64,000 bases of DNA. Source: Amycolatopsis sp. NBC_01480. Its GTDB lineage: Bacteria; Actinomycetota; Actinomycetes; Mycobacteriales; Pseudonocardiaceae. How positions within the stretch are numbered: position 1 is the first letter of the stretch; every line of letters begins with the position of its first letter. This document shows, one piece after another, positions 1 through 64,000 of this stretch. The DNA is taken from positions 9,734,001 to 9,798,000 of the forward strand of contig NZ_CP109442.1 in the NCBI RefSeq assembly GCF_036227205.1, written 5' to 3'. The position numbers were made by a program, and so were the translations under genes. The notes under the pieces are model-generated. The model had not been told where the DNA came from and ran no database searches. It saw only the letters and a program-made list of their open reading frames with translations.

Positions 1-267
1 TTGCGGCAGGCCGTACTCCGCGCACAGGATCGGGACGATCGACGCCGCCGGGAAATCCCAGTAGCTCACGATGGCCGACGGCTCGCCGTCGAACTCCTCG
101 AGCACCCGGCGTGCTTCACCGAGCAGAGCGGTCAGGTCGATCTCGCCGTGCTGGAGCTCGTCCCGGGTCAGCAGACCATGGAACCGGCCGGCGCCGGCAC
201 TCGGCAGCCGTCGCAGAACCTGCTCGTTCTCCTCGTCGAGCCCGATGACGAAAATATCGTCGGTCAC
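1..267 (-). CDS. ATP-grasp family protein, N-terminal part (runs off the window)
   Basis: The reading frame starts at GTG 267 and runs off the left edge, so only the first 89 residues are visible. They begin VTDDIFVIGLDEEN and contain IVSYWDFPAASIVPIL, which resembles the N-terminal, pre-ATP-binding domain of ATP-grasp (carbamoyl-phosphate-synthase/biotin-carboxylase-like) ligases. The catalytic part lies outside the window, so the substrate cannot be judged. A good ribosome binding site (ACGGAGG) sits just upstream of the GTG, and a SigB-type promoter-like sequence lies at 294-318. Confidence 0.6.
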   Translation of the reverse strand, partial: MTDDIFVIGLDEENEQVLRRLPSAGAGRFHGLLTRDELQHGEIDLTALLGEARRVLEEFDGEPSAIVSYWDFPAASIVPILCAEYGLPQ

Positions 268-293
268 GTCGTACCTCCGTTCTCCGCTTGCTG

Positions 294-318
294 ATTCCCG
301 GTAGGAGCGGCATCAAAC
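294..318 (-). promoter_or_regulatory. Putative SigB-type promoter of the ATP-grasp gene
   Basis: On the minus strand GTTT (318-315) is followed after 15 nt by GGGAAT (299-294). This is close to the actinobacterial SigB-like pattern GNNT-N14-16-GGGTAN, with A in place of T at one -10 position. It lies 27 nt upstream of the GTG start. The pattern is seen; the function is inferred from its recurrence in this window. Confidence 0.4.
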
Positions 319-487
319 GGACCATCCGGCGGTACCTGGGGCGCACGAAAGATTTCCGGAACATGACGCGCCAAGGCTGTCCAGCCGTCCGGCGCGGGCG
401 AGGCCAACGACGTCAAGACCAAGATCACCTGACGAATCGCAACCGCCAGGCCAGGGAGCGGAAACAACGGAAACAATCGGTTACCGG

Positions 488-512
488 GCTTCAACCGCAG
501 CCGGCGGGGTAA
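488..512 (+). promoter_or_regulatory. Putative SigB-type promoter of the SRPBCC gene
   Basis: GCTT (488-491) is followed after 15 nt by GGGTAA (507-512), 34 nt before the GTG at 547. A direct repeat of GGAAACAA lies just upstream (460-476). The match fits the loose GNNT-N14-16-GGGTAN pattern found before many genes here. Confidence 0.35.
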
Positions 513-546
513 TCCGGCTGTACCGCCGACCAAAGTGGAGGACACC

Positions 547-993
547 GTGACCGAGGTCAGCCGCGTCATCGACGCGTCGCCGGACGACGTTTTCGCCGTG
601 CTCGCCGACGGCTGGTCCTACGCGGGGTGGGTCGTCGGCAGCTCCCACATCCGCGACGTCGACCAGGACTGGCCCGCCGCCGGCACCCGGATCCGCCACA
701 GTGTGGGCCCCTGGCCGCTGCACATCCAGGATGTTTCGGTGGTGACGGCCGTCGAGCCGGGTGTGTCGCTCACCCTCGAAGCACAGGGCTGGCCGCTCGG
801 CTCCGCGGCGATCGAGCTGACCCTGGTGCCCCAGGGCGCGGGCAAGACGATGGTGCGCATGGCCGAGCACATCGTCGGAGGACCCGGCAAAGTCCTTCCC
901 ACGGCGCTCCAAGCGCTGGTCGTGAAGCCACGCAACCGCGAAGCGCTGGCTCGCTTGGCGGACATCGTGGTCGGGCGACGCACCCGGAAGTAA
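547..993 (+). CDS. SRPBCC/polyketide-cyclase-like family protein
   Basis: This is a 148-residue protein of the START/SRPBCC helix-grip fold, a hydrophobic ligand-binding scaffold. The N-terminus (VSRVIDASPDDVFAVLADG) is typical of this superfamily: a strand followed by the short helix that closes the pocket. The rest alternates strands up to a basic C-terminal helix ending GRRTRK. GTG 547 is chosen because GGAGG at 537-541 is correctly spaced before it; a GTG at 535 overlaps that site. It is a single gene converging on the oxidoreductase gene. The ligand cannot be deduced. Confidence 0.8.
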   Translation: MTEVSRVIDASPDDVFAVLADGWSYAGWVVGSSHIRDVDQDWPAAGTRIRHSVGPWPLHIQDVSVVTAVEPGVSLTLEAQGWPLGSAAIELTLVPQGAGKTMVRMAEHIVGGPGKVLPTALQALVVKPRNREALARLADIVVGRRTRK

Positions 994-1017
994 CGGATAC
1001 CCGGCGGCGCACGCGGG

Positions 1018-2610
1018 TCAGCCGTAGACCGCGCGGTTCGCCGCGCGGATCACCGCGGCGTAGCCGCCGCCCAGATGGCCGGACCGGGCCAAAGCCGCGC
1101 GCGCCGCGTTGGCGCCGGGCCCCCCGTGGACCGCTCCGCCCGGGTGCGCCGAGGCTCCGGCCAGGTACAGGCGGTCGACGGGGGTGTCGGCCCGTCCCGT
1201 GCCCGGCACCGGACGGAAGAACAACTGCTGGTGGATGGCTGTCGTCCCGCCGTTGATCGCACCGCCGGCCAGTGCCGGGTTGTGAGCAGCCAGCTCGACC
1301 GGGCCCTGCGCGTAGCGGCTGGTGATCAGGTCGGCGAACCCCGGTGCGTTCACTTCGACCGTCTTCTCGATGAGCGCGACCTGATGCTTCAGCGCGGCCG
1401 GGTCCGATACCGTGCCGCGGGGCACGTGGGTGTAGGCCCATGCTGCCTCGGTACCCGCCGGTGACCGGCTGGGGTCGCTGGTCGTCATCTGCCCGAACAG
1501 CAGAAACGGCCGGCTGGGGACGCGGCCTCGCCCGAGGTCGCCGCCGAACGCCGACAGGCCGTCCAGGTCGGCGCCCAGGTGGATCGTGCCCGCCCCGCGC
1601 GCTTCGGCGGCCGTCCACGGCACCGGGCCGGAGAGCGCCCAATCCACCTTCACCGTCGCGCTGTCCCACTGGAACCGCTCAAGGTCGTCGACAAGCCGTG
1701 ACGGCAGCCATTCCCCGGCGACCAGGTTCCCGTACAGCATCGGCGCCGGCACGTCCGCCAGCACCGCCCTGCGAGCCCGGACCGGGTCACCCGCGCGGTC
1801 GCGCACGCCCATCGCCCGGCCGCCCGCGACGAGCACCTCACGCACCGGGCGTCCACAAAGGACCTTTCCACCCCGGTCCTCGAGCCGGCGCACCAAGGCC
1901 GCAGTCAGCTCTCCGGCCCCGCCCTCGGGCACCGGGAAACCCGCCTCCTGCCCGGCCATCGCGAGCAGCCAGCCGAACACCGCACTGCCCGCGTTGTCCA
2001 CGGACAGGTCACTGTGCGCGGCGTTCCCGGCCAGGAGCAGCTTGGCGCCTTCGCCGGTGAACAGCTCGTCACCGAAGCGGCGCGCGGGCAGCGTAAGCAT
2101 CCGGGCCAGGCGCAGGGCCTCGGCAGTTCCGGTCCGGCGCAGCAGCCGCAAGGCCGGGCGGACCGGCGGGAACGGGGTGAACAACGCGTCCAGCAGCGGA
2201 TCCCGGATCTCCTGCCACTGCGCGAACAACCGGCGCCAGGCGGCACCGTCACCGGGGGCGAACTCGTCGGCAGACGCCGCGGTGCGGTCGAGGTCCCGGG
2301 AGAGCACGGCGCATCGGTCGTCCGGAAAGACGTGCGCGAGCACATCGGGAGCGTGCCGCCAGTGAAGCCCGTATCGCTCGAGCTCGAGCCCCCCGATCAC
2401 CGGCGATACCGCGGTGAGCGGGAAGAAGGCACTGCACAGGTCGTTGCGAAAGCCAGCTTCGGTGACCTCGTCGGTCTGCACTGAACCACCCGGGCGCCCG
2501 GTCGCCTCCAACACCAGCACCGACCAGCCGGCGTCGGCCAGGAGGTTGGCCGCGACCAGGCCGTTGTGCCCGGCGCCGATCACCACCGCGTCGGCTGTCT
2601 CCGTGCTCAC
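1018..2610 (-). CDS. Phytoene-desaturase-like FAD-dependent oxidoreductase
   Basis: The 530-residue protein belongs to the CrtI-like NAD(P)/FAD oxidoreductases (COG1233). An N-terminal Rossmann motif VVIGAGHNGLVAANLLADAG begins near residue 9, followed by the ADP-ribose acidic residue in VLEA and the RPGGSV motif. The C-terminus carries YLAGASAHPGGAVHGGPGANAA, usual for the family's second FAD-contact region (about residues 480-505). It starts at GTG 2610 behind AGGAGAC, 27 nt after the epimerase stop, so the two genes probably form one transcript. No carotenoid genes are nearby, so a role as a general amine/polyene oxidoreductase is as likely as pigment synthesis. Confidence 0.85.
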   Translation of the reverse strand: MSTETADAVVIGAGHNGLVAANLLADAGWSVLVLEATGRPGGSVQTDEVTEAGFRNDLCSAFFPLTAVSPVIGGLELERYGLHWRHAPDVLAHVFPDDRCAVLSRDLDRTAASADEFAPGDGAAWRRLFAQWQEIRDPLLDALFTPFPPVRPALRLLRRTGTAEALRLARMLTLPARRFGDELFTGEGAKLLLAGNAAHSDLSVDNAGSAVFGWLLAMAGQEAGFPVPEGGAGELTAALVRRLEDRGGKVLCGRPVREVLVAGGRAMGVRDRAGDPVRARRAVLADVPAPMLYGNLVAGEWLPSRLVDDLERFQWDSATVKVDWALSGPVPWTAAEARGAGTIHLGADLDGLSAFGGDLGRGRVPSRPFLLFGQMTTSDPSRSPAGTEAAWAYTHVPRGTVSDPAALKHQVALIEKTVEVNAPGFADLITSRYAQGPVELAAHNPALAGGAINGGTTAIHQQLFFRPVPGTGRADTPVDRLYLAGASAHPGGAVHGGPGANAARAALARSGHLGGGYAAVIRAANRAVYG

Positions 2611-2637
2611 TCAGGTCTCCTGGCTGGTCGGTGGGGA

Positions 2638-3714
2638 TCAGGACTGTGACTGGTGGCTCGGACCCACGCGGGCGAGCGAGCGCAACCGGGACACGGCCCC
2701 GTCGCGGCGCGGCGGGGCCAGCGGCGGGCTAGCCCCGCCCGCCCCGGAACGGAGTCCGGCGACCAGTTCGCCCAGAGTGCTGACGGCGTCGTACCGTGGC
2801 TGCCAGCCCAGCGCGGTCCCGGCCGTGGTGATGTCGACCAGTGGCGCGCGGTCGGCCAGGTCGAGCCAGCCCGGGTGCAGGGGCAGGGCACCGGTCCGCC
2901 ACGCGGCGTGCGCGGCGGCGCGGATTACCGGCCGGGGCATCGGAACGCGGCGCCCGCCGAGCGCCGCGGCGAGCGCGTCGGCGTCGAGAACCTCGGCGGC
3001 GGCCAGGTTGACCGCACCGGTGAAGCGGGCATCGAGGATCAGCCGGACGGCCTCGGCGACGTCGGAGGTGTGCACGACCTGTGCCCGCAGGTCCGGCCAC
3101 AGTGGGAGCGGGAGCCGTCGATCACCGACGACGTGCGCGGGCACCATCGGGCCGAGCAGCCAGCGGGCGAACTCCCCCGCCGCCCGGCGGTGCAGGATCG
3201 CGCACGGCCGCAGCCGAGCCACCCGCACCTCGGGGTGACTCGCTTCGAACCGGTTCAGCAGGTGCTCGAGACTCGCTTTGCCACGGCTGTAGGCACTGCT
3301 CTCGATGCCGTCGCACGGCCAATCCTCGGTCACCTTGGCCCAGCGTGGAGCCGGCCCGTAGGCGGCCACCGAGGAGGCGACGACCAGGTGCGGCACGCCG
3401 GCGGCCGCGACCGCCGAGAGCAGGTGCCCGGTGCCGAGGTCGTTCGTCTGCTCCATCGGCGGGTCGTCGCGGGTGGGCGAGATCGCCCACGCCAGGTGGA
3501 CCACCGCGTCGGCCCCCACGACCAGCTCGGCCAGTTCCTGCTCCGCGTGACGCTCACCGAGGTCCAAGGCCCGCCAGCCGACAGCCCCGAGATAAGGCTC
3601 GGCCGTGGTGTCCGGCAACCGGCGTGCCACTCCGACCACGTCGTGCCCCGTTCCGAGAGCGCCGAGCAGCGCCGTTCCGACGTTTCCGGTCGCCCCGGTG
3701 ATGACAATCCGCAC
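2638..3714 (-). CDS. NAD-dependent epimerase/dehydratase (extended SDR)
   Basis: GTG 3714 opens a 358-residue protein starting VRIVITGATGNVG, the TGxxGxxG dinucleotide fold of extended short-chain dehydrogenases. The catalytic YxxxK is present in SAYSRGKAS, preceded by a serine-rich strand (VVASSVAAYG). The family acts on nucleotide sugars or similar substrates; the specific one is unknown. The C-terminus has an Arg/Pro/Ser-rich tail after the fold (about 30 residues). The gene is first in an apparent two-gene unit with the CrtI-like oxidoreductase. A GTTT-N16-GGGTAG promoter-like site lies 9 nt upstream of the start. Confidence 0.85.
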   Translation of the reverse strand: MRIVITGATGNVGTALLGALGTGHDVVGVARRLPDTTAEPYLGAVGWRALDLGERHAEQELAELVVGADAVVHLAWAISPTRDDPPMEQTNDLGTGHLLSAVAAAGVPHLVVASSVAAYGPAPRWAKVTEDWPCDGIESSAYSRGKASLEHLLNRFEASHPEVRVARLRPCAILHRRAAGEFARWLLGPMVPAHVVGDRRLPLPLWPDLRAQVVHTSDVAEAVRLILDARFTGAVNLAAAEVLDADALAAALGGRRVPMPRPVIRAAAHAAWRTGALPLHPGWLDLADRAPLVDITTAGTALGWQPRYDAVSTLGELVAGLRSGAGGASPPLAPPRRDGAVSRLRSLARVGPSHQSQS

Positions 3715-3722
3715 CCCTTCGC

Positions 3723-3748
3723 CTACCCGCCCACGGAGCCGCGGAAAC
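3723..3748 (-). promoter_or_regulatory. Putative SigB-type promoter of the epimerase-oxidoreductase unit
   Basis: On the minus strand GTTT (3748-3745) is separated by 16 nt from GGGTAG (3728-3723). The -10 element is only 8 nt from the GTG at 3714, so the transcript would be nearly leaderless. Confidence 0.45.
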
Positions 3749-3862
3749 GACAGTGAGCGGCCGCCGCCGGGTCCCGAGCGAGCGGAACGACCCCGGACCG
3801 GTCGTTCGACGCCGGTGTGGAGGGCCGGGCCGAGACCACGGCTGGGGATGGTGCGCCGCCGG

Positions 3863-4342
3863 TCACTCGGGAAGGTGCGCTGTCCGGCGGTCCATCGGGC
3901 CCCATTCCGGAGAGCCCTGCGCGTCGACCAGCTCCCGCGCCTCACGCAGCACCTCGTCCGCCACCCACGCCAACGGCTCGTCACAAGCCACCAGCGGCTC
4001 GTTGTCCGGGCCCCGGGCGACCTCACGCCCGCGCAGGAGCCACGGCCGCACGCCGGGGCCCCGGAGGGCCCGCAGGTGCTGGTAGTCATACAGCCGACGG
4101 GCCAGCCACAGCCGGGTCGAGCGACCGCGCCACCACGGCTCACACCGCAGCGAGTTGGCCGACAGCCCCGGAAGCTCGACCCCGGTCAGCCCGTCGCGGC
4201 TCGCCTGCGCCGCCAGCTCCGGGGCAAGGTCCACGCCCGGCCCCCTCGACCATCGGACGTACAGATCGTCGCCGCCGTCGGACCGGTAGAACCGCGTCAG
4301 CTCGTCGAGGTCGGCCACGGTCGGCAGCTCCTCCGAGAACAT
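3863..4342 (-). CDS. DUF6098-like protein
   Basis: A 159-residue soluble protein. It contains DDLYVRWSRGP near residue 25 and LTGVELPGLSANSL near residue 52, then a Trp-rich stretch (WWRGRSTRLWLARRLYDY) and GPGVRPWLLRGREVARGPDNEPLV. This arrangement matches small actinobacterial proteins annotated as DUF6098, whose function is unknown. The start is ATG 4342. It has no membrane segment or signal peptide. It stands alone between the epimerase and a DUF2188-like gene, both on the same strand. Confidence 0.75.
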   Translation of the reverse strand: MFSEELPTVADLDELTRFYRSDGGDDLYVRWSRGPGVDLAPELAAQASRDGLTGVELPGLSANSLRCEPWWRGRSTRLWLARRLYDYQHLRALRGPGVRPWLLRGREVARGPDNEPLVACDEPLAWVADEVLREARELVDAQGSPEWGPMDRRTAHLPE

Positions 4343-4428
4343 TCACCGATCCCGGAGGATGAGCACGGCAGCGGTGCTCGACCGGCCGGTGGCGAGGAGC
4401 GACCGCCCCTGCTTCGTACGGGCAGCAG

Positions 4429-4656
4429 CTACTTCTGCGCCGATTTCCTCGGCACGCTGGTCCGGTAGTCTTCTTCGCCGGCGACCTCGCCCTGCTCGTC
4501 GAGCACCCGATGAGCCACCCGGCGCGCCTTCGCCATGTGGCGGCCCGTCCGGATGGCTTCTTCCCTGCGTCGCGAGGTACTCGAAGCGCGTACGTGGCCT
4601 CGAACCTTGTTCTTCCATAAGCCGTTCTCGCAATAAGTCAGGATGCCGCCGTCCAT
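4429..4656 (-). CDS. DUF2188-like small protein
   Basis: A 75-residue basic protein starting MDGGILTYCENGLWKNKVRG. The pattern of an N-terminal strand with a Trp, an Arg/Ser-rich middle (VRASSTSRRREEAIRTGRHM) and a charged tail resembles DUF2188, a short actinobacterial stress-associated family with no defined activity. In-frame ATGs at 4674 and 4683 are alternatives; 4656 gives the usual family length. No strong ribosome binding site decides the start. Confidence 0.5.
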   Translation of the reverse strand: MDGGILTYCENGLWKNKVRGHVRASSTSRRREEAIRTGRHMAKARRVAHRVLDEQGEVAGEEDYRTSVPRKSAQK

Positions 4657-4979
4657 TCCGGCCGGATACCTCATTTCCCGCATCGCGCGCGAGCGGCGCT
4701 GCCCGGCCAGAACCCGTCTCGGTCACTTGGCCGCGAAGCAACTCGCGTCCTGAGTGCAAGAAGAACACCGGTACGGCCCACTGCTGGACCGGTCTCCCGA
4801 CGATAACCTTTCAAGCCGGCGGCCAGCAAGCGTCGGCAGAGTCCGCTAAGGACAGAGTCTTCGACAGTACCGCCCGGGACCCCGCGCTCACGCCATTCCG
4901 CCGGGTCGGGCGGCGAGGGTGTCAACGCGCACGGTGGGGTACCCGGGAACGTCCGATCCCGACGATTCCGGAGGTGCCC
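4657..4979. other. Intergenic region between the DUF2188-like and SDR genes
   Basis: About 320 nt between two divergent genes. Apart from the promoter-like site before the SDR gene (4919-4942) and the possible extra N-terminal codons of the DUF2188-like gene, nothing supportable is visible. Confidence 0.5.
4919..4942 (+). promoter_or_regulatory. Putative SigB-type promoter of the SDR gene
   Basis: GTGT (4919-4922) and GGGTAC (4937-4942) are separated by 14 nt and end 37 nt before the GTG at 4980. This matches GNNT-N14-16-GGGTAC, the SigB-type consensus described for Streptomyces. Confidence 0.5.
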
Positions 4980-5819
4980 GTGTCGCAACCGGCCCAGCAG
5001 CAGACCCCGCCCGGCACTACCGCCGCAATGGAACCGCGGCCCGACCACGGCGAGCAGAGTTATCGCGGCTCCGGGAAGCTGACCGGCAAAGTCGCCCTGA
5101 TCACCGGCGCGGACAGCGGCATCGGCCGGGCGGTGGCCATCGCCTACGCCCGTGAGGGCGCCGACGTCCTGGTCTCCTACCTCGACGAGCACGACGACGC
5201 CGAAGAGACGCGCCGCTGGGTCGCGGACGCCGGACGCAAAGCCGTGGTGATGCCCGGCGACGTCGCCGACCCGGCCCACTGCCGTGCCCTGGTCGAGCGC
5301 ACGGTGGACGAACTCGGCCGCATCGACATCCTGGTCAACAACGCCGCTTACCAGATGAGCCACGAAACGCTCGAAGAAGTCAGCGACGAGGAGTGGGACC
5401 ACACCCTCGCGACCAACCTCAGCGCGTTCTTCCACCTCACCAAGGCCGCCCTGCCACACCTGCGGGCCGGCGCGTCGATCATCGGCAGCTCGTCGGTGAA
5501 CTCCGACAACCCCAGCCCGCAGCTGCTGCCCTACGACGTCACCAAGGCCGGCGTCGCGAATATGACCGCGGCGCTGGCCCAGCTACTGGGGCCGAGGGGC
5601 ATCCGCGCGAACAGCGTCGCGCCCGGTCCGATCTGGACCCCGCTGATCCCGTCGACCATGCCGGAAGACGCGGTGGAGTCCTTCGGCCGGCAGGTGCCGC
5701 TGGGCCGCCCCGGGCAACCCGCGGAACTCGCGCCTGTCTACGTTCTGCTCGCCTCCGACGAGGCGAGCTACGTCTCCGGCGCCCGCGTCGCGGTCACTGG
5801 CGGCAAGCCGATCCTGTAG
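4980..5819 (+). CDS. SDR family oxidoreductase (general-stress/glucose-dehydrogenase-like)
   Basis: A 279-residue short-chain dehydrogenase. A Gln/Pro-rich leader of about 35 residues precedes KVALITGADSGIGRAVA, the TGxxxGIG cofactor loop. LVNNAAYQ, IIGSSSVNS and the catalytic YxxxK in LPYDVTKAG follow, then NSVAPGPIWTPLIP. The leader and overall shape match the bacterial stress-type SDRs related to B. subtilis YdaD/YhdF. GTG 4980 has GGAGG 6-10 nt upstream. Cytosolic NAD(P)-dependent oxidoreduction is expected; the substrate is unknown. The SigB-type site upstream fits a stress role. Confidence 0.85.
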   Translation: MSQPAQQQTPPGTTAAMEPRPDHGEQSYRGSGKLTGKVALITGADSGIGRAVAIAYAREGADVLVSYLDEHDDAEETRRWVADAGRKAVVMPGDVADPAHCRALVERTVDELGRIDILVNNAAYQMSHETLEEVSDEEWDHTLATNLSAFFHLTKAALPHLRAGASIIGSSSVNSDNPSPQLLPYDVTKAGVANMTAALAQLLGPRGIRANSVAPGPIWTPLIPSTMPEDAVESFGRQVPLGRPGQPAELAPVYVLLASDEASYVSGARVAVTGGKPIL

Positions 5820-5883
5820 GCCGCAGGACGTGGGCGGCCCTCATCTGCCGGCCGGCCTGGGTCCCCCCACGAGGACAGCCCGA

Positions 5884-6144
5884 CTACGCGAACTCCGTGC
5901 CGTCATCGGCAGTCGTACTCAAGGTTCCCCGCCCGGTCTGCTGCTGCAGTTCATCGATCAGGCAGGAGGCCTGCGCCCTGGTCATCACGCCTGGAACCGC
6001 TCGGCCGATTTCCTGCGCGAGTGTGCGCAAGTACGACTCCTGTGGACCGGTCATCGGCACGTCGTCGGCCGTCCACTCGCTCGGAATATTCTCCGGGTTG
6101 CTACCGACGTTTCCACCACTGTTGCTGTCCACCACTGAAATCAC
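5884..6144 (-). CDS. DUF3072 domain protein
   Basis: The 86-residue protein has a low-complexity N-terminus and a C-terminal DUF3072 motif: MTGPQESYLRTLAQEIG followed by LTR-like MTRAQASCLIDELQQQTGRG. These are two short helices that often occur in actinobacterial stress proteins; no biochemical role is known. The start GTG 6144 overlaps the upstream gene's stop by 4 nt (6141-6144), which suggests translational coupling. The two genes would share the SigB-type promoter at 6675-6699. Confidence 0.75.
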   Translation of the reverse strand: MISVVDSNSGGNVGSNPENIPSEWTADDVPMTGPQESYLRTLAQEIGRAVPGVMTRAQASCLIDELQQQTGRGTLSTTADDGTEFA

Positions 6145-6596
6145 TCTTTCGGGTAAGACGCTTCGCCGAAGACGAGCTCATCCGCGAGAATTTCCGCGAA
6201 CGCGGTGTGTACGCGAAGGTACTGCTGCACCGACATACTCGTTGCCTCACCCGCGAAAAACGGTCCCAAGCGCCGGAACGCCCAGAGACTCCAGCGCACA
6301 TGCGCCTCGGCTGTGGTGACACGGGCCGATCGCGCGGCGGCGCACGGGCTCGCACCAGCGAGAATCGCCTCGTGAATCAGCATCGGCGTGGACTGCTGCT
6401 CCCATTCTCGCATCGACGCCATCGTGGACAGACGATGCAGGAACGTCGCCGGCTCCGCCGGGACCGGGTCGTCCCTCAGCGGCGGATGCGCGGCTCGCCG
6501 TGCGCCCGGCAGCGACGGTGCGTCACCAGCTCTTGCTATTGCCCGAGGATCCCAGGTGCCGGCCGTGGCCGGCTCCTCGGTGACCGAATTCGTCAT
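6141..6596 (-). CDS. Conserved hypothetical protein with helical C-terminal domain
   Basis: Starting at ATG 6596 (or the adjacent GTG 6599) behind GGGAGGACA, this encodes about 151 residues. The N-terminal third is Pro/Ala-rich and probably disordered. The rest is helical: LHRLSTMASMREWEQQ, ILAGASPCAAARSARVTTAE with a possible helix-turn-helix-like spacing, then HVRWSLWAFRRLGPFFAGE. I do not recognise a family. A small inverted repeat (AAGGC/GCCTT, about 6611-6626) lies in the leader. It overlaps and probably co-transcribes with the DUF3072 gene. Confidence 0.6.
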   Translation of the reverse strand: MTNSVTEEPATAGTWDPRAIARAGDAPSLPGARRAAHPPLRDDPVPAEPATFLHRLSTMASMREWEQQSTPMLIHEAILAGASPCAAARSARVTTAEAHVRWSLWAFRRLGPFFAGEATSMSVQQYLRVHTAFAEILADELVFGEASYPKE

Positions 6597-6674
6597 CACT
6601 GTCCTCCCACAAGGCTGAACGGCCTTGGGCCGCCCGCATAGCCGTATGCCAGTCAATGCACAACCGCTGAACGT

Positions 6675-6699
6675 TTACCCGCCGTCAGCCGGTCAAAAC
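6675..6699 (-). promoter_or_regulatory. Putative SigB-type promoter of the 6596/DUF3072 operon
   Basis: On the minus strand GTTT (6699-6696), a 15-nt spacer and GGGTAA (6680-6675) lie about 79 nt upstream of the ATG. This is a near-exact match to the pattern seen elsewhere in the window. Confidence 0.5.
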
Positions 6700-6713
6700 C
6701 TCCGAGGCTGATC

Positions 6714-8691
6714 TCACTCGTTCGTATTGCGGCCGGCTGGTGGCTGCGAGAGCAACGGAATTCGCCCGCCGGCGAGCACGGTTTCGACCTGCCGCTCGGA
6801 AAGGCGATGGCACAGCCGGTACTCTTCGTCTTTCGTGGCGTTGTGGACAGTCAATTCCCGTCCATCGGCCAGTTTCTGCCGAAGGCCATCGAGCACGAGG
6901 GTGTCGTCCGGATCGATGCGCGAGTGGTCGTCGGGGTCGGCGAACTCCAGCGCGAGGATCCCGAAGTTCGCCAGGTTCTGCCAGTGGATCCGGGCGAACG
7001 ACTTGGCGATCACCGCGCGCAGGCCGAGGTAGCGGGGCGTGATGGCCGCGTGCTCACGGGACGAGCCCTGCCCGTAATTGTCACCGGCGACCACCACGTG
7101 ACCCGTGCCATCGGCGATCTCTTTCGCCCGGGCAGGGTAGTCCGCGTCGACCCGGGTGAAAGTGAAGTCCGCCAGTTTCGGGATATTCGAACGGAACGGC
7201 AGCGCGCGAGCTCCCGCCGGGGAGATCTCGTCGGTGGACACGTCGTCGCCGAGCTTGAGCAGCACTGGGGCTTCGATCCGGTCCGGCAGCTCCGGGAACT
7301 CAGGCAGGGCCGAGATGTTCGGCCCCTTCACCAACTCCTCGCGGGCCGCGTCGTCCGGATCCGGGGGCGGCACCAGCATGGCGGTGTTCACTGAGGACCG
7401 TTCCGGGGGTTTCACCTCAGGCGGCTCCAGGCCGAGGTCGCCCGCCAGCTGCCGCGGATCGGTGATCCTCCCGGTTAGCGCCGCCGCGGCGGCGGTTTCG
7501 GGCGAGCACAACCAGACCGAGTCCTCCGGTGTACCCGACCGGCCCGGGAAGTTGCGGGGAAAGGTGCGAAGGGAATTGTGGCCCGACGCCGGTGCCTGGC
7601 CCATGCCGATGCAGCCCATACACCCGGCCTGGTGGATGCGCGCGCCGGCCGTGATCAGGTCGGTCAGCGCGCCCGCCTTGGTCAGATCGGTCAGGATCTG
7701 CCGCGACGACGGATTGACGTCGAAGCTGACACCATCCGAGGCCTGCCTGCCCCGCACCATCGCCGCAGCCACGGCGAAGTCCCGGAAACCAGGGTTGGCG
7801 GACGAGCCGATCACGACCTGGCCGACCGGCGTCCCGGCCACCTCCCGCACCGGCACCACATTGCCCGGGGAGGACGGCTTCGCGATCAGCGGCTCCAGCC
7901 GGCCGAGGTCGATTTCGTCGAGGCGGTCGTACTCGGCGCCGGGATCCGCTTTCAGCTCGGTGAAGTAGTGCTCGCGGCCCTCGGCCCGCAGGAAGGCGCG
8001 CACGGCGTCGTCGGCGGGGAACACGGTGGTGGTCGCTCCCAGTTCGGCCCCCATGTTGGCGATCACGTGCCGGTCCATCGCGGTCAGCGAGGCGAGGCCC
8101 GGCCCGTGGTACTCGATGACCCGGTTGAGCCCGCCCTTCACGCCGTGGCGGCGCAGCATCTCCAGGACCACGTCCTTGGCCGACACCCACGGCGGCAGCT
8201 CCCCGGTGAGGCGGACTCCCCAGATCTCCGGCATCCGCAGGTACAGCGGCTCCCCCGCGATCGCGAGCGCCACCTCGAGGCCGCCGACCCCGATCGCCAG
8301 CATGCCCAGCGAGCCGGCCGCGCACGTGTGCGAGTCCGAACCGGCCATCGACCGGCCGGGACGCCCGAAGCGCTGCATGTGGGTGGGGTTGCGAGACACC
8401 GTTGCCCGCCTTGGAGAACCACAGCCCGAAGCGCCGGCACGCCGAACGCAGGAACTCGTGGTCCTCGGCGTTCTTCTCGTCGGACTGCAGCAGGTTGTGA
8501 TCCACGTACTGCACACTGACCTCGGTGCGGGCCCGGTCCAGGCCGAGGGCCTCCAGCTCCTGCATGACCAGCGTCCCGGTCGCGTCCTGGGTCAACGTCT
8601 GGTCGACCCGCAGGGCGATCTCCGAACCCGCGACCGGTTCTCCGGACTCCAGATGCGCCGAGATCAGCTTCCGCGCCACCGAGGATCCCAT
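6714..8691 (-). pseudogene. Aconitate hydratase, frameshifted
   Basis: The gene would encode a 658-residue aconitase (citrate-isocitrate isomerisation, TCA cycle). From ATG 8691 (behind GGAGG) the frame runs MGSSVARKLISAHLESG to FSKAGNGVS; homology then continues one frame over with PTHMQRFGRPGRSMAGSDSHTC. The Fe-S cysteine motif AGCMGCIGMGQAP and the swivel-domain motif GDNYGQGSSREHA are present. The span of 1978 nt is one base over a multiple of three, consistent with a single inserted T in the TT at 8389-8390. It is either a recent mutation or a sequencing error. The length fits the shorter aconitase class (about 650 residues), not the 900-residue AcnA type. It has its own promoter-like site, 97 nt after the malic enzyme gene. 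Confidence 0.85.
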
Positions 8692-8740
8692 CCGCCGCCT
8701 CCCGCGCTCGTCCTTTCCCCCCGACTCGATACCAGGAGTC

Positions 8741-8766
8741 GTACCCGGGCGGTTACGGCCGCACAC
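8741..8766 (-). promoter_or_regulatory. Putative SigB-type promoter of the aconitase gene
   Basis: On the minus strand GTGT (8766-8763), 16 nt and GGGTAC (8746-8741) fall in the 97-nt gap between malic enzyme and aconitase, 49 nt before the ATG. Aconitase could thus be transcribed independently under stress. Confidence 0.5.
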
Positions 8767-8788
8767 ATCGCCCGTCCCGGTCGGCGCT

Positions 8789-9916
8789 TCAGCCGCCCTT
8801 CGCCGCGCCGGCGACCGCCTCGGCGACCGCCGGCACCAGAGCCTCGTCGAAGACACTGGGCACGATGTGCTCCCGATCGAGATCGCCGCCCACCACTCCG
8901 GCCAGGGCGCGCGCGGCCGCGAGCAGCATGCGGGTCGTCACCCGGACGGCACCGGAGTCGAGCAGGCCCCGGAACATCCCGGGGAACACCAGCACGTTGT
9001 TGATCTGGTTGGCCATATCGCTGCGACCGGTCGCGACGACCTCAGCGTGCTCGCGCGCGGCCTCCGGGTCGACCTCGGGATCCGGGTTCGCCAGCCCGAA
9101 GACGATCGCCCGGTCGGCCATCCGCCCGATGTCCTCCTCGTCGAGCAAGCCGCCGGCGCTCACGCCGATGAAGACGTCCGCCTCGCGCACAACGTCTCGG
9201 AGGCTGCCCTGAGCCGCCCCACCGCGGTTGGTGTGTTCCGCCAGCCAAAGCTTCTCCCCAGTCAGGTCGCGCCCTCCGTGCAGGGCGCCACGACGGTCGC
9301 AGACCACGAGCCGGTCGGCGCTGAAGCCCGCGTTCAGCAGGAGCCGGGTGACGGCCACCCCGGCTGCCCCGGCGCCGGAGACCACCACCGAGGTGCCCGC
9401 GGGCTCGCGACCGGTCAGTTCGAGCGCATTGTGCAAGGCGGCCAGCACAGCCACCGCGGTCCCATGCTGGTCGTCGTGGAACACGGGCACCTCGAGTTCG
9501 TCGTGCAGCCGGCGCTCCACGGTGAAGCACCGGGGCGCGGCGATGTCTTCGAGGTTGATCGCGCCGAACGACGTAGCCAGGTCCTTGACGGTGCGGACCA
9601 GATCGTCCGGCTCACGGCTGACTGGGCAGATCGGCCAGGCGTCGACGTCGGCGAAGCGTTTGAGCAGCGCCGCCTTGCCCTCCATCACCGGCAGTGCCGC
9701 CGCCGGGCCCTGGTCGCCCAGCCCCAGCAGGGCCGAACCGTCGGAAACAATCGCGACGGAGTTGGCTTTCACCGTCTCCCGCGCGAGCACCGACGGGTCA
9801 TCGGCGACCCGCTTCGCCAGCTCGGCGACCCCGGGCGTGTACTGCTCGGCCAAATCGTCGGCGTCCTCCAGCCGCACCCGGGCGGTGACCTGTACCTTTC
9901 CGCAGCTTCGAGTCAT
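8789..9916 (-). CDS. NAD-dependent malic enzyme
   Basis: A 375-residue short-form bacterial malic enzyme, which decarboxylates malate to pyruvate with reduction of NAD(P). Family features in order: YTPGVAELAKRVADDPS near residue 26, the catalytic Lys region in VMEGKAALLKRFADVDAWP, NLEDIAAPRCF with the metal-binding Glu/Asp, VFHDDQHGTAVAVLAALHNA near residue 145, and the Rossmann motif VVSGAGAAGVAV. The C-terminus has FGLANPDPEV and NQINNVLVFPGMFRG. ATG 9916 lies only 10 nt from a promoter-like -10, so the message may be nearly leaderless. It lies upstream of aconitase on the same strand, a pairing of TCA-cycle functions. Confidence 0.92.
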   Translation of the reverse strand: MTRSCGKVQVTARVRLEDADDLAEQYTPGVAELAKRVADDPSVLARETVKANSVAIVSDGSALLGLGDQGPAAALPVMEGKAALLKRFADVDAWPICPVSREPDDLVRTVKDLATSFGAINLEDIAAPRCFTVERRLHDELEVPVFHDDQHGTAVAVLAALHNALELTGREPAGTSVVVSGAGAAGVAVTRLLLNAGFSADRLVVCDRRGALHGGRDLTGEKLWLAEHTNRGGAAQGSLRDVVREADVFIGVSAGGLLDEEDIGRMADRAIVFGLANPDPEVDPEAAREHAEVVATGRSDMANQINNVLVFPGMFRGLLDSGAVRVTTRMLLAAARALAGVVGGDLDREHIVPSVFDEALVPAVAEAVAGAAKGG

Positions 9917-9925
9917 GGCCGCCGG

Positions 9926-9952
9926 ATACCCCGCCGCGCCCGCAGCTGAACC
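9926..9952 (-). promoter_or_regulatory. Putative SigB-type promoter of the malic enzyme gene
   Basis: On the minus strand GGTT (9952-9949) and GGGTAT (9931-9926) are separated by 17 nt, one more than the usual 14-16. The -10 ends 9 nt before the ATG at 9916. Confidence 0.35.
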
Positions 9953-10112
9953 GGAGCGCGAGCTTGTTCACCAAGGCGAGGTGCCCGGGACCGGCCACCG
10001 CCTTGCCCAGCGGCCGGAGCACCTGAACGTCGAGTGCGAGCCCGGATTCACGGTGCTCGTCGGGCCGAGGGCGACACTGGATCGACCAGTGCGACGGCAC
10101 CGCCGGCTGACG

Positions 10113-10934
10113 TCAGTCGAGGACCAGCGCCGCGTCCGGCTCGGTCACCCGGAAGCTGAAGCTCTCTTCCAGGTAGAGCGTGAGCGTCTCGGCGTCGTGC
10201 TGGCTGTAGCCGACCGAGAGGTCCTGGCCGAGTTCCAGGACGAAGTCCCCGCCGGCCAGGCTGAGCACGACGGCGCCGGTGATGCCCGGGGTGCGTTTGA
10301 CCCGGCCGCCGCCGAGCGCGCGGCGCAGGTGGTCCAGCACGAGCAGGCCGCCGTGCTCGGTGCTCTCCACGATGGCGGTGTGGCCCTCCGGGTTGATCGC
10401 CAGCGCGTAGGGTCCGTCGATCCCGTTGCAGCGCAACGTGTTCACCGCGTTCGCCACCAGGTGCGGATACCGTTCCGGGTCGATGCCCAGCGTTCCGTGC
10501 TCGTACGGGCTGGCGTCGATGATCCCGCCGATTCCGGCCTCCGGCCAGCCGTGGAACACCGCCCGGTTCTCGATGAGCCCTACCTGGGCGGCCGCCTGGT
10601 CCAGGTCGTCGAGTTCCAGGTCGTCGGCTCCGCGTTCGGCGTCCTCCAGCTCGGCGCGCTCGACGGTGAACGGCACGCGCACCTCGACCAGCGGCAGGAC
10701 CCGGCGCTGCCGGACAGCGGTCTCGCGCTCCCGGGCACTTTCCGGAGCGTCGATGCGACGGGTCCGGCCGAGCGAGGTAGCCGAGTGCGCCCAGCCTTGC
10801 GGCCCTTCGACGTCGACCACCTTGCGGGCCGCGAGGTGCGTAACCAGCCGTTCCCGCGCTTCGTCGTCGATCTGGTGCCAGCCTTCGGCCGGGATCGGCG
10901 CGAGTTCGCGCATGAGGTGGTTCATCGTGTTCAC
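10113..10934 (-). CDS. Family 1 encapsulin nanocompartment shell protein
   Basis: A 273-residue homologue of linocin M18/encapsulin shell proteins, which have the HK97 capsid fold and self-assemble into a protein compartment. The start region MNHLMRELAPIPAEGWHQIDDEA matches the family N-terminus. The middle has VPFTVERAELEDAERGADD and ENRAVFHGWPEAGIGGI, and the C-terminus GDFVLELGQDLSVGYSQHDAETLTLYLEESFSFRV, the shell E-loop/A-domain ending usual for the family. GTG 10934 overlaps the cargo gene stop (GTGA); ATG 10925 fits family length better. It lies directly downstream of a hemerythrin cargo gene with which it is translationally coupled. Confidence 0.95.
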   Translation of the reverse strand: MNTMNHLMRELAPIPAEGWHQIDDEARERLVTHLAARKVVDVEGPQGWAHSATSLGRTRRIDAPESARERETAVRQRRVLPLVEVRVPFTVERAELEDAERGADDLELDDLDQAAAQVGLIENRAVFHGWPEAGIGGIIDASPYEHGTLGIDPERYPHLVANAVNTLRCNGIDGPYALAINPEGHTAIVESTEHGGLLVLDHLRRALGGGRVKRTPGITGAVVLSLAGGDFVLELGQDLSVGYSQHDAETLTLYLEESFSFRVTEPDAALVLD

Positions 10935-11497
10935 CGCTCTTTCAGTCCGCCGATGCCGAGGGAACCGTCTTGCGGGGTGTCCTTGCCGGCCTTTTCCTCC
11001 TGCTTGGCGACGTAGCGCTCAGGGTCGACGTCGCCGGTGTCGATGCCGTGGCCGTCCTCGTGCTCGGCCTTGAACGCGAGGAACCTGCGGCCGAGCTCTT
11101 CGCGCAGCCCCGGGCCGGCGTGCCGGCGGAAGTCGGCGAGCGCGTCGTCCTCCTCTTCGGCCATGTGCTCGCTGTTGGCCGTGCGGGCCTGGCGTACCGC
11201 GGCCTGCCAGGCCGCGCTGCCGGCCGGGTGCCGCCTGGTTTCAGCGACCGCGTCGCGGATGTCGTTGTGGTCGCCGACGGCGTCGAGTGTCTCGTCCTCC
11301 GCGTCGGCGCCGCGCTGGATCAGCTCGGGGTAGAAGACGGCTTCCTCGGCCGCGGCGTGCAGGTCCAGCAGTGTCGCGAGGGGCGCCCACGCCCGCGCCA
11401 GCTCGTCCGGGGAGTCCAGGTCGTCCAGCTCGGCGAAGGCCCGGCGGAACCGATCGTGGTCGTCGAGGATCAGGCTGGTGATGTCGGTCATGGCCAT
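10931..11497 (-). CDS. Hemerythrin-domain encapsulin cargo protein
   Basis: A 188-residue protein. Residues 1-150 form a hemerythrin-like four-helix bundle with di-iron ligands of the expected kind: DDHDRFRRAF, LDLHAAAEEAVFYPEL, GDHNDIRDAV and SEHMAEEEDDAL. A flexible charged linker follows, then the C-terminal DGSLGIGGLKER. That tail is nearly identical to the known encapsulin targeting peptide (consensus SLGIGSLK-like). The gene therefore encodes cargo for the shell gene that overlaps it by 4 nt. Starts at 11497 (ATG GCC ATG) or 11491 are both possible; neither has a strong ribosome binding site. A role in iron/oxygen or nitrosative stress handling inside the compartment is inferred from studied hemerythrin-encapsulins. 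Confidence 0.93.
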   Translation of the reverse strand: MAMTDITSLILDDHDRFRRAFAELDDLDSPDELARAWAPLATLLDLHAAAEEAVFYPELIQRGADAEDETLDAVGDHNDIRDAVAETRRHPAGSAAWQAAVRQARTANSEHMAEEEDDALADFRRHAGPGLREELGRRFLAFKAEHEDGHGIDTGDVDPERYVAKQEEKAGKDTPQDGSLGIGGLKER

Positions 11498-11664
11498 CGA
11501 AGGTAGGCCGCCGGTCAGTGCTTCGCTTGTTGGGCCACCGTCGGGCGCTCGCCCGTTCCCGTGCGAAGACGGCACCGCCCGGGCATGATGACCTGGGTTG
11601 AGCAGCCAGCCCTGGACCTTTCCTGCCCACGGCGTGAGCCGGGCGGCCGAGCACGGGAACTGTG

Positions 11665-12036
11665 ATGAGCGAGCTGACTGATCCTGCGACCGACCCACCG
11701 GGGACGCTCCGCATCGGACGGGCCGACCGGCCGCCGGTGGCCGTGCTGGCGGTGAGCGGCGACGTCGACACGTGCACCGCCCCGCGCGTGACGGCGGCAG
11801 TCGCCGAGGTCCTCACCGAGGCGCCGCCGGTGCTGGTGCTCGATCTGACCGCGGTGGAGTTCCTGGCCTCGCCGGGCTTGACCGCGCTGCTGACCATCCG
11901 GCGGGGCATGCCGGCCGGCACCGAGCTGCGGATCGTCGCGTCCGGACGCGCGACCCTGCGCCCGATCCAGCTCACCGGGCTGGAGCCGGGCCTGCCGCTC
12001 TACCGCACGCTGGAGCAGGCCCTGGCCGCGCCGTGA
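11665..12036 (+). CDS. STAS-domain anti-anti-sigma factor
   Basis: The 123-residue protein is a single STAS domain (SpoIIAA/RsbV type), preceded by about 20 polar residues. It has VAVLAVSGDVDTCTAPRVT near residue 30, then LVLDLTAVEFLASPGLTALL, where Ser of the ASPG motif corresponds to the regulatory phosphoserine. Such proteins bind an anti-sigma kinase to release a sigma factor. The gene converges with the PP2C phosphatase gene (stop codons 1 nt apart), and an anti-sigma kinase gene lies 1.4 kb away, so all three partner-switch classes are adjacent. Confidence 0.9.
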   Translation: MSELTDPATDPPGTLRIGRADRPPVAVLAVSGDVDTCTAPRVTAAVAEVLTEAPPVLVLDLTAVEFLASPGLTALLTIRRGMPAGTELRIVASGRATLRPIQLTGLEPGLPLYRTLEQALAAP

Positions 12037-12037
12037 A

Positions 12038-13249
12038 TCACGGCCCGGCCGGGCGCAGGAGCACCACCAGCGCGACGTCGTCCGGCGAGGGCCGGGCGCC
12101 CACCATCGCGGCCATGACGCGCGAACAGGCCCGCTCCGGGTCCTCGACCCGGAGCAGCTCGGTGAGCTGCCGCATCCCCTCGTCGACCGGCCGGTCCCGG
12201 CGCTCGACGAGGCCGTCGGTGTAGAACGCAGCGACGGTGCCCGGCGCCAGCGGCACCATGGTGGTGCGCCGGCGGGGCGTCCCGAGGCTCAGGCCGATCG
12301 GCGGGTCGGCCGGAGCGGTCACGAGCCCGGCCGGGCGGCCCGCCGAGACCACGACCGGCGGCAGGTGCCCGGCCAGTGACAGCGCCAGCTGCTCGTGCCC
12401 GGCGTCGAGCACGCCGTAGGCCACCGTCGCCATCACGCCGTGTTCGAAATGATTGGCCTTGCGGTCCAGCTTGCCGAGCACCTCGGCCGGGTCGTCGCAG
12501 TCCAGGGCATAGGCGCGCAGGGCGCTGCGGAGGCGGCCCATGATCACCGCCGCGTCCAGGCCGTGGCCCGACACGTCGCCCATCACGATGCCGAGCCGGT
12601 CTCCGGGCAGCCGGAAGAGGTCGTACCAGTCCCCGCCCAGTCCCGCGCCGGCACCCGGTACGTAGCGGGCGGCCGCGCGGAGGCCGTCGATCTCGGGCAG
12701 CTTGCCCGGCAGCAGGCTGCGCTGCAGCGCGATGGTCGCTGCCTGGTTCTGCCGCAGGGTCTCGGATCGCAGGACGGCCGCCAGGTGGTCGGCGAGCAAC
12801 CGGACGACCTCGATGTCGGTGGTGGTGAACCGGCGCTGGTCCACGGACCCGACGTGCAGGACACCGACCAGCTCGGCGCCGGCGAGCATCGGCACGCCGA
12901 GCATCGTGCGCAGGCCGCGTTCCCACAGCAGGGAGTTCACTACCGTCGTCTCGTCGACCCGGTCGATGACGACCGGCTCGCGGCGCGCGGCCACAGTGCC
13001 GGCGAACCCGGCGCCCACCGACACCCGCACACCCTGGTAGACCTCCTCCTCGAGACCGGCCGCGGCGATGGCGACCAGGTGCTGCGAGGGAGGTTCGTGC
13101 CGCAGCACCGTCGCCGTGTCGACCCCGAGAACCGCACACGCCCGGGCGAGCGTCTCCTCGATTCCGCCGGCCCGCCCGGCCGGCCCCTCGTAGCCGGTGA
13201 TCTCGCTCAGCCGGGTGCGGAACTCCGGCTCCGGCACATCGTGCGTCAT
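12038..13249 (-). CDS. GAF-PP2C (SpoIIE-type) serine phosphatase
   Basis: A 403-residue protein. An N-terminal GAF sensor domain (about residues 25-175: VGAGFAGTVAARREPVVI, LRTMLGVPMLAGAELVGVLHVGS) is followed by a SpoIIE/RsbU-type PP2C domain from about residue 185. The metal-binding motifs GGDWYDLF, VMGDVSGHGLDAA and FYTDGLVERRD and the terminal SPDDVALVVL are all present, so it should be catalytically competent. It would dephosphorylate an anti-anti-sigma factor such as the neighbouring STAS protein. ATG 13249 is the best start (MTHDVPEPEF). Confidence 0.9.
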   Translation of the reverse strand: MTHDVPEPEFRTRLSEITGYEGPAGRAGGIEETLARACAVLGVDTATVLRHEPPSQHLVAIAAAGLEEEVYQGVRVSVGAGFAGTVAARREPVVIDRVDETTVVNSLLWERGLRTMLGVPMLAGAELVGVLHVGSVDQRRFTTTDIEVVRLLADHLAAVLRSETLRQNQAATIALQRSLLPGKLPEIDGLRAAARYVPGAGAGLGGDWYDLFRLPGDRLGIVMGDVSGHGLDAAVIMGRLRSALRAYALDCDDPAEVLGKLDRKANHFEHGVMATVAYGVLDAGHEQLALSLAGHLPPVVVSAGRPAGLVTAPADPPIGLSLGTPRRRTTMVPLAPGTVAAFYTDGLVERRDRPVDEGMRQLTELLRVEDPERACSRVMAAMVGARPSPDDVALVVLLRPAGP

Positions 13250-13414
13250 GGACAGACCGTAGCCGGGCTGCCCCGACCCGCGACGGAGCAGGTCGCCCGC
13301 CGTATGGCGTCTCCGCCGGGCTCGGCAGTACCGTCGGGCCGCCGGGCGGGAACCGGTTCCCGATGCGACGATCGGTCCCGGGGCGCCCGGGCCGGGATCT
13401 GCCGGCTCTCCCAG

Positions 13415-13439
13415 GTGTGTGGTCGGCCGATCCGGGTAT
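13415..13439 (+). promoter_or_regulatory. Putative SigB-type promoter of the anti-sigma kinase gene
   Basis: GTGT (13415-13418), a 15-nt spacer and GGGTAT (13434-13439) lie upstream of the GTG at 13482. If real, the kinase gene is controlled by the same sigma class it probably restrains, a common autoregulatory loop. Confidence 0.5.
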
Positions 13440-13481
13440 GCGGAAGCATCCGTGCAGCGCCAGTGGAGAAAGGGGCCGAAG

Positions 13482-13925
13482 GTGGCAGCTCCCGGCCCAG
13501 GGGCGGACGAAGCGCCCTGGATCATGGACCTGCGGGGTACCGAGCCCGCGCACCTCGCCCGGATCCGCGGCTGGGCGAGATCATCGCTGACCCACCTGGC
13601 GCCCGACCACCTCGAGGACGTCCTGATGGTGACCGAAGAGCTCGCCACCAACGCCTACGTGCACACCGACGGACCCAGCTGGGTGCGCCTGACCGCCCTG
13701 TCACTGCCGTGCCTGGTGGTGGTCGAGGTCGACGATTCCGCGCGCCTGCGCCCCCAGGTCCGCCGGCCGGACGAGACGAGCCTGCGCGGCCGCGGCATGC
13801 AGCTCGTCGACAGCCTCTCCGACACCTGGGGCGTCCACGAAAACCAGGTCGGGAAGACAGTGTGGGCGCGGCTCGGCTGCGGCATCCCGGAGCGGCCCAC
13901 CTGCGGCGCTCCACCGAATTCCTGA
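13482..13925 (+). CDS. RsbW/SpoIIAB-like anti-sigma factor kinase (HATPase_c_2)
   Basis: From GTG 13482 (AAAGG upstream) the 147-residue protein contains a GHKL ATPase fold: LEDVLMVTEELATNAYVHTD with the N-box Glu/Asn, VVVEVDDSARLRPQV with the G1-type Asp, and SLRGRGMQLVDSLSDTWGV, the G2-type glycine loop. These are the hallmarks of anti-sigma kinases that sequester a sigma factor and phosphorylate an anti-anti-sigma factor. An upstream GTG at 13452 would add ten basic residues. No sigma gene is present in the window. Confidence 0.85.
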   Translation: MAAPGPGADEAPWIMDLRGTEPAHLARIRGWARSSLTHLAPDHLEDVLMVTEELATNAYVHTDGPSWVRLTALSLPCLVVVEVDDSARLRPQVRRPDETSLRGRGMQLVDSLSDTWGVHENQVGKTVWARLGCGIPERPTCGAPPNS

Positions 13926-14297
13926 GGGCTTCGCGCCACCGGCGGTAAGGACTCGGTGTTTTCCACGCCGCCGGCGGGTACCCGGCCGACCATGGGCGCC
14001 GAGAAGCTGGTCGTGATCGGAAGCGGGGCGACCGGGAAGGGCTTCCTGCGCGGGGAGACGGCCTCGGGCCAGATCTGCCTGCTGGACGAGAAGACCCGCC
14101 GGCATCAAGACATCGGGCTCGGCCTCGGCCACCCCATGGTCGAGCTGAGCCCCGGACGTGTCCGGGCGGCCCCGGCCCGTTTCCCGTGACGGCAGCAAGT
14201 TCATCGTCTGGTACGAGCGCGGCCGGCGCGCTGACCCACGAGGCACTGACCTGATTCGCGAACGCTGTCCACTGCCGCGGCACACCGAGGAGGCCCC
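13926..14297. other. 372-nt stretch with a SigB-type site and an orphan reading frame
   Basis: The stretch contains the promoter-like element at 13958-13981. An open frame at 13992-14189 (65 codons, MGAEKLVVIGSGATGKG onward) has an N-terminus reminiscent of an FAD/NAD-binding VVIGSGATG motif, but its remainder matches nothing I know. It may be a remnant of a GMC-type oxidoreductase or chance coding. Nothing else is evident up to the ribosome binding site GAGGAGG before 14298. Confidence 0.4.
13958..13981 (+). promoter_or_regulatory. Putative SigB-type promoter, consensus match
   Basis: GTTT (13958-13961), 14 nt and GGGTAC (13976-13981). This is the best-matching site of the set. It points at the acyl-CoA dehydrogenase-like operon beginning at 14298, with the small orphan frame at 13992 in between. 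Confidence 0.5.
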
Positions 14298-15257
14298 ATG
14301 ACCCTGCTGGCGGACACCCCACCGAAACCGTTGCCGCTGCCCCGCACCTCGGAGACGCTCGGCGCGGAGCTGCGGCGGATGCTCGTGGCCGGCGCGCTCG
14401 ACCTGCCGCTGACCGGCCGGGGCGCGCTGCTGCGACGGTGGCGCGAGCTGGCCGGCTTCGGCCGCCGCGATCTGGCTCTCGCCCGGCTCGCCGAAGGCCA
14501 CACCGACGCGGTCGCGATCCTGGCCGAAGCCGGGCAGGCGCCCACATCCCTGTCCCTCTACGGTGTCTGGGCCTCGAAGTCGACCGGGACCGGCGCGAGA
14601 TTCCACAATGGACGGCTGAGCGGGACCGTCCGGTTCTGTTCCGGCCTCACCGTCCTCGACCGCGCCCTCGTCGCGGCCGGCGACCAGCTGGCCGAGGTGG
14701 ACCTGTCCGCGGCCGGGGTGGAACGCCATCCGGACGCATGGCAAGCGGTCGGCATGGACGCCTCCGACAGCGGGGACGTGGTCTTCGACGACGTCCCCGT
14801 CGAACGGCTGGTCGGGCCGCCCGGCTGGTACCTCGCGCGGCGCGGGTTCGTCCTCGGCGGCACCGGGGTGGCCGCGGTCTGGCTCGGCGGCGCCGCCGGA
14901 GTGCTCGACTCGGTGGGCGAAACCCTGCGGGTCAAGGCGGACGGCCATCAGCTCGCGCACTTCGGCGCCCTCCACGCGGCGCTGCGCGGATCCGAAGCAC
15001 TGCTGGCTTCCGCCGCCGCGACGATCGAGCAGGCCCCCGGCCCGGGCTTGCTGAACGACACCTGCCGGGCGAGCGTCGAACGGACCGCCCGCGACGTGGT
15101 CGATCTCGCGCCGCGCATCACCGGCGCCGGGCCGCTGTGCCGCGACCGGCGATTCGCTCAGCAGCTGGCCGATCTCCAGGTGTTCATCCGGCAGCACCAC
15201 GGCGAGCGGGATCTCGCCGCGCTGGGCCGGGCCGTGCTCGGCGAGGCCGGCGCATGA
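14298..15257 (+). CDS. Acyl-CoA dehydrogenase-like protein
   Basis: A 319-residue shortened acyl-CoA-dehydrogenase-fold protein. It has the middle beta-domain pattern (GVWASKSTGTGARF, LSGTVRFCSGLTVLDRALV, MDASDSGDVVFDDVPV) and a helical C-terminal half. It lacks the N-terminal helical length of full-size enzymes (about 380 residues) and no obvious catalytic Glu is assignable. ATG 14298 follows GAGGAGG. Its stop overlaps the next start (ATGA), so it is the first gene of a coupled three-gene operon with a PIG-L/methyltransferase fusion and a glycosyltransferase. That set recurs in diverse bacteria without a known product. Confidence 0.8.
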   Translation: MTLLADTPPKPLPLPRTSETLGAELRRMLVAGALDLPLTGRGALLRRWRELAGFGRRDLALARLAEGHTDAVAILAEAGQAPTSLSLYGVWASKSTGTGARFHNGRLSGTVRFCSGLTVLDRALVAAGDQLAEVDLSAAGVERHPDAWQAVGMDASDSGDVVFDDVPVERLVGPPGWYLARRGFVLGGTGVAAVWLGGAAGVLDSVGETLRVKADGHQLAHFGALHAALRGSEALLASAAATIEQAPGPGLLNDTCRASVERTARDVVDLAPRITGAGPLCRDRRFAQQLADLQVFIRQHHGERDLAALGRAVLGEAGA

Positions 15258-16519
15258 GGCCGTTCGTCCCGGAGACCGAGTGGACGCGCACGTTTCCCGC
15301 CTGGCCGGAGCAGGAGTTCCGCCACGCGCTGATCGTCGCCGCGCATCCCGACGACGAGACGCTGGGCGCCAGTGGCCTGCTCCAGCACCTGCACGCGGCG
15401 GGCACCACGGTCTCGCTGGTGGTGGCGACGGACGGCGAGGCCGCGTTTCCCGATTCGGGCGCGGCCGAGCGCCGCGAGCTGGGTCGTGCCCGGCGCGAGG
15501 AGCTGGCCCGGTCCCTGGCCGCGCAGGGGCTGCCGGTGGAGCCGGTCTGGCTGGGCCTGCCCGATTCGGACCTGACCGCCCACAGCCACGAACTCGTGGA
15601 CGCGCTCCGGGCCCACGCGGTGGGTGCCGATCTGTGCCTCATGCCCTGGCCCGAGGACCCGCACCCGGACCACCAGGCCGCCGGGCGGGCCGCGCTGGCC
15701 GTCGCCCCGGACTCAGCGCACTGCTGGTCCTACCCCATCTGGCTGTGGCACTGGCGCGAACCCGACGCCGCCGGCATACCCTGGCACCTCGGGCACTCCT
15801 ACCGGCTCACCACCGGCGAACGGTCGGCGAAGGCCGCCGCGATCCGCGAATTCACCTCGCAGCTTCGCCCCGGGCCCCGAGGCGAAGCACCGATCCTGCC
15901 CGCGGAGGCGCTGGCCCACTTCGACCGCCCGGTGGAAACGTTCTTCCGGCAACCACCGGAACGCTCGGCGCCGGTCGCCCGGTTCGCCGAACTGTACGAC
16001 GGCGCGGACGATCCGTGGCAGGTCGAATCCCGTTGGTATGAAAGACGAAAGCGCGCGTTGCTCCTGGCCTCGCTGCCCCGGGCGCGCTACGGCACGATCG
16101 TCGAACCCGGCTGCGGGACGGGAACACTGACCAGGCAGCTGGCCGGCCGGTGCGACCGCTTGGTCGCGTTCGACCCGGTGCCCGCCGCCGTGGCCCAGGC
16201 CCGTGCGGCCGCGCCGGGCGCCGACGTCCGCCACGGACTGGTGCCGGACGCGATCCCGCCCGGCCCGGTCGACCTGTTCGTCTACAGCGAACTCCTGTAC
16301 TACCTGGACGAGACGGACCTCGAGAAGACGATCGAGGCCTCGGTGGCCGCGCTGCGCCCCGGTGGCGACCTGGTAGCCGTGCACTGGTTGCCGTGGGCGC
16401 CGGAGGCCCCGCACGAGGGCGCCGCCGTGCACGAGCGGCTCGCCGCGCATCCCGCCCTCGACCCCCTGGTGACTCATCTCGACGAGCAGTTCCGCCTGGA
16501 CGTGCTGAGGCGCCGGTGA
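15254..16519 (+). CDS. Bifunctional PIG-L deacetylase / SAM-dependent methyltransferase
   Basis: A 421-residue fusion. Residues 1-215 are a PIG-L/LmbE zinc N-deacetylase: ALIVAAHPDDETLGASGLL carries the metal-binding HPDDE, and EDPHPDHQAAGRAAL the second metal His. Residues 250-421 form a NodS-like class I methyltransferase: IVEPGCGTGTLTRQLAG (SAM loop), LVAFDPVPAAVAQAR and LFVYSELLYYLDETDLEK. Both active sites look intact. The fusion suggests sequential removal of an N-acyl group and methylation on one sugar or amine substrate. It overlaps the acyl-CoA-dehydrogenase-like gene and the glycosyltransferase gene by 4 nt each. Confidence 0.93.
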   Translation: MRPFVPETEWTRTFPAWPEQEFRHALIVAAHPDDETLGASGLLQHLHAAGTTVSLVVATDGEAAFPDSGAAERRELGRARREELARSLAAQGLPVEPVWLGLPDSDLTAHSHELVDALRAHAVGADLCLMPWPEDPHPDHQAAGRAALAVAPDSAHCWSYPIWLWHWREPDAAGIPWHLGHSYRLTTGERSAKAAAIREFTSQLRPGPRGEAPILPAEALAHFDRPVETFFRQPPERSAPVARFAELYDGADDPWQVESRWYERRKRALLLASLPRARYGTIVEPGCGTGTLTRQLAGRCDRLVAFDPVPAAVAQARAAAPGADVRHGLVPDAIPPGPVDLFVYSELLYYLDETDLEKTIEASVAALRPGGDLVAVHWLPWAPEAPHEGAAVHERLAAHPALDPLVTHLDEQFRLDVLRRR

Positions 16520-17208
16520 TCACCGCGGTCGCCGTCGTCCTGCCCGCACGCGACGAAGCCCCCTCGATTCCCGGCTGCCTGCACGCGATCCGGCGTTCGC
16601 TGCGGCGGCTGCCGGTGTCGGTCGAGCGGACCGTCGTCCTGGTCGCCGACCGGTGCACCGACGACACCGCCGACCGAGCCCGGTCCTCGGCCGAGGTGGT
16701 CGTCAGCCACGCGCCACTGACCATCGGCGAGCTCCGCGATCTGGGCTGCCGCACCGCGCTTTCACGCCTGACCGGGCATCGGGCATCGGAAGTGCTGCTG
16801 CTCAACACCGACGCGGACAGTGAAGTGGACCAGCACTGGGCAGCCCGGCACCTGGCCCGCGCCCAGCACGGCGGCCACGCCACGACCGGCCCGGCCCACC
16901 TCATCGGCCCGCCGCCAGGCGGCCCCGGCGCCGCTGCGCGCTACCGGAAACTGGTCGAAACAGCAGACCGCGAGGCCGGCAACGTCTACGGAGCCAACCT
17001 CGCGGTCCGCGCCGACGCCTACACCGCCGTCGGCGGATTCGGCCGCATCGCCACCGGCGAAGACCATTCCCTGTGGCGCCGTCTCGAAAACGCCGGATAC
17101 CGGCTGGCACAGGAGCCCGGCGCCCTGGTCCGCACCAGCGCACGACTCGACGGGCGGGCACCCGGCGGATTGTCGGCGCTGCTGCGCACGCTCGCCTCAG
17201 GACGGTAA
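16516..17208 (+). CDS. Family 2 glycosyltransferase
   Basis: A 230-residue GT-A type glycosyltransferase starting at GTG 16516, overlapping the previous stop (GTGA). It begins VITAVAVVLPARDEAPSIPG, then has RTVVLVADRCTDDTADRA for nucleotide-sugar binding, NTDADSEVDQHW as the DxD-type metal motif and GGFGRIATGEDHSLWRRL, the family's ED acceptor-site motif. No membrane segment is visible, so it acts in the cytosol or at the membrane surface. Last gene of the three-gene operon, it ends 10 nt before the convergent P450 gene. Confidence 0.9.
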   Translation: MITAVAVVLPARDEAPSIPGCLHAIRRSLRRLPVSVERTVVLVADRCTDDTADRARSSAEVVVSHAPLTIGELRDLGCRTALSRLTGHRASEVLLLNTDADSEVDQHWAARHLARAQHGGHATTGPAHLIGPPPGGPGAAARYRKLVETADREAGNVYGANLAVRADAYTAVGGFGRIATGEDHSLWRRLENAGYRLAQEPGALVRTSARLDGRAPGGLSALLRTLASGR

Positions 17209-17218
17209 CGGCGCAGGT

Positions 17219-18586
17219 CTACCCGCGGCCGGCGACGCCGAACCGCAGGCCGAAGTTGTCCACTGTGTCCGGTAGCCGGCCGGGCACCAGCTCGGTGCCG
17301 TGCAGCCGGAAGTCGTGGTCCTGCACCAGGTTGCCCAGCACCATCGAAGTGGTGAACAGCACCAGGTCGCGCCCGGGGCACGCGCCCGGGCCGGCGCTGA
17401 ACGGGACCAGGGCCGGGTTCTCAGCGGCAGTGCCGTCCAGCCAGATGCCCGGCGCGTAACGGTCGGCGTAGGGCAGCTGCTCGGCATCGCGGTGGAAGTA
17501 CGGCGTGTAGATCAGGAACGACGTGTTCGACGGCCCCCACGCGGTCTCCGCGCGGCTCTCCCGCAGCAGCGCCGGCGTGGTCGGCCACAACCGCACCGAT
17601 TCCAGCACGCTCGCGCGAAGGAGGGGAAGCTGTTGCGGCTGCGTGAGATCCGCGTCGCCCAATTCCCGCCGGGCCTCGGCCAGCTCGTCCGGGTGAGTGG
17701 CCAGCAACGCCAAGGCACGGAAGACGACGATGCCCGCGGCGTCGAACGCGAACAGCCAATGCGGCAGCTGCCCGGCCGGGTCCGCGTCGCCCTCCGCCGG
17801 TGCCGAGGCGAGAGCGGCGGCGAGGCTGCCCGGGCGGCGGAGCGCTACCTGGCGACGGACGAGGTCCAAGAAGGGCTGCTCGGTCCTGTGGCGCTTCGGA
17901 TGGGCGTAGGCCCAGTTGGCGTCGATCCGCAGCTTCGCCAGGGTGTCGGTGACCTCGCGGTCCTCGGCGGTGTCGCCGCCCAGGGTCACGGTGCGCACGA
18001 TCGTCCACCACTGGGTGTTGAAGGTGTCCCAGTCGAGTTCGCCACCGGAGCGCAGCATCGCCTCGACCGCCTCGGCGGCCGCCTTCGCCCACGGTGCGGC
18101 CAGCTCGTGGATTTCGCGGCCGGGCTGCAGCACGGTTTCGTTGATCTTCCGCCGCTCCGCGCGCTCGGCGCCCTCGGAGATCAGCGCCCCATGGGGCTGG
18201 AAGTGGCCCAGTGCGGCCTTTTTCTCCTTGGTGGCCGGGCTGAACGGCGACGGTGTGCCGGCCAGCAGCGTCCCCACCTCATCGGGCGACAACACCAGGT
18301 CGAAGGACCGCCCGGGGACCCGCAAACGCAGCGGCCCGCTGCCGTAGCGCCGCCGCAACCGCTGGTGCAGCCTGATCGCGCGCTGGTCGAGCTGGAGTTT
18401 CTGGGCCAGCGCCATCGCCCGCGGACGCCGTTTGACGACTCCGCCCAGCAGAGTGGGCAGCATCACCTGAGCGGTCACGCGAAGGGTGTCCGTCACCGAT
18501 GCCCGCGAAAGCGGTTCCATCCGCCGTTGCGCGGCCTTCATCGCCTGCTCCGAGGGAATGGCACTGGGGCCTCGTCGGGTAGCCAT
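17219..18586 (-). CDS. Cytochrome P450
   Basis: A 455-residue P450. The heme-cysteine loop FSAGPGACPGRDLVLF is near residue 415 and the K-helix ExxR is in ESVRLWPTTPALLRES. The I-helix region FAFDAAGIVVFRALALLATHP lacks the usual AGxxTT; a T-to-I/V change leaves no canonical oxygen-activating Thr. ATG 18586 (MATRRGPSAIP) is used because it is the last Met before conserved sequence; an upstream ATG at 18619 is possible. No ferredoxin or reductase partner is adjacent. The start codon lies inside a perfect inverted repeat (18576-18601). Confidence 0.88.
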   Translation of the reverse strand: MATRRGPSAIPSEQAMKAAQRRMEPLSRASVTDTLRVTAQVMLPTLLGGVVKRRPRAMALAQKLQLDQRAIRLHQRLRRRYGSGPLRLRVPGRSFDLVLSPDEVGTLLAGTPSPFSPATKEKKAALGHFQPHGALISEGAERAERRKINETVLQPGREIHELAAPWAKAAAEAVEAMLRSGGELDWDTFNTQWWTIVRTVTLGGDTAEDREVTDTLAKLRIDANWAYAHPKRHRTEQPFLDLVRRQVALRRPGSLAAALASAPAEGDADPAGQLPHWLFAFDAAGIVVFRALALLATHPDELAEARRELGDADLTQPQQLPLLRASVLESVRLWPTTPALLRESRAETAWGPSNTSFLIYTPYFHRDAEQLPYADRYAPGIWLDGTAAENPALVPFSAGPGACPGRDLVLFTTSMVLGNLVQDHDFRLHGTELVPGRLPDTVDNFGLRFGVAGRG

Positions 18587-18601
18587 GGTTCCGGCTACCC
18601 G
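18576..18601. repeat. 9-bp inverted repeat over the P450 start codon
   Basis: Arms CGGGTAGCC (18576-18584) and GGCTACCCG (18593-18601) are perfect inverted copies separated by 8 nt. The P450 start codon (18584-18586) lies at the edge of one arm, so an RNA hairpin would mask the start, or a regulator bound there would block it. Confidence 0.6.
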
Positions 18602-18632
18602 TTTCCCGAAGGGCTCCAACGTCCGGCCCGGT

Positions 18633-18657
18633 GTTTGCCCGCGCGTTCCCCGGGCAC
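18633..18657 (+). promoter_or_regulatory. Weak SigB-type promoter-like site before the Zn-alcohol dehydrogenase
   Basis: GTTT (18633-18636), 15 nt, then GGGCAC (18652-18657), one mismatch from GGGTAC; 36 nt before ATG 18694. Confidence 0.25.
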
Positions 18658-18693
18658 CCGCCCCACAAGACGAGCCGAGCGGAGAGGATGGCC

Positions 18694-19884
18694 ATGAAGG
18701 CAGTGACCTGGCACGGCAAGCGCGACGTCCGCGTCGACACGGTGCCGGACCCGAAGATCGAGGAGCCCACCGACGCCGTCGTGCGGATCACGTCGACCGG
18801 GATCTGCGGATCCGACCTGCACCTGTACGAGGTGCTGGGCGCGTTCATGACCGAGGGCGACATCCTCGGGCACGAACCCATGGGTGTCGTCGAAGAAGTC
18901 GGCGCCGGCGTCACCGGCCTGAAGTCGGGCGACCGCGTGGTGGTGCCGTTCAACATCTCCTGCGGCCACTGCTACATGTGCGGCCACGGCCTGCAGTCGC
19001 AATGCGAGACGACGCAGGTCACCGACCAGGGTAAGGGCGCGGCGCTGCTCGGGTACACCAAGCTGTACGGGCAGGTACCGGGCGGGCAGGCCGAGTACCT
19101 GCGGGTCCCGCAGGCGCAGTACGGCCCGATCAAGGTCCCGGACGGCCCGCCGGACGAGCGGTTCGTCTACCTGTCCGACGTCGTGCCCACGGCGTGGCAG
19201 GCCGTCGAGTACGCCGAGATCCCCCAGGGCGGGTCCGTCGTGCTGTTCGGGCTCGGGCCGATCGGGCAGATGTCCGCCCGGATCGCGCGGCACCGCGGCG
19301 CGGGCCAGGTGATCGGGGTCGACCTGGTGCCGGAACGGCTCGCGCGGGCCCGGTCGCACGGCGCCACCGTGGTGGACACCCGCGACCACCGGCGCATCGG
19401 CGACGCGATCCGCGACCTCACCGCCGGGCGCGGCGCGGACTCGGTGATCGACGCGGTCGGCATGGAGGCGCACGGCGCGCCGATCGGCAAGCTGGCGCAC
19501 GACCTGGTGGGCCTGCTGCCCCAGCAGGTGGGCGCGAAGATCACCGAGAAAGCGGGCGTCGACCGGCTCACCGTGCTCTACGCCGCGATCGACAGCGTCC
19601 GCCGCGGGGGCACGATCTCGCTGTCCGGCGTCTACGGCGGGATGGTCGACCCGATGCCGATGATGGACCTGTTCGACAAGCAGATCCGCCTCCACATGGG
19701 ACAGGCCAACGTGCGCCGCTGGATCGATGACATCATGCCCGTCCTCACCGCCGACGGGGATCCGCTGGGCGTCGAGGGGTTCGCCACGCACAAACTGCCA
19801 CTCGACGACGCGCCGCGCGCCTACGACATTTTCCAGAAGAAGCTCGAAGGGGCGCAGAAAATCCTGCTGCAGCCCGCGACCTGA
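18694..19884 (+). CDS. Zinc-dependent alcohol/formaldehyde-dehydrogenase-like MDR protein
   Basis: A 396-residue medium-chain dehydrogenase. The catalytic zinc site is visible as GICGSDLHLY and GHEPMGVVEEVG, the structural zinc as CGHCYMCGHGLQSQC, and the Rossmann motif as VVLFGLGPIGQMSARIA near residue 190. It resembles glutathione-independent formaldehyde dehydrogenase-like proteins, including the long insert near residue 265. ATG 18694 is preferred over ATG 18688 because GGAGAGG (18681-18687) is correctly spaced only for the former. It is followed by a DUF2795-like gene after 16 nt, probably one transcript. Confidence 0.9.
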   Translation: MKAVTWHGKRDVRVDTVPDPKIEEPTDAVVRITSTGICGSDLHLYEVLGAFMTEGDILGHEPMGVVEEVGAGVTGLKSGDRVVVPFNISCGHCYMCGHGLQSQCETTQVTDQGKGAALLGYTKLYGQVPGGQAEYLRVPQAQYGPIKVPDGPPDERFVYLSDVVPTAWQAVEYAEIPQGGSVVLFGLGPIGQMSARIARHRGAGQVIGVDLVPERLARARSHGATVVDTRDHRRIGDAIRDLTAGRGADSVIDAVGMEAHGAPIGKLAHDLVGLLPQQVGAKITEKAGVDRLTVLYAAIDSVRRGGTISLSGVYGGMVDPMPMMDLFDKQIRLHMGQANVRRWIDDIMPVLTADGDPLGVEGFATHKLPLDDAPRAYDIFQKKLEGAQKILLQPAT

Positions 19885-19900
19885 CCGGGAGGAGACCGCC

Positions 19901-20122
19901 GTGCCCGATGTGCGCGAGTACCTCACCGAAGTGCGCTATCCCTGCGACCGTGCGGAGCTGCTGCGCGCGGCCGCGGCGGGCGGCGCCGGGGACCAGCTGC
20001 TCGGACGGCTGGGAACGCTGCCCGAGCGCGACTACGACTGCGCCGACACCGTCCACCGCGAGCTGGACGGCGTGACCAGCGGCGCCGGCGGCGGGCGCCG
20101 GCCGGGAGACACCGGAACCTGA
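19901..20122 (+). CDS. DUF2795-like small protein
   Basis: A 73-residue protein starting VPDVREYLTEVRYPCDRAELLRAA, with LGTLPERDYDCADTVHREL. This is the short DUF2795 pattern (predicted helix-rich) frequent near actinobacterial stress genes. GGGAGGAGA lies 8 nt before GTG 19901. Function is unknown. Its position 16 nt behind the dehydrogenase suggests co-transcription. Confidence 0.75.
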   Translation: MPDVREYLTEVRYPCDRAELLRAAAAGGAGDQLLGRLGTLPERDYDCADTVHRELDGVTSGAGGGRRPGDTGT

Positions 20123-20213
20123 CTCGTTGGCCGCCGCCGGCACCACGGCGCGTGACCGCTTTCCGAGGCCCGGTCGAGGTGATCGGCGTTTGCCGGACGT
20201 GCCGGAGGGGAAC

Positions 20214-20675
20214 GTGGACGGCATGCGCGCAGCAGGCGAGGTGGCGGTGTGGTGGTTCGGGCTGGCCGCGTTGTGGCTGGTCACCCTGTCGACACCGGCG
20301 CTGCCGGAACTCCTCGCCGGTGCCGTGGCGGCCCTCACCGCCGCAGTGGCGGCCGTCGCCGCTCGCCACGCTCTAGGCGGGCGCTGGCGGCCGAAACGCT
20401 CTTGGTGGCGCTGGGTGGCCGCGTTGCCGGTGGCGGCGGTGCGGGAGTCGGCTCTCGCCTTACGCACGGTGTTCCGCGATCCCACTGCCGGTGGGTTCGA
20501 AGAAGTCGCCCTGCCGGACGAACCCGGGCCCGTGCGGGAGGCCCGGCTCGCCGCGGCCGCGCTCGTCCTCGGCTGCACGCCCGGCACCATGGTCGTTTCC
20601 GGCGGTTCGCGAGTGCTGCTGGTCCACCGGCTTCCGGGCAGCGGCACCCGCGCGCTGCGGCAGGTATCGCGATGA
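20214..20675 (+). CDS. mrpE: Na+/H+ antiporter subunit E (Mrp/Mnh)
   Basis: A 153-residue membrane subunit. Two N-terminal hydrophobic helices (WWFGLAALWLVTLSTPALP and AGAVAALTAAVAAVAA) precede a soluble domain with AALVLGCTPGTMVVSGG and VHRLPG, the MrpE signature. GTG 20214 has GGAGGGG upstream; ATG 20223 is alternative. It opens a seven-gene operon (E, F, G, DUF4040, B, C, D) with each gene overlapping or adjoining the next. The complex exchanges protons for Na+ across the membrane. Confidence 0.9.
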   Translation: MDGMRAAGEVAVWWFGLAALWLVTLSTPALPELLAGAVAALTAAVAAVAARHALGGRWRPKRSWWRWVAALPVAAVRESALALRTVFRDPTAGGFEEVALPDEPGPVREARLAAAALVLGCTPGTMVVSGGSRVLLVHRLPGSGTRALRQVSR

Positions 20676-20922
20676 CGTGGCTCCTGTTCGCCGCCCTGCT
20701 GTTGCTCGTCGGCGGCCTCGGACCGGCGCTCTGGCTCGCCGCCCGTGGCCGCCCGCGGAACGGCTCGTGGGTGTGCAGCAGGCCGGCGCGGTGACCGTGC
20801 TGGTGCTCCTGCTGCTCACGCAGGCGTACGGTCCGTCGAGCGCGGTGGTGCTGCCGCTGGTGCTGGTGGTGCTGGCGTTCGCGGGCACCCTGGTGTTCGT
20901 CCGGCTCCTGGGCCCGCGATGA
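20672..20922 (+). pseudogene. mrpF: Na+/H+ antiporter subunit F, frameshifted
   Basis: The start frame gives MTWLLFAALLLLVGG and one transmembrane segment, then shifts. The homologous continuation PAERLVGVQQAGAVTVLVLL and the last two helices lie one frame away. The span (251 nt) is one base short of a multiple of three, consistent with one lost base around 20746-20757 in a GGCCGCCCGCGG stretch. The corrected product is 83 residues with three helices, the normal MrpF size. The ATGA overlaps on both sides are intact. Either a sequencing error or a loss that would break the antiporter. Confidence 0.8.
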
Positions 20923-21218
20923 CCGTCCTCGCGCAGGTGCTCGTGTTCGCCGGGGTCGCCGTGGTCCTGCTGGCCTCCGCCGCGCTGGTGCGGGCGCGCG
21001 ACCTGTTCACCCGGCTGCACCTGCTCTCCCCGGTCACCACGCTCGGCGCGCCGCTGATCGCCGCCGGACTCGTGCTGGTCAACGGCGTGCACCTCGGTTC
21101 CGGCGCGATCGTGGCCACCGCGGTGCTGCTGCTGGTGACCGGGCCGGTGATCCAGTCCGCGACCGCGCGGCTCGAGGCTGCCCGGCGCGAGGAGATCGAC
21201 GAGGACCTGCCGTCGTGA
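20919..21218 (+). CDS. mrpG: Na+/H+ antiporter subunit G
   Basis: A 99-residue protein with three membrane helices: VLVFAGVAVVLLASAALV, LLSPVTTLGAPLIAAGLVLV and AIVATAVLLLVTGPVIQSA. The conserved RARDLFTRLHLLSP loop between helices 1 and 2 is the MrpG/MnhG signature. It starts at ATG 20919, overlapping the MrpF stop (ATGA). Confidence 0.9.
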   Translation: MTVLAQVLVFAGVAVVLLASAALVRARDLFTRLHLLSPVTTLGAPLIAAGLVLVNGVHLGSGAIVATAVLLLVTGPVIQSATARLEAARREEIDEDLPS

Positions 21219-21451
21219 ACACGGCCGTGCTGCTCGTCGCGCTCGCGCTCGTCGCCGTGTCGGGGCTGGTGGTGATCGCCACGTCCGACCCGAAGCGGCA
21301 GGCCGCGCCGTTGTCGGTGTTCTCGTTGTGCCTGACCGTCTTGTTCGTGGTGTTCCAGGCTCCGGACGTCGCGCTGTCCGAGCTGGCCGTGGGCGCCGCG
21401 GTGGTCCCGCTGCTGGTGCTGCTCACCCTGCGCAAGGTGGACCGGAAGTGA
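21215..21451 (+). CDS. DUF4040/MbhD-like antiporter subunit
   Basis: A 78-residue hydrophobic protein with the motif FQAPDVALSELAVGAAVVPLL, characteristic of the MbhD/DUF4040 domain that in long MrpA proteins forms the C-terminal part. Here it is a free-standing subunit, as in Mbh-type and several actinobacterial clusters. GTG 21215 overlaps the mrpG stop (GTGA) and its own stop overlaps mrpB. Confidence 0.85.
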   Translation: MNTAVLLVALALVAVSGLVVIATSDPKRQAAPLSVFSLCLTVLFVVFQAPDVALSELAVGAAVVPLLVLLTLRKVDRK

Positions 21452-22161
21452 GGGCGCGCGACGGGCTCGGCCTCGTGGGCGGTGCCGGGGTCGCGGCGAT
21501 GCTGGCGGCCGCGTTCGTCCGGCTGCCCGCGGTCGGCGGGGCCTCGCACCCCTACCGCGACCTGGTGCTGCCCGCGGGGCTGGGCTCGGCCATGCCGAAC
21601 CTCGTGTCGGCGGTGAACTTCGACCTGCGGGCGCTCGACACGCTCGGTGAGGAGACGATCGTCGCCGCCGCGGTGGTCGGGGTGCTCGCCCTGCTCCAGC
21701 CGTCGGACCGTCCGCCGAGCCCGCACGGCCGGGTGCTGCCCGTCATTCGCTTCACCGGGTACCTGTTGCTGCCCGTCGCCCTGGTCCTCGGGCTCGACGT
21801 GATCGCGCACGGGCACCTCACCCCGGGCGGCGGGTTCCAGGGCGGCGTGGTCCTGGCGACCGGCTGGCACCTGCTCTACCTCGCGGGCAGCCGGACGGCG
21901 CTGGCGCGGCTGCGGCCCCTCGGGCGGCTCGAGCAGGTGGAAGCGGCGGCCACAGGACTGTACGTGGTCACCGGCCTGTGCGGGCTGGTGGTGAGCGGGA
22001 CGTTCCTGACCAACGTGCTGCCACGCGGCGCGTTCGGGTCGCTGGTGTCCTCCGGCACGGTGCCCGTGCTGAGCGTGCTGGTAGGCGTCGAGGTCGCCGC
22101 GGGAACGGTGGTACTGCTGTCGCGGTTCCTCGACCAGGACCGTGAGGAGGCGACGTCGTGA
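21448..22161 (+). CDS. mrpB: Na+/H+ antiporter subunit B (MnhB-like)
   Basis: A 237-residue protein. The second half has the MnhB domain: VIRFTGYLLLPVALVLGLDV, HGHLTPGGGFQGGVVLATGW and VVTGLCGLVVSGTFLTN. The first 90 residues (LVSAVNFDLRALDTLGEETI) resemble the MbhE-like segment fused in front of MnhB in such clusters. It starts at GTG 21448, overlapping the previous stop. Confidence 0.88.
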   Translation: MRARDGLGLVGGAGVAAMLAAAFVRLPAVGGASHPYRDLVLPAGLGSAMPNLVSAVNFDLRALDTLGEETIVAAAVVGVLALLQPSDRPPSPHGRVLPVIRFTGYLLLPVALVLGLDVIAHGHLTPGGGFQGGVVLATGWHLLYLAGSRTALARLRPLGRLEQVEAAATGLYVVTGLCGLVVSGTFLTNVLPRGAFGSLVSSGTVPVLSVLVGVEVAAGTVVLLSRFLDQDREEATS

Positions 22162-22511
22162 CGGGGATCGTGTCCGGGGCCAGTTACGGCGTGGCCGGGT
22201 GGCTCCTGCTGCTCGGCTGCGCGGGCATCATCCGCAGCCGCCACCTCGTGCACACCGTGGTGTCGCTGTCGGTGGCGCAGGCCGGGACGTACGTGCTGCT
22301 GCTGGCCATCGGCTACCAGGACGGGGCCGGGGCGCCGATCATCACACCCGGGCAGCAGCAGCCCGTGGTCGACCCCGTCGTGCAGGCCATGACGCTGACC
22401 GACGTCGTCGTATCGGCCACCATCACGGCGCTGCTGCTGGCGCTGACCGTCCAGATCTCGCGGCGGCACGGCACCGTCGACCCGGACGAGCTCCGGGCCC
22501 TGCGGGGCTGA
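22158..22511 (+). CDS. mrpC: Na+/H+ antiporter subunit C (NuoK-like)
   Basis: A 117-residue NuoK/MnhC homologue with three helices. LVHTVVSLSVAQAGTYVLLL is the functional helix 2, and the end of the loop plus DPVVQAMTLTDVVVSATITALLL is the MnhC signature (ALVLTAIVI-like). GTG 22158 overlaps the mrpB stop. Confidence 0.9.
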   Translation: MTGIVSGASYGVAGWLLLLGCAGIIRSRHLVHTVVSLSVAQAGTYVLLLAIGYQDGAGAPIITPGQQQPVVDPVVQAMTLTDVVVSATITALLLALTVQISRRHGTVDPDELRALRG

Positions 22512-22514
22512 CGG

Positions 22515-24290
22515 GTGACCGCCCTGCCCGCGCTGCTCATCGCGGTCCCGCTGCTCGCCGCGTGTGTGCTGCTCGGGCTCGGCCGCCGGCTGCCGCGCGC
22601 CGCCGCGGACTTCTTCGCGGCCGGAACCGCGGCCGCGGTCGTGGCGCTCGCGACCGTCCTGGTCACCGCCACCCGGCACGATCGGGTGGTGTCGTGGCTC
22701 GGCGGGCACCGCCCGGACGGCACGCGCTCCACCGGGATCGTGCTCGCCGCGGACTCGCTGAGCGCGGGGCTGGCGTTGCTGGCGGCCTTCCTCACCTTCT
22801 GCGCGCTCATCTACGGCTGGCGCTACTTCGAGGCCGTGGAAGCCCGCTTCCACGCGATGATGCTGCTGTTCCTCGCCGGGATGCTGGGCTTCCTGATGAC
22901 CGGCGACCTGTTCACGATGTTCGTGTTCTTCGAGCTGATGGGCGGTGTCGCGTACGCGCTGACCGGCTACCGCGTCGAGGAGGCGGATTCCGTCCAGGGC
23001 GCGCTGAACTTCGGCGTGGTGAACTCCCTCGGCGCGTATTTCACGCTCATGGGCGTCGGGCTGCTTTATGCCCGCGGCGGCCAGCTCGGGCTCGCCCAGC
23101 TCGGCGTCGCGCTCTCCGGGCACGGCACCGACGCCCTGGTGGTGGCGGCGTTCGTGCTGGTCTGCACCGGGCTGCTGGTGAAGGCGGCGGTGGTGCCGTT
23201 CCACTTCTGGCTGGCCGACGCCCACGCCGTGGCCCCGACACCGGTCTGCGTGCTGTTCTCGGGCGTGATGGTGCAGCTCGGGCTCTACGGCGTGTACCGG
23301 GTGCGCACCACGGTGTTCGCCTCCGCTCCTTCCGGCGCCGCCGTGGACCGCGCGCTGCTCGTCCTCGGTGTGGTGACCGCGGTGCTGGCGGCCGTGCTGT
23401 GCCTGACGCAGCGGCACCTCAAGCGGATGCTCGCCTATTCCACGATCGCGCACACCGGCCTGTTCCTGTGCGGCCTCACCGCTTCCGGCGGCGCGGCGGG
23501 CGCCGGATTCCTCCTGTCGGTCCTGGGGCACGCGGGCGCCAAGGCCGCGCTGTTCCTGCTCGCGGGCATCCTGCTGAACCGGCACCGCAGCGTGGACGAA
23601 GACGAGCTCACCGGACGCGCCCGGTCCTCGCGCACCGAGGGGGCTCTGTTCGTGGTGGCCGCGGTGGCGCTGGCCGGGCTGCCGCCGTTCGGCACGGCGC
23701 TCGGCAAGAACGTGGTGGAGCACGCGACCCCGGGCTGGATGGCCGTGCTGCTGGTGCTCGTCTCGGCGGTCACGGCCGGCGCCGTGCTGCGCGCGGGCTT
23801 GCGGATCTACTTCGGGCTCGGCCGGGTCCCGGAGGAGAACCAGGACGACAAGTCCACCGGCAGCGGGGAAGAACCCGAGACGCGAGGCCATCTCACTCGC
23901 ACTCCGGCCACGATGTTCGCCGCCGTTGTGCTGCTGCTGGCCCTTTCGCTGGCCTCGGGCACCGTGCCGTGGCTCCGCGAGACCGCGGCCATCGCGGGCG
24001 CGCAAGCGGCCGACCACGCGGGCTACCTGCACGCTGTCCTCCCGGTCCTGTCCGCCGGCCCTCCACCGGCACCCGCCGAGGTCGCGTGGACCGGCAGCGG
24101 CCTGCTGAGCGCCGGCGGGGCCGTGCTGCTCGCGCTCGTGGTCGCGGCGGCCGGGCTGTGGTCACGCCGCCGTGCTCCCGTGGCGGTGCGCGAAGCCGTG
24201 CACGCGCTGCACCGCGCGCACTCGGGCCACGTCGGCGACTACGTGGCCTGGCTGCTGGTCGGTGTCACCGCGCTCGGGGCGCTGGTGTGA
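22515..24290 (+). CDS. mrpD: Na+/H+ antiporter subunit D, proton-conducting membrane transporter
   Basis: A 591-residue NuoM/NuoN-type protein with about 14 membrane helices. [24 protein letters not shown] contains the key Glu, [21 protein letters not shown] the helix-7 Lys/His region, and [15 protein letters not shown] the discontinuous-helix Lys. It is the only large ion-translocating subunit here; no MrpA-type second NuoL homologue is encoded. The last 100 residues include charged linker [22 protein letters not shown] 22515 follows mrpC by 3 nt. Confidence 0.9.
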
Positions 24291-24317
24291 TTCTTTCCTT
24301 GAGTACGACCAGCGAAT

Positions 24318-24342
24318 GTGTGAGCAGCCGGAAAGCGGATAC
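24318..24342 (+). promoter_or_regulatory. Putative SigB-type promoter of the phosphoketolase operon
   Basis: GTGT (24318-24321), 15 nt, GGATAC (24337-24342): one mismatch from GGGTAC. It lies in the 108-nt gap between mrpD and the phosphoketolase gene. Confidence 0.3.
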
Positions 24343-24398
24343 CCGGTGGGAAAACCCGGTCGTGAGCCGGGCCAGCCCGCAGCCGAAAGGAGTTCCCC

Positions 24399-26699
24399 GT
24401 GGCCGTCGGCCCCGACACCGCCACACTGCGCCGCTACCGCCGCGCCGGTGACTACCTCGCCGCGGCGATGATCCACCTCAAGGACAACGTCCTGCTCACC
24501 GACCCACTGCGCGCCGAGCACCTCAAACCGCGGCCGCTCGGCCACTGGGGCACCTGCCCCGGCCTGACGCTCGTCTACTCGGCGCTCGACCACCTCGTCA
24601 CCCACACCGGTCAGCGCACCCTGCTGGTCACCGGCCCCGGACACGGCGCGCCCGCGATCCACGCCAACCTGTGGCTGGAAGGCACCCACGCCGAGTACGA
24701 CCCCGGCCTCTCCCTCGACGGCCACGGGCTCGCCGAACTCGTCCGCCGGTTCTCCTGGCCCGGCGGCTTCCCCAGCCACCTCTCCCCCGAGGTGCCGGGC
24801 GTGATCCACGAAGGCGGCGAGCTGGGTTACGCGCTCGCCACGGCGTTCGGCGCCGCCTTCGACGACCCCGGCCTGCTCGTCGCGTGTGTGATCGGCGACG
24901 GAGAGGCCGAAACCGGCCCGACCGCCGCCGCGTGGCACAGCCCGAAGTTCACCAGTGAGAGCGACGGCCGGGTGCTGCCGATCCTGCACCTCAACGGCTA
25001 CAAGATCTCCTCCCCCACGCTCTACGAGGGCATGGGCGACGACGAGCTGACCGCCTACTTCACCGGCTGCGGCTGGAGCCCGCTGCTGGTCGACGTCCGC
25101 GGCGCCGACGACCCGGACACCCTGCTCGGCGACGCGCTCGCCCGTGCCCACGCGCAGACCGAGGGGCGGCCGCCGATGATCGTGCTGCGCAGCGAAAAAG
25201 GCTTCGGTCTCCCGGCCAGCGCGCCCGACGGCACACCGCTGGCGGGTACCTTCCACTCCCACCAGGTGCCGTTCCCGGACGCCACCGAGGACCCCGAACA
25301 GCTCGCCGCACTGGAGCGGTGGCTGCGCTCCTACCATCCCGAAGAGCTGTTCGACGAGAACGGCGTCCCCGCGCCCGATCTGCTCACGGTCCCACCTGAA
25401 CCGGAGCTGAGGCTCGGCCGCGTCCCGCAGGCGAACGGCGGGCTGCTCCGCCAGGATCTGCCGCTACCGGACACCGGGAAGTTCGCGGTCGGCGTCGACC
25501 GTCCGGGCGGGGCGGACGCGAGCGCACCCGAAGTGCTGGGAGGCTGGCTCGCCGAGCTGGCCCGCGCCGCACCGGAGACGTTCCGCGTGGTGTGCCCGGA
25601 CGAGCTGGAGTCCAACAAGCTCGGTGCGCTGCTGGAGGTGACCGCACGGCAGTTCGACCGCGACGTCCCCGGCCACAGCGAGCACCTCGCGCGCCACGGG
25701 CGGGTGCTGGAAGTCCTTTCGGAACACCTCTGCCAGGGCTGGCTGGAGGGCTACCTGCTCACCGGACGGCACGGCCTGTTCCCGTGCTACGAGGCATTTG
25801 TGTCCATTGTGGACAGCATGGTGAACCAGTACGCCAAGTTCCTCAAGATGTCCGGTGAGGTCCCGTGGCGGGCGCCGGTGGCCAGCCTCAACTACCTGCT
25901 CAGCAGTGACGGCTGGCGCCAGGACCACAACGGTTACAGCCACCAGGGCCCGGGTTTCCTCAACCAGATGCTGACCAAGAAGGCCGACACGGCGCGGATC
26001 TACCTGCCGCCGGACGCGAACACCCTGCTGGAGACCATGCATCGCTGCCTGTCCTCGACCGGCCTGATCAACGTCGTCGTCGCCGGGAAGCAGAACGGCC
26101 CACAGTGGCTCTCGCGCGAGGAAGCCGTGGCGTACTGCCGAGCCGGAGCCGCGGCCTGGCCGTGGGCGGGCACCACCGACGGCCCGGCCGACGTGGTGCT
26201 GGCCTGCGCGGGGACCACGCCCACCATCGAAGCCGTCGCCGCCGCCGAGTTGCTGCGTGACCGCGCGCCGGGGCTGAAGCTGCGAGTGGTGAACGTGGTC
26301 GACCTGCTCTCGCTCTGCCCGCCGGACCGCCACCCGAACGGGCTGGCGGACGAGTCGTTCGCCGAGTGCTTCGGCGAGGACGTGCCGGTGGTGTTCGCCT
26401 TCCACGGCTATCCCTCGGCCGTGCACGAGGTGCTGCACGGGCGTCCGACTGCCCAGCGCTTCCACGTGCACGGCTACCTCGAGGAGGGCACCACCACGAC
26501 CCCGTTCGACCTCTTGGCGAGCAATCGGATGACCCGCCACGACCTCGCCGCCGACGCCGTGCGGCGCGCCCGCGGCTGGGCGTCGGCGGGCGGCGACCTG
26601 GCCCGCGAGCTGGTGCGCGAGCGCGATGCGCTGCTCGCCCGGTCCTATCGCGACGGTCAGGACCCGGAGGAGATCACCGGCTGGCGGTGGCGCGGATGA
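24399..26699 (+). CDS. xfp: Phosphoketolase (xylulose-5-phosphate/fructose-6-phosphate)
   Basis: A 766-residue thiamine-diphosphate enzyme that cleaves xylulose-5-P (and often fructose-6-P) with phosphate to acetyl phosphate. Family signatures in order: HWGTCPGLTLVYSALDHL near residue 48, GPGHGAPAIHANLWLEGT, the ThDP loop GDGEAETGPTAAAWHS near residue 167 and GYSHQGPGFLNQMLTKK near residue 512. GTG 24399 follows GAAAGGAG. Its stop overlaps the acetate kinase start (ATGA), so acetyl phosphate formation and its conversion to acetate and ATP are translationally coupled. Confidence 0.95.
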   Translation: MAVGPDTATLRRYRRAGDYLAAAMIHLKDNVLLTDPLRAEHLKPRPLGHWGTCPGLTLVYSALDHLVTHTGQRTLLVTGPGHGAPAIHANLWLEGTHAEYDPGLSLDGHGLAELVRRFSWPGGFPSHLSPEVPGVIHEGGELGYALATAFGAAFDDPGLLVACVIGDGEAETGPTAAAWHSPKFTSESDGRVLPILHLNGYKISSPTLYEGMGDDELTAYFTGCGWSPLLVDVRGADDPDTLLGDALARAHAQTEGRPPMIVLRSEKGFGLPASAPDGTPLAGTFHSHQVPFPDATEDPEQLAALERWLRSYHPEELFDENGVPAPDLLTVPPEPELRLGRVPQANGGLLRQDLPLPDTGKFAVGVDRPGGADASAPEVLGGWLAELARAAPETFRVVCPDELESNKLGALLEVTARQFDRDVPGHSEHLARHGRVLEVLSEHLCQGWLEGYLLTGRHGLFPCYEAFVSIVDSMVNQYAKFLKMSGEVPWRAPVASLNYLLSSDGWRQDHNGYSHQGPGFLNQMLTKKADTARIYLPPDANTLLETMHRCLSSTGLINVVVAGKQNGPQWLSREEAVAYCRAGAAAWPWAGTTDGPADVVLACAGTTPTIEAVAAAELLRDRAPGLKLRVVNVVDLLSLCPPDRHPNGLADESFAECFGEDVPVVFAFHGYPSAVHEVLHGRPTAQRFHVHGYLEEGTTTTPFDLLASNRMTRHDLAADAVRRARGWASAGGDLARELVRERDALLARSYRDGQDPEEITGWRWRG

Positions 26700-27766
26700 G
26701 GGTGCTCACGGTCAACCCCGGTTCGGGCAGCCTGCGCCTGCACCTCGTGGACGCGGCCACCGGGCAGGTGCCGGACTCCGAGGAGATCGGCCAACCGCCG
26801 CAGGAAGCCGACGTGGAGCCATTCGTAGACCGCTGCGGGGCGGTCGATGTGGTGGCGCATCGGCTCGTCCATGGCGGCCCGGGTCTCGTAGCGCCGGCCG
26901 TGGTGAGCCGCCAGGTCCGCGAAACGGTGGCCGCCGCCCGTTCCCTGGCTCCGGAACATGTCCCCGCCACCGAGGCCCTGCTGGACCGGCTGACCCGGCT
27001 GCTGCCCGACGCGCGGCACGTCGTGTGCCCGGACACCGCGTTCCACCGCGACCTGCCGGAGGTGGCGCGCGCCTACGCGGTGCCGCGGCAGTGGCGGGAC
27101 CGCTGGGGCCTGCGCCGCTACGGCTTCCACGGCTGGTCGTTCGCCTGGGCCGTCCGCCGTGCCGCCGAGCTGCTCAGCCGCCCGGCCGAGGGGCTGAACC
27201 TGCTGGTGGCCCATCTGTCCGGTGGCTGCTCGGTGACCGCGGTTGCGGGCGGGCGCAGCGTCGACACCTCCATGGGCTTCACCCCGCTGGAGGGCACGAT
27301 GATGGCCAGGCGGTCCGGCACCGTCGACCCCGGGATGCTGCTGTGGCTGCTGCGCGAAGGCCACCTGGACGCCGCAGAGCTGGAAGACGGCCTCTACCAC
27401 CGCTCCGGGCTGCTGGGCCTTTCCGGCACCTCGGACGACACCCGCGACCTCGTGCGCGACGACGGTGAACAGGCCCGCTTCGCCCTCGCGGTCTTCGAGC
27501 ACCGCGCGCGCCGCGAACTGGCGGCCATGGCGGCGAGCCTCGACCGCGTGGACGCCCTCGTCTTCACCGGTGACATCGGCTGGGACCAGCCGGAAGTCGC
27601 CGAGGCCATCGCGGACGGACTCGGCGTGCTCGGCATCCACGGCGGCCTGGCCACCGGCCGTGAGCACGACGCCGTGATCAGTCCGGCCGACGCGGCGGTC
27701 CCGGTACTGGCGATCGAATCCCGTGAGGAGCTGGCCCTGGCCCGAGCGGCGATCGAGGCTCACTGA
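26696..27766 (+). CDS. ackA: Acetate kinase
   Basis: A 356-residue acetate/propionate kinase of the ASKHA fold: VLTVNPGSGSLRLHLVD (phosphate 1 motif), HRLVHGGP, the catalytic-Asp region CPDTAFHRDLPEVARAYAVP, RYGFHGWSF, VAHLSGGCSVTAVAGGRSVDTSMGF and VFTGDIGWDQPEV (adenosine site). It is about 40 residues shorter than E. coli AckA, and a few usual residues differ (GHLGNG-like loop reads HLSGGCSV, SSKYV reads GSGSLRL). It probably makes ATP from phosphoketolase-derived acetyl phosphate. Confidence 0.9.
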   Translation: MRVLTVNPGSGSLRLHLVDAATGQVPDSEEIGQPPQEADVEPFVDRCGAVDVVAHRLVHGGPGLVAPAVVSRQVRETVAAARSLAPEHVPATEALLDRLTRLLPDARHVVCPDTAFHRDLPEVARAYAVPRQWRDRWGLRRYGFHGWSFAWAVRRAAELLSRPAEGLNLLVAHLSGGCSVTAVAGGRSVDTSMGFTPLEGTMMARRSGTVDPGMLLWLLREGHLDAAELEDGLYHRSGLLGLSGTSDDTRDLVRDDGEQARFALAVFEHRARRELAAMAASLDRVDALVFTGDIGWDQPEVAEAIADGLGVLGIHGGLATGREHDAVISPADAAVPVLAIESREELALARAAIEAH

Positions 27767-28301
27767 CCGTCGAGACGGCCGCAACCTCGACTGGGTCCGC
27801 CCGCACACCGACCTCACCCGCATCACCGAAGACGAAGCCCTGCTCCTGGCCGACGCCCAGACCTCGGGCGGCCTGCTCGTCGCGGCCGAAAGGCCCGGGT
27901 ACCCGGTGATCGGCGAGCTGTTCCCCCCGTCCCGATACACCGTCGTGGTCGGCTGATCCCCGTACCGCGCGCGACCGCCGTCCGGAGTGAGCCGGAAGGC
28001 GCCGGCCCCGGTGACTCGCCATGGTGCGCATGATCTCCTCGGCGTCGTCGTCCGCGCCGATCGTCACGGCCTCCCCCTGCGCCAGCTCGGAGGCGTGCAG
28101 GGCCCGCGGGTCCTTGCCCTCCGCGAGGACCTTCACCACGATGTCCCGGTCGGTGACCATCCCCTTGAGGCGCCCGTCCTCGCCACACACCGGCACGGCG
28201 CCGATGCCGTCCGACGCCATCAGCCTGGCCATGTCCAGCACCGTATCGGACTCGGCGACGCAGCTGACGCCCGTGCTCATGATTTCCCTGGCTGCGGTCA
28301 T
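27678..28301 (-). pseudogene. CBS-domain protein, truncated
   Basis: ATG 28301 (behind AAGGAGG) starts MTAAREIMSTGVSCVAESDT. A complete first CBS motif (DGIGAVPVCGEDGRLKGMVTDRDI) follows, then the beginning of a second (EEIMRTMASH, GRRLP) that breaks off at residue 103, near 27993. The frame then stays open for another 105 codons, antisense to the selD relic and ackA end, with no CBS similarity. Intact relatives are about 140 residues. Such proteins sense adenine nucleotides in stress. A deletion that also removed most of selD is the simplest explanation. Confidence 0.7.
27771..27956 (+). pseudogene. selD (selenide, water dikinase) C-terminal remnant
   Basis: An uninterrupted 61-codon stretch, RDGRNLDWVRPHTD ... 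LLLADAQTSGGLLVAAERPGYPVIGEL, corresponds to the C-terminus of SelD (the ADAQTSGGLL motif is diagnostic). The N-terminal kinase part, including the Cys/Sec active site, is missing: upstream is the intact ackA end. It has no plausible start of its own. It is a relic, and its right edge abuts the truncated CBS gene on the other strand. Confidence 0.75.
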
Positions 28302-28332
28302 GTTCAGCCTCCTTCCTCCTGGTCCCGGCCGG

Positions 28333-28357
28333 GTACCCATGGACACTGCGGACACAC
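28333..28357 (-). promoter_or_regulatory. Putative SigB-type promoter of the CBS gene
   Basis: On the minus strand GTGT (28357-28354), 15 nt and GGGTAC (28338-28333), 31 nt before ATG 28301. Confidence 0.5.
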
Positions 28358-28456
28358 GCTCAGACCAGTTCGCCTTATTCGCAGGGACTTCGGTCACCGC
28401 CGAGGGAAGTCACCGCGTATCGGACGGCGGGGCCACCCTGCTTACCGCCGCCACCA

Positions 28457-28642
28457 ATGAACGCCCGGCTCCTTCTCGATCCGCAGAGTGCCGCCCTGCC
28501 CTGCGAAAACTGCGGCTACACCGCGCTGCACGTCGCGCGGCTCGTCGGCGATGACGGCGCCGCCATCGGCCAGACGATGGTGTGCACCGCTTGCCACCGC
28601 CAGCGCCAGGACGACTCCTCGGCCGACGGCCGGATCCGCTGA
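28457..28642 (+). CDS. Small zinc-ribbon-like protein
   Basis: A 61-residue frame with two CxxC pairs, PCENCGYTALHVARLVG and VCTACHRQRQ, 30 residues apart. That spacing could bind one zinc ion. It has no recognisable ribosome binding site before ATG 28457 and no family I can name. It is kept because the paired cysteines are unlikely in random GC-rich translation. Confidence 0.4.
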   Translation: MNARLLLDPQSAALPCENCGYTALHVARLVGDDGAAIGQTMVCTACHRQRQDDSSADGRIR

Positions 28643-28699
28643 TACCGCAGCGCCCGGTGCCGCAATGGGATGCGGGCCGAATCAGCTCCGCGCGCAGGC

Positions 28700-28936
28700 T
28701 CAGCGGGGCAAGCGGTGATAGCCGACGGGATGATCGAGGCCGCGGTCCAGGAACACCTCGTTGAGTGCCTGGGCGATCATGTTGTGCTCGTGGTCGTCCG
28801 GCCGGAGCACGCCGAGCGCGTAAGCCTCGACTTCCAGCTCCTCCGCGACCCCGCCGATCGCGACGTATTCCGCCCATAGCTCGAAGGGGCTCAGCCCGGA
28901 GTCCCGATAGCCTTCGTACAAGCCTAGTTCAGGCAT
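28700..28936 (-). CDS. Hypothetical protein next to the ANTAR gene
   Basis: A 78-residue acidic protein starting MPELGLYEGYRDSGLSPFELW, with VEAYALGVLRPDDHEHNMIAQALNEVF. It is not recognised. ATG 28936 overlaps the end of the GAF-ANTAR gene (stop 28929-28931), so it is probably translated with it. It has no signal peptide or membrane segment. Confidence 0.6.
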   Translation of the reverse strand: MPELGLYEGYRDSGLSPFELWAEYVAIGGVAEELEVEAYALGVLRPDDHEHNMIAQALNEVFLDRGLDHPVGYHRLPR

Positions 28937-29662
28937 CGGAGTCCCTTCCGAGCACCTCACGCGCCGCCGTCGCCATGGTGACGCGTTGGCGGGCAGCTGT
29001 GATCGACAGTTTCCGCACAGCTTCTTCCACGGTGGTTCCTTCCCGCTCGGCCAGCACCGCGGCGGCACTCTCGAGCACGGCCCGCCGAGCCAGCGCGGCT
29101 TCGAGCCGGGCATGAGGGCGGGCCGCCCCGGCCGGACGACCGCGGCGCAGTGCGGCCACGGTGCGGCCGAACAGATCGAGTCTCGCCTCCGCCAGTCCCC
29201 TTCGAACGCGGTGGGACCGGCGGCGTAATAGTTGGGCCCGGCCTGGCCGACATGGCCCACGAGCGGGATCGACAGCACCGAATGAACTTGGCTGCCCTCG
29301 GCCACGTCACCGAAGGCAGCGGCCGCGTCCGCCAGGTCCACGACCAACGTCCGCCGCCCTTCACGGGCCGCGTCCACGCAAGGACCGCGATCGGCCGTGT
29401 ACTGACTCTCGTCCAGACTCGCGGCAGTACGGTCGCTCGCGGCGAGTGTGCGGAAACACCGGCTGTCCCAAGCTGTCAAGCTGACCGACAACACCCCCGG
29501 AACGGCGTCGGGAACCGCTTCGATCACAACCCGCACGAGCTGCCCCCGCTCGGCCGGCGCCGCGCCGCGGTCTGCCGCCTTCAGCGCCGCGGCCAAGTCG
29601 GGACCGGCGTCCACGGCGGGCCCTGCCTCGGCCGGTCCGCACTCGGGCTGCCGGTATCCCAT
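28929..29662 (-). pseudogene. GAF-ANTAR regulator, frameshifted
   Basis: ATG 29662 follows GGAGGAG. The first frame codes a GAF-like sensor (TADRGPCVDAAREGRRTLVV, SQVHSVLSIPLVGHV, AFEGDW). The homologous continuation EARLDLFGRTVAALRRGRPAG and the ANTAR RNA-binding domain (LEAALARRAVLESAAAVLAE, VEEAVRKLSITAARQR) lie one frame over. The 734-nt span lacks one base (around 29183-29188). The corrected product of 244 residues would be an antitermination regulator typical of actinobacteria. Sequencing error is possible. Confidence 0.78.
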
Positions 29663-29706
29663 AACGCTCCTCCGTATTCGCCGCCGGCAATGGCGCTATG
29701 CCGGTC

Positions 29707-29731
29707 CTACCCGTTCGAGTGCCGAGTAAAC
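29707..29731 (-). promoter_or_regulatory. Putative SigB-type promoter of the GAF-ANTAR gene
   Basis: On the minus strand GTTT (29731-29728), 15 nt and GGGTAG (29712-29707), 44 nt before ATG 29662. Confidence 0.5.
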
Positions 29732-29787
29732 CTCAGCGAGGAGGAAGACTGGCGGTTCACCGGCCGGCGACCGGGGCACCCATTCCT

Positions 29788-30180
29788 GTGGAGAGCAAAC
29801 GTCCTGGCCCGTTCAGGTGGCTGCGGTATGTCTACGGCGGTCGCCTTCCCCCGCGTTACCGTGAATGGGTGCTGCACGACGCCACCGCGAAGACCTGGCT
29901 GCTGCGATTCACCTTGCGGATCCTCGCCGAAGCACTGCCCTGGCTCGTCGCGGCGTTCCTCGTCCTCACCTTCTACACCCTGGTGCTGGTGCCGGTGCCG
30001 GTGCCGGTGCCGGTGCCGGTGGTACTGGCGGCGCTCGTGCTGAGCCTGCTGCTCACCCTTTTTCTCACCGTGACCAGCGCCGACGAGCTGGCCGAGGTCC
30101 GGCTCACCCGACACGGCTTTCCGCCGGGCACCGGCAAAGCGGTACGCAAGCGCCTTGGCCGTCCCGGCACGTGGCCGTAA
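29788..30180 (+). CDS. DUF5313-like membrane protein
   Basis: From GTG 29788 a 130-residue protein reads VESKRPGPFRWLRYVYGGRLPPRYREWVLHDATAK in its first part, the conserved N-terminus of the DUF5313 family. Two membrane segments follow (ALPWLVAAFLVLTFYTLVL and VLAALVLSLLLTLFLTV), separated by a VPVPVPVPVP run. A basic tail (GKAVRKRLGRPG) ends it. The protein probably sits in the cytoplasmic membrane; function is unknown. The start is uncertain because no good ribosome binding site precedes it. Confidence 0.7.
   Translation: MESKRPGPFRWLRYVYGGRLPPRYREWVLHDATAKTWLLRFTLRILAEALPWLVAAFLVLTFYTLVLVPVPVPVPVPVVLAALVLSLLLTLFLTVTSADELAEVRLTRHGFPPGTGKAVRKRLGRPGTWP
29988..30017. repeat. Five tandem copies of GGTGCC
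   Basis: Positions 29988-30017 are five perfect hexamers, followed by a partial GGT, inside the DUF5313-like gene. They encode alternating Val-Pro in a loop between two membrane helices. Being a multiple of three, copy-number change would not shift the frame. Confidence 0.8.
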
Positions 30181-30246
30181 ACAGCGGCCCGGCTTCGGTC
30201 CGTCGTCCGGTGACGCATGTCGAAAGGTTCCAGGAAGCCTTGAGGT

Positions 30247-30260
30247 CCCCCCCCCCCCCC
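30247..30260. repeat. Homopolymer of 14 C at the IS3 left end
   Basis: Fourteen consecutive C residues at 30247-30260. The equivalent tract at the right end is six. Such a run is prone to slippage and to assembly error. Confidence 0.9.
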
Positions 30261-30312
30261 GGGAGTGGACACCGAGTTAGCAGGACCTTGGTTCTGTTGG
30301 AAGGATGTCCAT

Positions 30313-30635
30313 ATGCCTCCTCGCAAGCGTTGGTCGTACACGGCCGAGTTCAAGGTCGAGGCTGCGCATCGTGTGATCGATTCCGAGCGCACGATCGCTG
30401 CGGTTGCCCGCGAACTGGGGATCGACGCAGGAATGTTGAGTTACTGGGTCAAGGACGAGCGGCGCAGGATCGCCGCCGCCGAGGTCCACGGGGACGCACC
30501 GCTGGAGACGGCTGAGCGGGCCGAACTACAGCGGCTACGACGGCAGGTCGGCGAGCTGGAGAAGGACAATGCCTTCCTGGTAAAGCTTCGGCGTACTTTG
30601 CCGCGATGCAGAAGAATCCGCACGGTTCGCTCTGA
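30313..30635 (+). pseudogene. IS3-family transposase orfA, frameshifted
   Basis: ATG 30313 starts MPPRKRWSYTAEFKVEA, with the HTH_Tnp_1 helix-turn-helix (VARELGIDAGMLSYWVKDER) and the leucine-zipper tail (LQRLRRQVGELEKDNAFLVK). The usual ending ASAYFAAMQKNPHGSL is present one frame over. One base is missing around 30582 (323-nt span). Corrected length is 107 residues; its stop and the orfB ATG overlap as TGATG. Confidence 0.75.
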
Positions 30636-31559
30636 TGGCCAAGTACGCCGGCCCCGACCAGCGCGCCGAGACGGGCGGCACCACCGCACCGCAGGGCACG
30701 CGGTTCTCGGTGCTGCGCATGGCGCGGCTGCTGGAGGTCTCGACATCGGGCTACTACGCGTACGTGAAACGCGCCGCGGCGACGGTGCCGACGCCGCGGC
30801 AGGAGCGCCGCGCCGATCTGGCGGTGAAGATCCTGGACGTGAATGCCGAGTCCGACGGCACCTATGGGTCCCCCGCGGGTCACCGCCGAGCTGCGGGACC
30901 GCGGCGAGACGGTGAACGAGAAGACTGTCGCGGCGATCATGGCCGAGATCGGGATCGAGGGCATCAGCCCACGCACGTTCAAGGTCCGCACCACCGTCGC
31001 CGATCCGACCGCCTCATTCCCGCCGGATCGGGTGCGGCGACACTTCGACCAAGGCCGGCTGGATGCCGTCTGGTTCACCGACATCACCTATCTCACCTGC
31101 GGTGAGGGCGACATGTACTTGTGCGCAATCCGGGAAGGGCACTCTCGCCGCGTGCTCGGGCATGTCGTCGCCGACCATATCGGTGCGGACATGGTCGGCC
31201 AGGCCATCGACGCCGCCGTCGCCTGCCGCGGCCGCAGCGTCGCCGGCACGGTGCTGCATTCCGATCGTGGCGGCGAGTTCACTGCGGCGCTGACCGCCGC
31301 AGCCTGCGCCCGCCACGACCTGCAACGGTCGATGGGCGACACCGGGATCTGCTGGGACAACAGCCCCGCAGAATCGTTCTGGTCGACGTTCAAACACGAA
31401 TACTATTACCGCCATACCTTTGCCACCAAGACAGAACTCGTTGCTGCGGTTGACAAATGGATCGAACGATACAACAATAAAAGGCGTCACTCCGCAATCG
31501 GAATGCTCAGCCCTGTCTGCTACGAGCAGTCCCTGACAGACACAGCGAAAGCTGCTTGA
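30635..31559 (+). pseudogene. IS3-family transposase orfB (DDE integrase), frameshifted
   Basis: The frame starts MAKYAGPDQRAETGG and reads to AESDGTYGSP, then the match continues in another frame with RVTAELRDRGETVNEK to the end. The catalytic triad is intact: AVWFTDITYL, VLHSDRGGEF and DNSPAESFWSTFK. An extra C in the run 30870-30874 explains the 925-nt span. Corrected length is 307 residues, complete for IS3 orfB. Confidence 0.78.
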
Positions 31560-31701
31560 AGACCTGTCCACTGTTCGGGGGGAACCTCATCCGTCGCCTC
31601 CCCGGAATCGAGAACAGCACAAAGTCCAGTCACGAGCACTCCAACCTGCGGAAACAGCAGTACCGACAGCCTCAGACACGGGATGCCCGCGCCGATTTGA
31701 T

Positions 31702-32577
31702 TCAGGCAGCCCACGGCAACCCGCAACCGGGAAATTCCCGCGCGGCCACAGCCAACTGCTCCATTGCGCGGTTGCGGCGGCGCGTCACCGTCGGCTGACT
31801 CACCCCGAGCAACTCCCCCACCTGCCGATCCGTCGCCACCCCATCACGCCCCATCGGATCTCCGAAATACCGGGTCACCAGGAGCGTGATCGCCTGCTCG
31901 TCCAGATAGTTCTGCTCCACCGCCCACGACAACAGCTCCAGGAACTCCTCCGAGGCATCCATCTCCGCCTCCGGCTGGGTCAGAGGCCCGCGGAATCCCT
32001 CCGCGTCGATGCTGGCCACATCCGCGGCCGCCTGCGCGTAATCAACTCCGAGCGCTCGCAGCGCAGCCCGCTGCGTCTCCCGCACCAGATTTGCCGCGAC
32101 GTGGTGCCTCCGTCGCAACGGATAGCAGCGAACCTGCTCCCACAAATGCCCGATCACCGAAGCCTGGATGTCGGCGTTGTTCTCGCTCGCCGACACCCCG
32201 CCCCCGGGCACACCCCGGCGCGCGCCGAACGACCCCACCGCGGCCCGGCTCGCGCGGATCACCCGCCCCGTGATCCCCGGGACCGCCGGCAACATCGCGC
32301 TCACCACGATCTCCGCCGCCGTCACGCCCTCGCTGCCGAGCACGCCTGCCCGGCGAAGGAGGGCGAAGAGGACCGCATCGTGATGCGCGTACTCGCGGGT
32401 GGCCAGCACCGCATAAAACCCCTCGGACCCGTCTATACCGTCGAGATCCGGATCTTGAGCAGCCCAGGCTTGCAAGGCAAGATCAAATCGTCGACGGGAC
32501 GCTGGGCGACGAAGCTGCCCCTGCAACGCAGTGACCGGACTCGACGAACTGGGAGACGTGAAGCTGTGGGCGGCCAT
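31702..32577 (-). CDS. Sigma-70-like region-4 HTH protein
   Basis: A 291-residue protein not assignable to a named family. The last 60 residues form a helix-turn-helix like sigma region 4: TDRQVGELLGVSQPTVTRRRNRAMEQL. The central part (VRCYPLRRRHHVAANLVRETQRAAL) is basic and the N-terminus is Ser-rich. Codon use is as GC-rich as neighbours. It lies between the IS3 copy and the serine-recombinase gene, so it may be a regulator of a mobile element; this is inference from position. Confidence 0.55.
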   Translation of the reverse strand: MAAHSFTSPSSSSPVTALQGQLRRPASRRRFDLALQAWAAQDPDLDGIDGSEGFYAVLATREYAHHDAVLFALLRRAGVLGSEGVTAAEIVVSAMLPAVPGITGRVIRASRAAVGSFGARRGVPGGGVSASENNADIQASVIGHLWEQVRCYPLRRRHHVAANLVRETQRAALRALGVDYAQAAADVASIDAEGFRGPLTQPEAEMDASEEFLELLSWAVEQNYLDEQAITLLVTRYFGDPMGRDGVATDRQVGELLGVSQPTVTRRRNRAMEQLAVAAREFPGCGLPWAA

Positions 32578-32818
32578 GACCGCTCCTTCCGACGCGACGA
32601 CAAGATCGCCACGAGTTTCGGAAGGCCTCCTTGCCCACCTCCTGTATCCGTTCCTTGCTCCGCGCCGTGGGCAAGCTCAACTTCACCTGAATAGACCACA
32701 AGTGACACATGCGCGGATGAATTCCCGGGGAGAACTCAAGGGCAGCTACTACCGGAGCTACTGGTCGACTATTGCAGCACCGGATTCCCCATGAATCTAT
32801 TCGTCTTCTCCTCAGCCT

Positions 32819-32997
32819 GTCTCGGAAAACCTCTGTCCCGGTGATCTGCGAGACCGACGAGACTGGTCTCGCACATCGTCTCGATGGTCCCGACAGAGGT
32901 CTCGGGGCGGGGAGAGCAAGTGGACGAGACCGAGAACAGCCTGGTGGAGAAGCACGAGACTCCCACCTCAACGGTTCCTGACTAGCGTTCGCGAGAC
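32819..32997. repeat. Nine-copy CGAGAC/GTCTCG hexamer cluster
   Basis: CGAGAC occurs on the plus strand at 32849, 32858, 32925, 32955 and 32992, and its complement GTCTCG at 32819, 32866, 32878 and 32899. The pair at 32858-32871 forms the palindrome CGAGACTGGTCTCG. Nine copies in 179 nt, spaced irregularly on both strands, resembles a regulator- or replication-protein binding array rather than coding sequence. Confidence 0.65.
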
Positions 32998-33144
32998 ATC
33001 GCGGACGAAAGCCGGCCGCGGGAGAAGCGACAATCTTGGTGCTACGATCAACAGCGCTCACGTAACGAAACCTGGCACTACACGGGACATGTCGAGCTCA
33101 TTCATGGAGCAAGCGCGGAAAGACTGCGTTCAAAGCTTGCTCAA

Positions 33145-33179
33145 GCGTCAGCGGACCTCTTGCGCTGGGCCGCTGACGC
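33145..33179. repeat. 10-bp inverted repeat upstream of the recombinase gene
   Basis: GCGTCAGCGG (33145-33154) and CCGCTGACGC (33170-33179) are perfect inverted copies with a 15-nt spacer, 36 nt before the recombinase ATG. It could be part of an attachment site, an operator, or a hairpin. Confidence 0.5.
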
Positions 33180-33215
33180 CACCATTGTCGATCCCACCAA
33201 GGATGCGTAGCCGTC

Positions 33216-35144
33216 ATGAATTCACCCGAAGGCTTGGTCGTAAATCCGCCGGCCCCGTCGTTCGACCGGCTCCGCACAGGCACCGGAACCGTCGCGGTCT
33301 CGGGCCCGTCTGGGCTCTCGGATCACGCTGTCTCGCCGCTGGGCATGCCCCTCGCCTTGCTCCGGGACGAAGTCCGAGTCGCCTTCCTCGGGCGCACATC
33401 CACCGAGGATCAGCAGGACCCCCGCCAGTCCCTCATGCGCCAGCTCGGCAACGCCAAGACCGCCTTGCCCCAATCCTGGGTCGTCGTCGCACACTTCTAC
33501 GACGTCGAGTCCGGCCGCATGGAACTGGACCAGCGCGGTCGCGGTGGGCACTACGACCGGTTCGACATCCCGATCGCCCGCGACGGCGGGATCGCCGACC
33601 TGCTCTCCGAGGCCGCCCAGCCCGACCGGCGGTTCGACGTAGTGATCTGCGAGAGCATCGCGCGTGTCGCCCGACGCGCCTACGAGGGCCTCTCGGTCGA
33701 ACGAGACCTCGAACGCTGCGAAGTCTCGCTCTTCGCCGCGAACGAGACCATCAGCGTCTCGGGCAGCCGAGCCCAGCGGATCCTCCAGCGCCGCCTCAAC
33801 CAGTCCGTTGCCGAGTACGAGGTCCTCAACACCCTCGAGCAGTTCTGGGGCGGCCTCTGTACCCACCTCCGCGAAGGCTGGAACATCGGCAAACCGTGCT
33901 ACGGCTACAAGGCCAAGACCTACCGCCATCCCAACCCGTCGAAAGCTGCGAAGGGCACGACGAAGACCCGGCTCGAGCCCGACGGGCCGTGCGGAGAGAC
34001 CGTCACCCAGATGGCCTCGTGGGCCTACTACGACTCACTCGGCGTCGACACCATCGCCGATCTGCTCAACGCCGACCTGGCCAAGTTCCCGCCGCCGACG
34101 CCACCAGGGAAGACGCGGGCACGCGGCAGCTGGAGCAGTTCCAGCGTCAGCGACATCCTGCGGAACCCGAAGTACACCGGCTACCAGGTCTACAACCGGC
34201 GCGCCACCCGCTCACGCCGAGGCAAGGTGAACGATCCCATCAAATGGGTCTGGTCGCGCGAGCCGGCCCACGAGCCGCTGATCCCGAAGTGGATGTATGA
34301 CGAACTCACCGCGCGCCGCGGCGCCAGACGGCGCTCCAGGATCAGCGCAGAGCCCAACCGCCACCCCCAGACACGCCGGACCTACGCGTTCCGCGCCATG
34401 GTCTTCTGCCCCTGCGGCCGTCGCATGGTCGGCGAGCCCCGGCACGGCCGTACCTACTACCTGTGCCGGCCAAGCAACAACCGCGGCAGGCCGGACAAGT
34501 ACAACGGCCACCCGAAGACCCTCTACCTCCGCGAGGACGCACTTCTGGACGCTGCCACCGGCTTCTTGGCGGACCGCGTCTTCGGCCTCGAACGACGCTC
34601 CATCCTCGAAGCGCAGCTGGCGGCCGTCGACGACCACGAGGCTCGGGAGAACGAGGCCCGAGGCGCGCGGCTGGTTCAGGCCATGGACGACCTGTCGAAG
34701 AAGCAGAACTCCGTCCTCCAGCAAGCCATGGACGGCGACCCCGACGACGCGTTCACCAAGGCTCTCCGCAGCCGGTACAACGAGCTGGAAGTCCAGCGCG
34801 CCGAATTGGCCGCGAAACTGTCCACGGCGAACGAGCCGACCAGCACAGGCCCAAAGGTTCCGACCGCTGAAGAAGTCTCTCTGCTGGACTCGCTGCCTTA
34901 CCTCGCCGTCAACCTGATCCAGGCCCCGGCGGACTTGCTTCGCGCGCTCTTCGAGGTGGTTCAGCTGCACATCCAGGTCCACGAAGAAGGAAATCGTGCA
35001 ACACTGACCGTCACCTTGCCCGCTGACCAGATACCCCAGGTCACGGGCACTGCAGAGAGGATCGGCGACCAGATGGACCCGCAAGAAGCACCCGGTGCGG
35101 ATGCCCGGGAGCGCTTGTGGGGTTCTATATCGTGCCCCCGGTGA
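33216..35144 (+). CDS. Large serine recombinase (integrase)
   Basis: A 642-residue site-specific recombinase. After an unusual N-terminal extension of about 50 residues, the resolvase domain starts VRVAFLGRTSTEDQQDPRQS, where the Ser of GRTSTE is the likely nucleophile, with VICESIARVARRAY further on. The recombinase domain spans about residues 215-360 (PKYTGYQVYNRR). A zinc ribbon follows (FCPCGRRMVGEPRHGRTYYLC), then a coiled coil (about 470-550) and an acidic C-terminus. ATG 33216 is the first available start; a GTG/ATG nearer the domain could be used. Its stop overlaps the 3' end of a tRNA gene on the other strand, which suggests that the tRNA marks an attachment site. Confidence 0.9.
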   Translation: MNSPEGLVVNPPAPSFDRLRTGTGTVAVSGPSGLSDHAVSPLGMPLALLRDEVRVAFLGRTSTEDQQDPRQSLMRQLGNAKTALPQSWVVVAHFYDVESGRMELDQRGRGGHYDRFDIPIARDGGIADLLSEAAQPDRRFDVVICESIARVARRAYEGLSVERDLERCEVSLFAANETISVSGSRAQRILQRRLNQSVAEYEVLNTLEQFWGGLCTHLREGWNIGKPCYGYKAKTYRHPNPSKAAKGTTKTRLEPDGPCGETVTQMASWAYYDSLGVDTIADLLNADLAKFPPPTPPGKTRARGSWSSSSVSDILRNPKYTGYQVYNRRATRSRRGKVNDPIKWVWSREPAHEPLIPKWMYDELTARRGARRRSRISAEPNRHPQTRRTYAFRAMVFCPCGRRMVGEPRHGRTYYLCRPSNNRGRPDKYNGHPKTLYLREDALLDAATGFLADRVFGLERRSILEAQLAAVDDHEARENEARGARLVQAMDDLSKKQNSVLQQAMDGDPDDAFTKALRSRYNELEVQRAELAAKLSTANEPTSTGPKVPTAEEVSLLDSLPYLAVNLIQAPADLLRALFEVVQLHIQVHEEGNRATLTVTLPADQIPQVTGTAERIGDQMDPQEAPGADARERLWGSISCPR

Positions 35145-35206
35145 GATTCGAACTCACACTGGACGGGTTTTGAATCCGTTGCCTCTGCCAGTTGGGCTAC
35201 GGGGGC
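35133..35206 (-). tRNA. tRNA-like gene, anticodon CAA (Leu), short variable arm
   Basis: The minus strand folds as a cloverleaf: acceptor GCCCCCG/CGGGGGC, D arm, anticodon stem ACGGA...CCCGT with an A-C mismatch at its last pair, loop TTCAAAA with anticodon CAA (35172-35170), a 5-nt variable region, and T arm GTGAG-TTCGAAT-CTCAC. The discriminator is A. CCA is not encoded. Leucine tRNAs normally have a long variable arm, so this one is atypical; its amino acid identity is uncertain. Its 3' end overlaps the recombinase stop. Confidence 0.75.
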
Positions 35207-35307
35207 GTGGCTGCCGGAAACTCTACGCGATCAGCCCGGCCGCGCGAGCGCCGGGGTCGGGCTCCCCGGCGACGACCGGAAAGCGTTGCGCGGCACGGCC
35301 TTGTGCG

Positions 35308-35901
35308 TCAGGTGAAGGCCTTGACCATCAGGTCGGCAACCTGGTCCAGGTACTCCGGGGTGACCGGTTCGCGGCGGGCGTGGAGGCGCCAGAAGATCGG
35401 GGCGGCGAAGACGTCCAGGGCCAGTTCGCGGTTGATGTCCGGGGGGACTTCGCCGCGGGCGACGGCTCGGTCGAGGACCTCGTTGCCCAGGGCGCGGCGG
35501 GGGGCGGCGATGTCGTCGGTGAGGCCCCGCGCCAGGGATGCGTTGGTGCGGGCGACGCCGAGCAAATCGGTGAAGATCGGGCCGATGCGGGGGTCGCCGA
35601 GCCAGTCCAGGACCGCGTCGAGGACGGCGCGCAGGTCGCCGCGGAAGGAGCCGGTGTCGGGGATCGACGCCATCGGCACGCCCAGCTCCGCGAAGGTGCT
35701 GACGGTCATTTCCAGCTTCGACGGCCAGCGCCGGTACAGCGCGCTCTTGCCCACGCCGGCGCGGCGCGCGACGGCGTCCATCGACAGGGACTGGTAGCCC
35801 TTCGCCGCCAGCTCGTCCAGGACGGCCTCGACGATGGACTCCGTCAGGTCCTGCCGAAGGACGGCGGCGCCCGTGGGGGTTCGGCGCTTGATTTCCGGCA
35901 T
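35308..35901 (-). CDS. TetR family transcriptional regulator
   Basis: A 197-residue repressor. The N-terminal HTH is AVLDELAAKGYQSLSMDAVA followed by RRAGVGKSALYRRWPSKLEM, a clear TetR DNA-binding domain. The C-terminal helical part carries the TetR_C_11-like region with RGLTDDIAAPRRALGNEVLD. It is divergent from the cupin/acyl-CoA dehydrogenase-like/esterase operon; the 96-nt gap contains inverted repeats, so it probably controls that operon and itself. The ligand is unknown. Confidence 0.9.
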   Translation of the reverse strand: MPEIKRRTPTGAAVLRQDLTESIVEAVLDELAAKGYQSLSMDAVARRAGVGKSALYRRWPSKLEMTVSTFAELGVPMASIPDTGSFRGDLRAVLDAVLDWLGDPRIGPIFTDLLGVARTNASLARGLTDDIAAPRRALGNEVLDRAVARGEVPPDINRELALDVFAAPIFWRLHARREPVTPEYLDQVADLMVKAFT

Positions 35902-35928
35902 GGGCGGCGATGTTAGCACTGGACAGCA

Positions 35929-35971
35929 CCGTCCCGTCCCGCCTACAGTTCGTCGGGACGGAACGGTCCCG
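35929..35971. promoter_or_regulatory. Putative TetR operator between divergent genes
   Basis: CCGTCCCG (35929-35936) and CGGGACGG (35954-35961) are inverted copies. A second, overlapping pair, CGGGAC (35954-35959) and GTCCCG (35966-35971), forms a 6-6-6 inverted repeat. Both lie between the TetR start and the cupin start. Confidence 0.5.
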
Positions 35972-35997
35972 ACCTGCCCAGGTGGAAGGAGACTCGC

Positions 35998-36372
35998 GTG
36001 CCCGACTATCCCGGGAATCCCGGCGACACCCTGATCTTCGAGAACGACCGGGTGCGCGTCTGGTCCATGACGCTCGCCCCCGGCCAGCTGTTCGACTTCC
36101 ACCAGCACCACCACGACCACGTGGTGCTCTGGCCCGAAGCCGGCCTCGCGCAGGCACAGGAGCTGGGCGACCAGGAGTGGGGCCTGACCCAGGAGGCCCG
36201 GCCCGGCTTCGTGCTCTACCGGACGGTCGGGCACCGCGAACCCCTGACACCGCACCGGATCCGCAACATCGGGGAGGACACTGTGACGCATTACGTGGTG
36301 GAGCTGCTGGAGAAGTCGCCGAGGGCCGAGTCCGAGCCGTGGGTGTTCAACGACCGCGGGGAGATCCGATGA
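35998..36372 (+). CDS. Cupin-domain protein
   Basis: A 124-residue protein of single cupin fold. The metal-site motif appears as LFDFHQHHHDHVVLWPEAGL, rich in His, and the second cupin strand region as HRIRNIGEDTVTHYVVELLE. GTG 35998 has GGAAGGAGA upstream. Its stop overlaps the next ATG (ATGA), so it is translated with the acyl-CoA-dehydrogenase-like enzyme. Substrate or reaction is unknown; small cupins in such operons often act on oxidised or aromatic intermediates. Confidence 0.8.
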   Translation: MPDYPGNPGDTLIFENDRVRVWSMTLAPGQLFDFHQHHHDHVVLWPEAGLAQAQELGDQEWGLTQEARPGFVLYRTVGHREPLTPHRIRNIGEDTVTHYVVELLEKSPRAESEPWVFNDRGEIR

Positions 36373-37556
36373 CCGGCGCACTGCCGCGGACCGGGCGCGA
36401 GGTCGTGGAACGGGCCCGCGAGCTGCGGCCGCTGCTGGCCAAGGACGCCGTACGCATCGACGCCGAGGGCGCCGACCCCACGGAGAACATGCGCCTGCTC
36501 GGCGAGGCCGGGCTGCACCGGATCAGCGTGCCGGCCGAGTTCGGCGGGCTGTGGGAAGGCGGCCTGTACGGCGGCTGGCGCGAGACCGTCGAGGCGATCA
36601 CGGAGATCGCCGCGGCCGACGGCTCCACCGGCCAGTGCTGGGCCACCACCGCGCTGGTCGCGCGCGAGCTGTACGGCTCGGACCTCGACGCCGGGACCAA
36701 GCGGCAGCTGGCCGGCGAGCTGATGCACGAGGGGCGCCGGTTCGTCGCGTCGAACGCCGAGACCGGCGGCACCGGCCCGGTGACCGGGCGCCGGGTGGAC
36801 GGCGGCCTGGTGGTCAGCGGCACCAAGACGTTCAACACCGACAGCGGGGGCGGCGGCCGCGACCTGGCCTGCGTCAGCTTCGCGCTGGCCGGCCCGGACG
36901 GCGCGAGCGCCCGCCACCACGCGCTGATCCGGCTCGACGACCCCGCGCTCGAGGCCCGCGGCGACTGGGACAACATGGGCCAGCGCGGCACTTTCAGCCA
37001 GACCATCGTCTACCGCGACGTGTTCGTGCCCGACGGCTGGCACTTCGCGTCGCACGAGCCGGACCCGTACTTCCTGTGCGCGGTGATGCTGCTGCACGCG
37101 GCGATCCTGCAGGGCATCGGCGAAGGCGCGTTCGAGGCGGCCGTCGGCTACCTGCGCGAGCTGGACCGGCCGAGCATGCCGAGGTTCGGCTCGGCGTCCG
37201 CCGACCCGCTGATCCACCGGCAGCTCGGCGAGATGTCGAGCGAGCTGGCCGCGGGCCGGGCGCTGATGGTGGCCACCGCCGCCGAGCTGGCCGATCCGCC
37301 CGTGGACGCCGGCGAGATGGGCATCCGCGGGTTCCGTTCGAAAGTGGCCAGCACCCGTGCGGGCCTCGACGTGTCCTCGCGGCTGCACGACCTCACCGGC
37401 GCGCGCAGCACGTCCAACCGCTACCGGTTCGACCGCTTTTGGCGCAACGCCAGAACTTTCGGCTCACACGACTCGCTCGACGTGAAGAACGCGCTCATCG
37501 GCGACTACGAGCTCGCGGGGAAGTTCCCGATCCTCTCCGACTACGTGAAGTTCTGA
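36369..37556 (+). CDS. Acyl-CoA dehydrogenase/flavin monooxygenase-like protein
   Basis: A 395-residue protein of the acyl-CoA dehydrogenase fold, most like the DszC/HsaA-type flavin-dependent group. It has N-terminal helices (ENMRLLGEAGLHRISVPAEFGG), AAADGSTGQCWATTALVARE, beta-domain GTGPVTGRRVDGGLVVSGTKTFNTDS, and DLTGARSTSNRYRFDRFWRNARTFGSHDS near the end, the motif of HsaA-like monooxygenases rather than a catalytic Glu. It would need a separate flavin reductase, none of which is adjacent. ATG 36369 overlaps the cupin stop; its own stop overlaps the esterase ATG by 1 nt (TGATG). Confidence 0.85.
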   Translation: MTGALPRTGREVVERARELRPLLAKDAVRIDAEGADPTENMRLLGEAGLHRISVPAEFGGLWEGGLYGGWRETVEAITEIAAADGSTGQCWATTALVARELYGSDLDAGTKRQLAGELMHEGRRFVASNAETGGTGPVTGRRVDGGLVVSGTKTFNTDSGGGGRDLACVSFALAGPDGASARHHALIRLDDPALEARGDWDNMGQRGTFSQTIVYRDVFVPDGWHFASHEPDPYFLCAVMLLHAAILQGIGEGAFEAAVGYLRELDRPSMPRFGSASADPLIHRQLGEMSSELAAGRALMVATAAELADPPVDAGEMGIRGFRSKVASTRAGLDVSSRLHDLTGARSTSNRYRFDRFWRNARTFGSHDSLDVKNALIGDYELAGKFPILSDYVKF

Positions 37557-38148
37557 TGCCCCATCCGTCGGAACTCCTGCCACCGCAGGATTACGCGGCC
37601 ATGGCACCGCGGGCGCTCACCGAACCGCATGCCGTGGCCGCGCTGCCGGGCGCGCTCAGCCACCTCAACCTGGCCTACGCGACGATGATCGGCTGGCGGC
37701 CGCTGCGGCTGGACCTGCATGTGCCCGCCGGCTCGCCCGGCCCGCACCCGGTGGTGGTGTACGCGCACGGCGGCAGCTTCGTCGGCGGGATCCCGGCGCT
37801 CGGGCCGTGGACTTCACTTCCCGTGCAAGGGATCGCGGTCGCGTCGGTGGCCTACCGGCTGGCCGGGGAGGTGCCGTTCCCGGAGCCGGTCGAGGACCTC
37901 CGGGCGGCGATCCGGTGGGTGCGCGCGGCCGCCCCGCGATTCGGCCTCGACCCCGCGCGGGTCGCCGGCTGGGGCAGTTCCGCGGGCGGCTACCTGATGA
38001 CCATGGCGGCTTTGGCCGGGGAAACGGCGCTGGGGCGGGAATTCGGCGAGCACCGGGACCACTCCCCCATGCTGTCCGCGGTCGTCGACCACTACGGACT
38101 AGAGCGTGTCTGCTAAAGATCGGTAGGTTGGTGCGGGATGCTCTGTAG

Positions 38149-38523
38149 GTGTTGCGCGCGGACGAGATTTCTGACGGGTTGTGGGCGTTGATCGCGCCGG
38201 TGTTGCCGGCGGGCGGGCATCAGGGACGCCCGTGGAATGACCATCGGTTGACGCTGGAAGGGATCGTCTGGCGCTATCGCACGGGATCTCCGTGGCGGGA
38301 CGTCCCCGATCATTTCGGGGCGTGGCAGTCGGTCTGGGAGCGGCATCGCCGCTGGTCTGACGATGGAACGTATGTGCGGATGTTCGCCGCGGTGCGGGCG
38401 GCTGCTCCCGAGCGTGATGAACAGTTACGCAATCTGCTGTCGATCGATTCCACCATCGCTCGTGCGCATCAGCATTCGGCTGGCGCGCTGCACGATGCCC
38501 ACGCAGGGGGCTCGATCGAATGA
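38149..38523 (+). CDS. IS5-family transposase, orfA part
   Basis: From GTG 38149 the 124-residue product reads VLRADEISDGLWALIAPVLP, with the DUF4096 N-terminal domain RLTLEGIVWRYRTGSPWRDVPDHFG. The first catalytic Asp is in LLSIDSTIARAHQHSAG. Homologues of the IS427 group make the full enzyme by a ribosomal frameshift into the orfB frame near the end of this one. Confidence 0.85.
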   Translation: MLRADEISDGLWALIAPVLPAGGHQGRPWNDHRLTLEGIVWRYRTGSPWRDVPDHFGAWQSVWERHRRWSDDGTYVRMFAAVRAAAPERDEQLRNLLSIDSTIARAHQHSAGALHDAHAGGSIE

Positions 38524-39022
38524 CACGAATCTGGCCCGCGAACCAGCCGACCACGCGCTGGGCCGTTCCCGCGGTGGGATGAGCACCAAGATTCACGCAC
38601 TGACCGACCGGTTCTGCTGTCCGTTGACGGTATTGCTCTCGCCCGGCCAGGCCGGTGACAACCCGTATCTCAAGCCGCTGCTGGCGGCGCATCGGCGAGG
38701 TGACACCGAGGCGTTCCGGTTGCTGGCGGACAAGGCGTACTCCCATCCCAGCACCCGCACTTACCTGCGGGCAAAGAAGATCGCCCACACGATCCCGGAG
38801 CGAACCGACCAGGAGAAACGCCGCAAGGCCAAGGGATCAGCCGGTGGACGACCACCCGCGTTCGACGCCGAGACCTACAAGGACCGCAACACCGTCGAAC
38901 GCGGCTTCGGCCGACTCAAACAGTGGCGCGCTATCGCTACCCGCTACGACAAGTACGCCACCACCTACCTCGGCGGCCTCCTGCTCGCATGCACGCTCAT
39001 CCACCACCGCGCCCGCAATTAG
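38510..39022 (+). CDS. IS5-family transposase, orfB part
   Basis: The frame overlapping orfA encodes NLAREPADHALGRSRGG, then STKIHALTDRF, ADKAYSHPSTRTYLRAKK with the second catalytic Asp, and YKDRNTVERGFGRLKQWR with the catalytic Glu, the IS5-family DDE core. The start shown marks where homology begins; it lacks its own initiation signal and is expected to be reached by frameshifting from orfA. Confidence 0.8.
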   Translation, partial: ARSNDTNLAREPADHALGRSRGGMSTKIHALTDRFCCPLTVLLSPGQAGDNPYLKPLLAAHRRGDTEAFRLLADKAYSHPSTRTYLRAKKIAHTIPERTDQEKRRKAKGSAGGRPPAFDAETYKDRNTVERGFGRLKQWRAIATRYDKYATTYLGGLLLACTLIHHRARN

Positions 39023-39431
39023 CAGACACGCTCTAGCCGACCCGGCCCGGCTGCGAGAAGACGCGCACGACAACACCGAAGAGGATTTGCGCGCGCTCGA
39101 CGGCATCGCGGCCCAGTTCTTCGGGGAGGTCCCGCCTGCCTCGGCGGACCCGCTCCGGCTGGCCCGCCCGGGCGCGCCGCCGTTTCTGATCATGCACGGC
39201 GACGACGACCACCGCATCGGCCTGCGCCAGAGCGAACGGCTGCGCGACGGGCTGGCCGCGGCCGGCGTGCCCGCGTCGCTGATCGTCGTCCCGGGCGCCG
39301 ACCACGCCGGTCCGGAGTTCTCCTCGCCCGAGCTGGTCGCGCAAGCGGTGCGGTTCCTCCGCGAGAGCTGGACTGGGCGTTAGCACACCGGGCGTGTGCG
39401 AACGACCATCCCGACGTGCGAAACTAAGCGC

Positions 39432-40190
39432 ATGAGAAGTGCTGAACGCCGGCAGGTCATCGTCGAGCGGCTGCGGGGATCCGCGCAGGTGGCGGTGGCC
39501 GAGCTCGCGCAGGCGACCGGCGCGTCGGAGATGACCGTGCGGCGGGACCTCGACGTGCTGGCCGCACACGGCGTGCTGCGGCGGGTGCACGGCGGCGCCG
39601 TTCCGGTGGTGCCGACGGGGGTCGAGCCGCCATTCGACGCGCGGCTGGCCACCAGCGCCGACACCAAGCAGTCGATCGCCGCGCTGGTGGCGTCGATGAT
39701 CTCCGACGGCGAAACCGTGCTCCTGGACAGCGGCACCACGGCGTTGGAGGTCGCGAAGTGGCTGCGCGACCGGCCGGTGACGGTGATGCCGCTATCGCTG
39801 CACGCCGCACTCGCACTCGTTGACGCGCCGAATGTTCGAATCCTGCTGCCCGGCGGCGAGCCGCGCCCCGGTGAGCTGGCGCTGGCCGGCCCCCTGGCGC
39901 TGGCGTCAATGCGGTCGCTGCGGTTCGACGTGGCCGTGCTCGGCGCTTGTGCCTTCAGCCTCGACGCGGGCCTGACCGCGTTCGACCTCAGCGACGCCGA
40001 GGTCAAGCAGCAGGCGCTCGCCGTTTCACGCCGGTCGATCCTCGCGGCGGACGGCTCGAAATGGGGCCACGCCGCCCTCGCGCACGTGTGCGCCGCGGGC
40101 GACCTCGGCGCCATCGTCACCGACGAGTCGGCCCCCGAAGAACAACGGCGCCAGCTGGCTGGGCTCGGCGTGCACGTGTACGTCGCCTGA
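39432..40190 (+). CDS. DeoR family transcriptional regulator
   Basis: A 252-residue regulator. The N-terminal DeoR HTH is ERRQVIVERLRGSAQVAVAE followed by LAQATGASEMTVRRDLDVL and RVHGGA, the diagnostic motif. The C-terminal sugar-phosphate sensor domain (DeoRC) includes LLDSGTTALEVAKWLRDRP and ILAADGSKWGH. No ribosome binding site is visible before ATG 39432, so the mRNA may be leaderless. It converges on the kinase gene (1-nt gap). No sugar operon is adjacent, so the target is unknown. Confidence 0.9.
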   Translation: MRSAERRQVIVERLRGSAQVAVAELAQATGASEMTVRRDLDVLAAHGVLRRVHGGAVPVVPTGVEPPFDARLATSADTKQSIAALVASMISDGETVLLDSGTTALEVAKWLRDRPVTVMPLSLHAALALVDAPNVRILLPGGEPRPGELALAGPLALASMRSLRFDVAVLGACAFSLDAGLTAFDLSDAEVKQQALAVSRRSILAADGSKWGHAALAHVCAAGDLGAIVTDESAPEEQRRQLAGLGVHVYVA

Positions 40191-40191
40191 G

Positions 40192-42214
40192 TCACTTGCC
40201 CGCGGGCAGCGCCGCCACGAGCAGCACGCCGCGATCCTGGTCGACCACGTACGCGCGGCTCCCGTCCGGCGCGAGCGCGACCGACGCCGAGTTGTCCGCC
40301 GTCACCGGCAGGGTGCCGCGTGCTTTGCCGGTCGCGACGTCGATGATCGTCAGCACGTTGCCCTCGCCGTGGGCGTAGGCGGTCTTGCCGTCCGGCGTGA
40401 AAGCGACGTTGACGGCCGGCTTGTCGAACGTGACGGACCCGGTGACGCTGTGCGAAGCGACGTCGACCAGATCCGCCTGGGGCCGGTCGGCTTCGGCGAC
40501 GTATAGCTGCCGCCCGTCCGGGCTGTACGTCGGTGAGAAAGCCGCGCCGCCCAACGGAACGGTGGCCACGAGGTGCCCGTCGGCGCGGTCGAGCAGGACC
40601 AGGTTCGAGTCGTCGAAACTGGTCACGGCGAGGGTGGTCCCGTCCGGCGACAGTGCGACGAAACCCGGCGAGGTGACTGGGTACCGCCGGGTGACCACGC
40701 CGGCGCGCAGGTCGACCTCCACCACCAGCCCGTCGCGCTCCAACGCCGTGTAGCCGAATCGGCCGCCGGCGGAGATCGCCATCGAGTACGCGCGGGCCTG
40801 CAGCGGCACGGTCCGGCGGATGGTGGCCGTCGCGGGATCGATCTCCTGCAATCCCTGCGGCACAGCGATCCACACCGCGTCGCCGGAGGGCGTGAAGGCC
40901 ACGCCGGACGGGTTGCCCGACATCGGAATCGTCGCGACGCGGGCGCTCGTGGCCGCATCGACGACGCTGACGGTGCCGCCACCCTCGTCCGCGACGTAGA
41001 CCCGGCGCCCGTCCGGCGCCACGGCCAGCCCGAACGGCGCCTGTCCCACCGGAACGCTGCTGACGGTCCCAGCGGGCAGCGGCGGCAGGACCGCGAGCTT
41101 CGGCTTCGCGACCGGTGATCCCGCGGACGGCGTTCCGGAGGCCGACCCCGGCGCGACCGCCATGGCCGTACCCGCCAGTTGTGGTGAACGCCCGGCCACC
41201 GCGGCGGCCGTGATCCCGCCGCCCAGCACCAGCACCACGGCGACTACCGCGGCGACGCGAAGCCGACTGCGCCCGGACCCGCCAGCATTCTCAGGCCCGA
41301 AACCGCCTACCGGCGCGAATCCGTCCCTGCGGGTGGGCTGAAGTCCGCCAACCGGCGGCACCGCCCCGGGCCCGCCCACCGTCGGCGCCACGGTCCCAGC
41401 CAGTGCCGCCCGCACCGCCGCCGCAAGCGCACCCGCTGTGGCGTAACGGTTTTCGGGCCGTTTCGCCATCCCGGTAGCAACCACGGTGTCGAACCCAGGC
41501 GGCAGGAACGGGTGCTCGGCGGCGGGCCGGGGCGGCGGCTGGTCGAGGTGGGCGCGCATCGCTTCGGGCAAGCTGCCCGTGGCGAACGGCGGCCGGCCGG
41601 TGAGGCAGGTGTAGAACAGGCACGCCAGCGAGTAGACGTCGGCGCGGTGGTCGACCGGGCCGCTCTCGAACTGTTCGGGCGCCATGTAGTCCGGCGTCCC
41701 GGTGACCCGGGAGCCGCCGGTCGCGGTGAGGTCCGGCCGGCTCGCGATGCCGAAGTCGAACAGGTACACGAAATCGTCGTCGAGCACGCGCACATTGGAC
41801 GGTTTGAGGTCGCGGTGCACGAGCCCGTCGGCGTGGGCCAGGTCGAGCACGCCGGCCAGCTGCTCCACCACCGCGGCCGCGCGCGGGCGGCAGCGGCCCG
41901 TCTTCAGTGAGCACAGTGGACAGATCCCGGCCGCCGACCAGCTCCATGTCGAGGTACAGCCGCCCGTCGACCTCGCCGTAGCGGTGGATGGGCACCACGT
42001 GCGGGCCGCGCAGCGCCGCGGCGAGCGTCGACTCACGGCGGAACCGCGCCCGGAACGCCGGGTCGAGCGCGAGCCCGGAGGGCAGCAGCTTGAGCGCGAC
42101 GAGCCGGTCGTCGTGCTCGGTGTCGCGCGCCCGCCAGACCTCGCCCATGCCGCCGGCGCCGATCATCGACTCGAGCGCGTACGGGCCCAGGTGGACCGTT
42201 CCCTCTTCCGTCAC
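40192..42214 (-). pseudogene. Ser/Thr protein kinase with C-terminal YVTN-type beta-propeller, frameshifted
   Basis: GTG 42214 starts VTEEGTVHLGPYALESMIG, with the glycine loop GAGGMGEVWRARD and VALKLLP. The frame breaks after TEDGPLPPAR; in another frame follow AAAVVEQLAGVLDLAH, the catalytic loop GLVHRDLKPSNVRVLD and DFG. A membrane anchor (VAAVVAVVLVLGGGITAAAV) precedes an extracellular propeller of YVTN-type repeats (RRVYVADEGGGTVSVVDAA). The 2023-nt span is one base long or two short, with the shift near 41880-41886 in a GCGCGCGG run. If intact it is a membrane sensor kinase. Confidence 0.85.
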
Positions 42215-42266
42215 AGATCAACAGTAAGCACCGGAGCCGGGACCGGTCCCCGCTGGCAGGAACCGG

Positions 42267-44105
42267 CTAAGCCGAAGGGGCGAGCACCGGCCGCGCGTGC
42301 TGCACCCGCAGGACGTCGGCGAGGATCAGGTCCGCCACCAGGCGCTGCTCGTCGTCCGCCGGGTCCGGGAGGGCAGGCGGCACACTCCCGTCGGCCAGTG
42401 CCCGGGCGGCGCCTTCGGCGAACGCGGCCAGCTCGGCCGAGCCGCCGCGCAGCATGGCACCCGCGGACGACGCGAGCCCGCGCAGCCCGTCGGCCGCCTC
42501 GTCGAGGGCCTCGCGCTGGGCGTCGTCAGGGTTACGGCTGCCCGCTTCCGGGCTGAGCAGGTCCTGGTGCGTGCGCGCGGCGGCGCGGAACCGCAGGCCC
42601 AGCTCCCGCTGCGCCGGTGGCTCGCCGCGCAGCCGGGACGCGACGGTGGCGAGCAGCTCGCCCATCGCGGCCGTGGCGTCGGCGAACCGCTGCGCCACCG
42701 ACGGCTTCGGCACCCCGGGCACGGCGGCGAAGCCGAACAGCAGGCCGATCACCACGGCCAGCAGCACCAGCAGGAGGTACTCCAGGAGCACCGACACCGC
42801 GTCGAGATGCCGCGTGGTCGCGTTCACCCCGACGCTCATCAGCACGATGCACCCGTTGAACACCATGGGTTTCGTCTGCATGAACGGGAATCCGGCGAGC
42901 AGCGCGACGAGCCCGATCGGCAGCAGCGCGGAATGCGGCAGCAGCCACAGCACCAGCGCGAGCACCACGGCGCCGGCCACCGCGCCCGCGCACCGCTGCC
43001 AGGCCTTCGACAGGGTGTCGCGCCACTCCGGCTGCATGATCGCGTACGTGGTCATCAGGAACGACACGGTGAGCGGGTCGCCGGGCCGCAGGCTCGCCAC
43101 GATCACCGCGACCAGCATGCCCAGCGCGCACCGGACCGCGTGCCGCAGCTGGGCCGAGCGCCACGACAGCGCGCCCGCCGCCTCGTGCCGCACGGCCTCC
43201 TCGACGAGGTGGCGCGGGAAGTCCACAGTGGACTCGTCCCGGACGGCGACCGCCGCGTGCACGGCCTCGATCGCGGCCCACAGCTCGTCGATCAGCCGGC
43301 GCGTCTCGCCCGGCAGCTCCACGGCCGGCTCGACGCGGGTGACCGGGGCGAGTTCGGCCGGGGCGTTCTTCTCGCGGACGGCTTCGGCGATCCGCGCCAG
43401 CTCCTCCTTGGCCGCGGCGAGCACGGCCGTGACCGCTTCGGCCGGTTCCGGGTCCAGCGCGCGGAGCCGGTCGCCCAGCACCGCGGCGGTGCCGTGGGCG
43501 CGCAGGCCCGCGCCGAGCACCCGGGCCTGCCACCTGCGCGGCCGGTCGGCCAGCCAGAGCCGGGTCACGCGCTCGGCGCTGTCGGAATCCGGGCCGGCCA
43601 GCGCGTCGGCGAGCGCGGCGCGGGTCGGCTTGCCCGGGTCGCCGAGGCCCATCAGCAGCCGCAGCACGAACACGACGGCCACCGCGAGCGCGGGCGCCCC
43701 GATGATCTGCGCGGTGCTCGCCGAGCCGGTCAGCTGGAAGCCGTAGCCGAACACCGACGCCATGCCCAGGCCGAGCCCGACCGTCACGAACCGCTGGCCC
43801 AGCGCCGGCAGCAGCGCGGACACGAACACCACCAGCACCAGCAGCGCCACCGCGGCCACCACCGAGACCTGGCCGAGCAGCCGCGGCCCGGCCGCGCCGA
43901 TGATCACCGCGGGCGCGAACGCCGCCAGCAGCCGCAGGTCGGGCCGCAGCGGTCCGCCGTTCGCCGCGATGAAGCAGAAGAGGGCGGTCAGCCCAGCCAG
44001 GATCATCGTCCTGCCGAGCCCGACGGCCGCGCCGATCCCGGCCGTCCCGCCGACCACCACCAGAATGACGACGAGCATCCCGCCGCCGCGCGCCAGAGCG
44101 TTCAC
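42267..44105 (-). CDS. FUSC family membrane protein
   Basis: A 612-residue protein with two blocks of about six membrane helices each, VILVVVGGTAGIGAAVGLGR near the N-terminus and AVRCALGMLVAVIVASLRPG in the middle, the FUSC arrangement (aromatic acid/fusaric acid exporter-like). A cytoplasmic helical segment lies between them and a second one at the C-terminus. GTG 44105 is preferred because GAGG lies 5 nt upstream; GTG 44111 overlaps the site. Substrate is unknown. Isolated gene on the same strand as the kinase. Confidence 0.85.
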   Translation of the reverse strand: MNALARGGGMLVVILVVVGGTAGIGAAVGLGRTMILAGLTALFCFIAANGGPLRPDLRLLAAFAPAVIIGAAGPRLLGQVSVVAAVALLVLVVFVSALLPALGQRFVTVGLGLGMASVFGYGFQLTGSASTAQIIGAPALAVAVVFVLRLLMGLGDPGKPTRAALADALAGPDSDSAERVTRLWLADRPRRWQARVLGAGLRAHGTAAVLGDRLRALDPEPAEAVTAVLAAAKEELARIAEAVREKNAPAELAPVTRVEPAVELPGETRRLIDELWAAIEAVHAAVAVRDESTVDFPRHLVEEAVRHEAAGALSWRSAQLRHAVRCALGMLVAVIVASLRPGDPLTVSFLMTTYAIMQPEWRDTLSKAWQRCAGAVAGAVVLALVLWLLPHSALLPIGLVALLAGFPFMQTKPMVFNGCIVLMSVGVNATTRHLDAVSVLLEYLLLVLLAVVIGLLFGFAAVPGVPKPSVAQRFADATAAMGELLATVASRLRGEPPAQRELGLRFRAAARTHQDLLSPEAGSRNPDDAQREALDEAADGLRGLASSAGAMLRGGSAELAAFAEGAARALADGSVPPALPDPADDEQRLVADLILADVLRVQHARPVLAPSA

Positions 44106-44200
44106 CCGCACCTCACCGTCGTCGATCTTCGCGAGGAGCCTCGCACCTGCGCCGCCGGTGCGCCACAGCGGGGCCTGAGTCCTTTGTGGACCCCAGCGGC

Positions 44201-47200
44201 TCAGGCGGTGATCGACTCCAGCAGCTGCGCCGCGCGCTCCCGGAACCGCGCCACGGCGGCCAGCTTGATGTCCTCGTACCCGCGGACGGTGTCGGGCAGC
44301 GCGGCCAGCTCCGTGACGGCCTCGGCGGTCTTCTCGTCCAGGTGGGCCAGCGCGCGGTCGACGAGGTGCTGGTACTCCCCCGGCAGCGCGCGCTCGACGC
44401 GGCGGACGCGGGCGTAGCCGAACACGTCGGCCTTCGTGCCGCGCAGCCGTCGCGCGCCCCGCAGGGCCCGGAAGGTGACCGTGGCCGTGCGGCCACGCAG
44501 GCGGATCTTGCGCTTCATGCCCATCGCGCGCAGCACCGGCGGGTGCAGCAGCACGGCGACGTCCGCATCGGCGCCGAACTCCGCGTCCCGGCGGGCCTGC
44601 TCCACCGGGTCGAGGTGCAGCCGCGCGACCTCGTATTCGTCCTTGTACGCCAGCAGTTTGTGCAGGCCCTTCGCGAACGTGGTGCCGATCCGCGCGCCCG
44701 TCTCCGCGTCCGTGCGCCCGGTCGCTTCGACGGCGACCCGGCGGACCTCGGCGGCGTACCGGCGGGCCAGCGCCTCGTCCTGGAAGCCGATCAGGTCCGC
44801 GACCCGCGGCGCCAGCACGGCCTCCAGGTCCCCGGAGGCAATCGACGCGGCCACGGCGCCGACCTCGACCGGCGCCATCACCGGCGCGGCCACCGCTTCC
44901 CGGACGGCGGCCGCGTCGAGCACCGCGGCGCGGCCCCAGCGGAACGCGGCCAGGGTCTTCTCGACGGCCGTGCCGTTGAGCCGGATCGCGGCTTCGATGG
45001 CGTCGGCCGAGATCGGCAAAGCACCGTGCTGATAGGCGGCGCCGATCAGCAGCATGTTGGCCGGCATGTGGTCGCCGAACAGCGTTTCGGACAGCTGGTT
45101 CGCGTCCAGCGGCAGCAGGTCCGCGGTGACGGCGGCGATCTGCTCCAGCGCGTCGTCCGGCGAGCCCGGCAGGACCACGCGGTGGGTGACCATCGCGGCT
45201 GTCGGCACCACCGCGGTGTTCACCACGGCGACCGTGTGGCCGGCGCGCGCGGTGGCGAGGTTGCCAGCGTCGGCGGCGCCGAGCAGGTCGAAGCCCACCA
45301 GCACGTCGACCGTGGCCCGCGACGCGCGCAGCGAGCCGACCAGCGGGGTCTTGGAGATCCGGACGTCGGACACGACCGGGCCGCCCTTCTGCGCCAGCCC
45401 GGTCTGCTCCAGCCCGGCCGCGAACCGGCCGTCCAGGTGCGCGGCCATCTGCAGCACCTGCGAGATCGTGACCACGCCGGTGCCGCCGACCCCAGGCATC
45501 CGCAGCAGCACACTGTCCACTTCGGACAGCCGAGGTGCCGGATCGGCCAGCGCCACCGGCAGTTCCGGCACCTCGCGCCGCCGCGGCGCGCCCGGCGTCA
45601 CGAGCAGGAACGACGGGCAGTCGCCCTTGAGGCAGGTGAAGTCGCTGTTGCAGGAGGACTGGTGGATCCGCGTCTTGGGGCCGAATTCCGACTCGACCGG
45701 CCGGACCGAAAGGCAGGTGGACACGTCGCCGCAGTCACCGCAGCCCTCGCAGACGCGCTCGTTCACCACCACCCGCTCGGCCGGCGAGGGCAGCTGGCCG
45801 CGCTTACGCAGCCGCCGTTCCTCGGCCGCGCACCGGTCGTCGTGGATCAGCACGGTGACGCCCTCGGTCGCGGCCAGCTCGGCCTCGACCTCGGTGAAAT
45901 CGTCGCGGTGGCGCACGGAGGCGATCGGGTCCAGCGCGATGCCGCGGTAGTCCGCCGGGCTGTCCGTGGTGATCACGATCCGGCGCACGCCCTCGACGGC
46001 CAGCAGCCGCGTGATCGAGGGGACGTCCATCCGGCCTTCGGCGCGCTGCCCGCCGGTCATCGCGACGGCGTCGTTGTAGAGCAGCTTGTACGTCATGGTC
46101 ACGCCGCCCGCCACGGCCGCGCGGATCGCGAGCGAGCCGGAGTGGTGGAACGTGCCGTCGCCGAGGTTCTGCACGAAGTGCGGGTCGTCGGTGAACGGCG
46201 CGAGCCCGAGCCACTGCGCGCCCTCGCCGCCCATCTGCGTGAGGCCGACCTGGTGGCCGCGGCCCGCGCCGTCGATCGCCACCATGGCGTGGCAGCCGAT
46301 GCCGACGCCCACCAGCGTGTCGTCCGAGGTGCGCGTGGAGACGTTGTGCGGGCAGCCGGAGCAGAAGAACGGCGTGCGCGGCGCGGTCGCGGTCGGCAGG
46401 GCGATCCGCGCGGGCCGCGGCGGCGCGATCGCGCTCAGGTGCACGGTCGACGCGCGCGGCAGCCGGTCCGGTCCGACGACGGTCTCGATCCGCTTCGCGA
46501 GCGCGCGGGCGACGTCCTCGGCACCGAGCTGGCCGCGCGCGGTGAGCAGCGGGCGGCCGTTCTCGTCGCGGCGGCCGACGATGTTCGGCGCGCCGGGCCG
46601 CCGGTAGAGCGCCTCCTTCAGGTGCCCTTCGAGGAACGGCACCTTGTCCTCGACCACGAGCACCTCGTCGAGGCCCTCGGTGAGCTCCGCGAGCGCGTCG
46701 GCGTCGATCGGGTAAGGCATGGCCAGGCGGATCAGCCGCAGCCCGAGCGCGTCCATCGCGGCCTCGTCGAGCCCCAGGTCCTGCACCGCCCGCTGCAGCA
46801 CGGCGTACCCGGTGCCCGACGCGAGCACGCCCAGCTTCGGCGCGCGGGCGGAGAAGGTGACGCGGTTCAGGCCGGTCTCCCGGGCGTACGTGCGGGCCAG
46901 GTCGAGGCGCCGGGTGAGCTGGTCGTGCTCGGCGTCCACCGCCGGGGCGCCGACCAGCGCGGGCCCGGTCGGGCGCTGCGTCTCCGGCGGCATCGGGATG
47001 CCGTGGCGCAGCGCGCCGACGTCGATGGTGGCCGACGCGTCGGCGATGTCCGCCACGATCTTCAGCCCGGTCCACAGCCCGCTCGCCCGCGAGAGCGCGA
47101 CCGCGTGCAGGCCGAACTCGATGATCTCCGGCACGCTGCCCGGCGCGAGCAGCGGCATCACCAGGCTCTGCGCCATCGGCTCGCACGAGCTGGGCACGGT

Positions 47201-47659
47201 GGAGGACTTGCACGCCGGGTCGTCGCCGATCCACGCCACCGCCCCGCCGAGGCTGGCCGTGCCCGCGAGGTTGCCGTGGCGGATGGCGTCGGCCGCGCGG
47301 TCGAGGCCAGGGTTCTTGCCGTACCAGAAGCCGGTGACCCCGGCGTGGCGCCGGCCGGGCACGTTGCCGAGCAGCTGCGTGCCGACGACCGCGGTGGCGG
47401 CCAGCTCCTCGTTCACCCCGGGGCGGAACACCACGCCGGCCGGGTCGAGGAACCGCTTCGCCCGCCCCAGCTCCTGGTCGAGCCCGCCCAGCGGCGAGCC
47501 CTGGTAGCCGGAGATGAACGCGCGGGTGTCGAGGCCGCGTGCCTGGTCGAGCTGCCGCTGCTCCAGCACCAGCCGGACGAGCGCCTGCACCCCGGACATC
47601 AGTGCCCGCCCGTGGTCGGCGACGTACTTGTCGTCCAGCGATACCGATTCCGTGAGCAC
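44201..47659 (-). CDS. Indolepyruvate ferredoxin oxidoreductase family protein (fused subunits)
   Basis: A 1152-residue fusion. The N-terminal half is the ThDP-dependent alpha part (RALMSGVQALVRLVLEQ, FISGYQGSPLGGLDQEL; FFCSGCPHNVSTRTS; GIGCHAMVAIDGAGRG). A 4Fe-4S ferredoxin-type segment follows (ERVCEGCGDCGDVSTC, SSCNSDFTCLKGDCPSFL). The C-terminal third is the gamma-type domain (VLLRMPGVGGTGVVTISQVL). It oxidises aryl 2-oxo acids such as indolepyruvate to acyl-CoA with ferredoxin. GTG 47659 follows GAGGAG. The divergent Lrp-type gene at 47814 probably regulates it. Confidence 0.93.
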   Translation of the reverse strand: MLTESVSLDDKYVADHGRALMSGVQALVRLVLEQRQLDQARGLDTRAFISGYQGSPLGGLDQELGRAKRFLDPAGVVFRPGVNEELAATAVVGTQLLGNVPGRRHAGVTGFWYGKNPGLDRAADAIRHGNLAGTASLGGAVAWIGDDPACKSSTVPSSCEPMAQSLVMPLLAPGSVPEIIEFGLHAVALSRASGLWTGLKIVADIADASATIDVGALRHGIPMPPETQRPTGPALVGAPAVDAEHDQLTRRLDLARTYARETGLNRVTFSARAPKLGVLASGTGYAVLQRAVQDLGLDEAAMDALGLRLIRLAMPYPIDADALAELTEGLDEVLVVEDKVPFLEGHLKEALYRRPGAPNIVGRRDENGRPLLTARGQLGAEDVARALAKRIETVVGPDRLPRASTVHLSAIAPPRPARIALPTATAPRTPFFCSGCPHNVSTRTSDDTLVGVGIGCHAMVAIDGAGRGHQVGLTQMGGEGAQWLGLAPFTDDPHFVQNLGDGTFHHSGSLAIRAAVAGGVTMTYKLLYNDAVAMTGGQRAEGRMDVPSITRLLAVEGVRRIVITTDSPADYRGIALDPIASVRHRDDFTEVEAELAATEGVTVLIHDDRCAAEERRLRKRGQLPSPAERVVVNERVCEGCGDCGDVSTCLSVRPVESEFGPKTRIHQSSCNSDFTCLKGDCPSFLLVTPGAPRRREVPELPVALADPAPRLSEVDSVLLRMPGVGGTGVVTISQVLQMAAHLDGRFAAGLEQTGLAQKGGPVVSDVRISKTPLVGSLRASRATVDVLVGFDLLGAADAGNLATARAGHTVAVVNTAVVPTAAMVTHRVVLPGSPDDALEQIAAVTADLLPLDANQLSETLFGDHMPANMLLIGAAYQHGALPISADAIEAAIRLNGTAVEKTLAAFRWGRAAVLDAAAVREAVAAPVMAPVEVGAVAASIASGDLEAVLAPRVADLIGFQDEALARRYAAEVRRVAVEATGRTDAETGARIGTTFAKGLHKLLAYKDEYEVARLHLDPVEQARRDAEFGADADVAVLLHPPVLRAMGMKRKIRLRGRTATVTFRALRGARRLRGTKADVFGYARVRRVERALPGEYQHLVDRALAHLDEKTAEAVTELAALPDTVRGYEDIKLAAVARFRERAAQLLESITA

Positions 47660-47813
47660 GGCGGCGCTCCTCTCGCGCGGGGGACCCTGTGGGGTGGCAC
47701 ACAGCAGAACCGACACCTTCTCACGGTGCAAGATCCGTGTTCACTCCACCGGGTGGCACGCAACTATGTAACGTGGTTCGGCAGTCACAGTCGATTTCTT
47801 GCGCGGAGGCACC

Positions 47814-48254
47814 ATGAGCGCCGTAGACGACATCGACCTGCGGCTGATCGGCTTCCTCAAGCTGGACGGCCGCCGGTCGTACGCCGACATGGCGGCCGAG
47901 GTCGGCCTCTCGCTGCCCGCGGTGAAGCGCCGCGTGGACCGCCTCCAGGCGTCCGGCGTGATCACCGGCTTCACCGCGAACGTGGACTACACGAAGCTCG
48001 GCTGGAGCATCGAGGCGTTCACCGAGCTGCGCTACACCGGCCGCACCCGCCCCCCGGACATCGAACGGCTCGCCGTCGACCTCCCCGAGGTCCAGGCCGT
48101 CTACCTGATCGCGGGCGACCCGGACGCCCTGTGCCACATCCGCGCGAAGGACGTGACGCACCTGCGCGCGGTGATCGACGCGATCCGCAGCTCGGGCGGG
48201 GTGATGGGCACCAAGACGTTCATCACCCTCGGCAGCTCGACCGAACCGGCCTGA
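47814..48254 (+). CDS. Lrp/AsnC family transcriptional regulator
   Basis: A 146-residue protein. HTH: DIDLRLIGFLKLDGRRSYAD and MAAEVGLSLPAVKRRVDRLQASGVI. The C-terminal RAM domain follows (ELRYTGRTRPPDIERLAVDLP, VYLIAGDPDALCHIRAKDV). ATG 47814 with GGAGGC. It is divergent from the 2-oxoacid oxidoreductase gene with a 154-nt gap, so it probably responds to an amino or 2-oxo acid and controls that enzyme. Operators are not identified. Confidence 0.9.
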   Translation: MSAVDDIDLRLIGFLKLDGRRSYADMAAEVGLSLPAVKRRVDRLQASGVITGFTANVDYTKLGWSIEAFTELRYTGRTRPPDIERLAVDLPEVQAVYLIAGDPDALCHIRAKDVTHLRAVIDAIRSSGGVMGTKTFITLGSSTEPA

Positions 48255-48356
48255 CCTGGCTGGCTTGATCGGCGGCGCGCGGGTCGCGGTGCCGTGTAGG
48301 GCGTTATACACAAAATCCCCTTGCCCGGCCCCGCTTTCCCAGGTGATCGTGGAGGC

Positions 48357-48848
48357 ATGACGGTCATCCGGGAACTCACGGTGGACGACTGGCCCGACTG
48401 GCGGGCGCTGCGGCTGACCGCGCTCGGCGAGGCGCCGCACGCGTTCGGTGCGCGGCTGGCGGAGTGGCAGGGCGAGGGAGACACCGAGGCCCGCTGGCGG
48501 CAGCGGCTGATCGACCGGCCGTTCAACGTGCTGGCCGAGGTCGAGGGGCGCGCGGCGGGGATGGCCAGCGGCACCGTGCCCGACGAGGACGCCACGGTGA
48601 GCCTGCATTCGATGTACGTGGCGGCTTCCGCGCGCGGGCACGGCGTCGGCGACGCGTTGATCGAGGCCGTCGCGGGGTGGGCGCTGCGCTGCGAGGCCCG
48701 GCGGCTGCGGCTGGAGGTGTTCGACGACAACGAGGCCGCCATCGCGCTCTACCGGCGGCACGGGTTCACCCCCGCGGGCACCGTCCGGTACCCGCGGCTC
48801 GCGCTGGAGATGGTCCGCGAGGTCAGGCACCCGTCACGTTCGGCATGA
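48357..48848 (+). CDS. GNAT family N-acetyltransferase
   Basis: A 163-residue acetyltransferase. The acetyl-CoA loop reads MYVAASARGHGVGDALIEAV and a motif-B region ARRLRLEVFDDNEAAIALYRRHGF; both are typical of GNAT enzymes acting on small amines or protein N-termini. ATG 48357 follows GGAGGC. Its 3' end overlaps by 26 nt the end of the SMP-30 remnant on the opposite strand. Confidence 0.9.
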   Translation: MTVIRELTVDDWPDWRALRLTALGEAPHAFGARLAEWQGEGDTEARWRQRLIDRPFNVLAEVEGRAAGMASGTVPDEDATVSLHSMYVAASARGHGVGDALIEAVAGWALRCEARRLRLEVFDDNEAAIALYRRHGFTPAGTVRYPRLALEMVREVRHPSRSA

Positions 48849-49176
48849 TCGAATAAACGGAAGTGGTGGCGCACACGAACAAGAGGGTGCGCTTCGGCCC
48901 GCCGAACACCAGGTTCGCCACCGGCTCCGGCACGCCGAGGCCGCCCAGCAGCGTGCCGTCCGGGGCGAAGCAGTCGACGCCGCCACCGGTGGCCGCCCAG
49001 AGCCGGCCCTCGTCGTCGAGGCGGAGGCCGTCGAAATTGCCCTGGCGGCAGCGCGCCAGCTCGTCGCCGCCGGTGAGGGTGCCCCGCGACGTGACGCCGA
49101 AAGCGCGGATGTGCCCCCGCTGGGTGTCCACAATGTACAGTTGCGAGCCGTCGAGCGAGGGGCGGAACGACGAGCG
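48823..49176 (-). pseudogene. SMP-30/gluconolactonase family protein, C-terminal fragment
   Basis: In one open frame: FRPSLDGSQLYIVDTQRGHI, then GNFDGLRLDDEGRLWAATGG, VDCFAPDGTLLGGLGVPEPV and CATTSVYSI. This is the last third of an SMP-30/LRE-like beta-propeller lactonase. The N-terminal two thirds are absent: the ESX-type gene follows immediately, with its stop at 49178. It is therefore a remnant, with its upstream part replaced or deleted. Confidence 0.75.
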
Positions 49177-49177
49177 A

Positions 49178-50110
49178 CTACTGCTGCGGCTGGGAAAGGC
49201 CCAGGAACTGCTGCTGCTCCCGGTCGTAGCGCTGGGTGAGCCCGTTGCCGTAGCGGTCCCACCAGTTCGCGGTGTGGCCGCCCTGGTGCGTGGTCGTGCC
49301 GCCGTACACCTGCTGGTCGTAGTCGATCCGGGCGTCGTGGAACTGCTGCTGGAACTGCTGCGGCGTGAGGCCCTGGATCTGCTGCACCGCGGCCGGGTCG
49401 AGGGTCCGCGCGCTCTGCACGATGTCCGCGCCGCCCATGTGGTTCAGGATCGCGCGGACGCCGCCCGCGCCCCGCATGTGCGCGCCGGACATGACCGCGG
49501 CCTGCGTGCCGGGGTCGGTGAAGTTCAGCGCGCCGGCCTGGCGGGCGTTGTTGGTCATCAGGTCCGCGACGACGGCGTGCTCCTCGGGGCTGCCGATGCC
49601 GTACTGCTGCCGCGCGGCCATGATCTGGTCGTAGCCGTTGTGCATGTTCTGCCGGAAGCCGTAGGCCTCGGGCACCCCGCCCTGCTCGCCGGTCGCGCCC
49701 TCGGACTGCATGATCGAGTCGACGACGCGGGAGTCGAGCTGTGCCGGCGCGGCGGCCGGGGCGGCGGCGCCCCCACCGGCCGGTGTCGTGGCCTGCGCGC
49801 TCTGGGTCCCGCCCCCGAAGCCCTCGGCGACCGCGCTGTCCGCGTCGGTGTAGCCGTTGGCCGCGGTCTGGACCTTGCCGTTCACCTCGCCGATCAGGCT
49901 GACCAGCTTGCCCAGCGCGGAGCCGATCTGCGACTGGAGCGTGGTGTTCGCGGCGGCGACCCCGCTGCCGATGCCGGCGAACGACAGCGCGTCGATCACC
50001 AGCGTCTCCAGGTCGCGGGTCGCCGAGAGGGCGGAGGCGCCGATGCCCTCCACGTTCTTCACGATCGACGACACCTCGGCCGGCAACACCCGGTAAGTCC
50101 CCGCTGTCAT
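49178..50110 (-). CDS. ESX/EspC-like secreted protein with possible muramidase-like C-terminal domain
   Basis: A 310-residue protein. Residues 1-100 are helical (TYRVLPAEVSSIVKNVEGIGAS; ANTTLQSQIGSALGKLVSLIGEV), resembling type VII secretion targets of the EspC/DUF2580 type. An Ala/Pro/Gly-rich linker (about 105-128) follows. The C-terminal domain has SIMQSEGATGEQGG and NNARQAGALNFTDPGTQAAVM with ARIDYDQQVYGG; this may be a GH108-like muramidase fold (EG motif), but I am unsure. It has no Sec signal, consistent with ESX export. ATG 50110 with GGAGC. No ESX machinery is nearby. Confidence 0.55.
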   Translation of the reverse strand: MTAGTYRVLPAEVSSIVKNVEGIGASALSATRDLETLVIDALSFAGIGSGVAAANTTLQSQIGSALGKLVSLIGEVNGKVQTAANGYTDADSAVAEGFGGGTQSAQATTPAGGGAAAPAAAPAQLDSRVVDSIMQSEGATGEQGGVPEAYGFRQNMHNGYDQIMAARQQYGIGSPEEHAVVADLMTNNARQAGALNFTDPGTQAAVMSGAHMRGAGGVRAILNHMGGADIVQSARTLDPAAVQQIQGLTPQQFQQQFHDARIDYDQQVYGGTTTHQGGHTANWWDRYGNGLTQRYDREQQQFLGLSQPQQ

Positions 50111-50196
50111 GGCTGCTCCGTCCCGGTTCGCCCGTCGTTGTCAGGACCGAGAATTCCCCACCGCAAACCTCACGCCCACGGTCGAATTACCCACTA

Positions 50197-51357
50197 GTGT
50201 CGTGTGATGCTGTTTAGTTTACGTGTGGTCTACTTGTCGGATGGAGTTGACGGTGGACGAGCGTGCTGAGTTGCGGGCGCTGGTGAACAGTTCGGACGTG
50301 CCGGCGTCGGTGGCGACGCGGGCGCGGATCGTGTTGTGGTGGGCGGAGGGGCGGCAGAAGCAGGAGATCGCGGCGTTGGCGGGGGTGTCGCGGCCGACGG
50401 TGAATTTCTGGTTGTCCCGCTATGGCACCGAAGGGATCGCGGGGTTGCTGGAGCGGCCGCGTGGGGCTGGCCGGGAGCAGGTTCCAGCGTCGATCCGGGC
50501 CCGGATCCTGGCGGCCACGCGCACCAGTCCGCCTGGTGAGTTGGGGTTGTCGCACTGGTCGAGCCGGGAGATGGCCGTGTTCATCACGCGCACTGAGGGG
50601 GTGTCGGTGTCGCATCATTACGTGGCGAAGCTGTGGCGCGAGAACGGGTTGAAGCCGCATCGTCAGGGCACGTTCAAGATCAGCAAGGACCCGGCCTTCG
50701 CCGAGAAGGTCGCTGACATCGTCGGGCTGTATCTCGACCCGCCGGGCGGGGCCGTGGTGCTCTCGATCGACGAGAAGACCCAGATCCAGGCCTTGGACCG
50801 CACTCAGCCGCTGCTGCCGATCGAGTTCGACGCGAGCGAGAAACGCACCCACGACTACGTCCGGCACGGCACCACGAACCTGTTCGCCGCACTCAACGTG
50901 AGCACCGGAGAGGTGTTCGGCGAGTGCACCCCCACCCGCAACGGTGCCGACTTCCTCGCCTTCCTCAAGAAGGCGGTGAAACCTCACGCGGGCACCGAGA
51001 TCCACGTCGTCCTGGACAACCTGTCCACCCACACCACGCCCGACGTCATGGCGTGGCTGGAGAAAAACCCGCACGTGCGCTTCCACTTCACCCCCAAAGG
51101 TTCCTCCTGGCTCAACCAGATCGAAACCTGGTTCAGCATCGCCACCCGCCAGTCCATCCGCCGCGGCACCTTCACCAGCGTCAAAGTCCTGATCAAGCAG
51201 ATCCGCGACTACATCATCCACTGGAACACCGACGCCACACCGTTCACCTGGACCGCCACCACCGAGGACATCCTCGCCAAAGTCCGCCTCGTCCAAGCCA
51301 ACATCAAGAAACTCGTCGACAACAACACTAAGTAAAGCCAACAGAATCACGAGACAC
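50197..51357 (+). mobile_element. IS630-family insertion sequence
   Basis: The element starts GTGTCGTGTGATGCTG and ends with an imperfect inverted copy (CAGAATCACGAGACAC). TA flanks it on both sides (50195-50196 and 51358-51359), the target preference of the Tc1/mariner-IS630 group. One transposase gene fills it. It lies upstream of the ESX-type gene, on the 5' side. Confidence 0.85.
50241..51335 (+). CDS. IS630-family transposase
   Basis: A 364-residue DDE transposase. The N-terminal HTH is KQEIAALAGVSRPTVNFWLSR; a winged-helix region follows, and the DDE core is LSIDEKTQIQ, VVLDNLSTHTTPDVMAWLE and FTPKGSSWLNQIETWFS, with the catalytic D, D and E. Complete length. ATG 50241 is used because it starts the conserved sequence MELTVDERAEL. 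Confidence 0.93.
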   Translation: MELTVDERAELRALVNSSDVPASVATRARIVLWWAEGRQKQEIAALAGVSRPTVNFWLSRYGTEGIAGLLERPRGAGREQVPASIRARILAATRTSPPGELGLSHWSSREMAVFITRTEGVSVSHHYVAKLWRENGLKPHRQGTFKISKDPAFAEKVADIVGLYLDPPGGAVVLSIDEKTQIQALDRTQPLLPIEFDASEKRTHDYVRHGTTNLFAALNVSTGEVFGECTPTRNGADFLAFLKKAVKPHAGTEIHVVLDNLSTHTTPDVMAWLEKNPHVRFHFTPKGSSWLNQIETWFSIATRQSIRRGTFTSVKVLIKQIRDYIIHWNTDATPFTWTATTEDILAKVRLVQANIKKLVDNNTK

Positions 51358-51400
51358 TAGTCGCGGTCAAAACGGCCCACGCGTGGGTATGTAGCCGCGC

Positions 51401-52552
51401 ATGGAGCCCGACGAAGCCCGCCACGAGCGGGTGGACCAGGAGATCGAGCGGCTGGACGAACGTCTGTGGTCGCTCGCCGGAGAGCTGCACGCAGACCCGG
51501 AGCCGGCTGGTGAAGAGCACAACGCGGCGAAACGGCTGACCGCCGAGCTGGCGGCCGAGGGGTTCGACGTCAGACGCGGCGTCGCTGGTTTGCCGACAGC
51601 GTTCACTGCGCGTTATGGCGTCGGCCGGCCGTGCGTCGCGCTGCTCCTGGCGTACGACGCGCAGCCCGGCCTGGGCCACGCACGCGGGCACAACCTCGTC
51701 GCGGCGGCCGGGCTCGGCGCGGCGCTGGCCGCGCGCCGGGTGCTGGCCGACGATCCCGGGTCGCTGCTGGTCGTCGGGTGCCCGGCGGACGAGACGGCAC
51801 CAGCGCGGGCCGGCGTGTTCGACGAGGCCGACGCGGCGCTGGTGTTCCACCCGGGCGCGCACTCGTGGTCATGGACCCCGCTGGCGGCGCGGACCGAGGT
51901 GCACATGACCTTCCACGGCCGCGCCGCCGGCCTGGCCGCCCCGGAGCCGGGCATCGACGCGGTCGCCGCGCTGGTCCAGGCGTTCACCGCGGTGGCGGCC
52001 CTGCGCTCGCGGCTGCCCGCGGGCGCGCGCGTGCAAGGCATCGTCACCCGCGGCGGCGAGGCCACCGACGTCGTGCCGGACCTGGCCGAAGGCCGGTTCG
52101 GGCTGCACGCGCGCACCACGGCGGAACTCGACCGGCTGACCGCCGACGTGACCGCGTGCGCCGAGGGGGCGGCGCTGGCCACCGGCGCGAAGGCCGTCGT
52201 CGAACAGCTGGACGCCAGCTCGCACTTCTGCGACAACCCGGTGCTGTCCGACCGGTTCAGCCAGCACCTCGCCGCGTGCGGGATCTACTCGACCCCGCCG
52301 GACCCCGGGGTCTTCACGGGCAGTTCGGGGATCGGCGAGGTGAGCATCCGGGTGCCGTCGATCCGGCCGCTGATCGCGATCCTCGACCCGGCACACGCCG
52401 ATCGCCCGCACGAATTCGCCGCCGCCGCGGCGTCCCCGCGCGGGCGCGCCGTCCTGCTCGCGGCGGCCGCGGCCCTCGGCCGGACAGCGGTGGACCTGCT
52501 GGCCCATCCGGCCCTGGTTTTCCAGGCCTGGAAAGCTCGTGAGTGTTCATGA
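51401..52552 (+). CDS. M20 family peptidase/amidohydrolase
   Basis: A 383-residue protein like M20D amidohydrolases (p-aminobenzoyl-glutamate/aminoacylase-like). Motifs: LHADPEPAGEEHNAAKRLTA, ALLLAYDAQPGLGHARGHNL (metal Asp and His), VVGCPADETAPARAGVF (catalytic Glu), and the dimerisation part VFHPGAHSWSW. FTGSSGIGEVSIRVPSI near residue 305 and HEFAAAAASPRGR near the end are also family-like. The C-terminal codons lie inside the palindrome 52536-52581. Confidence 0.85.
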   Translation: MEPDEARHERVDQEIERLDERLWSLAGELHADPEPAGEEHNAAKRLTAELAAEGFDVRRGVAGLPTAFTARYGVGRPCVALLLAYDAQPGLGHARGHNLVAAAGLGAALAARRVLADDPGSLLVVGCPADETAPARAGVFDEADAALVFHPGAHSWSWTPLAARTEVHMTFHGRAAGLAAPEPGIDAVAALVQAFTAVAALRSRLPAGARVQGIVTRGGEATDVVPDLAEGRFGLHARTTAELDRLTADVTACAEGAALATGAKAVVEQLDASSHFCDNPVLSDRFSQHLAACGIYSTPPDPGVFTGSSGIGEVSIRVPSIRPLIAILDPAHADRPHEFAAAAASPRGRAVLLAAAAALGRTAVDLLAHPALVFQAWKARECS

Positions 52553-52581
52553 CGGTTCTAACCGTCATGAACACTCACGAG
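52536..52581. terminator. Perfect 22-bp inverted repeat, likely bidirectional terminator or repeat unit
   Basis: Arms 52536-52557 and 52560-52581 are perfectly complementary with a 2-nt spacer (CT). The M20 gene's stop (52550-52552) is in the left arm. No T-tract follows. It separates M20 from the next gene, with 16 nt before that gene's ATG. It may terminate transcription or belong to a dispersed palindromic family. Confidence 0.7.
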
Positions 52582-52597
52582 TCCTAGGATCACCGCC

Positions 52598-53419
52598 ATG
52601 GGGACCACTCGGGATCTGACCTTGGCCGACGGCCGCGCGCTGCGAGTCCACGACACCGGCCGCGGCGCCGTGCTGACCGTGGTGTGGCATCACGGCACTC
52701 CGCAGACCGGCGCGCTGCTGGCGCCCGTGGTCGAGGCCGCGGACGCACGCGACATCCGGGTGATCTCCTACGGCCGCCCGGGTTACGGCGGTTCGGCCGT
52801 GCAGGCGGGCCGCACCATCGCGTCGGCCGCCGACGACGTGCGGCAGCTCGCCGACGCGCTCGGTGTCGGCCGGTTCGCGGTGCTGGGCGCGTCCGGCGGC
52901 GGACCGCACGCGCTGGCGTGCGGCGCGCTGCTGCCCGACCGGGTTTCGGGCGTGGTGTGCCACGCGAGCCCGGCGCCGTACACCGAGGAATTCGACTGGT
53001 ACGCGGGCATGATCGACGACAGCGAGCTGCGCGCGGGCCGCGAAGGGCGCGAGGCGAGCCTGGCCCACGGCGAGACCGCCGAGTTCAACGAGGAGCAGTT
53101 CCTCCCCATCGACTGGAAGGCGCTGGAGACGACCTGGTCCTCGCTGGGCAAGGACGCCGGTGCGGCCGGCGGGAGCGCCGAGGGCCAGGCGGACGACCAG
53201 GTCGCGCTCGCCTCGCCGTGGGGCTTCGACCTGAGCGCCGTGACCGTCCCGGTGCTGCTCGCCCAAGGCGGCGCGGACCGCGTGATCCCCGCTTCGCACG
53301 CCGAATGGCTCCTGCGCGGGCTGCCGGACGCCGAGCTGTGGCTCCGTCCCCGTGACGGCCACATTTCGGTGCTCAACACCATTCCGGTCACGCTGGACTG
53401 GCTGCTCGCTCTCAGTTAG
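52598..53419 (+). CDS. Alpha/beta hydrolase
   Basis: A 273-residue alpha/beta-hydrolase. HGTP oxyanion motif in VVWHHGTPQTGALL, RPGYGGS, nucleophile elbow LGASGGGPHALACGALLP (GxSxG), Asp region VPVLLAQGGADRVIP and His region LRPRDGHISVLN. It has no signal peptide. The substrate is unknown. ATG 52598. Its stop overlaps (4 nt) the convergent hydrolase gene. Confidence 0.85.
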   Translation: MGTTRDLTLADGRALRVHDTGRGAVLTVVWHHGTPQTGALLAPVVEAADARDIRVISYGRPGYGGSAVQAGRTIASAADDVRQLADALGVGRFAVLGASGGGPHALACGALLPDRVSGVVCHASPAPYTEEFDWYAGMIDDSELRAGREGREASLAHGETAEFNEEQFLPIDWKALETTWSSLGKDAGAAGGSAEGQADDQVALASPWGFDLSAVTVPVLLAQGGADRVIPASHAEWLLRGLPDAELWLRPRDGHISVLNTIPVTLDWLLALS

Positions 53420-53934
53420 GCCGTCAGCTTGGCCAGCAACGGCTCCCCGTCCGGCCACGGCCCGTACGCGCCGGTCAGGTGCCCGACCTCGCCGATCGAC
53501 ACGCACTCCGAGCCCCACTGCGCGGCGAAGTATTCGGCGCGGGCCGGCGACATCCACCGGTCGTTCGCGCTGGCGGCGAGGCTCGACGGGAACGGCAGCC
53601 GCCCGCGCGGGATCGGGCCGAAGCCGGCGATGGCGGGCTCCTGGTTCTCCTCGACGTCGGCGGGCGTCACGAGCAGCGCGCCCCGTGCTGGCCGGACGGC
53701 GCCGGTGGCCACCCAGTGCAGCACGGTCAGCACCCCCAGGCTGTGGCCCACCAGCACGGGCGGCTCCGCGAGCGCGGCGACGGCCTGGTCCAGCCGCGCC
53801 ACCCACCCATCCCGCTCCGGGCGCTCCCAGTCGTCCTGGACCACCCGCGAGGACCCGTGCAGCCGCTCGGCCCACACCGACTGCCAGTCCCCCGGATCCG
53901 GCCCGAACCACCCGTCCACGAACAGCACGCTCAT
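53416..53934 (-). CDS. RBBP9/YdeN family alpha/beta hydrolase
   Basis: A 172-residue minimal alpha/beta hydrolase: MSVLFVDGWFGPDPGDWQSV at the start, nucleophile GHSLGVLTVLHWVATG, and catalytic Asp and His in ANDRWMSPARAEYFA and GEVGHLTGAYG. This matches the RBBP9/YdeN serine-hydrolase family. Convergent with the preceding hydrolase gene. ATG 53934. Physiological substrate is unknown. Confidence 0.88.
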   Translation of the reverse strand: MSVLFVDGWFGPDPGDWQSVWAERLHGSSRVVQDDWERPERDGWVARLDQAVAALAEPPVLVGHSLGVLTVLHWVATGAVRPARGALLVTPADVEENQEPAIAGFGPIPRGRLPFPSSLAASANDRWMSPARAEYFAAQWGSECVSIGEVGHLTGAYGPWPDGEPLLAKLTA

Positions 53935-54002
53935 GCCGCCATTATCGGAGTTCCGGCTAACGTTGCCGATGAGGCCGTGACAATCACCGGAGGTCCACCG
54001 CG

Positions 54003-54980
54003 ATGAGCAACATCGAAGCCGCGCCCGACGAGCTGACCTGCGGCGCCGGTCCCGCCGCGGGCGCGGGCCGGGTCCAGGTCCTCGAGGCCCGCGAGGTGCC
54101 GCTCGGCGGGGTGCGGGCGATGTCGGTGCGCCGGACGCTGCCGCAGCGCAGCCGTTCCCTCATCGGCGCCTGGTGCTTCGCCGACCATTACGGCCCGGAC
54201 GACACGCGCGAGTCGGGCGGCATGGCCGTCGGCTCGCACCCGCACACCGGGCTGCAGACCGTCAGCTGGCTCTTCGCGGGCGAGATCGAGCACCGCGACA
54301 GCCTCGGCTCCCACGCGATGGTCCGGCCCGGCGAGCTGAACCTGATGACCGGCGGGCACGGCATCTGCCATTCGGAGGTCTCCACGCCGGAAACCACTAC
54401 GCTGCACGGAGTCCAGCTCTGGGTCGCGTTGCCGGAGGAACACCGTCACGCCGCCCGCGGCTTCCAGCACCACGTGCCGCCCGCCACCGTCCTGGACGGC
54501 GCCACCGCGCGGGTGTTCCTCGGCACGCTCGCGGGCGAGACCTCGCCGGTGGAGACGTTCACGCCGCTGCTCGGCGCGGAGCTGACCCTCGACCCGGGCG
54601 CGCGCCTCAGCCTGGACGTCGACCCGGCGTTCGAGCACGGCGTGCTGGTCGACACCGGCGCGGTCACCTTCGCCGGCACCCCGCTGGCCCGCGCCGACCT
54701 GGGCTACCTCGACGCCGGCGCCACCACGCTGGAGCTCGCCAACACCGGCGACGGCCCGGCCCGCGTGCTGGTGCTCGGCGGGCCGCCGTTCGGCGAGGAA
54801 ATCCTGATGTGGTGGAACTTCGTGGCCCGCACGCACGAGGAGGTCGTCGCCTGGCGCGAAGCCTGGGAGGCCGGGTCGGACCAGTTCGGCGCCATCCCCG
54901 AGGTACCGGGCGCGCCGCGGATCCCGGCGCCGGTGCTGCCCGCGGTGCGGATCAGGCCGCGCGGCAATCCGACGCGCTGA
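54003..54980 (+). CDS. Pirin family protein
   Basis: A 325-residue bicupin. The metal site is visible in the N-terminal cupin: GSHPHTGLQTVSWLFAGEIE with HxH, and GHGICHSEVS. The C-terminal cupin includes LTLDPGARLSLDVDPAFEHG and FGEEILMWWNFVARTHEEVV, a highly conserved pirin segment. Bacterial pirins may act as quercetinases or redox regulators; which one applies is not decidable here. ATG 54003 follows GGAGG. Confidence 0.93.
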   Translation: MSNIEAAPDELTCGAGPAAGAGRVQVLEAREVPLGGVRAMSVRRTLPQRSRSLIGAWCFADHYGPDDTRESGGMAVGSHPHTGLQTVSWLFAGEIEHRDSLGSHAMVRPGELNLMTGGHGICHSEVSTPETTTLHGVQLWVALPEEHRHAARGFQHHVPPATVLDGATARVFLGTLAGETSPVETFTPLLGAELTLDPGARLSLDVDPAFEHGVLVDTGAVTFAGTPLARADLGYLDAGATTLELANTGDGPARVLVLGGPPFGEEILMWWNFVARTHEEVVAWREAWEAGSDQFGAIPEVPGAPRIPAPVLPAVRIRPRGNPTR

Positions 54981-54989
54981 AGATCCGGC

Positions 54990-55874
54990 TCAGCCAAAGA
55001 ACTCCATCAACTCCCGAGCAACGTCCACCGGCGCCTCCTCCGGCAGATAATGATCCGAAGCCAACGCCCGACCCCGGACATCAGCGGCATACCCCCGCCA
55101 AACATCCAGCACGTCGTAACTACGCCCGACGAAACTCCGCTCACCCCACAAAACCAGCAACGGCACCGTGATCCGCCGCCCGGCCGCCGCGTCGGCGTCG
55201 TCGTGGACCAAGTCGATCGAGGCGGCCGCGCGGTAGTCCGAACAGGACGCCGCGATCGCGGCCTGGTCGAAGCAGCGGACGTACTCGTTCTCGGCCGCAG
55301 GGTCGAACGCGGTGCCGCCGGCGTGCCGGGCGCCCATCCGCGCGCGGATCCAGAACTCCGGGTCGCCGCCGATCAGCCGCTCCGGGATCCCGTTGCCCGC
55401 GGCCAGGAAGAACCAGTGGTAGTACCCGAGGCCGAACGCGGCGTCGGCGTGGGCGAAGGTGTGCCGCGTGGGCACGATGTCCAGTACCGCGAGCCGGCTG
55501 ACGGCTTCGGGATGGTCGAGCGCCATGCGGTGCGCGACCCGGCCGCCGCGGTCGTGCCCGGCCACGGCGAACCGCTCGAAGCCCAGCTCCCGCATCAGCG
55601 CCACCTGGTCGCCGGCCATCGCGCGCTTGGCGTACTCGGCGTCGTCCGGGCCGGGCGCGGGCTTGGCGCTGTCGCCGTACCCGCGCAGGTCGGCGGCCAC
55701 CACGGTGAACCGCCGCGCGAGCACGGGGGCGACGTGGTGCCAGATCACGTGCGTCTGCGGATATCCGTGCAGCAGCAGCAAAGGCGGGCCGGCACCGCCG
55801 ATCGCGCAGTGGATCCGCACGCCGTCGGCGTCCACCGTCCGGTACTCGAACGGGCTGGGCAGCGGGACACTCAT
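54990..55874 (-). CDS. Haloacetate-dehalogenase-like alpha/beta hydrolase
   Basis: A 294-residue alpha/beta hydrolase with the fluoroacetate-dehalogenase signature: LLLLHGYPQTHVIWHHVAP, VAADLRGYGDS, nucleophile AGHDRGGRVAHRMAL (Asp nucleophile with the two Arg that bind the carboxylate), LDIVPTRHTF, and YYHWFFLA with the His-Trp halide pocket. An ALASDHYLPEEAP His is at the end. All key residues visible are retained. GGAGG lies 7 nt before ATG 55874. It follows the tartrate-dehydrogenase-like gene by 28 nt, probably one transcript; a related epoxide hydrolase activity is the alternative. Confidence 0.85.
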   Translation of the reverse strand: MSVPLPSPFEYRTVDADGVRIHCAIGGAGPPLLLLHGYPQTHVIWHHVAPVLARRFTVVAADLRGYGDSAKPAPGPDDAEYAKRAMAGDQVALMRELGFERFAVAGHDRGGRVAHRMALDHPEAVSRLAVLDIVPTRHTFAHADAAFGLGYYHWFFLAAGNGIPERLIGGDPEFWIRARMGARHAGGTAFDPAAENEYVRCFDQAAIAASCSDYRAAASIDLVHDDADAAAGRRITVPLLVLWGERSFVGRSYDVLDVWRGYAADVRGRALASDHYLPEEAPVDVARELMEFFG

Positions 55875-55902
55875 CGGCACACCTCCGGTTCGGACGAACG
55901 CT

Positions 55903-56967
55903 TCAGCCCACCCCGGCGGCGTCGAGCACCGCGCGGGTGAACGAAACGGTAGTGGCGGTGCCGCCCAGATCCGGCGTCCGCAGCGCGGTTTTCGCGAACA
56001 CGTCCGCGATCGCCGACTCGACCTCGGCGGCGGCCTCGGCGTGCCCGAGGTGCGCCAGCAGCATCGCGGCGGTCCAGATCGCGCCGACCGGGTTCGCGAT
56101 CCCGCGCCCGGCGATGTCCGGCGCGGACCCGTGCACCGGCTCGAACATCGACGGGTACTCGCGCTCGGGGTTGATGTTCGCCGCGGGCGCCATGCCGATG
56201 CCGCCCGCGACGGCGGCCGCGAGGTCGCTCAGGATGTCGCCGAACAAGTTCGACCCGACGATCACGTCGAACCGCGCCGGGTCCAGCACCAGTTTCGCGG
56301 CGAGCGCGTCGATGTGCTCGGACTCGACGGCCACCCCGGGCCGGGCGGCGGCGCGCTCGGCCACCAGCTCGTCCCAGAACGGCAGGGTGTGCACGATGCC
56401 GTTGGACTTCGTCGCCGACGTCAGCCGCCCGCCCCGTTGCTCGGCGAGGCCGAGCGCGTAGTCGACCACCCGCGTCACGCCGGTGCGGGTGAACACCGCC
56501 TCCTGCACGGCCAGCTCGTCCGGGAAGCCGCGGTTGAGCCGGCCGCCGATCTCGCTGTACTCCCCCTCGACGTTCTCCCGCACCACCACCAGGTCCACCT
56601 CGCCGGGCCGCGCGGCGCGCACCGGGCTCTCGACGCCTTCGAACACCCGGATCGGCCGGAGGTTGACGTACTGGCGAAAGCCCCGGCGGAGCGGAATCAG
56701 CAAGCCCCACAAGGAAATGTGGTCGGGCACGCCCGGCTGCCCGACGGCGCCGAGGAAAATCGCGTCGTGGTGGCGGACGCGCTCGAGCCCGTCGGCGGGC
56801 ATCATCGCGCCCTCGGCGAGGTAGCGCGCGCAGGACCAGTCGAACTCGTCGTAGGTGAAGGAGACACCGTGGCGGGCGCCGACCGCGTCGAGCACCGCGC
56901 ACGCCGCCGGGGTCACCTCGCGGCCGATGCCGTCGCCGGGGACCAGGGCGATGCGGTGGTTCGTCAT
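55903..56967 (-). CDS. Tartrate dehydrogenase/isopropylmalate-dehydrogenase family oxidoreductase
   Basis: A 354-residue beta-decarboxylating dehydrogenase. RIALVPGDGIGREVTPAACA at the N-terminus; SLWGLLIPLRRGF and QYVNLRPIRVFEG are the tartrate-type signature; VVVRENVEGEYSEIGG; SATKSNGIVHTLPFWDE with the catalytic Lys; and DVIVGSNLFGDILSDLAAA with the metal Asp residues. FEPVHGSAPDIAGRGIANP binds the cofactor. It oxidises and decarboxylates a 2-hydroxy dicarboxylate (malate, tartrate or isopropylmalate). Downstream is the haloacetate dehalogenase-like gene; upstream on the same strand a LysR gene. Confidence 0.9.
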   Translation of the reverse strand: MTNHRIALVPGDGIGREVTPAACAVLDAVGARHGVSFTYDEFDWSCARYLAEGAMMPADGLERVRHHDAIFLGAVGQPGVPDHISLWGLLIPLRRGFRQYVNLRPIRVFEGVESPVRAARPGEVDLVVVRENVEGEYSEIGGRLNRGFPDELAVQEAVFTRTGVTRVVDYALGLAEQRGGRLTSATKSNGIVHTLPFWDELVAERAAARPGVAVESEHIDALAAKLVLDPARFDVIVGSNLFGDILSDLAAAVAGGIGMAPAANINPEREYPSMFEPVHGSAPDIAGRGIANPVGAIWTAAMLLAHLGHAEAAAEVESAIADVFAKTALRTPDLGGTATTVSFTRAVLDAAGVG

Positions 56968-57040
56968 GGCCCCTATGCCACCAGCGCGGGCCGGGCGGCG
57001 TCCAAGACTTGATCACGGCCCGGCTTATCGGCCGGGCCTA

Positions 57041-57920
57041 TCAGTCCCCCGCGCAGGCCAGAAACGCCTGTGCCGGCGGGGTCAGCCCCGAGCTGCGGTG
57101 CAGCAGCGCCAGGTGCAGGTACGCGGGCGGGTCGAGGTCGAGCACCCGGGCCCCGGCCCGCTCCGCCAGCGGCGCCCACGAATCGGCGAGCAGCGCGACG
57201 CCCACCCCGCCCAGCACGAGCGGCAGGATCGCTTCGCGGTGCTCGGTCTCGACCACGTCGACCAGGTCCACCCCGCCGTCCCGGAGGTCGTCGACCAGCC
57301 GGCGCATCCCGGTGCCGGGCTGCCCGACGATCATCCGCTGCCCGGCCAGGTCCTGGTGCCGCACCACGGTCCCGGTGAACGGCGCGCCGGCCGGCGCGAC
57401 CAGCACGAACCGCTGGCGGCCCAGCGGCACGACCTCGACCCCGGCCGCGGTGAGCGGCTCCGGCCCGGCGGCCAGCCCGATCTCGGTGGCGCCGCCGCGC
57501 ACCAGGCCCAGCACCTCGCCGGGGGTGAACGCGGCCCTCACGGCCACCGACAGGCCGGGATGCCGATGAGTGAACCGGCGGATCATCCCGCCCAGCGGCT
57601 CGACCGCCTGCGAAGGCATCGCGGCGACCTCGACCCGGCCGACCGCCAGCCCGGCCACCGAGTCCACGCTGGCCCGGGCGGCCGCCAGCCCCCCGCACCA
57701 CCTGCCGCGCCGGCTCGATCAGCGCGCTGCCCGCCTGCGTGAGCACCAGCCGCCGGCCGACGCGGTCGAACAGGGCGGTGCCCAGGTCCCGTTCCAGCGC
57801 CCGGACCGATTGGGACAGCGACGGCTGCGCGACGTGCAGCGCCTCGGCGGCGCGGTTCATCCCGCTGTGGTCCACCACCGCGAGGAAATACTCCAGCTGC
57901 CGCGCGTCCACTGCCGTCAC
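57041..57920 (-). pseudogene. LysR family regulator, frameshifted
   Basis: GTG 57920 starts MTAVDARQLEYFLAVVDHSG, with the LysR HTH (MNRAAEALHVAQPSLSQSVR). The frame breaks after ARQVVRG; the effector domain (LAVGRVEVAAMPSQAVEPLG to HRSSGLTPPAQAFLACAGD) continues in another. An extra C in the six-C run at 57689-57694 (six G on the coding strand) explains the 880-nt span. The corrected product is 292 residues, normal LysR length. It lies upstream of, and probably controls, the tartrate-dehydrogenase-like operon. May be a sequencing error. Confidence 0.82.
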
Positions 57921-57969
57921 CTCACTCCAGGCCTGTGACGATAGCGCGGCACCCCCGATCGGCGGCCGT

Positions 57970-58875
57970 TCAGCGGCTCAGCCGCGAACCCGCGCGCGCC
58001 GGGTCGAAGTTGACCCGCCGGAGCGGGCCGGCGACGAGCAGGATCACCGCCGCCGAGCAGGCCGCGGCCAGCACCATGGCGGCGACGAACTGCGCGGCGC
58101 CGGAGGTGGCCGTGGCCAACACCGCGTACCCGCCCAGCACCAGCGCGGACGGGGCGAGCAGGGCGACCAGCACCGGCACCAGCGGCACGCCCCCGGGATC
58201 CGGGCGGCGGGCCGAGACGACCGCCGCGCCGGCGCACACCACGGCGGCGACCAGCAGGCTGCCGCCGACGGTGTCGGAGAGCCGGTGCCAGCCCAGCGCG
58301 ACGGTCGCCGCGGCGACCCAGGCGACGCCGAGCGAACCCCCGGCGAGCACCCAGGTGCGGAACCGGGCGGGCAGCACCACGCCCAGCGCGAGCACCACCG
58401 CCGTCGCCGCGCTGACGTGCCCGCTCGGGAAGCTGTTGTGGCTCGCGACCGCCAGCCCGTCGTTCATACTGGGCCGGTCGAGCACGTAGATCTTGAGCAG
58501 CTGCGCGGCCAGCATCGGGGTGCCCAGCAGCACCAGCGCGGTGACCCCGAGCGCGAACCGGCGGCGCGCCAGCGCGATGGCCAGCACCAGCACCGCGACC
58601 CCGCCGAGCGCGACCACCAGGTCGGCGTGCTGCAACGGGGCGGCCCAGTCCACAGTGGACCGGCGACTGGACTGGGCGCTGTGCACCACGCCGTTTTCCG
58701 TCTGCTGCCCCGAAGCCGTGCGCACGAACAGCAGGTACGCCACGACGAACGCCACCGCGCAGCCGGCCGCGGCGGTGATCAGCAGGACGGTGCGCGAAGC
58801 GGCCGCGGTCACCAGCGCGTGCCGCGGGGCGGTGGACGAGGTGGCCGAAGGTGTTTCGGAGAACATCACAACCAT
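57970..58875 (-). CDS. PAP2 superfamily phosphatase, membrane-bound
   Basis: A 301-residue membrane protein with about six helices. The PAP2 catalytic motifs are seen: KIYVLDRP (motif 1), SFPSGHVSAATAVVLAL (motif 2) and GWHRLSDTVGGSLL (motif 3, with the catalytic His and Asp). It dephosphorylates phospholipids or isoprenyl pyrophosphates on the outer face of the membrane. ATG 58875 or 58866 are possible. Divergent from the response regulator (112 nt). Confidence 0.88.
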   Translation of the reverse strand: MVVMFSETPSATSSTAPRHALVTAAASRTVLLITAAAGCAVAFVVAYLLFVRTASGQQTENGVVHSAQSSRRSTVDWAAPLQHADLVVALGGVAVLVLAIALARRRFALGVTALVLLGTPMLAAQLLKIYVLDRPSMNDGLAVASHNSFPSGHVSAATAVVLALGVVLPARFRTWVLAGGSLGVAWVAAATVALGWHRLSDTVGGSLLVAAVVCAGAAVVSARRPDPGGVPLVPVLVALLAPSALVLGGYAVLATATSGAAQFVAAMVLAAACSAAVILLVAGPLRRVNFDPARAGSRLSR

Positions 58876-58986
58876 GTCCGCGAGTTTCGGCGCGGCTTTT
58901 CTCGGTCCCGTCAGAGCAGTGTCATGGTTTCGCTACAGAACGGCCCCGGCTGGCCCCGCGCCCCGCCGTTCCGAATAATGTGCCGG

Positions 58987-59673
58987 GTGGCGGTGCTCCT
59001 GGTGATCGAAGACGACGCGTCCGTGCGCGAGGGACTGGAGCTGGCCCTGCGCCGCCAGGGGCACACCGTGCACACGGCCGGCACCGGGGAGCAGGGCCTG
59101 GAACTGGTGGCCGAACGGGGGCCGGACATCGTGGTGCTGGACCTGATGCTGCCCGGGATGGACGGGTTCGAGACCTGCCGCCGGATCCGGGCCGCCGGGC
59201 AGATCCCGATCATCATGCTCACCGCCCGCAGCGACGACTTCGACATCGTCGCCGGGCTGGAGGCGGGCGCCGACGACTACGTGGTCAAACCGGTCGAGCC
59301 GCGGGTGCTGGACGCGCGGATCCGGGCCGTGCTGCGCCGCGCCACCGCCGACCACGACGCCCGCGAGAACGAGGCCGAACAGCACGGCGACCTGGTGATC
59401 GACCGCGCCGGGATGCAGGTGACCAAACGCGGCGAGCCGGTCGCGCTCACCCCCACCGAGCTGAAACTGCTGCTGGAGCTCTCCCGCACGCCCGGCCAGG
59501 TGCACAGCCGCCAGCAGATCCTCACCGCCGTCTGGGAGCACGACTACCTCGGCGACTCCCGCCTGGTGGACGCCTGCATCCAGCGGCTGCGCTCGAAGAT
59601 CGAGGACGTGCCCGCCCGGCCGGACCACGTGCAGACCGTGCGCGGGTTCGGCTACCGGTTCGGCCGCTCGTGA
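58987..59673 (+). CDS. OmpR-type response regulator (AfsQ1-like)
   Basis: A 228-residue response regulator. Receiver: VAVLLVIEDDASVREGLELA, phospho-Asp in VVLDLMLPGMDGFETCRR, Thr/Lys switch in IIMLTARSDD and VKPVEPRVLDARIRAVLRR. C-terminal winged helix: LTPTELKLLLELSRTPGQV, RLVDACIQRLRSKIED and TVRGFGYRFGRS. Most like the AfsQ1 group of Streptomyces. ATG 58978 adds three residues. No ribosome binding site is evident, so the message may be leaderless. It lies 44 nt from the kinase gene. Confidence 0.92.
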   Translation: MAVLLVIEDDASVREGLELALRRQGHTVHTAGTGEQGLELVAERGPDIVVLDLMLPGMDGFETCRRIRAAGQIPIIMLTARSDDFDIVAGLEAGADDYVVKPVEPRVLDARIRAVLRRATADHDARENEAEQHGDLVIDRAGMQVTKRGEPVALTPTELKLLLELSRTPGQVHSRQQILTAVWEHDYLGDSRLVDACIQRLRSKIEDVPARPDHVQTVRGFGYRFGRS

Positions 59674-59717
59674 ACGGTCATTCGTGAACAGGCCCTGCGC
59701 GTGAACGGCTGCTGCCG

Positions 59718-61148
59718 GTGAAGGGCCACCGGCTGCGGCAGTGGCTCGCCGGGCTGCGGCCCCGGCTGGTGCTCGCGTTCGCGGCGATGACGCTGGTGGG
59801 CGCGGCCGCGGCGGCGGGCGCGAGTTACGTGTCGGCGCGCACCACGATTCTCTCCGGGGTGCAGGACCCGGCGATGACCCAGCTGCGCGACCAGGTCACC
59901 GTCTACCTCCCGCAGCTCCGGCTGCCCCCGGACCAGGCCCAGCTCGACCGGTTCGCGAACAACCTGAAGAACCTCAAGGGCTCCACCATCGTCGTCTACC
60001 GGGACCTGACCGGCGGCGGCAGCTTCACGCCGCAGGCCGTGCCGCCCGAGTTGCGCCGGGCCGTAGCCGCCGGAGAGACCGTCCAGTTCCAGCGGGTGTC
60101 CAGGACCCAGATCCCGATGCTGTTCATCGGCATGCCGGTGCTGGAGCGCTCCGCCACCGGCGCGACGGAGCACACCGGCGTCGAGGTCTACGCGTGGATC
60201 TGGCTGACCACGCAAGAGGATTCGATCAACCAGCTCGCCGTCCGGGCCTGGCAGACCACGGCGCTGGCGCTGCCGATCGCGGTGGCGCTGGCGCTGCTCG
60301 CGGCCCGGCAGGTGCTGCGGCCGGTGCGCGCGCTCAACACCGCGGCCCGCAAGCTCGGCCACGGCCAGCTCGACATCCGGCTGCTCGCGAAGGGCTCCGA
60401 CGAGCTGGCCGAGCTGGTCACCACGTTCAACAGCACCGCCGCCGAGCTTGAGCGGACGGTCGGCTCGCTGCGGGCGATGGAGGCGGACGCGCGCCGGTTC
60501 GTCGCCGACGTCTCGCACGAGCTGCGCACGCCGCTGGCCGCGATGAACGCCGTCACCGATGTGCTCGACGAGGACGCCGAGCAGCTGCCCCCGGACACCG
60601 CCGTCGCGGCGCGGCTGGTGTCGGCGGAAACCCGGCGGCTGACCCGGCTGGTGCAGGACCTGGTCGAGATCTCGCGGTTCGACTCCGGCCGCGCCGAGCT
60701 GCGGCTGGACGAGTGGGACGTGGCCACGGCGGTGGCCGGCAGCATCGGCGCCCGCGGCTGGTCCGCCGAGGACGGCATCGTCGCGGACCTGCCCGCCGGC
60801 ATCGTCGCGACGCTCGACCCGCGCCGGCTCGACATCGTGGTCGGCAACGCGCTGCGCCACGGCGAGCCGCCGGTCGAGGTCCGCCTGCGCAGCGACGGGA
60901 CGACCGTGACGCTGGAGGTCACCGACCACGGCCCCGGCATCCCGGCCGAGGTGCTGCCGCACGTGTTCGACCGGTTCACCAAGGCGGACAGCTCGCGCGC
61001 CCGGTCCGAGGGCAGCGGGCTCGGCCTGTCGATCGCCCGCGAGAACGCGCGCCTGCACGGCGGCGACATCGAAGCAGGCAACACCCCCGACGGCGCCCGG
61101 TTCGTGCTGCGGCTGCCGCGCCACACCCGTCCCCCGGAGCCGCGATGA
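59718..61148 (+). CDS. Membrane sensor histidine kinase (AfsQ2-like)
   Basis: A 476-residue kinase. TM1 (LAFAAMTLVGAAAAAGASYV), an extracytoplasmic sensor (about 45-165), TM2 (TTALALPIAVALALLAARQV), HAMP (LRPVRALNTAARKLGHGQLD), H-box FVADVSHELRTPLAAM with the phospho-His, and a HATPase domain with VVGNALRHGE (N box), DHGPGIPAEVLPHVFDRF and GSGLGLSIARENARLHGG. GTG 59718. Its stop overlaps the lipoprotein start (ATGA). Confidence 0.92.
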   Translation: MKGHRLRQWLAGLRPRLVLAFAAMTLVGAAAAAGASYVSARTTILSGVQDPAMTQLRDQVTVYLPQLRLPPDQAQLDRFANNLKNLKGSTIVVYRDLTGGGSFTPQAVPPELRRAVAAGETVQFQRVSRTQIPMLFIGMPVLERSATGATEHTGVEVYAWIWLTTQEDSINQLAVRAWQTTALALPIAVALALLAARQVLRPVRALNTAARKLGHGQLDIRLLAKGSDELAELVTTFNSTAAELERTVGSLRAMEADARRFVADVSHELRTPLAAMNAVTDVLDEDAEQLPPDTAVAARLVSAETRRLTRLVQDLVEISRFDSGRAELRLDEWDVATAVAGSIGARGWSAEDGIVADLPAGIVATLDPRRLDIVVGNALRHGEPPVEVRLRSDGTTVTLEVTDHGPGIPAEVLPHVFDRFTKADSSRARSEGSGLGLSIARENARLHGGDIEAGNTPDGARFVLRLPRHTRPPEPR

Positions 61149-61651
61149 AGCCGCGCGCAAGGACACTGACTGCGCTGATCACACTGGCCGCCGTCGCGCT
61201 GCCGGCCGCGGGCTGCGGGGTGCAGCCCACCGGCGTCATCCCGGCCGGACCCGCGCCGTCGGTGGCCGGCTCCCGGTCCGAACTGCTGACGCTCTACTTC
61301 CTGCTCGACGGGCAGCTGGCCCCCGTGCAACGGCCGTGGTCCGGGGCGAGGACCCCGGAGATCGCGCTGGCGCAGCTGTTCGACGGGCCGAACGACGAAG
61401 AGCAGAAGATCGGCTACAGCTCACTGCTGCCCACCGGCGTCAGCCCCCAGTTCCAGCTGACCTCCGCCGACGGCACGCCGACGGTCACGGTGCCCTACCC
61501 GCTGCAGAAGCTGCCACCGGACGGGATGAGCCAGATCTCCTGCACGACGGTGGCGGCGGTGATGTCCGAAAATCAGTACGTCAGCAGCGGGGGCATCACC
61601 CTCGTCGGGCCCCAGCTGACCATCCACCAGGTGGGGTGCGGCATCGGCTGA
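61145..61651 (+). CDS. Lipoprotein of the two-component locus
   Basis: A 168-residue protein with a type II signal peptide: basic N-terminus MKPRARTLTALITLAAVALP and lipobox LPAAGC with Cys at residue 22. The mature part resembles small GerMN-like or CseA-like lipoproteins of actinobacterial sensor kinase operons (LTLYFLLDGQLAPVQRPW; GISQ-like DGMSQISCTTVAAVMSE). It is probably membrane anchored outside the cell and may modulate the kinase; this is inference from translational coupling. Confidence 0.75.
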   Translation: MKPRARTLTALITLAAVALPAAGCGVQPTGVIPAGPAPSVAGSRSELLTLYFLLDGQLAPVQRPWSGARTPEIALAQLFDGPNDEEQKIGYSSLLPTGVSPQFQLTSADGTPTVTVPYPLQKLPPDGMSQISCTTVAAVMSENQYVSSGGITLVGPQLTIHQVGCGIG

Positions 61652-61848
61652 GCCGGCTCACTCCGGGGGCAGGAAGCCGCGCACGGTGCGCGCCACGGTG
61701 GCCAGCGCCAGCTCGGGCTGCGGCCGGAGCACGTGCCCGCGTTCGCCCGTCGGTCCACTTCGGACAGTCCGGCGAAAGGCCCCGCCCGCGGCTCCCACCA
61801 GGTGTAAGGTCGGGTAGAGGGGCGCGCCGAGGACCGAGGAGCCGTGCG

Positions 61849-62145
61849 ATGATCCGGACCCACGTCGAGCGAGCGGCCGAGATCAATGAGAACGTGCGGA
61901 CCGCGCGTGAAGAGATTTCCCTTGCCCTGCACACGATCGAGCAAGTCGAGGGCAGCCGTGACGTCCGGGCGCAGTACGAGGTGCTGGCCCGCGCCCGGCA
62001 CCGGATCGCCGAGGCCTACCGCGCCGCCCGCGGCCTCGACCTGCGCACCGACCTCGACCAGTCGCTCTGGTTCGCCCTCGACGAGGCCGCGCTGTGGCAG
62101 GACCTGGAGGCGGAGCGCTACCGGCGGCTGGCCGGCACCCGGTGA
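61849..62145 (+). CDS. Hypothetical helical protein
   Basis: A 98-residue, highly charged protein predicted to be helical: TAREEISLALHTIEQVEGS, VRAQYEVLARARHRIAEAYR, SLWFALDEAALWQDLEAER. I do not recognise a family. ATG 61849 with GAGGAG. Its stop overlaps the next gene's GTG (GTGA), so it is coupled to an acetyltransferase. Confidence 0.6.
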   Translation: MIRTHVERAAEINENVRTAREEISLALHTIEQVEGSRDVRAQYEVLARARHRIAEAYRAARGLDLRTDLDQSLWFALDEAALWQDLEAERYRRLAGTR

Positions 62146-62639
62146 GCGGGTCCACGCCGCCGGTGCAGGTGCTCCTGCCCGACGGGGTCCTGGCCTGGGC
62201 CCGGCGGCTGCGTCCCGGTGACGTCTCGGCGGTGATGGCCCTGCGCGGCCGGCTGACCGGGCACGACCACTCCTTCGCGCTGGGCACGACCCGGCTGACC
62301 GAACTCGCCACCCAGCTCACCCGCAGCTCCGGCGTCGGGCACACCGCGGTCGGCTGTTTTGTGCACAGCCGGCTGATCGGGCTCGCCCGCTACGACATCC
62401 TGGCCGACCCGGCCGTGGCCGAGGTGGCGCTGGTGGTCGACGACCGCGTGCCGGCGCTCGGGGTGTCCACGATCCTGCTCGAACAGCTCGTGGTCGCGGC
62501 AAGTGCCGACGGGGTAAGGAGTTTCCTCGCCGACGTGCCCGCCGAGGATCCCGCGGCGCTCGGGGTTTTCACCGCGCTGGGGCTGCCGTTCCACCTCGAA
62601 CACGACCGGCCGGCCACGGTCTCACTCGTGCCCGCCTGA
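62142..62639 (+). CDS. GNAT-like acetyltransferase
   Basis: A 165-residue protein resembling the GNAT domain of PatA-like protein acetyltransferases: LRPGDVSAVMALRGRLTGHD, ELATQLTRSSGVGHTAVGCFV, VALVVDDRVPALGVSTILLEQL (acetyl-CoA loop with a degenerate R/Q-x-x-G pattern), and VRSFLADVPAEDPAALGVFTA. GTG 62142 overlaps the previous stop. Its catalytic competence is uncertain. Confidence 0.7.
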   Translation: MSGSTPPVQVLLPDGVLAWARRLRPGDVSAVMALRGRLTGHDHSFALGTTRLTELATQLTRSSGVGHTAVGCFVHSRLIGLARYDILADPAVAEVALVVDDRVPALGVSTILLEQLVVAASADGVRSFLADVPAEDPAALGVFTALGLPFHLEHDRPATVSLVPA

Positions 62640-63104
62640 CGCGTCGCATTCGGCCAGCAGGGTCTCGACGGTCGCCGAATTCCCCGTTTCCGCAGCGGTT
62701 TTCAGCACCCGGTGCGCGAGCACGGAATCGGTGCCCGGCGGGATGACCAGCAGGGTCAGCCGCCCTTCGGTGCCGACCACGGTCACGGTGCCGGCGGTCT
62801 GCGCCCGGAATCCTTCCAGGCGCACCAACCGGTTTCCCGGCAGCCGGCGCGCGACCACGGCCCGGTCGTTGAGGCTGTAGGTGACGTGTTCGACACGTTT
62901 CAGCGGCGCCTGGAGCTCGGCCAGCAGCGCCGGCAGCTCGGCGACGAAGTCGTCCGAACGCGGCCACCAGGCGCCGTCGACCTGACCCGAGGACGGGCCT
63001 TCGGGCTTGAGCCGCACCCGGTCGGTCCCGGCCGGCGTGCTGGTTTTCCGGTCCTGGGCAGTGGTTTCAGCTGCGGTGGTGACTGTCCGCGGGCCCGACG
63101 TCAT
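62622..63104 (-). CDS. DUF5994-like protein
   Basis: A 160-residue protein. After about 35 disordered residues come VRLKPEGPSSGQVDGAWWPR, LPALLAELQAPLKRVEHVTYSL, RLPGNRLVRLEGFRAQTAGTVTVVG and LTLLVIPPGTDSVLAHRVL, the pattern of the actinobacterial DUF5994 family, function unknown. ATG 63104 follows GGGAG. Its 3' end overlaps the acetyltransferase end by 18 nt on the other strand. Confidence 0.8.
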   Translation of the reverse strand: MTSGPRTVTTAAETTAQDRKTSTPAGTDRVRLKPEGPSSGQVDGAWWPRSDDFVAELPALLAELQAPLKRVEHVTYSLNDRAVVARRLPGNRLVRLEGFRAQTAGTVTVVGTEGRLTLLVIPPGTDSVLAHRVLKTAAETGNSATVETLLAECDASGGHE

Positions 63105-63373
63105 GCCGGTGCTCCCGTCCCCGGCCGGACGGACCGGCCGGCCTGGTCGCCCCAGGACGGCGCGGGCAGAGGTGCCCGCGCGCAAAGTTCTCTGGGGCTG
63201 CCCCGAACACTACACCCCGCCATCCGCGCGACATTTTACTGATCCGACCGGAAGTAGGCGGACACGGACCGCAGCCGATCTGCTTGTAGGGCCCCGTTTC
63301 CGCCGAGGATGAATGTCGGATTAGTAACGAACGGCACAGTGTGTTAAGACTTGCGTCTAGCAAAGGGGCCAAA

Positions 63374-64000
63374 GTGCACCAGCTCAGTCTCGGAGTCATC
63401 TCCACTTCGCGCAAGGAAAACGAACGGCGGTTGCCGATCCACCCCCGGCATCTCGAACGGATCGACGCGGACCTGCGCGCGACCATCTACCTCGAACAAG
63501 GCTACGGGGAGCGCTTCGGCATCCCGGACGAACAGCTGGCCGGCCTCGCCGCCGGCCTGCGCTCCCGCGAGGAGCTGATCGCCGAGACCGACGTGGTCCT
63601 GCTCGCCAAGCCGCTGCCCGAAGACCTCGCGGAGCTGCGGACCGGCCAGGTGCTGTGGGGCTGGCCGCACTGCGTGCAGGACGACAAGCTCACCCAGCTG
63701 GCCATCGACCGGCAGCTGACCGTGATCGCGTTCGAGGCGATGAACCACTGGAACGGCGACGGCTCGTTCGGCCTGCACGTGTTCCACAAGAACAACGAGA
63801 TCGCCGGGTATTCCTCGGTGCTGCACGCGTTGCAGCTGATCGGTTCGACCGGTGACTACGGCCGGCGGCTGCGCGCGGTGGTGATCGGCTTCGGCGCGAC
63901 CGCGCGCGGTTCGGTGACGGCGCTGAACGCGCTGGGCATCCACGACGTCGACGTCCTGACGGGCCGGGGCCTGTCCGCGGTCGGCTCACCGATCCACTCG
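63374..64000 (+). CDS. Alanine dehydrogenase/N5-(carboxyethyl)ornithine synthase-like, partial
   Basis: The frame starts at GTG 63374 (AAAGGGG upstream) and runs off the right edge after 209 codons. It has VHQLSLGVISTSRKENERRL and PIHPRHLERI (family N-terminal motif), EQGYGERFGIPDEQL, VLLAKPLPEDLAELRTGQV, LWGWPHCVQDD, FEAMNHWNGDGSF and HVFHKNNEIAGYSSVLHALQ, with the Rossmann start AVVIGFGATARGSVTALNALG. This resembles N5-(carboxyethyl)ornithine synthase more than classic alanine dehydrogenase. The C-terminal half is outside the window. Confidence 0.85.
   Translation, partial: MHQLSLGVISTSRKENERRLPIHPRHLERIDADLRATIYLEQGYGERFGIPDEQLAGLAAGLRSREELIAETDVVLLAKPLPEDLAELRTGQVLWGWPHCVQDDKLTQLAIDRQLTVIAFEAMNHWNGDGSFGLHVFHKNNEIAGYSSVLHALQLIGSTGDYGRRLRAVVIGFGATARGSVTALNALGIHDVDVLTGRGLSAVGSPIHS

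Follow-up and report, generated by a model that had tools for sequence, protein, structure and literature searches.

The first 30 kb of the 64-kb window (the whole stretch of DNA that was analyzed) carry promoter-like sites that are enriched there and conserved in the genus, and this 30-kb stretch, the island, is very probably a dense cluster within a SigF/SigB general-stress regulon that spans the genome and whose sigma factor is encoded elsewhere. The preliminary description of this DNA had proposed a SigB-type stress regulon, and this proposal was supported in part: an independent matrix, orthologue footprints and two SigBFG genes all point to SigB/SigF promoters at stress-family genes. The regulon is of a known type, with a well-known class of general-stress promoter, and extends well beyond the island.

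The strict pattern GNNT-N14-17-GGGTA was found at 13 distinct positions in 1-30000 and at 3 in 30001-64000. Dinucleotide shuffling of 1-30000 (200 shuffles) gave a mean of 3.6 strict sites and a maximum of 8, and background DNA of the same genome held 50 per 400 kb (Poisson probability of at least 13 sites for 3.75 expected, 1.5e-4). Both the recurrence of such sites in the first 30 kb and their excess over shuffled DNA were thus confirmed. When the box was permuted under an unchanged -35 rule, GGGTA gave 13 v 3 (first 30 kb v rest), and the other 19 boxes were mostly far less lopsided, the exceptions being GGATG (3 v 13) and TGGGA (7 v 1). According to automatic gene calls, made by a codon-usage script that missed several genes, strict sites lay in coding sequence in 0/13 cases in the island versus 30/50 in the background, and upstream of a called start in 7/13 versus 7/50. 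In the hand gene list, site 17220 falls within the last bases of the P450 gene, site 29708 inside an opposing longest ORF and site 28334 inside the longest CBS ORF; no gene was found facing sites 998 and 17220.

Sites were also scored with a matrix built from 24 published Streptomyces coelicolor SigB-family promoters, that is, proven promoters of another genus, so that the matrix was not fitted to the 64-kb window. At 14 bits or more, the scan returned 8 sites in the 30-kb island and 20 in 1,180 kb of background, and at 12 bits or more, 14 and 126, respectively; one of 59 background regions of 20 kb held 9 sites of at least 12 bits. With blind calls, 7 of 18 unit heads in the island had a site of at least 12 bits versus 25 of 722 in the background, the left-flank count excluding the 10 kb adjoining the window (Fisher, 3e-6). 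Curated starts, picked partly with the sites in view and with mrpE taken from 20249 rather than 20223, raised this to 11/22. Beyond 30 kb only 1 of 25 heads in the window reached 12 bits, so the contrast drawn earlier between the first 30 kb and the rest of the window holds. Half or more of the island's unit heads nevertheless lack a good site and clusters occur elsewhere too, and the earlier wording "island-wide" was therefore too broad.

A chance pile-up, in which a loose consensus recurs in GC-rich DNA whose first half was searched harder, is a most improbable explanation. The one-mismatch consensus is indeed very permissive, with 9-16 background sites per 10 kb at 8-9 bits, a group to which the phosphoketolase site belongs. 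However, strict and high-scoring sites stand far above shuffles and background, and boxes are retained in 18 or 19 orthologues for each of four genes; counts and footprints together refute this explanation for the strong sites. The putative promoters of the island are the following.

294..318, minus strand: promoter GTTTGA-N13-GGGAAT, 16.6 bits, 26 nt before the gene start at 267 (gene exits the window leftward)
488..512, plus strand: promoter GCTTCA-N13-GGGTAA of the SRPBCC gene (547-993), 13.8 bits
3723..3748, minus strand: promoter GTTTCC-N14-GGGTAG of the epimerase gene (2638-3714), 14.5 bits; GGGTA to GTG 9 nt, leaderless geometry
4919..4942, plus strand: promoter GTGTCA-N12-GGGTAC of the SDR gene (4980-5819), 12.1 bits
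6675..6699, minus strand: promoter-like site GTTTTG-N13-GGGTAA, 15.6 bits
8741..8766, minus strand: promoter GTGTGC-N14-GGGTAC of the aconitase gene (N-terminus from ATG 8691, reading frame interrupted around 8394), 11.6 bits
9926..9951, minus strand: promoter GTTCAG-N14-GGGTAT of the malic enzyme gene (8789-9916), 14.5 bits; GGGTA to ATG 10 nt, leaderless geometry
13415..13439, plus strand: promoter GTGTGT-N13-GGGTAT of the RsbW-type ATPase gene, 12.4 bits
13958..13981, plus strand: promoter GTTTTC-N12-GGGTAC, 13.7 bits; GGGTA to ATG 13992 11 nt
18633..18657, plus strand: promoter GTTTGC-N13-GGGCAC of the alcohol dehydrogenase gene (18688-19884), 12.6 bits
20188..20213, plus strand: promoter GTTTGC-N14-GGGAAC of mrpE (Mrp antiporter operon; MNHE match below the Pfam cut-off), 14.1 bits; GGGAA to ATG 20223 10 nt
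28333..28357, minus strand: promoter-like site GTGTGT-N13-GGGTAC of the gene with ATG 28298, in which a CBS domain was found, 10.7 bits
29707..29731, minus strand: promoter GTTTAC-N13-GGGTAG of the GAF-like gene (28700-29662), 15.7 bits

Among the genes earlier named as targets, the gene beginning at 267, the SRPBCC, epimerase, SDR, malic enzyme and kinase genes, the 14.3-kb operon and the GAF gene have sites of 12.1-16.6 bits. The aconitase site falls below 12 bits and is supported by orthologues, the CBS site is weaker, and phosphoketolase and 6596/DUF3072 were not established as targets. Phosphoketolase was set aside because its site (GGATAC) scores 10.7 bits and 79/722 background heads reach 10; for the site at 6675, none of four minus-strand ORFs tried gave a Pfam match. 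Two of the names given earlier did not hold: two pieces of the "ATP-grasp" gene starting at 267 gave no Pfam match, and for the "ANTAR" gene (28700-29662) only a sub-threshold GAF match was obtained. The ATG at 13992 opens an oxidoreductase remnant with the operon 14298-17208 downstream, and its promoter is kept in A. saalfeldensis (L081). The sites of the alcohol dehydrogenase (18657) and the Mrp antiporter (20213) are additional to those first described. Matrix scoring of starts gave no good site for the encapsulin-hemerythrin, STAS, SpoIIE, DUF6098 and P450 genes; encapsulin-hemerythrin was set aside as a target, since its best site scored 3.9 bits and the relatives compared had no clear common box.

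The sites are conserved in orthologues, footprints being taken from the best-scoring 19 of 26 (aconitase), 19 of 45 (epimerase) and 19 of 48 (SRPBCC) other genomes with a match. Within these sets, the epimerase gene shows GTTT-N15/16-GGGTA-N10-GTG in 19/19; the SRPBCC gene has GGGTA upstream in 19/19, with GNNT 13-17 nt off in all of them; and GGGTA lies at most 60 nt from the aconitase start in 19/19, with GNNT in 18/19. For the SDR gene, GGG[TA]A is invariant in the alignment of 18/18 close orthologues, all with GNNT, a count that leaves out 6 of 24 non-window loci (L136-L141, 54-61% identity), four of them without GGGTA or GGGAA in the stretch inspected. Fewer relatives were compared for the malic enzyme (GGGTA 10 nt ahead of the start in 6/6), the alcohol dehydrogenase (GGGAA 10 nt ahead of ATG in 4/4), mrpE (GGGTA upstream in 2/2) and the GAF-like gene, for which GTTTACTC and GGGTA are retained in the sole relative found (1 of 79 other genus genomes). 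As background, GNNT precedes GGGTA by 13-17 nt in 53/267 cases, far from the 18/18, 19/19 and 18/19 of SDR, SRPBCC and aconitase, and 61/241 neighbouring gene starts in the examined loci have GGGTA within 90 nt. Also, CCGG follows GGGTAN at 9/37 sites with a strong -35 versus 15/820 with none.

GGGTA could instead mark the boxes of other group-3 or ECF sigma factors, or repressor or activator operators, which we consider unlikely. There are 69 sigma region-2 matches in the genome, and the box of many SRPBCC orthologues forms part of an inverted repeat, GGCATACCC...GGGTATGCC. The one gene compared outside the island, 49178-50110, bearer of the only non-coding strict site in the rest of the window, has GGGTA conserved in 18/19 orthologues without a GTTT -35, the conserved block at 50110 extending as GGGTAATTCGGCCGTG. 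Conservation of GGGTA by itself is thus insufficient evidence for SigF, and sites of this kind also occur outside the island; this gene, first considered as a negative control, is no clean negative. The housekeeping malic paralogues (0/10 with GGGTA) were also discarded as a control, since the upstream sequence assumed for them was coding and thus uninformative. Against other sigma factors or operators, the epimerase GTTT and GGGTA are separated by 15/16 nt, with a further 10 nt to the start, in all of the best 19 of 45, which is a promoter geometry, and the matrix derives from SigB-family promoters.

The distance to the start codon varies. Among the 11 curated heads with at least 12 bits, the box ends 9-11 nt ahead of the start in four (epimerase, malic enzyme, the 13.99-kb gene and mrpE) and 18-85 nt ahead in the other seven. 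As such short distances predict leaderless mRNAs, these four genes are predicted to be transcribed without a leader. Across 24 genus genomes including its own, GTTT-N14-16-GGGTA-N9-11-RTG has 339 matches and the reversed pattern 30; in the window's own genome the excess is modest (11 v 4), and a sample-wide test for a peak of ATG codons 9-11 nt beyond GGGTA boxes that have a -35 (7 matches for 76 sites) is suggestive only. For aconitase orthologues (best 19 of 26 genomes), with starts set by a fixed rule, 11 have the box 10-11 nt from the start, one 6 nt (L192, whose start is possibly wrong) and seven at least 20 nt, so that the box is retained while the leader comes and goes. A further reading, possible but doubtful, is that the stress regulon of Amycolatopsis is assembled from portable units, GTTT-N15-GGGTA(N-CCGG)-N10-start codon; each such cassette would fuse the promoter to the start codon, so that many stress genes yield leaderless mRNAs, and would travel with its gene between islands. 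If so, the stress response would be tied to ribosomes favouring leaderless messages. The fixed 10-nt spacing in the 19 epimerase orthologues (best 19 of 45) suggests leaderless translation, a question that can be tested directly.

The window also contains a set of RsbU/RsbV/RsbW type:

11662..12036, plus strand: STAS anti-sigma antagonist (RsbV-like), PF01740, TIGR00377 over cut-off; best site 8.8 bits
12038..13651, minus strand: GAF + SpoIIE-type phosphatase (RsbU-like), longest ORF, PF07228 1e-42, GAF_2
13419..13925, plus strand: HATPase_c_2 protein (RsbW-type anti-sigma kinase), longest ORF, PF13581 over cut-off

The translation of 13419..13925 contains EELATNA...GRGMQLV, which we take to be a sign of an RsbW-type ATPase. 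The preliminary description had included this sigma-control module in the regulon. This applies to the ATPase gene, which has a site of at least 12 bits, but not to the STAS and SpoIIE genes (no good site at the two starts tried for the phosphatase), and none of the genome's 69 sigma region-2 matches falls in the window. Two of 15 matches exceed the SigBFG (TIGR02980) cut-off, at 3.62 and 9.07 Mb. Just upstream of each lies an RsbW-like frame, with HATPase_c_2 scores of 34.9 bits (cut-off 27.4) and 20.1 (below it), and one of these frames is itself preceded by GTGTCA-N14-GGGTAA, its GGGTA being 10 nt from the ATG.

A self-contained stress island, whose STAS/SpoIIE/ATPase module controls the island genes only, is quite improbable. 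The module does sit amid the targets, with a site at its own ATPase gene, and the malic/encapsulin stretches of relatives are site-rich (2.5-4.3 per 10 kb at 12 bits or more in 6/7); the A. saalfeldensis stretch around encapsulin has sparse sites (0.48 per 10 kb). Against it, the window lacks a sigma gene, and similar promoters occur in clusters at 77-82 kb, 6.858-6.863, 7.93-7.95 and about 10.007 Mb, positions inspected on account of their matches. The module moreover belongs to a duplicated 6.3-kb segment with a 99% identical copy at 8.04 Mb, and in genome G005 close orthologues of the malic enzyme, SDR and epimerase genes lie far apart. The findings suggest that selection may preserve the promoter of each gene rather than the gene neighbourhood.

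Under the genome-wide regulon that we favour, RNA polymerase with a SigF/SigB-family sigma factor, encoded outside the stretch, would read these promoters, which would be induced by stress. Each gene or short operon would have its own promoter, with a G-T-rich -35, a spacer of 12-16 nt and a -10 GGGTA or near variant. An RsbW-like protein, encoded directly ahead of the sigma gene, would sequester the sigma factor, and partner switching would release it. Input to this switch could come from the window's STAS, SpoIIE-type and RsbW-type genes, a module that may act on these sigma factors.

These data describe, in a genus known for producing antibiotics, a regulon of SigF/SigB type that was tested by sequence. 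A narrow literature search found no paper on an Amycolatopsis regulon, a search that does not establish its absence from print. Among the closest known systems is the SigF regulon of Mycobacterium smegmatis, with its dense run MSMEG_1758-1804. In the parts of those reports used here, promoters are GTTT-N14-19-GGGTA, many genes have their own site, sites cluster, an RsbW gene (rsbW3) is under the same promoter type, and the gene types are similar, with aconitase, hemerythrin, P450 and dehydrogenases (PMC4694148; PMC7693655). A sigF mutant lost expression of aconitase, hemerythrins, P450 and RsbW genes with such boxes, and distances of 8-11 nt to the start codon account for 14 of the 88 in one part of a table (PMC4694148). 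That regulon is thus proven by mutation, whereas the Amycolatopsis one is proposed from sequence, and sigF lies inside the cluster there, whereas both Amycolatopsis sigma genes lie elsewhere. The SigB-family regulons of S. coelicolor are alike in that a matrix of 24 of their promoters finds the island, but the consulted part of that report gives nine paralogous sigma factors (PMC8346170), versus two over the SigBFG cut-off here; in Amycolatopsis, CCGG also often follows GGGTAN. Finally, S. coelicolor sspA is sigF-dependent and, in the section consulted, leaderless by S1 mapping, its transcription start being its translation start, with a SigF-type promoter directly against the start codon (PMC4282423). 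sspA is a single sporulation gene, whereas the Amycolatopsis prediction covers several genes, with the arrangement retained across the genus.

A recurrent SigB-type promoter (GNNT -35, GGGTAN -10) had been proposed for the first 30 kb of the window (the island), with no comparable sites noticed beyond; the sites and the contrast were borne out. The strict pattern GNNT-N14-17-GGGTA occurred 13 times in the island vs 3 times in the remaining 34 kb; shuffled island DNA averaged 3.6 (sd 1.8, maximum 8, 200 shuffles) and the background density was 1.25 per 10 kb (400 kb, same genome). None of the 13 lay within coding sequence, vs 30 of 50 background sites, by automatic gene calls that missed several genes. 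A matrix independent of the window DNA, made from 24 S. coelicolor SigB-family promoters listed in Table 2 of PMC8346170, gave at 14 bits or more 8 sites in the island, none in the other 34 kb and 20 in 1,180 kb of background, and at 12 bits or more 14, 2 and 126 (Poisson P for the island excess 7e-8 and 7e-6, respectively). The island stood above both shuffled DNA and the genome background, but other regions of the genome come close to it or match it. By sites of at least 12 bits, the densest 20 kb of the window held 12, and 9 were reached in 1 of 59 background 20-kb regions; by strict sites, a 10-kb bin at 10.004 Mb equaled the window's best bin, with 7.

The expected excess at gene starts was confirmed with blind gene calls, counting sites of at least 12 bits within 150 nt of the first gene of a transcription unit: 7/18 island unit heads carried one vs 25/722 in the background (Fisher, 3e-6). 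Elsewhere the counts were 1/25 (rest of the window), 2/79 (left flank) and 5/144 (right flank). Curated start codons, chosen partly with the sites in view, gave 11/22 for the island. In the unit-head test, no good site was found at the encapsulin-hemerythrin, STAS, SpoIIE, DUF6098, P450 and amine oxidase heads; the amine oxidase gene lies close behind the epimerase gene. Among the matches listed, the closest relatives of the encapsulin are those of Amycolatopsis saalfeldensis (95% identity), A. nivea (90%) and A. circi (89%), and on this ground the window was assigned to that genus.

Conservation of the boxes across species is the strongest line of evidence. Footprints were taken from the 19 best-scoring loci among the genomes with a match (45 for the epimerase, 26 for the aconitase, 48 for SRPBCC). 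GTTT-15/16 nt-GGGTA-10 nt-GTG precedes the epimerase in 19/19. The aconitase has GGGTA at most 60 nt from the start in 19/19 (10-11 nt in 11 loci, 6 nt in one, at least 20 nt in 7) and a GNNT -35 at 13-17 nt ahead of the box in 18/19. Both box and -35 at this spacing occur in 19/19 SRPBCC orthologues, and 18/18 close SDR orthologues have the -35 together with GGGTA or GGGAA in one alignment column; in the background, 53/267 GGGTA had such a -35 (400 kb). The box lies 10 nt ahead of the start in 6/6 malic enzyme orthologues, as does GGGAA ahead of the alcohol dehydrogenase ATG in 4/4 relatives, where the window has GGGCAC. The 13.98-kb promoter is kept in A. saalfeldensis, the GAF gene box in one relative and the mrpE box in two. 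A conserved GGGTA is by itself no proof, because it also occurs, without GTTT and within a longer conserved block, in 18/19 orthologues of a gene outside the island (49178-50110, start at 50110; no Pfam match), and within 90 nt of 61/241 neighbouring gene starts. Both boxes at fixed spacing weigh more than GGGTA alone. The block upstream of the 50110 gene (50110-50188, GGGTAATTCGGCCGTG-like) might be another promoter class or an operator. Upstream of SRPBCC, an inverted repeat GGCATACCC...GGGTATGCC spans the -10 box in many orthologues (L225-L243), perhaps marking divergent promoters or an operator.

Other features of the window were as follows:
6714-8691, aconitase gene, frame broken near 8394 by sequencing error or decay (the first 99 or so residues are read in one frame and the rest of the protein in a second; open frames of at least 649 aa in 19 orthologue loci)
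10869-17196, 6.3-kb segment with an inverted second copy (99% identity) at 8,041,876-8,048,203; the genome thereby carries two copies each of hemerythrin, STAS, SpoIIE, ATPase, an oxidoreductase remnant and the operon that follows this remnant
13992-14297, short ORF that looks like this remnant, its promoter nonetheless kept; A. saalfeldensis (L081) has the Pyr_redox_2 oxidoreductase at its full length of 392 aa
30843-35206, lower-GC stretch with IS-type integrase, serine recombinase and tRNA-Leu (CAA) overlapping the recombinase end, possibly an element integrated on the island's right side
37601-39383, alpha/beta hydrolase gene, apparently split by a DDE transposase (38363-39022)

The sigma-control module itself had been counted among the targets. 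A partner-switch set (STAS, GAF-SpoIIE phosphatase, RsbW-type ATPase) is indeed present, but its STAS and SpoIIE heads lack a good site and the window holds none of the genome's 69 sigma region 2 matches. Two genes, at 9.069 and 3.620 Mb, encode proteins that score above the cut-off for SigBFG, and we infer that either sigma could read the island. The frame directly ahead of each is read as RsbW-like (Pfam HATPase_c_2, 34.9 bits at 9.069 Mb; 20.1 bits, below cut-off, at 3.620 Mb). Since GTGTCA-N14-GGGTAA precedes the 9.07-Mb frame, its GGGTA lying 10 nt ahead of the ATG, self-activation of this locus is suggested. In M. smegmatis, according to a passage of PMC7693655, one RsbW paralogue itself belongs to the SigF regulon.

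Of the "island-wide stress regulon" of the preliminary description, the dense set of sites in 30 kb stood; "island-wide" was too strong, given the heads without sites and the clusters elsewhere in the genome (2 contigs, 10.11 Mb, the window covering 9,734,001-9,798,000 of the 10.07-Mb contig). GTTT-N14-16-GGGTA has 50 matches genome-wide vs 22 for the reversed control; 5 fall within 32 kb (9,731,754-9,763,708, one of them just outside the window on its left), and 4 of the 50 are copies of one repeated 25-mer. Further clusters, at places chosen for their matches, lie at 77-82 kb, 6.858-6.863 Mb, 7.93-7.95 Mb and about 10.007 Mb. In one other genome (G005), a distance of 1.3 Mb separates malic enzyme (80%) from epimerase (74%) on a shared contig, with SDR (86%) on a different one; in two more (G081, G095), SDR, epimerase and SRPBCC relatives of lower identity (51-65%) lie within 23 and 7 kb, respectively. 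The picture is of a regulon rather than an island, with the genes combined differently in other genomes; the SigF/SigB-type promoter set is real and conserved, the island being one dense part of it.

GTTT-N14-16-GGGTA-N9-11-RTG, with the box set against the start codon, had 339 matches vs 30 for the reversed pattern in 24 Amycolatopsis genomes, with an excess in 24/24, modest in the strain's own (11 vs 4), and 62 vs 9 in 16 genomes of other families, 5 of them without any match. CCGG, a candidate element, followed GGGTAN in 9/37 sites that have a strong -35 vs 15/820 without a -35; a single duplicated site probably accounts for two of the nine. The predicted leaderless arrangement is not new in kind, because there are precedents in M. 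smegmatis, where 14 of the 88 SigF-box distances listed in PMC4694148 are 8-11 nt and 24% of all transcripts are put down as leaderless in a passage of PMC6448022, and in S. coelicolor, where transcription and translation of the sigF-dependent sspA start at the same position, as stated in PMC4282423. The promoter set is a further instance of a regulon type already known.
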